From Spirogloea muscicola (lineage: Eukaryota > Streptophyta > Zygnematophyceae > Spirogloeales > Spirogloeaceae): 34,172 bases of DNA. Shown here one piece after another: positions 1-34,172 of this stretch. The stretch spans positions 30,612 to 64,783 of the forward strand of contig WELB01000180.1 of assembly GCA_009602725.1 (NCBI GenBank), read 5' to 3'. How positions within the stretch are numbered: the first letter of the stretch is position 1; every line of letters begins with the position of its first letter. A program made the translations under genes and the position numbers. The notes under the pieces were generated by a model. The model was not told where the DNA came from. It saw only the letters and a list, made by a program, of their open reading frames with translations, and searched no databases.

Positions 1-2334
1 CGCTGCCGCCGCTGCTGCGGGGCTCCGGCGCCCGGCGCCCGGCGCATTGCTGGCGCCCGCCGCCGCGCTCTCCAGGTATGCTTGCCGCGCTGCCCTTCCT
101 CCCTCGCTTCGTCTCGCCTCCTTCCCACCCCCGGGACTAGGACACGAGCTGAATTTCCGTCCGCCTCTGCTTGCCGGTGACGGCTCCTCGCTCGCTATCG
201 TAGGCCACTGCCGAAGCTCGCTCTCCTTCCCGCCGCTGTGCACGGCGCATCGAGCTGGACGGGGCCAGCTGCCTCCGTGTTCCGGCCGAGCAAGCTCTCG
301 GAAAACCTTCTGGCAAGATGCAGCTCCAGGTGCTTACCTCCATGCAGCCCTCCGGTGCCTTGTCGGCAACGTCAGCTGCCGGTGCTCTTGGCGCGGACCT
401 CCGCATCGTCGCTGGCCGATTGATTGCGACGATGGCGCCGGGCGACTGGCCAGGGCGGCGTCGACGTCGGCCGCGAAGGCCGCTGGGGAGGCTGACGACG
501 GCGCCACCGCGGACGCGGCGGGCGCGCGGGAGCGGCAGTCGGTGACCCGGGCCGCCGCGGGGCCAGAGCTGGCGGCTCGCGAGGCGGCGGGCGAGGCGGT
601 CGTGTCCGAGTACTGGGGCATCGCGCCCAAGAAGCACCGCCGCGCCGACGGCTCCGAGTGGCCGTGGCACTCGTTCACGGTGCCTCCTCCCCCTCTCCTC
701 TCTCCTCTCTCCTCTCTCCTCCTCTCTCCTCTCTACTCTCTCCTCTCTCCTCTGTTCTCCCTCGTCACCTTCCCTCCTCACAACACCCTCCCTCCACTTG
801 GCACAAGAGCTTGTCCATTGCCGTCCGGTATTCGGGCATCGGTTAGCAACCTCTACGTGCTGACTCGTGGTCTAAGTGTGAGTTGGTCAGCTTGGCAGCA
901 GGTGTTGTGCATCTGTCAGTGTGCTTGCCTTCGTACTTGGCCACTCAGGCCCTCCAACACTTGACACTTGGCCACTCAGGCCCTCCAACACTTGACACAA
1001 CTCTGACATCCTCCACCTCCCACTCTCTCTTACTGGTCATCCCCTTTTCGTATGCCCTCTGCCGTGCGCAGCCGGCAGACGCGTACTCTGCCAACCTGGG
1101 CATTGACTTGGACAAGCACCACAAGCCGACCAACCTGAGCGACCGCATCGCGTACCACGCTGTCAAGCTCATGCGCGTGCCCACAGATATCTTCTTTCGG
1201 GTGTGCCCATCCTCCTCCCCAGTACTGCCGCCTTGACGACCCTGGTCCTTCCAAGCATTTGAGTGTTGAACTCTGCAGCTTCATGTTCAACTCAGGATCT
1301 AACATGAGAGTAATAATTGGTGCAATTTCCTGTGTTGTCTCCCTCATCTACATATGGTCTGCTTTGCCCGCCCCTTGCTAACGCTTTGCGCTCGCTGGAT
1401 CGCTCGTGCAGAAGAGGTACGGCTGCCGGGCGGTCATGCTGGAGACGGTGGCTGCTGTGCCAGGCATGGTGGGCGGCATGCTGCTGCACCTGCAGTCCTT
1501 GCGGCGGTTCGAGCACAGCGGCGGCTGGATCCGCTGCCTGCTCGCCGAGGCCGAGAACGAGCGCATGCACCTCATGACATTCATGGAGGTGGTGCAGCCC
1601 AAGTGGTATGAGCGCGCTCTCGTTATAGCCGTCCAGGTGTGACTCGCACCACCTTCCCCAAAGCCTCCTCAAACCCCATCCGTTCTGTGCTTTGTCTACT
1701 CCCTCCTTCGAGCAGCGTCCCTCCTCCCCGCCTCCCTCCTCTCCTCCCACTTGCTCCCACTCCCTCTCTGCGCTTCTTGCGGGCCTCACCTTCCTCACCC
1801 TCCCACTCCAAATCTGCTCCTTCCCTAATGGCTCTAAGTAAATTTTGTTTGAGGCCATTGCTGCCGCCGCCACTGGTGATGCAGTGCTGGAACACTGTTG
1901 CGCAGGGGGTGTTCTTCAACACGTACTTCCTTGCTTACTTGCTCAACCCGCGCATTGCGCACCGCATCGTTGGGTACCTGGAGGAAGAGGCTATCTGGTC
2001 GTACACGCACTTTCTCAAGGAGCTTGACAATGGCAACATCGCCAACGAGCCGGCACCGGCGATCGCGCGTGACTACTGGCGCCTGCCGAAGGACGCCACA
2101 TTGCGCGATGTTGTGCTCACCATCCGTGCAGACGAGGCACACCACCGCGATGTCAACCACTTTGCTGCGGTGCGCATGCAGAGGCTGCTGCCACTGCCAT
2201 CTGTGTGCAGCTGCCACCCGGTTACAGAAAGCTCATGATTGTGCCTGCCGCGTGTGTGGCTGGTCTGCAACCAGGATGTTGTGGAGAAGCACAAGGAGCT
2301 GCGGCACAACCCCGCGCCGCTCGAGTACCACTAG
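1..2334 (+). CDS. AOX: Mitochondrial alternative oxidase, 5' partial, 6 exons
   Basis: Ubiquinol oxidase of the inner mitochondrial membrane that passes electrons from ubiquinol to oxygen, bypassing complexes III and IV. Exons read: <1-75 (Ala/Arg-rich, presequence-like), about 454-679 (an acceptor at 375 is also in phase), 1072-1200, 1412-1636, 1906-2169, 2275-2334 (TAG). All have GT-AG borders and consistent phase. The diiron ligands are visible: [23 protein letters not shown] and [12 protein letters not shown]. Other family blocks are [34 protein letters not shown] and DYWRLP; the C-terminus is APLEYH. Where plant AOX usually has WKWxCF with the regulatory CysII, this protein has WPWHSF, so that Cys is Ser. 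No start codon lies in the window. Intron 2 carries a pyrimidine microsatellite and a dispersed repeat. The family call is secure; the first intron's acceptor is uncertain. Confidence 0.95.
681..765 (+). repeat. CT-rich microsatellite in AOX intron 2
   Basis: A run of CTCTCCT-type pyrimidine repeats starting just after the donor at 680. It is wholly intronic. A less regular pyrimidine-rich stretch recurs in intron 4 (about 1690-1800). Confidence 0.85.
800..1010 (+). mobile_element. Dispersed repeat copy (RGY family) inside AOX intron 2
   Basis: The segment near 836-870 encodes [12 protein letters not shown] in one frame, matching the SDLYVLTRGY end of the repeat at 3300-3337. It is followed by a gtgcttgcctt..acttggccactcaggcc block that also follows the 3337 copy (near 3376-3410). 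In this copy the Tyr-stop is replaced (RGLS). The shared order of both parts supports one element inserted in the intron. Type of element unknown. Confidence 0.6.
935..996 (+). repeat. Tandem 2 x 31-bp repeat
   Basis: Two perfect 31-bp copies (935-965 and 966-996) built around acttggccactcaggccc and ending caacacttgac. They lie in AOX intron 2 at the distal end of the dispersed repeat copy. The same core occurs in inverted form at about 9003-9028. Confidence 0.9.
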
Positions 2335-3060
2335 GAGGTGGAGGGCAGATGCTGCCACGGCCAGAGCTGGACTTCATGGTCGTGGTGGTGGCAGCACCTG
2401 CACCAAGCCAGCCCAGACTGATGTGTCAATCCACTTCTTTCATGCAGTACGGCATTAAGGCTCCGCGGTCCGCAAGCAAGCGGCTCTGCATGCGCCCTCT
2501 CTGCTGGTTGTATATTCTGACCACCATGGCGTTCTCTGATATTGCACGTTAGTCTGAACAGCGCAAGACTCCCTATATTCCTAGTCTTTCATAAAGGCTT
2601 GGTTGTTAAGGAGAGATTGCTGCTCTTAAGGCAGTCCACCTTAGATTGTCCAACTTTTGGCAGTGCTCAGCTTCTAGCAGTGCTCCAGCGACCAACTTGC
2701 AGGCTTGGAACTGGCTGACCACATGTGATGACGATGATATCAAGTTTACAATTTGTCCAGCTCTGGTGGTATATATTTATATTATATGCATTCATTGCAC
2801 AGAGGCTGTATGCTTTTAAGCTTTGGTACTGCGATGATTATGTAAAGTATGTCTGTATGGTGGCGTGATGTGATTCGTGAATCTACATACGAAGGTCACC
2901 ATACATCTGTTGTACAGCATGGCCTTTGTTTTGGTATGATCCATTTTACCATTTCTGAGGTCATGTTCTAAATCGATTAAGATCTAAAGTTTCCATTATC
3001 TTTTAGCCCCTTCTGTGAAGATTGAAGCTATTTGGCACCCTAAAAGTAAAATTGAGGTGA
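2335..3060 (+). other. AOX 3' flank / probable 3' UTR
   Basis: AT-richer sequence after the AOX stop with no recognisable coding block. TA-rich stretches near 2770-2790 could include the polyadenylation region, but no single site can be fixed by eye. Confidence 0.4.
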
Positions 3061-3099
3061 TTTATTCTTGAAAATTGCAATGTTACCTTCTTCTGGAGC

Positions 3100-3415
3100 T
3101 TTAGCCAATGTAGGCTACACTCGACGCGCAGATGTGTTTCCGGCTGAGATGGGCTTGCCAGCTGCATATCTGTCGCTCTTGCGACATCGAGTTTCGGCCT
3201 GTTTGCAGCGTGCTCAGGCTAGTGCCTTGCACCAGAAAGCTGGGCGAGCTCTAGTAGGTGGCAGAAGGGCTCCGTTCCTGGCATCTAGTATTCATGCATC
3301 GAGTAGTGACCTTTATGTTTTGACCCGTGGTTATTGAGCGGGTCAATCTGCTGTAGGTTATGTAGATTTTTAGATGTGCTTGCCTTTGTACCTGGCCATT
3401 TGGCCTACATTTCTT
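3100..3415 (+). mobile_element. Dispersed repeat copy (RGY family)
   Basis: Contains an open frame ending at 3337 whose C-terminal part reads QRAQASALHQKAGRAL, then SSSDLYVLTRGY and TGA. The reverse-strand copy ending at 10574 has nearly the same peptide (QRSQALALHQRAGRAL, SLSDLFVLTRGY). The stop is followed by a cttgcctttgtacctggcc block, as in AOX intron 2. No transposase or reverse transcriptase is seen. Confidence 0.65.
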
Positions 3416-4600
3416 TCTAATACACGATCTTTTTCTTCTTCTGGAGCTGCAATTACATGGGCTCGTAGTTCAATACTTGCAGGAATGAAAGCTCAGGCAA
3501 TCTTTGGTCTGTTAGCTACCATTGCCCAGCTCTTCATTCAGGTGGCCACTTCGGCACACTGAAGACCTTGAAGTGGAGAATATCTGAGGAGACACCCTGC
3601 ACGTGCTAGACAGTCCTACAGAGAGATTATATGCGTCCTGTCTGCCATGAACATGCAGTCATTTTGGGCCCATATGCTTGACCGTGCTGTAGCGTGAGTA
3701 GGAGGCTACCACAACCCGCGTGGGGTGCCAACCAGCTGCTGATAATCTGCTACTGGCGCACGACTTGGAGGCAAAGAGATGCCGGACCATGAGCCCTGCC
3801 TACTGGTTCATGGAAGAGCACGCTCTTGTTATTGACATCGAGGCTCTGTCAGTGCACAAGACTTCTGATTGCTGCCGGGCCAGACCATTGTTGAGCTCAA
3901 CCATCACCCACTTGTGCAAAATGGGAAGGTGGCTGCAGTAGAGGCTTCGAATCACTCAAGAGGTGGGCCAGTGCCATGGCACGCATGGTGGCCATGTGCA
4001 AAATGGCCATGTGCAAATACTCTGGCAAGATGGAGAGACTTGGGGCAACGGTGGCTGCAACGGACGAGCTTGGCAGCTGCGCCTTCTGGCGCCGAGGCTC
4101 ATCGCTGGCAGGGCAACACGGAATAGCCAAACGGGGTCGGCCTTGGTGTAGTGGTGTCGAGGCCTTGCAGGCTTGTTCGTCATCAGCAGCGTCGCCAGAT
4201 TTCAAGTTCTCCATCGCAAGGTGGGCCCTAGCATGTGTGGAGTTGGCGCAAGGGGGTACGCCTCACAAGTGCCAGGCCGGCACGGACCACAGACGACTAT
4301 TACCACGATGGTGCCGAGCTTGCCCTCGTCAGCTTCTTCGACGTTCATGAGCTGGGCACCCCAAGTCAACTCACAAATTGCCACAAGTCAAGAGACAAGG
4401 CACTTCCAAGAAGCAGCTCTTTCACAGCAAGCTCTTCCATATGAAGATGAAGGAGTGTGTGGCTGCGAAGGCCAGCCCAAGTACGGGGGGATTTCAGGGG
4501 GGGATGCCCCACCATGAAAGCGCAACCACTGAGCTGAACAAGTGGCTACAACGGCTGGCCACTTCGTATATCCTAGTCAGATGCAGAAGTCGGGGTAACT
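3416..4600. other. No recognised gene; possible degenerate coding sequence
   Basis: Several short open frames on the plus strand (for example 3720-3941, 4173-4517, 4235-4444) but none matches a family I recognise, and they break and change frame. A 15-bp direct duplication (3990-4004 and 4005-4019, core ggccatgtgcaaa) is present. This could be a decayed gene or transposon remnant; no function assigned. Confidence 0.3.
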
Positions 4601-4611
4601 AGCTAAGGAAA

Positions 4612-4680
4612 GAAAGTGGCTCTCCCAAAGGGGGCGACGGCTGTGAGAAGCCAGCCTGAGAAAAGGGAAGGGCCCTTCTC
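4612..4680 (+). repeat. Copy of the hairpin repeat module
   Basis: Contains gtggctctcccaaaggggg and ggctgtgagaagccagcc, closely resembling the modules near 10385-10440 and 11340-11600 (inverted) and 29455-29480. Confidence 0.55.
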
Positions 4681-5270
4681 AACCATCGCCCTTCTGTAGT
4701 AGAGCACCTGTCCTCATCTATTCGAAAACATGATAATTCTAAATGTTGGGGATCAGGGGTTTGAGGTCCATCTGAGATCAGGGGTCTCAACTCGAGATCT
4801 CGAGAGGCGGGCGTGGTGGAGCGCCGTCCAGCGCGCAGCGGCGCGAAGCACAGTCGTGGAAGCAGGCTTAGGTCAGGGCGAGACTTGCGGAAGTTGCGGC
4901 ACGACGGCGGCGACTGCGGCGGCGGCGGCTCCTCGGTGCATCGTCCACAACCGGAAGCTGGCGGTGGTGACGACGCCGACGAAGTGAGCACTGGGGCCGG
5001 GCTCGTCCGAGCAGCAATTGCTTCGTGAAGAGCAACCAGCCTTGCATACTCGAGGCAACCCAGCAACAGCAGCAGCACTGCAGCGGCGGCACCAACGGCT
5101 GCCGCTGTGTCGAAGCGGCAGCCGCAGCTGGCGGTGACATCCCCGAAGAACCCACATGTGGCGCGACCCTGGTGGGCTCAAACCGTCGAAGCCCCGCAGT
5201 GGCTCCGGCTGCCGTTAGCTTCTTGGGCCTGCAGTAGAATCAGAGCCCTTGTGCCGCCGTCAGCGCGATC
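4681..5270 (+). other. Upstream region of the small gene at 5271
   Basis: Includes a palindromic-looking stretch around 4790-4805 (ctcgagatctcgag), GGC-rich sequence near 4905-4930 and a CAG-rich stretch at 5060-5080. Open frames on both strands appear to be composition effects. An in-frame TAG at 5235-5237 precedes the ATG at 5271. It probably holds the promoter and 5' UTR; no exact elements can be fixed. Confidence 0.3.
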
Positions 5271-5420
5271 ATGCTGCGGTCGTATGCCGTCGCGCTGTTG
5301 TCGCTGCTTGCCGGCGCGGCCGTGGTCCACAACTACTATAAGCCGGACCTGTCCATCCCCGGTCCAACGGGGGCAGGAGGCGGCAGTGGTGGCGTGCATG
5401 GCGGCGCTTCTCTTGATTGA
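5271..5420 (+). CDS. Small mitochondrial protein resembling BRAWNIN/UQCC6 (complex III assembly)
   Basis: A 49-residue ATG-TGA frame. It begins MLRSYAVALLSLLAGAAVVH, a single hydrophobic segment (residues about 5-20), followed by HNYYKPDLSIP (20-30) and a Gly-rich tail. This matches the layout and core motif of the BRAWNIN/UQCC6 family (human: AGAEVVHRYYRPDLTIP), inner mitochondrial membrane microproteins needed to assemble the cytochrome bc1 complex. The in-frame stop 36 bases upstream supports this start. The Gly-rich tail replaces the charged tail of the animal protein. No intron is needed. Family assignment rests on the short motif and is an inference; expression is not shown. Confidence 0.7.
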   Translation: MLRSYAVALLSLLAGAAVVHNYYKPDLSIPGPTGAGGGSGGVHGGASLD

Positions 5421-6343
5421 GCCGGTTTTCGGAAGGTGAGCAGCAGGGCGCCGGCCCATCTAAGGGTGCTTCTGAGGCACTGCTGCCGAGCAATTCCTAA
5501 GGATTGCTAGAGCAACTGTGAGCTCGTTGCTGATGCTGCAGACGTAGTGTAGGAGACATGCTGAAAAGTGTGTATACGAAGCTGCTAATTAGCTTCTCTA
5601 TGTGGGGCATTGGACTTTATCTACGTTTACTGACACCAGCAGTGTCAGAATGTGGAAATCGTGCCTTTATCCAGCCTGGACTATCTTGCTTGCTGATCTT
5701 GGCATAGCTAGCACACTGTCAATGCCTTGTGATTGTTGAAGTCGAATCTCCATCTGCAGTTGTAAATCAATTGCCTATACCCACTGCTACAGCACTGGCC
5801 AGTCGGCTCCTCTGCTGTAGTAACCTGTGGCAGGAAGTGGTTGTGCTCCTTTAGCAGATTTTGTTATGTCATGACACCCGAAAAGACTGGGTTCCATACT
5901 ATCGTTCCTGCCGGTAAAGAATGGTTATATTGCACATGTGCACATCAATCAAGTTGCTCAGTGACCTTTGAAGATCGTACACTGATTCAAGGTTTTAATA
6001 GTTGGTTAGTTTGTCGAAGTTTTGGGATAACGATCAAGAGTATGAAATGAATGTAATTCGTGTCACTGCAATTATGCAGTTCAATTGGCAGGAGTTCAAG
6101 ACATAGATATACATCCATCATGGCTGCAAGTGCCAGCATGGCAAATGCAGAGGCTTAGGCTGTCTAAGTGCACCCAGTAAAGCCCCATCAATCACATGTC
6201 TGTCACATTACGGGAGGCAGGCACAAGTAGGCAGCCTCTTCTCAGGATTGCAGCAGTGATTGTGGTTGCGAGAAAAGGCATACCAGTGGAAACGGCATAC
6301 CAAAGGAAACGGCCGCTTAGCTCCAGAACCTCATGCTTGGGCA
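5421..6343. other. Intergenic: 3' flanks of the small gene and the CRAL-TRIO gene
   Basis: No credible coding block on either strand. The 69-residue frame at 5841-6050 has no recognisable features. The sequence is less GC-rich than its neighbours and probably contains both 3' UTRs, since the two flanking genes converge. Confidence 0.45.
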
Positions 6344-8280
6344 TCATGTGGTGATGCTTGCGTGGCCGTTTGCATAATAACCTTTGCCCTCATTGGCCAC
6401 CCCACCTGCCTGCTCCTGCAGGCCCCTTCCTACCAACGGTAAGTGCCAGTGCTCCGCCTGCTTAAGGTCGTCTTGCTTCCGCAGCTTGCTGTAAGCCTCG
6501 TGGTCATACGACCATGGCTTCTTACCTCCAAACTGTTGATCCAACTTGTCGAGGTCAAATAACTCCTCCAGTAGCCTTGTACTTTGCGAACCTTTGGCAT
6601 AAATGAAACGAACCTTCTTTGCAGTCTTGCTGTCTATGAACGGTCTAATCATCTGCCAGTGAGTGCAAAAAAAATACAAGATTTAGTGCTGAGCTCTATT
6701 CGTAAGCAGCTGTGAGCGCACTGCTGGCTGCTCTGTGCACTACTGATGCGAGAAGCTGCTTAATGTGCTCAAGGCAGCTATCACCGCAAACTTTTGGCAA
6801 TATGCATGTAGTTGTCAAATGAGCAATTTGAGCAGATGTTTTGGCAAGAACTCACACTCCAGAAGGCCTCAAAGACTCTAGGAGGATTGTAGCAGATAGC
6901 CAAGCCCAGCCTCTCCGGGTAGTGGTTCTGGAGGATGTTGAGAGTCTCCCTGGCACTCTTCATTGGAGGAGAGCTCCTGTAAGTCCAGCCTTGGAAGTCC
7001 ACAAGCCACACCATCTGCTCTTGGTCTGGTGGAAGCGATATGACTGCATTCTCCAGGCAATACACAAGATGCCTCATCTGACTGTTGTGCTCGTTAGTGT
7101 TCTGCAGATAAAAGTTTAGCACAAGCTGAATCAGCAAAATCGGATGAGACTAGTCCAGATTCCAAAGGCGAAGGAGGATGGCATGTGACAGGAGAACATC
7201 AACTCTCTAGGCAAGGTCCAGCCTGTTTGAAGAAGCAAGGGACTAAATTGAGAGACGTGCCTCCTGTCAGAAATGAGCCTGTTCCTGACAGGAGAAGGTA
7301 GACGATGACAATGACATGCTTGAATAAGTTGCTGACCTGTCTTCCAGGGCACATGACAAGGACGCTGTGCCCCTTGCGATCAAGAAAGTCAGCTTTGTAA
7401 AGCTTTGCTGTTTCTCCCTCGTGTGCAACATCCTCCTGCTCAGCAGAAGCCGGAGGAATGTGAGCATCAATTAGAGCAAATGAAAACGACTGACATGCTT
7501 ATGGCTTATATCACCACCTTTCCTTGTTAATGTGCTGCTCAGCAGGAGCTGGAGGAACGTGAGCATCAATCAGAGCAAATGAAAACGACTGACATGCTTC
7601 TGGCTTATATCACCACCTTCCCTTGTTAATGTTCGAAATGTTTGCAGACACGGACAAGGATGACTGCCCAAGAAGAAGCCCAAGAAAAGGAAACACACCC
7701 ATTTGATTTCTTCAGGCTTGTACTTCTGGCGCCATTTTAACGTATCTCTTAGCATCTTCTCGGCCTTCTTCACATTCCAATTCCGAGCCTTCAAATAGCG
7801 CCGGAGACAACCATCTGTGCAGTAGATAGTCTGCTTCTCATCCAGAGGCCCCAAGGTAGCTCGGAGCTCCCGGACCTGTGAGGTGATTGAGTAGCACAGA
7901 AGCTTGTATTCTCAGTGAGAGCTGAACGAGGGCCGGCAGCAAGGTGAGATGAGGGCAGAGGAGTGAAGTAAAAGCCCGACTACATTACGTGTTTGCAGAC
8001 TCCTCCAGACGACATCCGGCAGCACGAAGATCAGAAACACCCCAGTGGTAGCCATTGGCTGAGAGATACGTGCAGCAACACAGATTTTTATCCGATAGAG
8101 AAGTACGAAGAAGTACCAAGGATGCTAAAACGACAGCCTGACATTGACAAAACTCTAGCCCGCACTGGCTGCTGTGAAGCAGAACCTAGTCAGAAGTGCT
8201 ACCTTTGCTGCATCCTCTTCTGGAGTCAGAAGCTCGTCCACTCCGCTCAGCCTTCTTGAAACCTGTCGAAACAGCACCAT
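6344..8280 (-). CDS. CRAL-TRIO (Sec14-like) lipid-transfer protein, complete 5-exon gene
   Basis: Predicted phospholipid or small-hydrophobe carrier of the Sec14/CRAL-TRIO family, likely cytosolic or membrane-peripheral. Exons on the reverse strand: 8203-8280 (ATG at 8280), 7699-7875, 7337-7435, 6856-7101, 6344-6652 (TGA). All have GT-AG borders with phase 0, giving 302 residues, the usual length of short plant Sec14-like proteins. The CRAL-TRIO-N helical region is about residues 30-85 (TDGCLRRYLKARNWNVKKAE, LKWRQKYKPEEIKW). The lipid-binding domain is about 86-250, with HLVYCLENAV, EQMVWLVDFQGW, LQNHYPERLGLAICYNPP, FEAFW and VRFIYAKG. The start is supported by a short Arg-rich N-terminus spliced in phase. 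No GOLD or nodulin tail follows. The ligand cannot be told from sequence. Confidence 0.93.
7437..7631. repeat. Tandem ~96-bp duplication in CRAL-TRIO intron 2
   Basis: Units 7437-7532 and 7536-7631 are near-identical (shared cores tgagcatcaat, gagcaaatgaaaacgactga, cttatatcaccacctt, ttgttaatg). The duplication includes the branch and pyrimidine region and the AG acceptor used for exon 3, so the intron carries two candidate acceptors about 99 bp apart on the reverse strand. Confidence 0.9.
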
Positions 8281-8730
8281 GGTGGCACAAACGTCCTGCG
8301 CGAGCAGTAATGATTTCAGTGCAACTGCAACTACAAAGCATCAGCAAGAATACCCAGCTTGTTACGCTGGAACCAGCAGGTCAGAATGATCAGGTCATAT
8401 GTATGCTAGCTTGCCGCTGCTACTGCACCGTTGCAAAGTCTCGAACGTTACTGAAACTTGAGACCTTTATGGATATGGTCAAGTCCTGCCGTCCCTGCTG
8501 CAGAACGACATCCTCACTGGCTGACTTGCCTGATTTTCCCACTGATTGTAACACTGATTGCCGGAGCCGCTTAAGCTTCAGCCTCACGAGCCTCACGCAG
8601 TCCCCAACTCGGCGCTTTGACAGAGTGACCAACGCGCTCGGCCGTGAATGGCGTCAGCGGCGTACGTGATGCGCCCGAAACGGCCGTGAATGGCGTCAGC
8701 GGCGCACGTGATGCGCCCGAAACGGCGAGA
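8281..8730 (-). promoter_or_regulatory. Probable promoter / 5' UTR of the CRAL-TRIO gene
   Basis: The region lies directly upstream of the ATG at 8280 and has no convincing coding block. A 42-bp tandem duplication at 8641-8724 lies 360-445 bp upstream of the start. Its second copy holds a perfect palindromic CACGTG G-box (8705-8710); the first has TACGTG at the same place. A regulatory role is inferred from position and motif only. Confidence 0.4.
8641..8724. repeat. Tandem 2 x 42-bp repeat with ACGTG core
   Basis: Two copies (8641-8682 and 8683-8724) differing at one base (T/C before ACGTG). On the plus strand they would encode a repeated NGVSGxRDAPETA, but that frame has no ATG. Confidence 0.9.
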
Positions 8731-8759
8731 GGCGGTGAGGCACCGCTAAGAGGCACCGA

Positions 8760-8997
8760 AACTGCCGCCGGACAAGCCGCCTGTGAGAGCGCTGCGCCGC
8801 CGCGGCGGCGGCGGCGGCGGAGGCGGCACGGAGCTGCGGCAAGAGCGGGCGCCGCGGGGAGAGTGGCCGTGAATGGAGGACGGGGGGTGTGCTGGGTAAT
8901 GGATTGAAGGGCGCAGGCTGACACTCATGGACACGCAATCAGGCAGCAAACACCTCTCCGGCCCCCTGGCTGGAGCAATGGCGTGTGTGATTGATTG
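8760..8997. other. GC-rich spacer with (GGC)n
   Basis: Contains a (CGG)n tract near 8800-8828. The open frames on both strands here are low-complexity Arg/Ala/Pro readings. No gene recognised. Confidence 0.4.
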
Positions 8998-9300
8998 ACG
9001 GAGGGCCTGAGTGGCCAAGTGGAAAGGCAAGCCCCATTGGGGGGGGGGGGCGACCCGCCCTGCGGAATGGGCTCGAAAGCGGCATTCGCTCACCGATCTT
9101 GGGAGCTCGGGGGTGCTCACCCCCTTCCAGGAGCCTAGCATCTCTGATCTGCGGCTGCTTAGCAGGGGTTACTGAGTGATTCGTAGCTGCTTTGTCTTTC
9201 TTAGCGCTTCCCCTGGCCCCCTTCTCGTCCTCTGCTCATTCTTCTTTGGGCTGGCTTTTCCAGCCCCTATCCTCAATGGGCGAGCACTTTCTTCACCGCC
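8998..9300 (+). mobile_element. Dispersed repeat copy (RGY family) with tRNA-like head
   Basis: Starts with ggagggcctgagtggccaag, an A-box-like motif (tggccaagtgg), then a run of about 12 G near 9040-9051 and an imperfect B-box-like ggctcgaaagc near 9071. It then encodes EPSISDLRLLSRGY with TGA ending at 9174. The tail (about 9176-9290) holds tagctgctttgtctttctta, the hairpin ggctggcttttccagcc and caatgggcgagcactttctt. The tail is closely matched at 22484-22620 and, inverted, at 29490-29640. Confidence 0.65.
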
Positions 9301-9620
9301 AACACCCCGCTTCCGGGAACACCCCTTCCGTGGCAGCGCTGATGACTCGGGGCCCGGCTGCTTCGTGCGCAAGCCCCGGGCCGTGGCCCGACACGTGGCG
9401 GCAGCACGGCGTCGTCGAGCCGTCGATCTCGACATCGCACGGATGGCGCTCTCTGCGAGCAGTTGCCCGTCCGATTGAAGCCATCCGAGGGGTCGCGCAG
9501 GCGCCAGGGCAGCTCCTGGTGGCGCCGGCCCCGGGCGCGGCCGCGGGTCCACTGTGAGGCAGGGCGTAACGTCACCTGGCCGCCGGTTACCGCGGTGACC
9601 ACCTCCATGCCGTCACCCAG
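9301..9620. other. GC-rich unrecognised segment between repeats
   Basis: High-GC sequence with overlapping open frames on both strands (a composition effect). Nothing recognisable; flanked on both sides by repeat modules. Confidence 0.3.
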
Positions 9621-9900
9621 AAAGAAAGCGCGGCCAGACTGACTGGTGGCTGGGAAAGAGAGAAGGCGCGCGGGGCGCATGAAATGAAATGGAGGCCAAT
9701 TCAAGCCGACACTTGTTCAGGCAGAGTCTAGGGCAAACTAAACAGGGCTACATTCTACGGAAACCGAAACCAAGGTGCCTAAGGTGACATCAGTACCCAC
9801 AGGCTGGGAAAGAAGAAAGCGCGGCCAGATTGACTGGTGGCTGAGAAAGGCCAGCCCAAAGGAATCGACAAGGTCCTGAAGGAGCCGGAGTGCGAAGGAC
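9621..9900 (-). mobile_element. Nested repeat modules
   Basis: Two copies of a gcgcggccagattgactggt-type module (near 9628 and 9822; the first has agac) flank a tail segment at about 9659-9800. That tail is duplicated at 10440-10582 (shared gaggccaattcaagcc, ttgttcaggcagagt, actaaaca, gtacccac). The nested order suggests insertion into an older copy. Confidence 0.6.
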
Positions 9901-10040
9901 TTGGACTAAGACATCAGCCAGGGAACGCTCAGTAACCTCTAGTCAGGAGATGCAAGGAAGAGGTGAGCTCTTTCCAAAAGGGGGCGTGGAGGATGTGCAC
10001 GGGGCTCTTTGGTCCTTGTAGGTCGACCTCCTAGCCAGGC

Positions 10041-10270
10041 TTGCGCGCCGCGCTGTGTCCCGCAGGCGAGGTGAGCCGGCTGACTTCAACGCCGCTGGCT
10101 CGTGGGCCCATGTTATCGCATGCGTCTTTCAATGCCACTCCAGCGGTCATGGCCCACGCCTTGCATCTGCGTGCTGGCCGTGCTCTCGCTGCTCTGGCTT
10201 TCGGCAGGCGGATTGTTTTCCGGCTGCTAGTCTGTCAGATTTGAGGCTCCTCACTCGTAGCTACTGAGTG
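10041..10270 (+). mobile_element. Dispersed repeat copy (RGY family), frameshifted
   Basis: One frame encodes ALHLRAGRALAALAFG, close to the 22361 copy, and a second frame carries SLSDLRLLTRSY with TGA ending at 10267. The peptide is therefore split by an indel. Confidence 0.6.
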
Positions 10271-10314
10271 GTCCCTCCTACACCCGTTCTGCCATACCGC
10301 TCTTAGGCTCCCCC

Positions 10315-10573
10315 GTCATTTGGCCCCTTCGAACCTCTGTCAATTCTTTTCGGACTGGTTTTTCACAGCCCTTGCCCCTATTGTGAGAGCCACTTTCTTT
10401 CCGAAGGGGGCGGGGGCTGTGGATGGCCAGCCCAGAAAGAGAGAGAAGGCGCGCGGGGCGCATGAATTGAAAGGGAGGCCAATTCAAGCCAATACATTGT
10501 TCAGGCAGAGTCGAGTGCAGACTAAACAATGCTACATAACACGGAGACCTAATCTAAGGTACCTAAGATGACA
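10315..10573. mobile_element. Hairpin module plus second copy of the tail segment
   Basis: The left part (10315-10440) has ctgtcaattcttttcggact, ttttcacagccc and gggggcgggggctgtgg modules. The right part (10440-10573) matches 9659-9800. A shorter third match to the tail lies at about 11185-11235 in the opposite orientation (catgcgccccgcgcgccttc). Confidence 0.55.
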
Positions 10574-10740
10574 TTAGTACCCACGGGTGAGCACAAACAA
10601 ATCTGACAAGCTAACTTGGGGAGCTGGAGCGCCGCCACGAAAGCCGGAGGCCTGACTTAGAGCGCGCCCTGCACGTTGATGAAGAGCCAATGCTTGCGAG
10701 CGCTGCAAACTAAGCGAGAGCCGCATTCTATAATATGCAA
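10574..10740 (-). mobile_element. Dispersed repeat copy (RGY family), reverse strand
   Basis: On the reverse strand it encodes LSLQRSQALALHQRAGRALS and SLSDLFVLTRGY followed by TAA ending at 10574. The peptide matches the copy at 3100-3337 closely, although the DNA differs at many sites. Confidence 0.65.
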
Positions 10741-11330
10741 CTAAGGCCTGCGGAATGCTGGAGTGGCCCAAGCTGCCCCCCCGACTTCGACGACGCGCAT
10801 CAACCAGCCGGGCCAGATGCTGGATCAGGGAGGACCATTTCACGCCGTAGCCTCCATAGATATCCATGGCACACGGGTAAAGATGGTCCCCTCGAGGATG
10901 ATCATGGAAAGAATGAACAAGATCCAACGGGCCGGAAGGCGCCAAATCCACACAGGTATGAGGAGGCCCGAGATGGGCGCTTGCAACGGAAGGCCGTCGG
11001 TCAGCTGGAGTCCGCATCCGTCGCGTCCAGTCCCCACGAGACCTGGCGGTTTGCGATCAACCCGGTTAGCACCCTCAGGCCGCGCCTCCTTCGCCAGAGC
11101 CTCCGTGCCTCGCTTCCGGTTCCTGCGCCAGCTTCTCGCTCCTCTTTCCCCTTCTTCTTCTATCCCTTTCTTGGCCTCCCTTTCATTGGCCTCCCTTTCA
11201 ATTCATGCGCCCCGCGCGCCTTCTCTCTCTTTCTTGCGCCAGCTTCTAGCTCCTTTATCCCCTTCTTTCTAGCCCCTTTTTTAGTGAATGCTAAGGTTAC
11301 TAAGGGATCCATCTTACCGGGCAAGCTCTG
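10741..11330. other. Unrecognised sequence with a tail fragment
   Basis: Open frames at 10735-11331 (+) and 10840-11037 (-) show no family features; the minus frame ends in a hydrophobic stretch. At 11100-11270 there are repeated cgccagcttctcgctcc / cgccagcttctagctcc units and the tail fragment near 11185-11235. Probably repeat-derived. Confidence 0.3.
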
Positions 11331-12115
11331 AAAGAGCGCTTTTGACCCCTTCGGACCTTGTGTATTCTTTTCGGGCTTCCATTCCTTTGGGCTGGCCTCT
11401 CACAGCCACCAGTCAATTTGGCAGCGCTGTTGCTTTTCTTTCTTCTCTGTTGCGTTGCCTGCCGCTTTTCTGGCTGTGCCTTGCCCACTTTGCTGATGTC
11501 TTGAGAATAGTATCCCGCTTCTTTGCTCCATCCGGCCCTTTCAGACCCTGTCCATTCCTTTGGGCTGGCCTCTCACAGCCCTCTTGCCAGCCCTCTTCTC
11601 TGTGGGCGAGCACTGCAAATCTCACAGCCGTTGCTGTCAATCTGGACGGGCTGTTTCTTTGAGAGAGCCACTTCTTTTCCTTCTTGCTCTTTCTGGGCTT
11701 TCGTTCATTCCTTTTCTGGGCTCGCCAATCACAGCCATGGCCCTCGGTTAAAGAGTTAAAGAGTCTTTCTCCCCGCTTGAGCTGGCTCTCACAGCCCTCG
11801 CCCCATTAGAACGAGGAAGCGCGGCCAGATTGACTGTGGTGGCTTGGAAAGGCCAGCCCAATTTTGGAGAAGCCACTGTCTTGCTCCTTTGTGGGTACTA
11901 GAGTTCCTTTTCAGTCTAGCTTTCTTTCGGGCTGGTTATTCCAGCCCCTATTCTCAATGGGCGAGCACTTTCTTCTTTCTTTGTTAGGCTGGCCTTTCAA
12001 GAAGAAAGTGCCCGCCCATAGAGAAGATGAGCTGGCAAAACACACAATCTTACAGGCATTGCCTTGCGGTGATAGAGCTGTTTCTCTTCGATAGAAGAAA
12101 GCGCGGCCAGATAAC
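11331..12115. repeat. Array of GGCTGG...CAGCC hairpin modules
   Basis: At least six degenerate units in a row: gggctggcctctcacagcc (about 11391 and 11563), ggctcgccaatcacagcc (about 11718), gctggctctcacagcc (about 11780), gggctggttattccagccc (about 11930), and aaggccagccc in inverted form (about 11850). They are interleaved with gcgcggccagattgact (11819, partly 12100) and caatgggcgagcactttctt (about 11955). Single units also occur at 9250, 22575, 29400 and 29510. Confidence 0.7.
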
Positions 12116-12768
12116 CTCATGCTCACCGAGCACCGTCACTCCGTCGCATCGCTTCGGGCAGCCTCCTTCCCCTCGTTTGTTTCAAATACACAAAATTGCA
12201 TCCCCGCTATCCGGCCATCGCTTTTGTCGGCCTTCTCGTCTGTTCATTAGGGAGTTGGCTTTTCACAGCGCCTTCGCCCTTCTCTGGCAGAAAAATTTCG
12301 TGTATTTGCAATAAACGAAGGCCAACTGGCCAAGTGCAAAGGCAGCTCTGGCAGAGCTGCTTGTTTTAGGCTGGCTTTCGCAGCCACCGTTTGCCTCCGG
12401 GGCGCCTTCTCTCCGGGGAAACAACTCCCGTGCTGGGCCACGCCGTCTGTCGGCGCACGGCCGCGCCGCTCCGCGCCTGGCGGCGCCGCTCGCGCTGGCC
12501 ACCGCGTCCGCGGCACGGGCGCCTGTGGATCCCGAAGTCCACACCCGAATCCCCGAGGACGCGCTGACGCGGCTGCCGTCAAAGAGCGTAGCGGCACGTT
12601 GTTAAAGGAGGAGCTGCAGAGCCCTTTGACGGTGCGGCGGTTTGGGTGAACTGGAGGCTTGAAAGCGCGCAATTAGCGGCATACGGCAAGGTGCTTGAAG
12701 CAGGCGGAGGCTAAGAGCTGCTGCCTGCGGATAACGCCTACCTGGAGCTGCTCAGGTGGGGCGTCGCC
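12116..12768. other. Upstream region of the P450 gene with a repeat remnant
   Basis: At 12312-12380 there is ggccaactggccaagtgcaa plus ggctggctttcgcagcc, a remnant of the A-box-like and hairpin modules. From about 12390 to 12600 the sequence is very GC-rich and unrecognised. The rest up to 12768 probably holds the promoter and 5' UTR of the P450. Confidence 0.35.
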
Positions 12769-15700
12769 ATGGCGACTGTGGCGAACGAGAGCACCTGGCA
12801 GCACATAGTGCAGTTTCACAGGGTTGCCGCTAGCAGCGTGTCGGACCACGTTCATGACCTCCAAGGCGCCCTGGTCGCGACTCCCATGGCAACCATCGGT
12901 GCTCAAGTCTGTGCTGTTGGTAAGCTTGGACTTGTACCACACAATTGCATGCATGATAATTGCAGCTAGCCGGACTTAGTAAGCTGGGAGAATCTTGCCT
13001 GCTTGTATTCGTCTGCTGTTGTAAAAGTTTGTAATTGCTATGTGGACCTGAGGCAAATTTCTGACAGAGTACAAAGCTTGTGACTGCCCGCTAGTTGTCA
13101 TTATTGGCCTTCAGTCGAGTAATCTAGAGGCCCTTGACTGCTGTGTGGATGAGATAGCAAGGGACTTTAGCTCCGCAGGCCTTACCAATAAGCTTAACGC
13201 TCTTGCGAAGCTGGCATGAATTGGCAACCCAATTTATACTTCACACTCCGTGATTGTGTGTATAATCTGCATTAAATTCCGCTCTAGATTCTTAACTACT
13301 GAGCTTGCAGAGAGGATACTAAGCACCCCAACTGCATTCTAATGAATACTAACTCGTGCTCCTCACAAAGTGTACTCCTGTTATTGCAGCTGTGGCGTAC
13401 TTGCTCTACAAATCCTTCTTTGCTTCCAAAGCAGAGAAGCTTGATAGCCCAGCCAAGAGGCTGAAGGGGCCTCCTGGTCAGTGGCTGCTGGGAAACTTGA
13501 TGGAGTTACGAGCAAAGGGCTATCCTGATTGTCACCTCCGATGGTTATTAAAGTACGGAGATTATTTCAAGGTATTCAGATATCAAAGGTCTGTCTTACT
13601 CAAAGTGGATTGTGCAGCATGCAAGCAGCCATGCATGCCGTCACCATCAAGGCTGGTCAGTCCGTGTTGTCTCTTGCTTCCACAAGTAAGCAGCACAGTC
13701 AGGTCTGCATTTTCTGGATTGATTTCTTCGTGGCAACGGGGTTGCCAATTGACATGCATTGAGTACCATAAGAATGCTGAAGGGCAGCCTCTTTGCTTCT
13801 ATGCAGTACAAGATGGGAAACATGGAGCTTATTGCAGTAGCAGATCCTGATGCAGTCAGGGATGTCTGTGTTAAGAACTTCCGTGCCTTTCATGATAGAC
13901 CTACCCCTCCTTTTGTCATGCGGAATGCGCAATCAGGAATGGTTTTCAGCAAGTATGTGACTTAGTTGTCCAGGTTTACCTCTCTGCTGTTCTTGCCAAT
14001 CGTTGATAACATCGTTAATACCCCCAAATAGGACTGAAGGTCTGACATGACATTGTAGTGCTCATTGCTCTGCAGTTGTTGGGTTATGTTCTTGACCACA
14101 TTGTTCTCATCGGCTTGAACGGTCTGTTGTGCTGCCACTTCTTCTCCAAGTTATCTTGTCTGCGCGTCAACTTTTGCAGGGGAGCTTACTGGACGAGTGT
14201 GCGTGGCACAGTTCTACCTCTCTTTCACACACAAAAGCTCCGGAACTACAGCGAAATAATGCACAAGGCGGCTTCTACTTTGTGTGATCGTCTTGCAAGC
14301 ACTCCAGAGGGCAAGCATGTGGATATGCTGACGCTCGTACAGGCCATGACCTTGGATGTCATCGGCACTGCCGCATTTGGCATTCACTTTGGCATGCAGG
14401 AGGATGGAACAGATGTAAGCACCTTGTCAACACACTTGGCTAATCTGCAGAGGTGACAACAAGACAGTTCGATCATTTATCTGCTTTGGCTGCAGGGTAT
14501 ATGACTGAGCATTAACATTGTGCTACTGCAAGTTTTGCAGAAAAAACTCCTGGAGATGCTCTCAGAGAACATCCGCCGGACCACAGAGTTGAGGCTCAGC
14601 AACCTGATCGGCCTCTTCATGGGCTCAAAGTTTGTGTTCGCAGCCCAGGAAATGTTGGGGAAGATACCTGGAACCTTAGAATATGCTGCTAAGCAGCGAG
14701 TGACTTACACAGCAGGTGCAAGCTTATCAATTATCAAGGATCGTCGAGCAAATCCAGATGAGACAAGGCAGGACCTGGTCTCAATACTCACCAGGTAAGG
14801 CTATCCTCAGACAAACGACAAGTTGATGCTGCTACAGCATCACAACCATTTAGCTTCTTCATGCTTTCGTCTCCTCACACTTCAGTTGCTGGCTTGACTT
14901 CGTGGTGGGCCCTTGCATGCTGAGCGCGATTGCCATGCACCTGGCACTGCAAGATTGTGGCAGTCTCGAGTCTGACCCCTTCTGTTGTGGCAGTCTCCGT
15001 ACAAAGGACACAGGCAGAAGCTTGACGGATGCAGAGGTTGTCTCTCTGGTCACTGAGTTCATGGGTGCTGGCTCAGACACAACAGCCAACACCGTGGCTT
15101 TTGCCATCTACTTGCTGGTTAAGCATCCAGAAGCAGAGAAGAAAGTGCTGGCCGAAATTGACAAATACACAATTCCAGCTCAGGTCATCTACATACACCC
15201 TGCTCATTGACTTCCTTCTACTAACAATCAACAGCCTATCTGCAGGGGATGCATGTATAGTGGTGGTGGGCGAGCTACATTGCACGTAGAGGAAGCTTTT
15301 AGTATCAGCGATTGCGAAGATGTTGTGGCACTTGTGTTCCAATGCTTGACAACGTATCTGTCGAACTCTAGGGTGGTGAGGACGAAAAAGATGGCAACGG
15401 TGGCAATGTTACCCACCCCACTTTTGAAGAGCTATCACATTTTCCTTACATCGAACAGGTGGGCAGTGGTGGCAGCACAGACTGTCAGGAAGCTTCTGTA
15501 GCTCGTCACCAGTGTGAGCAGTGACGGAGCTCTTAGAAGTTGACCTTTGATTAATAAGCGCCATAGAGATGTGATGTGAAGGGCGGCAAATCCTGTGAAC
15601 ATTAGTATTGTTAGCTGGTGGATCCGTAATTGTGACTTTGTCTTCGCATGCAGGTGCTGCAAGAGACACTCAGGCTCTATCCAACAGGCGCCGTCCTTTC

Positions 15701-16330
15701 GCGCATGGCTAACGAAGACACCACTGCTGGCCAGCTGATGATCCCCAAGGGAGTTCCTGTCTTTGTCCCTGTCTATGCGATGCACCATAATCCCAAGCTC
15801 TTCCCAGATCCAGGTACACAGCTTTGCTACTTTTGTGATCATTCCTGCAGCATTCTTCTACCACCGACTGCCACAGAGATGCAACATCATAAGTTGGAGA
15901 TAGACTCATGGGAGTGTAGGTATGTGTGATGCTTGTTGCTTGGCCAAGTGGATGTTAGGGTGTCAGGGTAGGAGAGTTGCTCTCTCCTCTCTCCTCCATC
16001 ATGCTTGATCTGAACAGGTTTGCACCATGGTGACTTTCTTGCCAAGCAGAGTCCTTCCGCCCAGAGCGCTTTGACCTCGCGAGCGAGGAAGCCAAATTGC
16101 GGCACCCTTATGCCTACATCCCCTTTGGCTCTGGCCCCCGCATGTGCATCGGCTACAAGTTTGCCATGGAGGAGGCGCGGCTGACTTTGATCAGGCTGTA
16201 CCAGAGGTTTACATTCCGTCTCGTTCCCGACGCGCCTGGACAGGAGGATGGCAAGCCCCTGGCAACGGAGGCTGGCATTGTATTGAAGCCGAAGCATGGC
16301 GTATTTGTGACTTTGCTTCCTCGGCCATAA
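12769..16330 (+). CDS. Cytochrome P450, CYP711 (MAX1)-like, complete 9-exon gene
   Basis: Membrane-anchored haem-thiolate monooxygenase. Exons: 12769-12919, 13390-13571, 13807-13952, 14180-14414, 14541-14794, 14994-15183, 15372-15458, 15654-15813, 16050-16330 (TAA), giving 561 residues in one phase-consistent frame. Visible blocks: N-terminal anchor about 42-62 (QVCAVAVAYLLYKSFF), GPPGQWLLGN, LDVIGTAAFG, I-helix AGSDTT (about 348-353), K-helix ETLR (419-422), FRPERF (471-476), haem loop FGSGPRMCIG (Cys about 501). HPYAYIPFGSGPR and GIVLKPKHGV near the end resemble CYP711/MAX1 (strigolactone pathway in land plants). The exon 6 acceptor could instead be 14885. The substrate is unknown; membership of the CYP711 clan is inferred from motifs. 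Confidence 0.9.
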
Positions 16331-17008
16331 CTGAGACAAACTCTTGGCAAGCAGGTCCGTTGCATCCCAGGTCAGTTCTTGCTATAATAGCAAGCTGTCT
16401 GGCCTATCATGCCTCCATTGGCCCGACAAAAGGCAGGTAGTATAGGTCCGTTACTTGCAGCTGGCTTTGGTGTCAAGGTGCAGGCAGTGGCATCGGTAGC
16501 AAATCAAACAGCAACCTCATGTGTGCTAGTGAAATGTTTCCGCCTTTGACGGTTTTCCCAACATCTCATTGATGTTCGTGCAAAATTTTATCAATGATGC
16601 TAATTCTCAATATTGTGCAGCACCGCCAGTAGCCCTGCCCTCCTCCAAAGACTGGGATGGCAGTTCACAAGGACCCCGCTGTATAAAGAAGGGCACTCAT
16701 GTGCACCCCTCGTTTCAGCTCAGTGCAATCGTGTGATAGCACCCACTGTGCCAAAAGCTCCAAGCCAAAAGCTCCAACTTGATGACAGCATTTGGCATCT
16801 GACTCTTTGAAAGAACGTGTGAGTCGAGTAGTATTCCAAGCGCAAGCGTGAAATACAAGGAGAGAAGCAGAGAGCTCTTGCGCACAGGAGCAGAATGGGC
16901 AAGAGCTGGGGTACATGGCAACAATGCTTGCCAAGCTGAGCCCCCACTGAACTGGCGAGCGTACTGGGGCAACAGCATCAGTGAGGCAACGAGAGGTGCG
17001 CCTGCCGG
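16331..17008. other. Intergenic between convergent P450 and ALY genes
   Basis: Should contain both 3' UTRs. No coding block is recognised on either strand; the minus-strand frames are extensions of ALY sequence read out of frame. Confidence 0.45.
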
Positions 17009-18005
17009 TCAGGTCTGCATGGCTTCGGCGTGGTACGACTCCAGATCCTTGTCCAGCTCCTCGGCTGACTTGGGCGGCTCGTCCTTCTTGCGATCCCCAC
17101 GCCCGCCGCGGGTCCGTCCGCCGCGACCGCCTGCACCAGCGCCGCCACCCCCGCCGCCGCCGCCACCGCCACCGCGGTTTCTGCCGCCGCCAGTCCCGCC
17201 TGCTGAGCCCCGTGATCGCCCCTGCGGGTACACTGGAACCCTGCCGACGCAAGCATGACACCTCGCACAGGCTCAGCAGCGCACTCTCAAGACTCGAAGA
17301 AAGTGCTTCATTTGACTGCAAGCACAGACAAGCTGACAAGCTCCGGCAAATCTTTGCGACACTGCTTGTGCGACAGATCAAGCAACAAGCCGAAGAGAGA
17401 GCCAGCAGGCACAACAAAGGAATGGAATGGGAACGTCAGGAGAGGCTCACAGCATCGGCTGCAGCGCTGGCGCGGCATCGGAGGGCAGCCGGCTCATCGT
17501 TTGGACCATCTTGATAGTCATGGCCTTGCCGTCCAACGGAACGCTGTTGTAGCGCGAGATGGCGGCGAGCGCGTCCGCCTTGCGGGCGTAGACAACGTCT
17601 GCCAGACCCTGCAGACAGAGGCAGAGGCAAGGAGGTAGCGACGCCGGAGCTCAGCTGCCAACGACCTCCTGCTGGGCGCCAGCGCCAATTCTTCGGCACG
17701 GCCGTCGAGGCCGCCTCATGGACGTCTCCTCGGGGCAGCGCTGCCGTGGTCCAAGCGGCTAGCCTGCGACGTGGCTTCCCCGGGCTGCCGCGACGGCCGC
17801 CGCCGGTGGCTCCGGCGCTGCCTGACGAGCCAGTCGCAAGGCAAGGAGATGGGTCACCTTGGAGCGGCCGCTCCGGTCGTAGTGCACCTCGCAGCGCTTG
17901 AGCTCGCCGATCTCGCCAAAGAGCTCCTGCGGCAGCGGCGACGGCAGCGCCGTGAGCATGAGGGGCGCCCTCTGAAGCGACGCAGTGACGGCAGCGGCGG
18001 CGGCA

Positions 18006-18036
<31 letters not shown>

Positions 18037-18537
18037 GCACCGTGAGGTCCTCGGTGGAGACGCCGTAGTCGAGGTTGGAGACGTGGAGCTTGGTGCCCGT
18101 CTCAAGGCCACGTGGCGGCGGCCCCGCCGCCGCCGCCGCCGCCGCCTCGAACAGGTCGTGCTGCCATGCGCCGGCCGCCGGCGCCNNNNNNNNNNNNNNN
18201 NNNNNNNNNNNNNNNNNNNNNNNNNNNNNNNNNNNNNNNNNNNNNNNNNNNNNNNNNNNNNNNNNNNNNNNNNNNNNNNNNNNNNNNNNNNNNNNNNNNN
18301 NNNNNNNNNNNNNNNNNNNNNNNNNNNNNNNNNNNNNNNNNNNNNNNNNNNNNNNNNNNNNNNNNNNNNNNNNNNNNNNNNNNNNNNNNNNNNNNNNNNN
18401 NNNNNNNNNNNNNNNNNNNNNNNNNNNNNNNNNNNNNNNNNNNNNNNNNNNNNNNNNNNNNNNNNNNNNNNNNNNNNNNNNNNNNNNNNNNNNNNNNNNN
18501 NNNNNNNNCGCGGCTGCCGCGCGCGCCGCCTCGCCGC
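17009..18537 (-). CDS. ALY/REF (THO4) mRNA export factor, interrupted by assembly gap
   Basis: RNA-binding adaptor of the TREX complex in the nucleus, linking spliced mRNA to UAP56 and the export receptor. Reverse-strand exons: 18509-18537 (RRGGARGSR, next to the gap), gap 18186-18508, up to 18185 to 18041, 17858-17926, 17451-17608, 17009-17240 (TGA). The RRM is split over three exons: [65 protein letters not shown] before the RRM is also typical of ALY. The C-terminus has a Gly/Arg-rich tract and a UAP56-binding box ([18 protein letters not shown]). The first exon with the expected N-terminal box was not found. The intron at 17927-18040 is a GCC-rich in-frame stretch without stops. Confidence 0.9.
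17927..18040 (-). repeat. (GCC)n tract forming an in-frame intron of ALY
   Basis: GT-AG intron of 114 bases whose first half is nearly pure (GCC)n on the coding strand. Its length is a multiple of three and it has no stop in frame. Family alignment ([10 protein letters not shown] / [10 protein letters not shown]) requires its removal. Confidence 0.75.
18186..18508. other. Assembly gap (323 N)
   Basis: A run of N between two GGC-rich stretches, inside the 5' half of the ALY gene. Its true length is unknown. Confidence 1.
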
Positions 18538-18549
18538 CTGCAAGCACTT

Positions 18550-18582
<33 letters not shown>

Positions 18583-19101
18583 GTCTGTGCTGCGGCACGC
18601 ACACGCAGAGCCTTCTGTTCGGTCCCCGCTCACGCCCACCCCCGTCAAGCTGCCGCCAAGTCTTGTTGCCCGGGCAGCTGGCCGTCCCACTCACAGCCGC
18701 TCGTCCAGTATCAGCAGCCGCATTCTTCGTCTGGACCCACCACCCGTGAGCTGCTCGCAGTGGCCGCTTTGCAAAGTTAGGCTCTACTTGGGCTCTGCTT
18801 GGGGTAGAGCCCAACTTCGTGGTTGGTCTCTACCGCATCGCACGCAGTGCGCTGAGCAAAGCGGCGGGCACGGCGGCCCTCTTGCGAGTCTGGAGTGGCT
18901 ATTGGCAGAGCCGGGAGCGAGGCACACTTGCGATGCGCTCCTCTTCGGCTCACTCATGCTGTTCAACTTTGGGGCCAACACTGCCAATCTTCTGCATTGC
19001 TCCCCCTGGTTGTACTAAGTGAGAGGTGTACTTTGGAGCTGCTAATGTGGTCGAAAGGAGATCACTGCACAATGTCGGGCATTCCGCCAATATCCGGCTT
19101 G
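18538..19101. other. Likely ALY 5' region and PARP 3' flank
   Basis: Begins with (GGC)n at about 18550-18582. It must hold the ALY first exon(s) unless those fall in the gap, but I could not identify the expected N-terminal motif. It also contains the 3' UTR of the upstream PARP gene. Long plus-strand frames crossing the gap are composition artefacts. Confidence 0.35.
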
Positions 19102-21725
19102 TCACGAGTACCGGAAGCTCACAATGTGTGTGGGAAGGATGTACTCTGCTACGTGCCTCCCCCAGATGATGTACCGGCTCGGGTCGTCGAGCTTGTCGAC
19201 GCCGTTGTCAAAGGCGGGGCTGCTGGGCTCGAACTGGGATGACTGGAACGGTATCTCTTCCACTGCTCCAAGGATGACGCGACAGAGGAGGAGATGCTGC
19301 AGGCAGGGCAACATCAAGAGCAGCACTCAATCCCAGATAATCAGCCACGTTCTGAAGGCGTCTCCTGCTGCTCTGTCAAGAGAGTGGCACAAAGCAAAGA
19401 CAACTGCAGGCCAAGGTGACTCTTGGTCAAAGCGGGAAATTCTGATCTTGCAAGGCCTAGATGCGCTCTGGCTGAAGCAACTGCTAGCTGCCACACACAT
19501 CATCCCCATCAAGTTACCTGCTCGCCACTCTGATCGACAGGTGCAAATTGGGCGCTTGTGTATGCACACTCTTCTGGAGCAAGATACACGCCACGGCCAT
19601 ACAGTTGGCCAAGTCGTCGTTCTGGAGCAAGGACGAACCCATGCTTGACTATCCTGATCAAGCTCTCCAGGGAAGCACCATGCCACGCATGCTTGTCGTT
19701 TGCACTTCCACGAACACGAGCACGATCGGCTCTGTGCATTGACAACGGACAAAGTCAGGACTACCTGAAAGCAGTGACACAGAACAGGACAGCAAGTACG
19801 TGCAGACAACTACTGCTCAGATGCTGCAGACAAAGTTAGTCTAAGTTCTAATGCCAAGACTGCTGCAGCTCTTTCACCAAGTCTACATACTGGACTTCTT
19901 CAGCAAGAAGGAAGCCGGGCCTGCTTGCTGACCGGTAGTGCTGAAAGGCATTGAGGCGTGCAGGCGGCATGTTAACGTGGTGTACAGCAGTAATGGAGAC
20001 GGGCCTGCCCTTCGTTCCCCACTCATTGAACGTGGTAGTCAAGCCATCTTCATCGCGCTTTTCAATGCCCGTCAGGAAGAGGACCGCAACCTCGTGCAGC
20101 TCGTCAGAGTCGGGGTCAAGGTGGTCGAAGTAGCCAGGGTGTGATGCGAGCTGCTCAATGACCAGCGGGGCCCTTACGTCTGAAGCATTTGCAGGAGGTG
20201 CTGACATTGGACCTCTGATTCGTACGGATCCTAGGTGAGGGGTTGCAGTTTCCCCAGTGGAAAGTAGATCAACAGATCCTGCACTGCGACAGGATGCCAG
20301 TGCAGCCTCGCGGTGTTGCTCCCAGTCAGTCGGAGGCTGGCGGCCAGGCAAGACTGCTGTTCCTGCCTCCTTCAATTGTGACGGCTTCTGTAACCTCAGG
20401 TCCCTTGGAGTGTCTGGAGCACTCTCATCGACGAGCAAGGGAGGAACGCCAGAACTGACACGCGCGATAGAGTATGGAATGCCTCCTCCACTGATGCTCG
20501 CCTGCCTGCCATAGTCTGAGCCTGCAATTGTAGCGCTGTCTGGAGGTCGACCCAGCGATGATGTTGATTGGCGCTGGGAAGGCTCGCGCAGCTCGTCACG
20601 AAGAACACGTGGTCGCCCTGCCGCAGTGTCCACGGCGTTGCCATCCGAGGGCATGGAAGCCAGTCGGGACCAATCAGAGGCAGCAGTCGGGGACGCGGCG
20701 AGGCCGAAGAGACCGTGGTTCGGGTCGTGCAAGAACGAGTGGTACATGGCGAGGTGACGGGAATTCGCCGTGCCAGGGTGGAGCCCCTGGAACGGTCGCT
20801 CGGGGAAATTGTATGCGCCGCTGCCCACTTTCCAAGCAATGGACCGCGCGTAGAGCGTCGTCAGGTTGATCTGCAGGCATCAGCTGGCGTCATGCTAGAT
20901 GGCCTTCCTATGAAGTGCGCACAAAATTTCACACAATATCCCCATCTTTTGAGCATCACATTATGAGACTCTCGAGTAAAGGCAATGACCACCTTTGCAG
21001 GCACACCTGTATCCGTTGGACAAAATCAACAATGTAAGTTGACCCGCTCTCAGTGACCATGGCTGAGAAGTTGGCGCCCTCGCCGAGCTCGTAGGCCAGC
21101 GCGCACGCCGCGGCCGGCTCGAACGCGTGCCACTCCTGCCCCTGCACGTACTTGAACTCGGCGGGCGCCTCCAGGGCGCGGTGCCGCAGCGCCTCCTGGG
21201 TGCGCAGGTCGCCGGCCTCCACGGCGACGTGCATCGCCATGCTCCCAGCCTTTGAAAGCAGAGGAGGAGTCAGGGCTGCATGCCTTCGACATCCTATCCG
21301 ACAGTCACGAGGTACCTCCATTGATGTCAGCTTGGCCCAACTGACACCTCCACAGCGCCTTATCTTAAGATGCAGAAGCAAAGCCAAACTTCTCACGCTG
21401 TTGGGCAAGCGAGCTCCTCACGTGATTTCGCAGCGTGTAGTCGGCGTCATGCTCGAGGAGCGCCCGGACGACGTCCGGGTCCCCGGCTCTCGCCGCGTAG
21501 TGCAGTGCGGTGTCGCCGTGCTGCACCAGCAACGGCCACCGCAGGCCGTCAGCCCCAGACCATGAACCGGACTACAGGCGGACGAGCCAGCGGCTGCGGA
21601 GAAGTGGGGCTGGCGAGCCTGCTCACGTCATCGGTGGCGTCGGCGAGCGCGCCGTGGCGCAGGATCACCTCCATGGCCTCCAGGCGCCGCGCCGCGACGG
21701 CGAGGTGCAGCAGCCGCGCGTGGAG
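19102..21725 (-). CDS. Ankyrin-WWE-PARP protein (RCD1/SRO-like catalytic domain), N-terminus unresolved
   Basis: Reverse-strand exons: 21627-21725, 21422-21520, 21007-21249, 19861-20870, 19518-19731, 19102-19296 (TGA), phase-consistent, 619 residues seen. Order: ankyrin repeats (LLHLAVAARRLEAMEVILRH; GDTALHYAARAGDPDVVRAL; MAMHVAVEAGDLRTQ), WWE domain (EWHAFEPAAACALAYEL, STYIVDFVQRIQINLTT, RSIAWKV), a Ser/Pro-rich linker, then PARP fold (HAWHGAS, YGRGVYLAPEECAYTSAQF, LLLCRVILG, FDNGVDKLDDPSRYIIW). The NAD-binding His (WHG) and Tyr (GVYLA) are present, but the PARP1 catalytic Glu position is Arg (SRYIIW), so polymer synthesis is unlikely; it may be a mono-ADP-ribosyltransferase or inactive. Known plant SRO proteins have WWE-PARP-RST; no RST follows here. 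Upstream exons were not resolved. Confidence 0.87.
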
Positions 21726-22360
21726 CTGGCGAGCCGAGGGCCCACGACAGAGCCGCGCCCGAGGTCAGCCGCCGGCAGGCCAAGGCAAGACTGCCGTCGC
21801 CGAACGCTGCGGGAGCCGGCCTGGAGGCGGCGGCGGCGGCGGCGGCGGCGGCGCTCCCGGCGAGAGCGCAGCGCACCCGCTTCCGGCCAAAAAAAAAAAA
21901 AAAAAAAAAAAAAAAGCCGCCGGCGACCTCTCGCGGGTGGCGGCGGCGGCGGCGGCGGCGGTGGCGGTGGAGGTGGCGGGCGGACGGGCGAAGCTGCGCT
22001 GATCGGGCGGGGGGGTGATGGTGGCCGCCGGAAGAGACGGTTAGTGGTAACCCAATTCCATCAACGTGGCCCGTCTCGGAGCAGCGGGGAGCCTCCGCCG
22101 GTGGGCTTCGGTGCCACCGAGTGCCGTTCTGCAACCCCGCCTCCTTTTGATGGAGATGGATTAGGAGGGATCACAGGGGGCTGTTAGCGCCGTTAACAGT
22201 ACCCCCCTAAAATTGCCCCGCGCCTTCCCGCTGTGGCCTGCAGGCGGCTCCGTCTCTCCGTCCCACTGGCGGCTGCTGACGGCGCGGCGACCTGACCCTG
22301 CTCCCCTCCACCTCGGCTTCTCCTTGGCTTCGTGTAGCCACATTCTGGCTGCAGAGGTCT
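21726..22360. other. Upstream of PARP gene: low-complexity and unassigned
   Basis: Holds two (GGC)n tracts (about 21823-21855 and 21940-21985), a 27-base A-run (21889-21915) and a GC-rich stretch. It may include the missing 5' exon(s) of the PARP gene, but none is convincing. Frames rich in Arg/Gly/Ala are repeat readings. Confidence 0.35.
21889..21915 (+). repeat. A27 homopolymer
   Basis: Twenty-seven consecutive A on the plus strand between GC-rich sequences. It could be a retroposon tail or a pyrimidine tract (T27) in a 5' intron of the minus-strand PARP gene. Confidence 0.9.
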
Positions 22361-22625
22361 ATGGCCCGGGCGTTGCACCTTCGTGCCGGCAGAGCCCTCG
22401 CTGCTGCCTCTGGCTCTGGCCCGGGGACCCACTTCCACGAGCCTAGCATCTCCGACCTGCGGCTGCTTAGCAGAGTTTACTGAGTGATGCGTAGCTGCTT
22501 TATTTCTCTGTGTGCTTGTTTTTCATAGCGCTTCCTCTGGCCCCCTTCTCGTACTCTGTTAGTTCTTTTTTGGGCTGGCTTTTCCAGCCCCTATTCTCAA
22601 TGGGCGAGCACTTTCTTCTGGCCCT
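22361..22625 (+). mobile_element. Most intact RGY-family repeat copy
   Basis: An ATG-TGA frame at 22361-22483 encodes 40 residues: MARALHLRAGRALAAASGSG followed by PGTHFHEPSISDLRLLSRVY. The tail (22484-22620) has tagctgcttta, cttcctctggcccccttctc, the hairpin ggctggcttttccagcc and caatgggcgagcactttctt, matching 9176-9290 and the inverted copy at 29490-29640 closely. Confidence 0.7.
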
Positions 22626-22815
22626 GGCCAGGGACCCGCTACCAGGAGACCAGCTTCTCCGACCTGCGGCTGCTACACAGGGGTTACTGAATGTTTTGTA
22701 GCTACTCGACTTCCTGTGTGCTTTAGCGCTTTCGCTGACCCCTTCGATCTAATTACCTTCTCATTTCTGGGCTGGCCTCTCCCGGCCACCGCCCTCTCCT
22801 GGAAGCGTCTTTCTT
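22626..22815 (+). mobile_element. Second tandem RGY-family copy
   Basis: Encodes TSFSDLRLLHRGY with TGA at about 22687-22689, followed by a degenerate tail with gtagctact, tgtgctttagcgctttcgct, a gggctggcctctcccggcc hairpin and tctttcttcttc. It follows the 22361 copy directly in the same orientation. Confidence 0.6.
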
Positions 22816-23060
22816 CTTCACTCTTACCCTGGTTCTTGCAAGAGCTGTGCATTGGCTCGGCTTGACCGCAATCTCATGGAGCACATTGCACCTTCGGGCC
22901 ACTGGCTTCCGTGGCAACGAATGTCTACTCACTCGTAGGTAACGAGGTCCCCCCCCTCAGCCTGCTTGCTCACTACTACTACCTGGACCTAATTTTCATA
23001 GGGCTTCGCTTTGTGTTGCCCACTCTTTGTCCTAGTTCTTGCCTGGGTGTGTTTCCGCTT
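22816..23060 (+). repeat. Probable third, decayed copy
   Basis: Degenerate resemblance only: catggagcacattgcacctt, then ctactcactcgtaggtaac, then cctggacctaattttcatag and gcttcgctttgtg in the order expected of the family. The peptide is no longer open. Confidence 0.35.
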
Positions 23061-23846
23061 GTTTTTCCCTCCCTTTCATGTCATTAACACCGCATGTTTC
23101 CTCCCTCTCCGAATGACCACTCAGCTCTTTCAGGCGGGACGTGACAATGCTTTCGAAAGGCCAGCTCGTGAAGGGATTGGATACCTGCATTGTATGCAGA
23201 TTCCACTGGCTGAGTACGACAGTAAGCCAGCTGTACAGAAGGTTTGCAAATATTACACCACTTCAAATACAGAATAAATGATACGTATGCCATAGAGGCT
23301 GACATTTCTCTGGGCTTTGCAACAGATTATACACACTATGCACCAATTCTCTGCAGAAAGTGCCAAGAGAACGTTCGAAAGCTCTTCCTGATTGATGGAA
23401 GTGGTAATGAAGAGCATGAATAGTCATCCATACTCCAGCTTGTAAGTACAAGCTTATAGCGAGTATACGGCATGCCTCCCCAAATATGGGGAAATGAGTC
23501 CCATTGAAAGAAGAATCACAGAACAGGATGAGCTCACTACCCCCCGCAATCTTACTCTCCAGACATGAGTTGACTGCTTGGTGGTCACTACCTCTTGGTA
23601 CAGCCTCTATTGTGTAACATCTCACACACCAAGACTTGAGTATACTGCACTGCTGGAGATCGACTCGAGCTTTCTCTCAAACAATAGCGAACATACATTG
23701 AAGCCAGCAGCCCAGGAGGACAACCATGAACTATCTGATGGCCTCCTGTATGTCCACCTTGAGCAGTTTGCCAGAAGGTAACTGAAATGTAGCAGCCAAT
23801 ATCTCAAGCAGTTGAGCACGGCTCATTGGAAGCACTTGATCTGCTT
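23061..23846 (-). other. 3' flank of the ABCG gene
   Basis: No recognised coding block. The minus-strand frame at 23263-23625 (120 residues) has no family features and lies where the ABCG 3' UTR is expected. Confidence 0.4.
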
Positions 23847-26800
23847 CTACTTCAATTTCATCCGCCTCAGCGCAATGTATGCCAGGAGGTTGTAACCCAC
23901 CCACATGAGGCAGAGCGCCCAAGCCTCCGTACCCCCGCCATTTAGTGAGACCTTTCGAAGTGCTGGAGCGCCGCTGAGTGAACAGGTCATGCTTTGGACA
24001 TTATTCGTGGGTCCACAGAAGTAGGTGTCAGTGGGGTTGTACTGCACTTTCAGCATCAACCTATAGACGTAGTAATTGAAGCTGAGATACTTGATCCACT
24101 CAATCCAAGGGGGTATATGCTGCACAACGAGACAGAGGAAGTAGTTATATCAGCTGCATTAAGTGATTGATGTGCAGTGAAATGTTAATCGACCAGCTTT
24201 TTCCTGAGCAATTTCTTACTTGCTTACTAAGCAGTTCCTTCTATGCCCAGCGATGACTATCAAATGAAAGTTACAACTGTTTCTCTTCGTACTACTTTCA
24301 ACACTAAGGCAATTTATTGCAGCGTACCTGAAGATAGTATCCACCAGCAAGCATGAAAGTGAGAAGGATGACAGAGGCATAAGTGGTTGCTCGCTTTACT
24401 TGCATGACTGCTGCTCCTATGAACCACCCCATTGCCTGCATCACAGAGGTGAAGAGGTGCATAACTATTCCACTCGTTCATGAAATTATGGTCCTCACAC
24501 AGAACATCACGTAATGGTGGGTGGTTAGATCACAATTGTCACGTTATTTTTGCATAAAATCTGGCCTTACCTGAGCAACAGAGACATCCACAAAGACTGT
24601 AAGAACAGTCAAGAAGAAGAGGCCAGCATCTGCTTTGAGATTCGCCATCCAGTAGACGATGCAGATGAAAATCAGTGGTAAAATGAGCTCCATAGGTACA
24701 TCAGCGCTCGTCCGACTGACATAGTATGCACTCAGTCTGTACATGTCTGAAGCACGCTCCTTCATAAGCATTGATCTTTCCTGTACAGAGAGCAAATGAC
24801 AACCCTTTGTTTGTCACGATTGTTCTTATACTTGCCCAAAGAAAGGCTTAGCATTTTCTGTAACAAGCATGCACCCTTATGATTTTTTCCAGGGAGGGAG
24901 GCGCGGGGAGGGGAGGTTCCAATGGGGGAGTTCCAATAGCAACATGCAAATGCCACGAGGCTGCACTTGGATTTGCAGAGAAGATGGACCATGCTGTGAG
25001 CATTGCTGCTTGTACCTGAGGGAAGGTGAAAATGGCTGTGAAGAGAGGGAAGAAGCCCCAAAAGATGGACGTGAAAAAGAGCACACCAACCTGTACATGG
25101 GGTCAAGAGGCTGTCAGCTGACCACATTTATCTTCAAAAAGAATTTGCACTGCAGCAGCAAGAGATCACACATGCCATACTTTGTCATAGTTATGTAATG
25201 AGCTCAAGGTGTCATATGGCAGCCCACCTGCTCCTGTAGCTTTTGACTGTTACTGTGGTTAGAGTTGTACCACAGACTTCCACAAATCAGTGATATAGCA
25301 AGGACTTGGAAGATTCTCAGGAAACTGAGGTACTCGTGGCGGCGCTCCTGCCAAACCATTTGCAGCAACAGTCAGCAAGAAGAGGATTGATGTCCAGACA
25401 TAACTAGTACTCTCTGTAATAACAACTCCTCCTTGTCCTGCACCGAATATTGCAACCCAACGGCAGGCAGAAAGCTTGTGTACCTTGAAGCCTCTCTCCA
25501 CAAGCACTCTGTACTGCTCTACCCAGGTTGAGCTCCACTCCCTCTTCTCGCGAATAGCACTGCGAGCTCCTTCACTGACGATGGGCATGTTGTGAACAAG
25601 TGATTTCTCTCCTGGTAGCAATTTCTCAAGGAACGCTGTTGCCAGATACTGCAGAGAGACCAGACAATATCATTCAGATTTTCACTGCCAGATACGTACT
25701 TGAAATAAGTCAACCGCAGAAAAAACTGAAAAGCTATCTTTCAAGCGAGCTAGATAAGCAACAAGAACGTTGCAGGGCCAAAGCACTGTGCTTATACCTC
25801 CCGGACTTCTTTTTGCTGGTCAGCAAGGGGCACGGTCGTGTATTTCATCTTTCTCATAAGAGTCTCAGGCACAGTTATGTCCTGCGTAGTACCAGTGGCT
25901 AGGTCCAGAATGAAGTCGGCCGGATTGGTGGCAAACATGGGCGAAAAGCCAAGGCCAGCGAAGTAATTCATGGCTTGCTTGCCCTTCCCAAAGTAGATGG
26001 CATTGCCTTCGCTCAGTAGGATGAGCTTGTCAAACATGTGGAAAACACGACTAGAAGGCTGGTGAATGGTTGTGATAACTGTGCGCCCGTGCTGCAGAGG
26101 CCAATTGTCAAGTATGTAAGTAAGAGTGTTGCCATTCTCTCCCCAATCTGTTGCAAAGAGGTGTTTCTTTATAAGATCATGAAAATGAATGGCGCCAAAA
26201 TCTATAAGAGTCTTTGCAGATGTACTGCTGAGGGCAGGCGACTCAAGAGAGACATAGTAACATAAGCTCAGCATGCAACTTACCTGTGCAAGATTCTGTA
26301 GAGTATGCATAATCCTCAAGGCGGTTGTAGAGTCCAATCCGGATGTTGGCTCATCCAGCATGATCAGAGAAGGGTCAATCAGAATCTCATGCCCAATGCT
26401 TACGCGCTTACGCTCTCCTCCAGAGATACCTCGCATGAATTGACCACCGATGATGGTATTGCGACACCTGCTCACAACAGGCAGGTCATCAAGCTCAGAA
26501 CAGTCCACAAAGTCCGTGAGGTCCCTGATGTTATCCACCACCAATTGACAGAACACGATATCACAGCATAGAGGCCGCCAGGACCTATCCTTCCAAAACC
26601 ATCAACAACTTGCAAAGTGCAGCAGGTGAACAGGTGCCGACAAGGCAGGTGTACCTTTCCAGTCCTAGCTCATTAATGATGTCATCTGCACGCTGGATCT
26701 TCTGTGATCGGGTCAACTTCCTTGGAAGGCGGAGCAAAGCAGCATACATCAGAGTCTCCCGTACTGTCAAGTGTGGAAAAAGGATGTCATCCTGGGTCAC

Positions 26801-28344
26801 AAAGCCAAGCCTGCACAGAACATTTTGAGGCAACGCAAAACTTAGATACTTGTGCTGTTCTCCTGTTCAGTTTGTTTGCCAGAGTACCCACCATGACTGC
26901 AGACGGGGAAAAGCTGGTAAGCTTTGACAAGTACTTATAGAGGTGCCAGGGGCATGGATAAGACAATGCTGAAGTCATTGTGAAGTGCACGTGACCTCAC
27001 CTTCTTTTCAGTGACTTGCTGTAAGGTGCATCATTATAAGAGACTACTCCTGAGGTTTTGCCAGCTCCAAAACGACCACCCAGGACGTTGAGAAACGTTG
27101 TCTTTCCCGAACCAGATGGTCTGTCATGCAACAGATGACCGCCCTGGCTCAGGACAGGTAATAAAAAATGGTGACGCTGCAGCAGAGAAGCTGCTGAAGT
27201 GGTAATTTGTTTGACAAATTCATGAACCTGTCTTTGACAATTGCAGGCCACTGTGACAAGCCTAAAAAATCACCGGCGCTGCAGCCCACCTACACTTAAT
27301 ACAGACTCCACATGCAACACATCTGCATGTGACGCTAGCGACAGCGAAGCTCATACCCCATCATTGCAAGAACCTCCCCAGGCAGGACGCTGCCTGTCAG
27401 CCCGTGCAGGATCTCCTTCTGTATGCCACCCTTTCTGCTCTTCTGGAGCTGCGCTGCTACATTCCACCACTTTGGTGGAGCTTGCACGGTCACAGTGTAC
27501 TTGACATCTTCAAACTGTTCAATTGGAACATAGAACAGCAATGAGCACCATCGTGAGCTGCGCAACTTGATAAAGTAACCTACTCTCATCCTAGAAACAG
27601 TGCAAGTTGCTGCAAGCAAAGATAGCTGATTGAAGCTGCAACAACATGCACTGCATCTCAAATGCAGCTGTGAGTGCAGACCTTGACAGCAATAGGCAAA
27701 GGCCTGTCCCGTCGGCTCAAGGAACCAGCATCAGGATCGTCCAACGTGATAGCATACGAATCAGCGTGACCATTTGCATGACCATTCGCGTGGCCATTTG
27801 CATAACCGTTTGCATGATCCTTGAAACCCCCGCCGCCATTGTCATCCTCCCCTACTGCACATACGAAGGTGCAACAGTGTGCCTAAGTGAGCTGCACACT
27901 CCTCCAAAATCTGCTATCACACAGCGGAATGTGGGCATGATGGCATAGCAAGATACATGCGCGATCTCAGAATGCATGAGACGTCCTCAAGAAGGCAATG
28001 CACTTGGCCAAAGGTAAATGCAAAGGGATGAGCACTTGCAATCGGACAATATGCATCAGTACTGCTGCACAGTGTAGAGCAGGAGGATGCCGCACAGATT
28101 GCGAGACCGCGAGAAGCAGCGCCAAAGGAGTCCAGGGGAGGAGATTCTCACGGGATGATGGCATGGGGCTGATGGGCATCTGCACAGGGCCTCCCGGAGA
28201 GAACGAAACTCTGGCCGAGCTGTCCCTCTCGAGCTCGTAGTCCGCCTCGTTGGCATCGTTGGCGCTGTCCAGCCCGAAAGCACCCTCGGCGGCATGGTCG
28301 GGAAGCGCCTCAGCCGCACGGCCGTCCAGATGGCTGCCGCTCAT
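23847..28344 (-). CDS. ABCG half-transporter (white-brown complex type), complete 13-exon gene
   Basis: ATP-driven membrane exporter that works as a dimer; plant relatives move cuticle lipids, hormones or other small molecules. Reverse-strand exons: 28152-28344, 27682-27854, 27357-27514, 27001-27120, 26655-26810, 26284-26467, 25798-26091, 25484-25648, 25228-25347, 25016-25090, 24571-24780, 24328-24435, 23847-24119; 742 residues. Nucleotide-binding domain first (ABCG order): Walker [10 protein letters not shown] (Lys about 181, split by an intron), Q-loop VTQDD, signature ISGGERKR (about 281-288), Walker B LIMLDEP (about 301-307), H-loop TIHQP (His about 338). Then about six membrane segments between residues 489 and 738, with [19 protein letters not shown] between the second and third. 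The N-terminus has a HANG repeat. The substrate is unknown. Confidence 0.95.
27760..27816 (-). repeat. 12-bp coding repeat (HANG) in ABCG exon 2
   Basis: Encodes [19 protein letters not shown], about 4.7 units of four residues, in the N-terminal extension before the nucleotide-binding domain. Third positions vary between units (aac/aat, ggt/ggc, gca/gcg), so the repeat is not a fresh slippage product. Confidence 0.85.
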
Positions 28345-29395
28345 TGTGCCCCGAGATCTGGTCGCGCCGCGGAGGCACACAGAGCTGGCCAGTCAGCAGC
28401 GGAGGCCAAGCAGCGGAAGCCCAAGTCTAGCTGGTGTTCCCGAACGGTCGAGACTCTCAGGCAGCCATCAAGGCATGGCATCCATAACACAATATGTAGG
28501 GGCTGGCGGGACAAGCGATGCGGCACTGAGACAGCGGCGGCTGACGGCGCCCGTGCACGCGGCAGGGAGCGAGGCCGTCCGGCCGAGGCTGACGGTAGTG
28601 GCGAGCGAGCGCAAGGCCGCTCCCGAGGCAGGCGGCGGAGCGGCCACCAGCGGCGGAGGGACCGGGCCAGGGCCCAGGGAAGCTGACCAGCGGTGGGAGG
28701 GCGAGGGCGGCAGCGGGGGCTCAGTTCTCCGGCCTCGCCGCCGCGGCGCGGGGCTTCTCGCGCGCGCCCGCGACGGCGANCAAGCGGCGCCAGTTGATGC
28801 CTGCCCTGACGCCTCGGCCACGCCACCGTGACACACCACCCCCCCCCCGGGGCCCCTAACCCACTTCCATTACCGCTCCCGTTCCGACGGCGGCCCGGCG
28901 CTTCGCTGCCTCTCGAAGCCCATCCAGCGGCAGTGGAGACGGCCGGGGCGCCCGTCGCCATAAGTGATCTCCATTAGCTTGACTGTCGATGGGCCCCCCC
29001 CCCATGATGGCCACGCTAACGTTGCCGCCCCCTCGGCGCGCCGCGTGGGCGTCCGATTCTTAACCGCCCGATGGCCTGCATCGACGGCAGCCATGCGCCG
29101 TGCACGCCGAACCTTCCCCTTTCGGAAGGGGGTCCGCTCCCGGCCCCACACTGCATCCGCCACGTGGCGCGCGTGCGCCCCGTCGCCACCCGCCGCTGGC
29201 GTCACCTCCCCCCCCAGGTGCGCAGCCCCCGTTGCCGGGAAACCCCTCCCCTCCTCCTCCTTCCATCCACCCTTCTGAGAGCTCCCGCTTTCTGGGGCTG
29301 GCCGGCTCTGTTTGGTGAAAGCTCGTCTTCCACCGCGAGACGGCGCGCTGTGCGCGTAGAACGAACGGGAGGCCAACGGCGATGTCTTCAGAAGA
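28345..29395. other. ABCG upstream region and GC-rich unrecognised DNA
   Basis: The part near 28345-28500 probably contains the ABCG 5' UTR and promoter. The remainder is very GC-rich, has one N (28780), short C-runs near 28840 and 28993, and overlapping open frames on both strands that are composition effects. ctttcggaagggggtccg near 29120 resembles a piece of the hairpin repeat. Confidence 0.35.
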
Positions 29396-29700
29396 AAAAG
29401 CGCGGCCAGATTGACTGGTGGCTGGGAAAGGCCAGCCCAAAAGAATGGACAAGGTCTGCAGGGGGCGAGGGCTGTGAAAACCAGAAGAAAGTGCTCGCCC
29501 ATTGAGGATAGGGGCTGGAAAAGCCAGCCCAAAGTAGAAGTTCTGAACAGAGTACGAGAAGGGGGCCAGGGGAAGCGCTAAGAAAAACAAGCACACGAAG
29601 AAACAAAGCAGCTACAAATCACTCAGTAACCCCTGCTAAGCAGCCGCAGATCAGAGATGCTAGGCTCCTGGAGCGCGCCCTGAGCGTCTAAACTCATGGA
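29396..29700 (-). mobile_element. Inverted RGY-family repeat copy with adjoining module
   Basis: Reading the reverse strand from about 29680: EPSISDLRLLSRGY-like end (stop at 29623-29625), then the tail with tagctgctttgtttcttcg, gcgcttcccctggcccc, ggctggcttttccagcc and caatgggcgagcactttctt. It is followed by the gcggccagattgactggtgg module (29400-29425). It is the inverted equivalent of 9110-9290 and 22440-22620. Confidence 0.7.
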
Positions 29701-31019
29701 AGGTGGCGCACCAGCAAGAAGAAGGGCTCGCCCATTGAGAATATGGCAGCTGCCCCCCGCCCTTGTCGCCTGCCGGCGAGCGTGCTTCGATCTCACTGGG
29801 CTGCCGCTGGGCCCTCGGTCACGACGCGAAGCTCGTCTTCCACCCGGCTTGCCGTGCCTTGTCCAACACGCCAGCTCTTGCGTACTGGCCATTCACAGGC
29901 ACCGCTCGCCTGAAACGTGCCGAGCCCCGTCGCCGGTGGCCGATTGTCCGCTTGCTAGTGGCACGGTGCTCGGAAATGACGCGGAAGAGACAGGCGGCTA
30001 TTGATTGTCCACCTCAAGTGGTCAGCCAGCCCACTTCTGACCAGCCCAAACTTCGCGGGCTGCCCACTAAGAGGCCAGCCCCACTTGGAAAAGTGCATCC
30101 CAAACCGTCGCTCCACCGGCGGGGCCCATGCCGCAGGCCCTGCCGCAGACCTTCCATGGCGTTACTTATGCAGACATGTTTCACTCTGCAGAAGATGCAC
30201 GCTTTTGAGACTCCCTTGCTCTGAACTGAGCAGAGCAGCGCCTCCACTCCTAATGCAGTACCCACGGTTCTGTCACAATCTGGGCATCACTCAGGGCATG
30301 ACTTTGCCAAAGTCTTGCTCACCACCCTGATCATGGTGGCACTTGCTGCCATGAATCAGCCAATTGGTAACAGGGCCGAGCTGCGGAGCTCCTCGATCTT
30401 CGGGCTACCTCTATGCGAAGGACAGTATCAGATGCCGCAGGTGGCTTGGGCCCATTACAGCTTCAGCTCCTGCAAAACCTGGATTTCAACCGGGCTCTTC
30501 AACTCCTCCACTGTGCCGTGAGTCATGTTGGAGCTTGCAAGCAATTCCTCGTGATGCCTGCAGCCAGAGTGCACCACGGCTGTCCTTCACAAGCTATGTG
30601 CAGCTAAACATGACAGGACTGGAACTGGTCAAGCTGGGCTTCAGTACTTCCTCTGGTTCCCTCAAGCTACAGGTGACACCATGGCTTTCACAACCTGGCA
30701 GTCACTGACGGATACAACTTAGACTTAAAGACAAAGCTGGGATCGCTGCCCCTGGCCATTCCTTCTGCGAGTTCACAAGTGCTCGTTTGACGCCCAAGCA
30801 TCTGGTCGTTGATGGCCGTACTTTCTCGTATCACAAAGTGCTTTAGTCGGCAGATACTGTTCCAGCGAAGGCAAGGGGGAGAACGGCAGTATGAGAAAAC
30901 TGTATGATTGTCAAAGAAGGTAGAAGAGCTGCAAGATCAAGGGATTCTAATGTGGGAAGATATATACCGCCATCTAATCAACATAGCAAACGAGGCAAAG
31001 CCTTCTAGCGGCAGGCCAT
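29701..31019. other. No recognised gene; possible decayed coding sequence
   Basis: 29701-30110 still shows fragments of the hairpin repeat (ggccagccccacttgg). 30110-30720 has several short plus-strand frames (30315-30521, 30364-30708) without recognisable domains and with frame breaks. The last part is the 3' flank of the GRAS gene. Confidence 0.3.
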
Positions 31020-34000
31020 TCAGCCGCCCTCGCGAGCCACCTGCGCAATGGCGGCGACCTGCGCCGGCTGCGCTGGTCGCCAGGTAGACGCCGCGAGCAG
31101 GCGCTGGCCCCGCCACGTCAGCATGATAAGTTTCTGGTCATCCATGAGGCCGTAGCCCTCTCTGTAGCGCTTGAGCAGCGATTGCATGTTGTCGATCACG
31201 TCTGCGCTCAGAGCGTGCAGCTCAAAGCCTGCCCGCCGCATGCGGTACTGCCAAACACAGGGGTAATATTAATGAACTGAGAGCGTGCCGCTTAACAGGG
31301 ATGCTTCTCATGACTGATGGCAGATGTCCAGCTGACCGACAGGCTCACACCAGAGTGAACCCTTTCAACCAATAGATCTATCAAAACGAGACGCAGAGCA
31401 AGTCACTTGGATTGCCTGGTAACTCCCAACAGCCACTGCACAGCATAGTGACAGGCAGAGATGCTCGAAGTGCTCAGTGAAACACACCTGCCACTTCTGG
31501 TGACGCTCGTGGCGCTCGATGCGCTCGGCGCCCTCGCACGCGACAATGTTAACGATTTTGCGGCCGAGGACGCGCTCCTCAATGAGCACCCGCTCGGTGC
31601 TGTGCCATGGCAGCGATACGTCCAGGCTGTCAAAGAGCGCCGAGAAGTAGTGCAGTGCCTCACGGAATCTCGAGGTGAAGTATGGCAGGTTGTCATCTGA
31701 GTGCTGCGTGCCACAAGTGGCAGAGCCACAAGTGGCAAAGCCATAGCAACGGTTCAGCGGAAGCGAGCATTGCATCCACATATTCAGTAACTGAGTCCTA
31801 AGTACCGTGGACAGAGGGAGGTGCTCAGAGGCAGCCCATGCCTCAACGTCACATCGCCTGATTTCCTTAGCTCGCCTCTGCTGACCTAGAAGGCAGCCCT
31901 GACAAGCTCCACTGATGCAACAACTGACAAAGACACCAACACATGAACTTGTCGCATGCATGCTGCAGGGTGTAAGGGAGTACCTAAAATAAGGGCTCAC
32001 AATTTCGTGTTTTACTATGATAACTTGGGCTTCAGGTGTAGGATCTAAGTAGTAGAAAACCACAATACCAGCTTGTATGCACTTTATGTGATGTGAGCCG
32101 CACCTTGGCAACGTCAAAACCATCTAAAGTTGCCAATGTAAATAGAGGACAGGCAAGCACCTGCTCAACGAGCGTCACGATGCGCGGCTCCATGGCGCGG
32201 ATAAGCTTCAGCACATTGTTACGCGGGCTGCTGTGGCTGGACGTCTCCCCCGGATTAAGCTGGTGCAGGCGCAGCATGCAGTTCACGGCCAGCACCTCGC
32301 TCTTCCGCAGCTCGAACTGCGACAACTGCAGACTGTCAAGGTGCTCAGTGATCGGGCAGAACTCAAATGGCACGCCCATCAGCTTTGCGAAGCTCGTCAG
32401 CCGCCGGCCTGTCTCCTGCAGAGAGCGAAATACGAGTGCAGATCCAGAGCAATTGGGGGGTTAGCTGACGGCTAACAACAACGTCAATGGAGCGCCCAGC
32501 TTATATACTGCTGTGTGACTTAAAACCTTCTCGTCTCAAATTCCAGATAAGTATTACAGATTGGGTAGCGATATTACTGACCTGTATCAGAGGTGCAGGG
32601 GCATGCACGACAGGGGCGCACCTGGAGGCTAGAGGGCTTTAGACCAGTGAGGGGCGCATCAATGCCTGTGATGCGCAGGTTGGGCGGCCCGCCTGGCCGC
32701 ATGGCGAGCGCCTCGATGAGCGTTGGCCACTGCGTGCCATGCGTGATGCCAAAGTCGACAATGTGCACTCGCGGCTCATTCTCGAACACCTCCAGGATCG
32801 CGCCATTGGCAGCCACGTGGCCAAAGTTGGCATACGGACAGGCCTCCAAGAAGGCCAGCAGCGCCTGCAGCATGTCCTTGCTCGCTGGCCCCGGCTCCTG
32901 GCCGGCGTTGCTCTGCAGAGCCTGAAAGTGGCAGGCAAGGGCAGAGAGTCAGAATCAGCGGAACGTGTTTCGCGGGCTGGATATCATTCACAGCACTTGG
33001 ACTGTCAGTGCATGACACGCTCACAAGCCAACATAGCAAGTAGCATGCTCCACCTGACACCTCTATGGCGGGAAGCCGAGCCAGCCATCAATGGTGAGAA
33101 GGACTTGCAGTGGCAGCGCAGAGGCAGCGGCATCTGTGGCGATGCGCAGGCACCTGATAGATGGCGGCACCGGTGCCGACTATGCGCGCGGCGAGGCCCT
33201 CGAGGAAGTAGTAAGCCATGCGCTGGGAGGCGGTGCCGTGTGGGGAGACCATGGAGTTGAGCGCCTGCATGATGCTGTGCGCGGCGGTGAGGTCGGCGCG
33301 GTCGATGGCCTCCGCGCAGTTGATGAGCAGCTGCTCCAGCTGCGAGCTGACGGGCCGCACAGGGCCGCCGCCGTCCAGTGCGCCGCCGCCGCCGGCGGCA
33401 CCGCCACCTGCGGCGGCGCCGGGTAGGCCCTCCAGGTCCGGCAGCGGCGGTATCTTCAGCGCCGGCTCTCCGCCGCTGCCGCCCCTCCCTGCTGTTTGCT
33501 GCTTCTGCTGCGAGGTCGGGCTGTAGCTGCCGGCAGCCCTGCCGCCGTTGCTGGCGCTGGCCACGAGGCCATAGTGCTGCGGCACAGCAGGCAGGTCGCC
33601 CCCGTTGATGGCGAGCCGCTGCATGGCCTGCACCTGTGGCGAGATGGGGGGCGACTGCGACGGCGACGTGTACGGCGACCGCTTCGGCTGGTGCTGGGGC
33701 AGAGACCGCTGCTGCTGCAGCTGCTGCTGCGGCGGCGGCGATGGCGCCTTGCTGGTACGCACGGGGGGCAGCCGCGGCGGCGACGAGGCCGGCGGCAGCT
33801 GGTACACCGCAGCCTGCTGGTGCAGGAACTGCTGGTGCTGCTGCTGCAGCGCCGCTGCTGCAGCCGCCGCAGTGTCGTCCTGCGAGGGTTGTCCGCCAAG
33901 GTACGACGGCGGCTGCGGCTGGTAGTGCTGCGGCTGCGGCGGCAGCGGCTTGTGGGACATGGCCTGCCTGCTTTGCAGCTGAGCGAGGACGTCCGGCGGC

Positions 34001-34172
34001 ACCTGAGACACCGACGGCTGCGGCAGGACGGCGGAGGCGAGGTAGCTGGCGGAAGACGAGGACGAGACGGCGCCGCCGGTCGTGGCGAGCTGCTGCAGCT
34101 CCAGCTGCAGCTGATCGGGCGCCGCGAACGGCGAGTAGCCGCCGCCGACGCTGCCGCCGCCGCTGCCGCCGC
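31020..34172 (-). CDS. GRAS-family transcriptional regulator (LISCL/PAT1-like), N-terminus outside window
   Basis: Putative nuclear transcription regulator. Reverse-strand exons: 33154->34172, 32622-32921, 32161-32415, 31488-31703, 31020-31247 (TGA), all phase 0, about 671 residues visible. A long disordered Gln/Pro/Ala/Gly-rich N-terminal region comes first. The GRAS domain then runs to the end: leucine-rich region I (LEQLLINCAEAIDRADLTAA, YYFLEGLAARIVGTG), VHIID-type motif VHIVDFGITHGTQWPTLIEA with RPGGPPNLRITGID, ETGRRLTSFAKLMGVPFEF, PFYRE-like region SRFREALHYFSALFDSLD, SAW-type end (AGFELH, WRGQRLLAASTW). RPGGPP and ETGRRL place it nearest the LISCL or PAT1 groups. The exon 4 acceptor (31704) was chosen because it keeps phase. 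The frame remains open at the window edge. Confidence 0.93.

Follow-up and report, generated by a model that had tools for sequence, protein, structure and literature searches.

Results

Repeats ending in a conserved peptide

The window, the 34,172-nucleotide stretch of Spirogloea muscicola DNA analysed here, contains an AOX gene and a series of dispersed repeats. An earlier sequence-only reading had named the AOX gene, in agreement with a match to Pfam PF01786, and had described at least eight repeat copies encoding an arginine-rich peptide that ends in SDLxxLxRGY. A motif search of the window located such an end at all eight sites, and the tail pattern, loosened to admit all eight, had no match in any of 60 dinucleotide-shuffled versions of the window. 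As had also been proposed, most copies stop directly after the tyrosine (seven of eight) and the peptide is kept despite differences in the DNA, which are synonymous, for example cgt ggt at 3305-3334 versus agg ggt at 9143-9172. The one copy without an immediate stop lies in the AOX intron and reads [11 protein letters not shown]; the copy at 22361 ends in SRVY, not SRGY. The repeat extends beyond the peptide: downstream, the copies are also similar in a common 3' UTR that contains a hairpin, and upstream, longer copies elsewhere in the genome continue into a long ORF. We are confident, with a probability of about 0.96, that the repeats in the window belong to several related families of non-LTR (LINE) retrotransposons and are copies truncated at the 5' end.

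Two of the copies were assigned to family D, namely the one in the AOX intron (799..955, forward strand; motif [10 protein letters not shown] at 845-874), which matches the 3' end of the family D copy L022 at 83.5% identity (E 4e-41), and one at 3137..3398 (forward; SDLYVLTRGY at 3305-3334, then stop), which matches family D by blastn over 3215-3398 (72.6%, E 1e-22) and the family A ORF by tblastn with an E of 0.26. Family A is represented by truncated copies at 9119..9294 (forward; motif 9143-9172), which includes the 3' UTR hairpin and end and is 90% identical to positions 3922-4101 of the full-length element L023 (E 1e-65), at 22344..22619 (forward; motif 22451-22480, SRVY then stop; 87% to 3839-4102 of L023, E 1e-95) and at 29483..29672 (reverse; motif 29626-29655; 85% to 3929-4102, E 4e-58). 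For the copy at 22344..22619, 40 scored candidates across the genome yielded 49 matches, and its codon at 22361, which had been read as a start, is an internal methionine. An older copy of A type lies at 22617..22742 (forward; motif 22658-22687; 77% to 3904-4027 of L023, E 1e-20) and directly adjoins the copy at 22344-22619. A truncated family C copy at 10413..10912 (reverse; motif 10577-10606) comprises the last 112 codons of the ORF (10577-10912) and the 3' UTR, matches family A by tblastn (E 3e-14) and is 96.5% identical in DNA to L056 over 10413-10696; among the matches listed, at least 35 other genomic copies at 99% identity share one common score. The eighth copy, at 9965..10404 (forward; motif 10235-10264, SDLRLLTRSY then stop), is decayed, with an in-frame stop and a frame break, and was called family E; its stretch 9965-10264 matches the family A ORF by tblastn (40%, E 9e-7), and its DNA is 71% identical over 10070-10208 (E 6e-12).

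Nine more blocks of these LINE 3' ends, some of them weak matches, were found in the window by blastn. They comprise family C 3' UTR fragments at 9655..9803 (reverse; 86% to L056, E 7e-45) and 11185..11234 (forward; 95.7% to L056 over 11185-11231, E 4e-16), an A/C-type 3' end with the terminal hairpin at 11920..11976 (forward; 98% to L023 over 11925-11976, E 7e-20), 3' terminal fragments of family A/B type at 12000..12041 (reverse; 83%, E 2e-6) and like the family E copy at 4607..4662 (reverse; 82% to 10265-10404 of the window, E 4e-10), and a B2/B-type fragment of the 3' UTR at 29420..29456 (reverse; 89%, E 2e-6). Three weak matches, each with an E of 1e-4, are a possible family D 3' UTR fragment (9000..9040, reverse; 83%) and possible 3' terminal fragments of family B (11584..11613, forward; 90%) and family A/B (29713..29746, reverse; 90%). 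An Rfam scan of the window gave no matches, and the window holds no rRNA.

The full-length element and its protein

The intact family A element is approximately 4.1 kb long and contains a single ORF of approximately 1,300 codons. From an N-terminus that is rich in proline and has C2H2-like fingers, the encoded protein runs through a reverse transcriptase, a zinc knuckle and a candidate restriction-like endonuclease of PD-(D/E)XK type to a basic tail that ends in SDLxxLxRGY; the ORF is followed by a short 3' UTR, which contains a GGGCTGG/CCAGCCC hairpin and ends in TTCTTCT. The reverse transcriptase was identified in the element's own ORF by a match to RVT_1 (PF00078, E 7.9e-16, 58.8 bits versus a cut-off of 29.6). 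Long copies from four families read in one frame from the upstream reverse transcriptase into the peptide, so that the 'micropeptide' is the C-terminal tail of a LINE protein. Thus, among the options in the sequence-only reading, the one borne out is that the peptide represents the final codons of an ORF from an unknown mobile element. That reading had itself held that membership in a transposon would speak against a peptide gene; such membership was recognised through the element's own ORF and not through a named transposon library.

The LINE family is real and partly recent. Three full-length copies differ from each other by 1, 5 and 6 bases over 4,102 (99.85-99.98% identical), and a search with a 438-residue piece of L006 gave 96 scored matches, 13 of which shared one identical score next below that of the query; 12 of these 13 copies have stop-free frames of 1142-1357 residues. 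The proteins of families B, B2 and C are 51-68% identical to that of family A, and the 3' hairpin is common to all four. It folds in all four 3' ends tested, but the whole end clearly beats its shuffles in only two of them (z -3.59, -2.44, -1.26 and -0.44).

By motif reading, the zinc knuckle C-x-C-x12-H-x3-C, a D-x14-D and a K are invariant across four families, and these motifs make the region a candidate restriction-like endonuclease. Pfam scans of the ORF and its pieces named no domain in the C-terminal region, a profile of the C-terminal 260 residues had no match in the PDB up to an E of 10, and no APE endonuclease family matched the 1,299-residue ORF in Pfam up to an E of 1. The N-terminal C2H2-like patterns were seen by eye, with Pfam C2H2 models at E 0.09-0.36, all below the cut-off. 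When the first and last 400 bases of the L023 element were compared for direct (LTR) and inverted terminal repeats, the best shared words were 9-12 bases long (E 0.23 or worse) and none was terminal.

Selection on the tail

Between families B2 and B, the tail shows 11 nonsynonymous and 29 synonymous substitutions, whereas the changes within family A (21 copies) comprise 24 nonsynonymous, 1 stop and 11 synonymous (Fisher p 0.0005 for the contrast). The rates in these 21 copies are 0.0130 nonsynonymous and 0.0160 synonymous changes per site and copy, and the synonymous share (11 of 36) is close to the fraction of 0.27 expected under neutrality (p 0.57). The tail is therefore under purifying selection between families and drifts neutrally among the 21 family A copies. 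Together, these two results indicate that the conservation belongs to the active source elements and not to the short copies. The tail is thus kept by selection on source elements, and it may have its function within the machinery formed by endonuclease and reverse transcriptase.

These results bear on the idea that the repeats form a micropeptide gene family, in which short ORFs from an ATG to SDLxxLxRGY are translated and under selection. The frame open from 22361 to 22483 in one window copy, the richness of the peptide in arginine and its conservation between families while the DNA differs would fit this idea. However, the methionine of family A is replaced by leucine in B and B2 and by glutamine in C and D, three window copies start downstream of it (9119, 22617 and 29672 reverse), and the long copies read through its position from the reverse transcriptase. 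With the neutral changes within family A, and a Pfam scan in frame that found no family for the peptide, we consider a micropeptide gene family very improbable. Even smaller is the chance that the repeats are a non-autonomous element carrying a captured exon for a mitochondrial import presequence. The many short copies have a common 3' end, as such an element might, and the terminal R-x-Y could be likened to a processing motif, a resemblance pointed out in the sequence-only reading. Yet the 5' ends vary among copies, four families have long retrotransposon ORFs that close in frame with this peptide, and no host gene starting with it was present among the best-scored candidates of general genome searches.

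Truncation, copy number and insertion

Exact 24-mers at element positions 867, 2283, 3291 and 3976 occur 31, 30, 77 and 627 times in the genome, respectively (reversed-pattern controls, 0), and this course from 5' to 3' fits the expectation of 5' truncation. As most element copies lack the front end, the short 'peptide' is scattered through the genome. Aligned copies share one 3' end and have variable 5' ends, and 6 of 18 truncated family A copies start within 12 bases (1479-1490), just upstream of the start of the search query, which may reflect ascertainment or a preferred stop. This cluster, and a 3' UTR 24-mer that is 8 times commoner than a site approximately 700 bases upstream, would also be in line with short copies that are mostly a SINE with the LINE's 3' end and not truncated LINEs. 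We regard this as improbable: the other 12 of the 18 starts fall within the LINE ORF, with which they are collinear, and are spread over 1124-1446 (flank coordinates), and the 21 aligned copies have no common non-LINE head. A SINE sharing the LINE 3' end could nevertheless add to the count of 627.

The truncated LINE copies are dispersed and not confined to a fixed 28S rDNA site, with a family D copy in the AOX intron and family A copies between many different flanks. Target-site duplications are short and irregular; over 20 rows, of which three had flanks that were empty or N, the longest shared word had a mean of 4.9 versus 4.29 in shuffled pairs, and 34 of 500 shuffles reached as high a value. 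Abutting copies at 22344-22742 and in L003, L004, L007, L009, L015 and L018 prompted the idea of self-targeting, that is insertion into the 3' ends of earlier copies. Among 19 copies (the L005 5' and L011 3' flanks were dropped for N, and the L015 5' flank as its alignment starts in the shared 3' end), flanks lay within LINE 3' ends in 6 of 17 cases on the 5' side and 7 of 18 on the 3' side, compared to 24.5% (413 of 1685 windows) in the local background. With p values of 0.40 and 0.17, self-targeting is unsupported.

Discussion

We propose that the element protein would nick the target DNA, recognise the hairpin near the 3' end of the element RNA and prime reverse transcription there. Copying would mostly end early, leaving a majority of copies that consist of the last codons and the 3' UTR. 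The conserved C-terminal tail and the 3' hairpin are features that can be tested biochemically. Here a striking and conserved 'peptide', present in introns and between genes, is transposon sequence, which matters for the annotation of this genome, and partly young LINE families, apparently of RLE type, are described in a photosynthetic eukaryote.

The families are new LINE families of a known kind, without a claim of absence from Repbase. A profile that starts at the reverse transcriptase and runs to the end of the ORF had three matches in the PDB, all of them R2 retrotransposon proteins (E 4.9e-8 to 1.1e-5), and 670 residues of L023 matched R2 proteins at E 0.056 and 0.071, followed by cytochromes. 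The 438-residue L006 piece gave a single chance match in the PDB (E 1.9), ORF pieces had nothing above the Pfam cut-off and one chance match (E 0.15), the NCBIfam match was a group II intron reverse transcriptase with 21 bits versus a cut-off of 300, and none of 52 stretches found in viral contigs with two peptide patterns was a relative. Besides the R2-only matches of the reverse transcriptase profile, the element shares with R2-type LINEs the single long ORF, finger-like N-terminal motifs and an 'ALP' linker, followed by a zinc knuckle and an RLE-like D-x14-D...K pattern; linker and knuckle are features of R2 described in a passage of PMC5678591. In contrast, its knuckle (C-x-C-x12-H-x3-C) differs from the CX2-3CX7-8HX4C given in that passage, it is dispersed over many flanks while R2 resides in 28S rDNA, and it has the conserved SDLxxLxRGY tail.

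One might speculate, as a tentative and rather doubtful reading, that the families form an undescribed RLE-type LINE lineage, present in thousands of copies without site specificity in a streptophyte-like alga, in which the invariant RAGRAL...SDLxxLxRGY is a lineage-specific functional docking motif. Equally tentatively, docking might, for instance, free the endonuclease from a fixed target. The HERO clade, in the part of PMC4640811 that describes it, encodes an RLE and includes many non-specific elements, a likeness by description only. According to PMC8226300 and PMC3636483, Dualen/RandI elements are LINEs from the Chlamydomonas group of green algae whose endonuclease resembles PD-(D/E)XK nucleases; they also carry an APE endonuclease, for which our element has no Pfam match. 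Zepp and ZeppL, L1-type LINEs of green algae, belong to the L1 clade and in this differ from our element, in which no APE was found and whose insertion beside other copies is not above the local background; they resemble it in being algal LINEs, and some element copies abut, as Zepp elements, according to PMC8226300, cluster.

The repeats are truncated ends of LINE elements

The repeated feature is real and is explained by truncated LINE ends; these come from several families that are related and in part young, and as far as could be tested the families are new but of an already known kind. The sequence-only reading had described at least eight dispersed copies ending in SDLxxLxRGY, most with a stop straight after the motif; the motif was found at all eight places (845-874, 3305-3334, 9143-9172, 10235-10264, 22451-22480 and 22658-22687 on the forward strand and 10577-10606 and 29626-29655 on the reverse strand), seven of them with an immediate stop, and was absent from every one of 60 versions of the window shuffled by dinucleotides. 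Repeat search and alignment showed that the likeness continues beyond the stop into the 3' UTR, where the copies share a hairpin (GGGCTGG...CCAGCCC) and the terminus ...GGGCGAGCACTTTCTTCT.

In the 153-Mb assembly that contains the window (471 contigs), a 200-base query at 22361 returned 3580 first-look candidates, the best 40 of which were scored and gave 49 matches. Exact matches to the 21-mer TCAATGGGCGAGCACTTTCTT number 961 in the forward and 988 in the reverse direction, compared with 0 for the reversed-pattern control. Twenty matched copies, fetched with flanks, and the window copy have their 3' end in common and variable 5' ends; as the sample was drawn from the best query matches, it is biased to copies spanning the query, and 6 of 18 truncated copies begin at 1479-1490, just upstream of the query start at 1501.

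Two excised loci, L001 and L006, are similar across more than 1.7 kb, mostly upstream of the peptide, and their frames, when translated, read like the C-terminal half of a protein that carries a reverse transcriptase. When a 438-residue piece of L006 was used as query, 10674 candidates were obtained, and among the best 96, which were scored, 13 matches had the identical score of 867.5; 12 of their frames are open over 1142-1357 residues and one over 671, with no stop within the match. Three copies excised with their surroundings (L023, L024 and L025) differ pairwise by 5, 1 and 6 bases over 4,102. The full-length family A copy, L023, has an ORF of 1299 codons, counted from the frame's first Met, with an RVT_1 domain (Pfam), and no terminal repeats were found in this copy, the one tested. 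Related long frames end in SDLLLLTRGY (family B, L055), SDLMLLTRGY (B2, L054) and SDLFVLTRGY (C, L057 and L056), and a C-terminal fragment of family D in L022 ends in SDLYVLTRGY. All eight window copies align with element ends of at least one family as DNA or protein, seven of them by protein. The peptide forms the C-terminus encoded by a LINE ORF: of the three earlier proposals (micropeptide family, capture of a mitochondrial presequence, end of a mobile-element ORF), the last holds, and the copies are explained as truncated LINE ends. The Met at 22361, taken previously for the peptide start, is replaced by Leu in families B and B2 and by Gln in families C and D. The frame of the family D copy at L022:796-1257 opens with residues resembling another LINE tail, and this copy is apparently a nested insertion.

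Selection acts on source elements

Across the 56-codon tail of the five families, nonsynonymous divergence is 0.09-0.48 per site versus 0.61-0.83 for synonymous divergence; of the ten family pairs, three give a finite omega (0.08, 0.17 and 0.36), synonymous sites being saturated in the other seven. This comparison bears out the key observation that an identical peptide is kept by differing codons. The proposed dN/dS check has two outcomes, constraint between families and neutrality within family A, where 21 copies carry 24 nonsynonymous and 11 synonymous changes and one new stop, a synonymous share no different from that expected under neutrality (p 0.57). The tails of B2 and B differ by 11 nonsynonymous and 29 synonymous changes (contrast with family A, p 0.0005). 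Selection works on the source elements and ceases after a truncated copy has landed.

Truncation, element ends and insertion

Four 24-mers taken from L023, at positions 867, 2283, 3291 and 3976 of the element, have 31, 30, 77 and 627 exact matches, and their reversed-pattern controls gave no match; the roughly 20-fold excess of 3' ends over reverse transcriptases is a signature of 5' truncation, with the caveats that the same subfamilies need not carry all four words and that some copies may duplicate one locus, since contigs C20 and C338 have an identical 5' flank, each with an equidistant inverted second copy. The paired copies lie in opposite orientation and at equal spacing at about 1131456-1135335 (C20) and 9969-13848 (C338), and the 3' flanks of the two loci differ; probably a single locus has entered the assembly twice, or recombination has taken place.

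Ends were inspected in 13 near-identical copies. Five start with ...CCATCTGGTCGCGGGCG and two share just ...TCTGGTCGCGGGCG; a further copy begins at TCGCGGGCG, another is shorter, and in four no such start was found at the predicted place. The 3' terminus ...CACTTTCTTCT is present in 10 of 13, with a variant in C338, and was missing at the predicted place in C55 and C165. No clear target duplications were seen in the aligned copies, and the flank test did not support a preference for insertion into older copies. The hairpin forms in all four 3' ends that were folded (whole-end z-scores -3.59, -2.44, -1.26 and -0.44). A hairpin of a second type, GGGCTGGCCTCTCACAGCC, recurs with variants at 11378-11580, 22758-22787 and 29392-29449 and at an insertion flank, and could represent the 3' end of a SINE or a further LINE family.

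Comparison with R2-type elements

A four-family profile spanning the reverse transcriptase and all of the protein downstream of it matched three proteins in PDB, all from R2 retrotransposons (E 4.9e-8 to 1.1e-5). Downstream of the reverse transcriptase follow W-L-x-ALP and a knuckle, C-x-C-x12-H-x3-C, and further conserved C-terminal motifs are R-x3-H-D, D-x14-D and one Lys. Set beside the spacing of catalytic residues in R2-type endonucleases, these point by likeness of motif to a candidate restriction-like endonuclease; a C-terminal profile gave no match in PDB. R2-type proteins are described with a helix end KXRINALP, a knuckle CX2-3CX7-8HX4C and a restriction-like endonuclease (PMC5678591) of the PD-(D/E)XK kind (PMC3636483); the ALP-ended linker and the knuckle can be likened to those seen here, although the published knuckle spacing differs. 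Unlike strict R2, the copies here have many different flanks. Assignment to Dualen is argued against because no APE domain was found in the L023 ORF (Pfam).

Neighbouring genes and host

The family D fragment at 799-955 lies in an intron upstream of the alternative oxidase (AOX) exons at 1382-2238 on the forward strand (PF01786, E 3.5e-32 and 4.8e-41). The reverse strand carries an ABC transporter fragment at 25795-26601 (ABC2_membrane_7, E 1.2e-9; ABC_tran, E 9.9e-6) and, at 33088-34170, the first part of a gene for a protein with a GRAS domain (PF03514, E 3.6e-14), whose N-terminus is rich in Gln and Ala. Among algae, GRAS genes indicate streptophytes, and the domain at 33088-34170 suggests a streptophyte host. 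The chlorophyll a/b-binding family has 68 exon-wise matches in the assembly. Local tandem duplications are present at 7436-7632 (98 bases, 94%) and 8639-8722 (42 bases, 98%).
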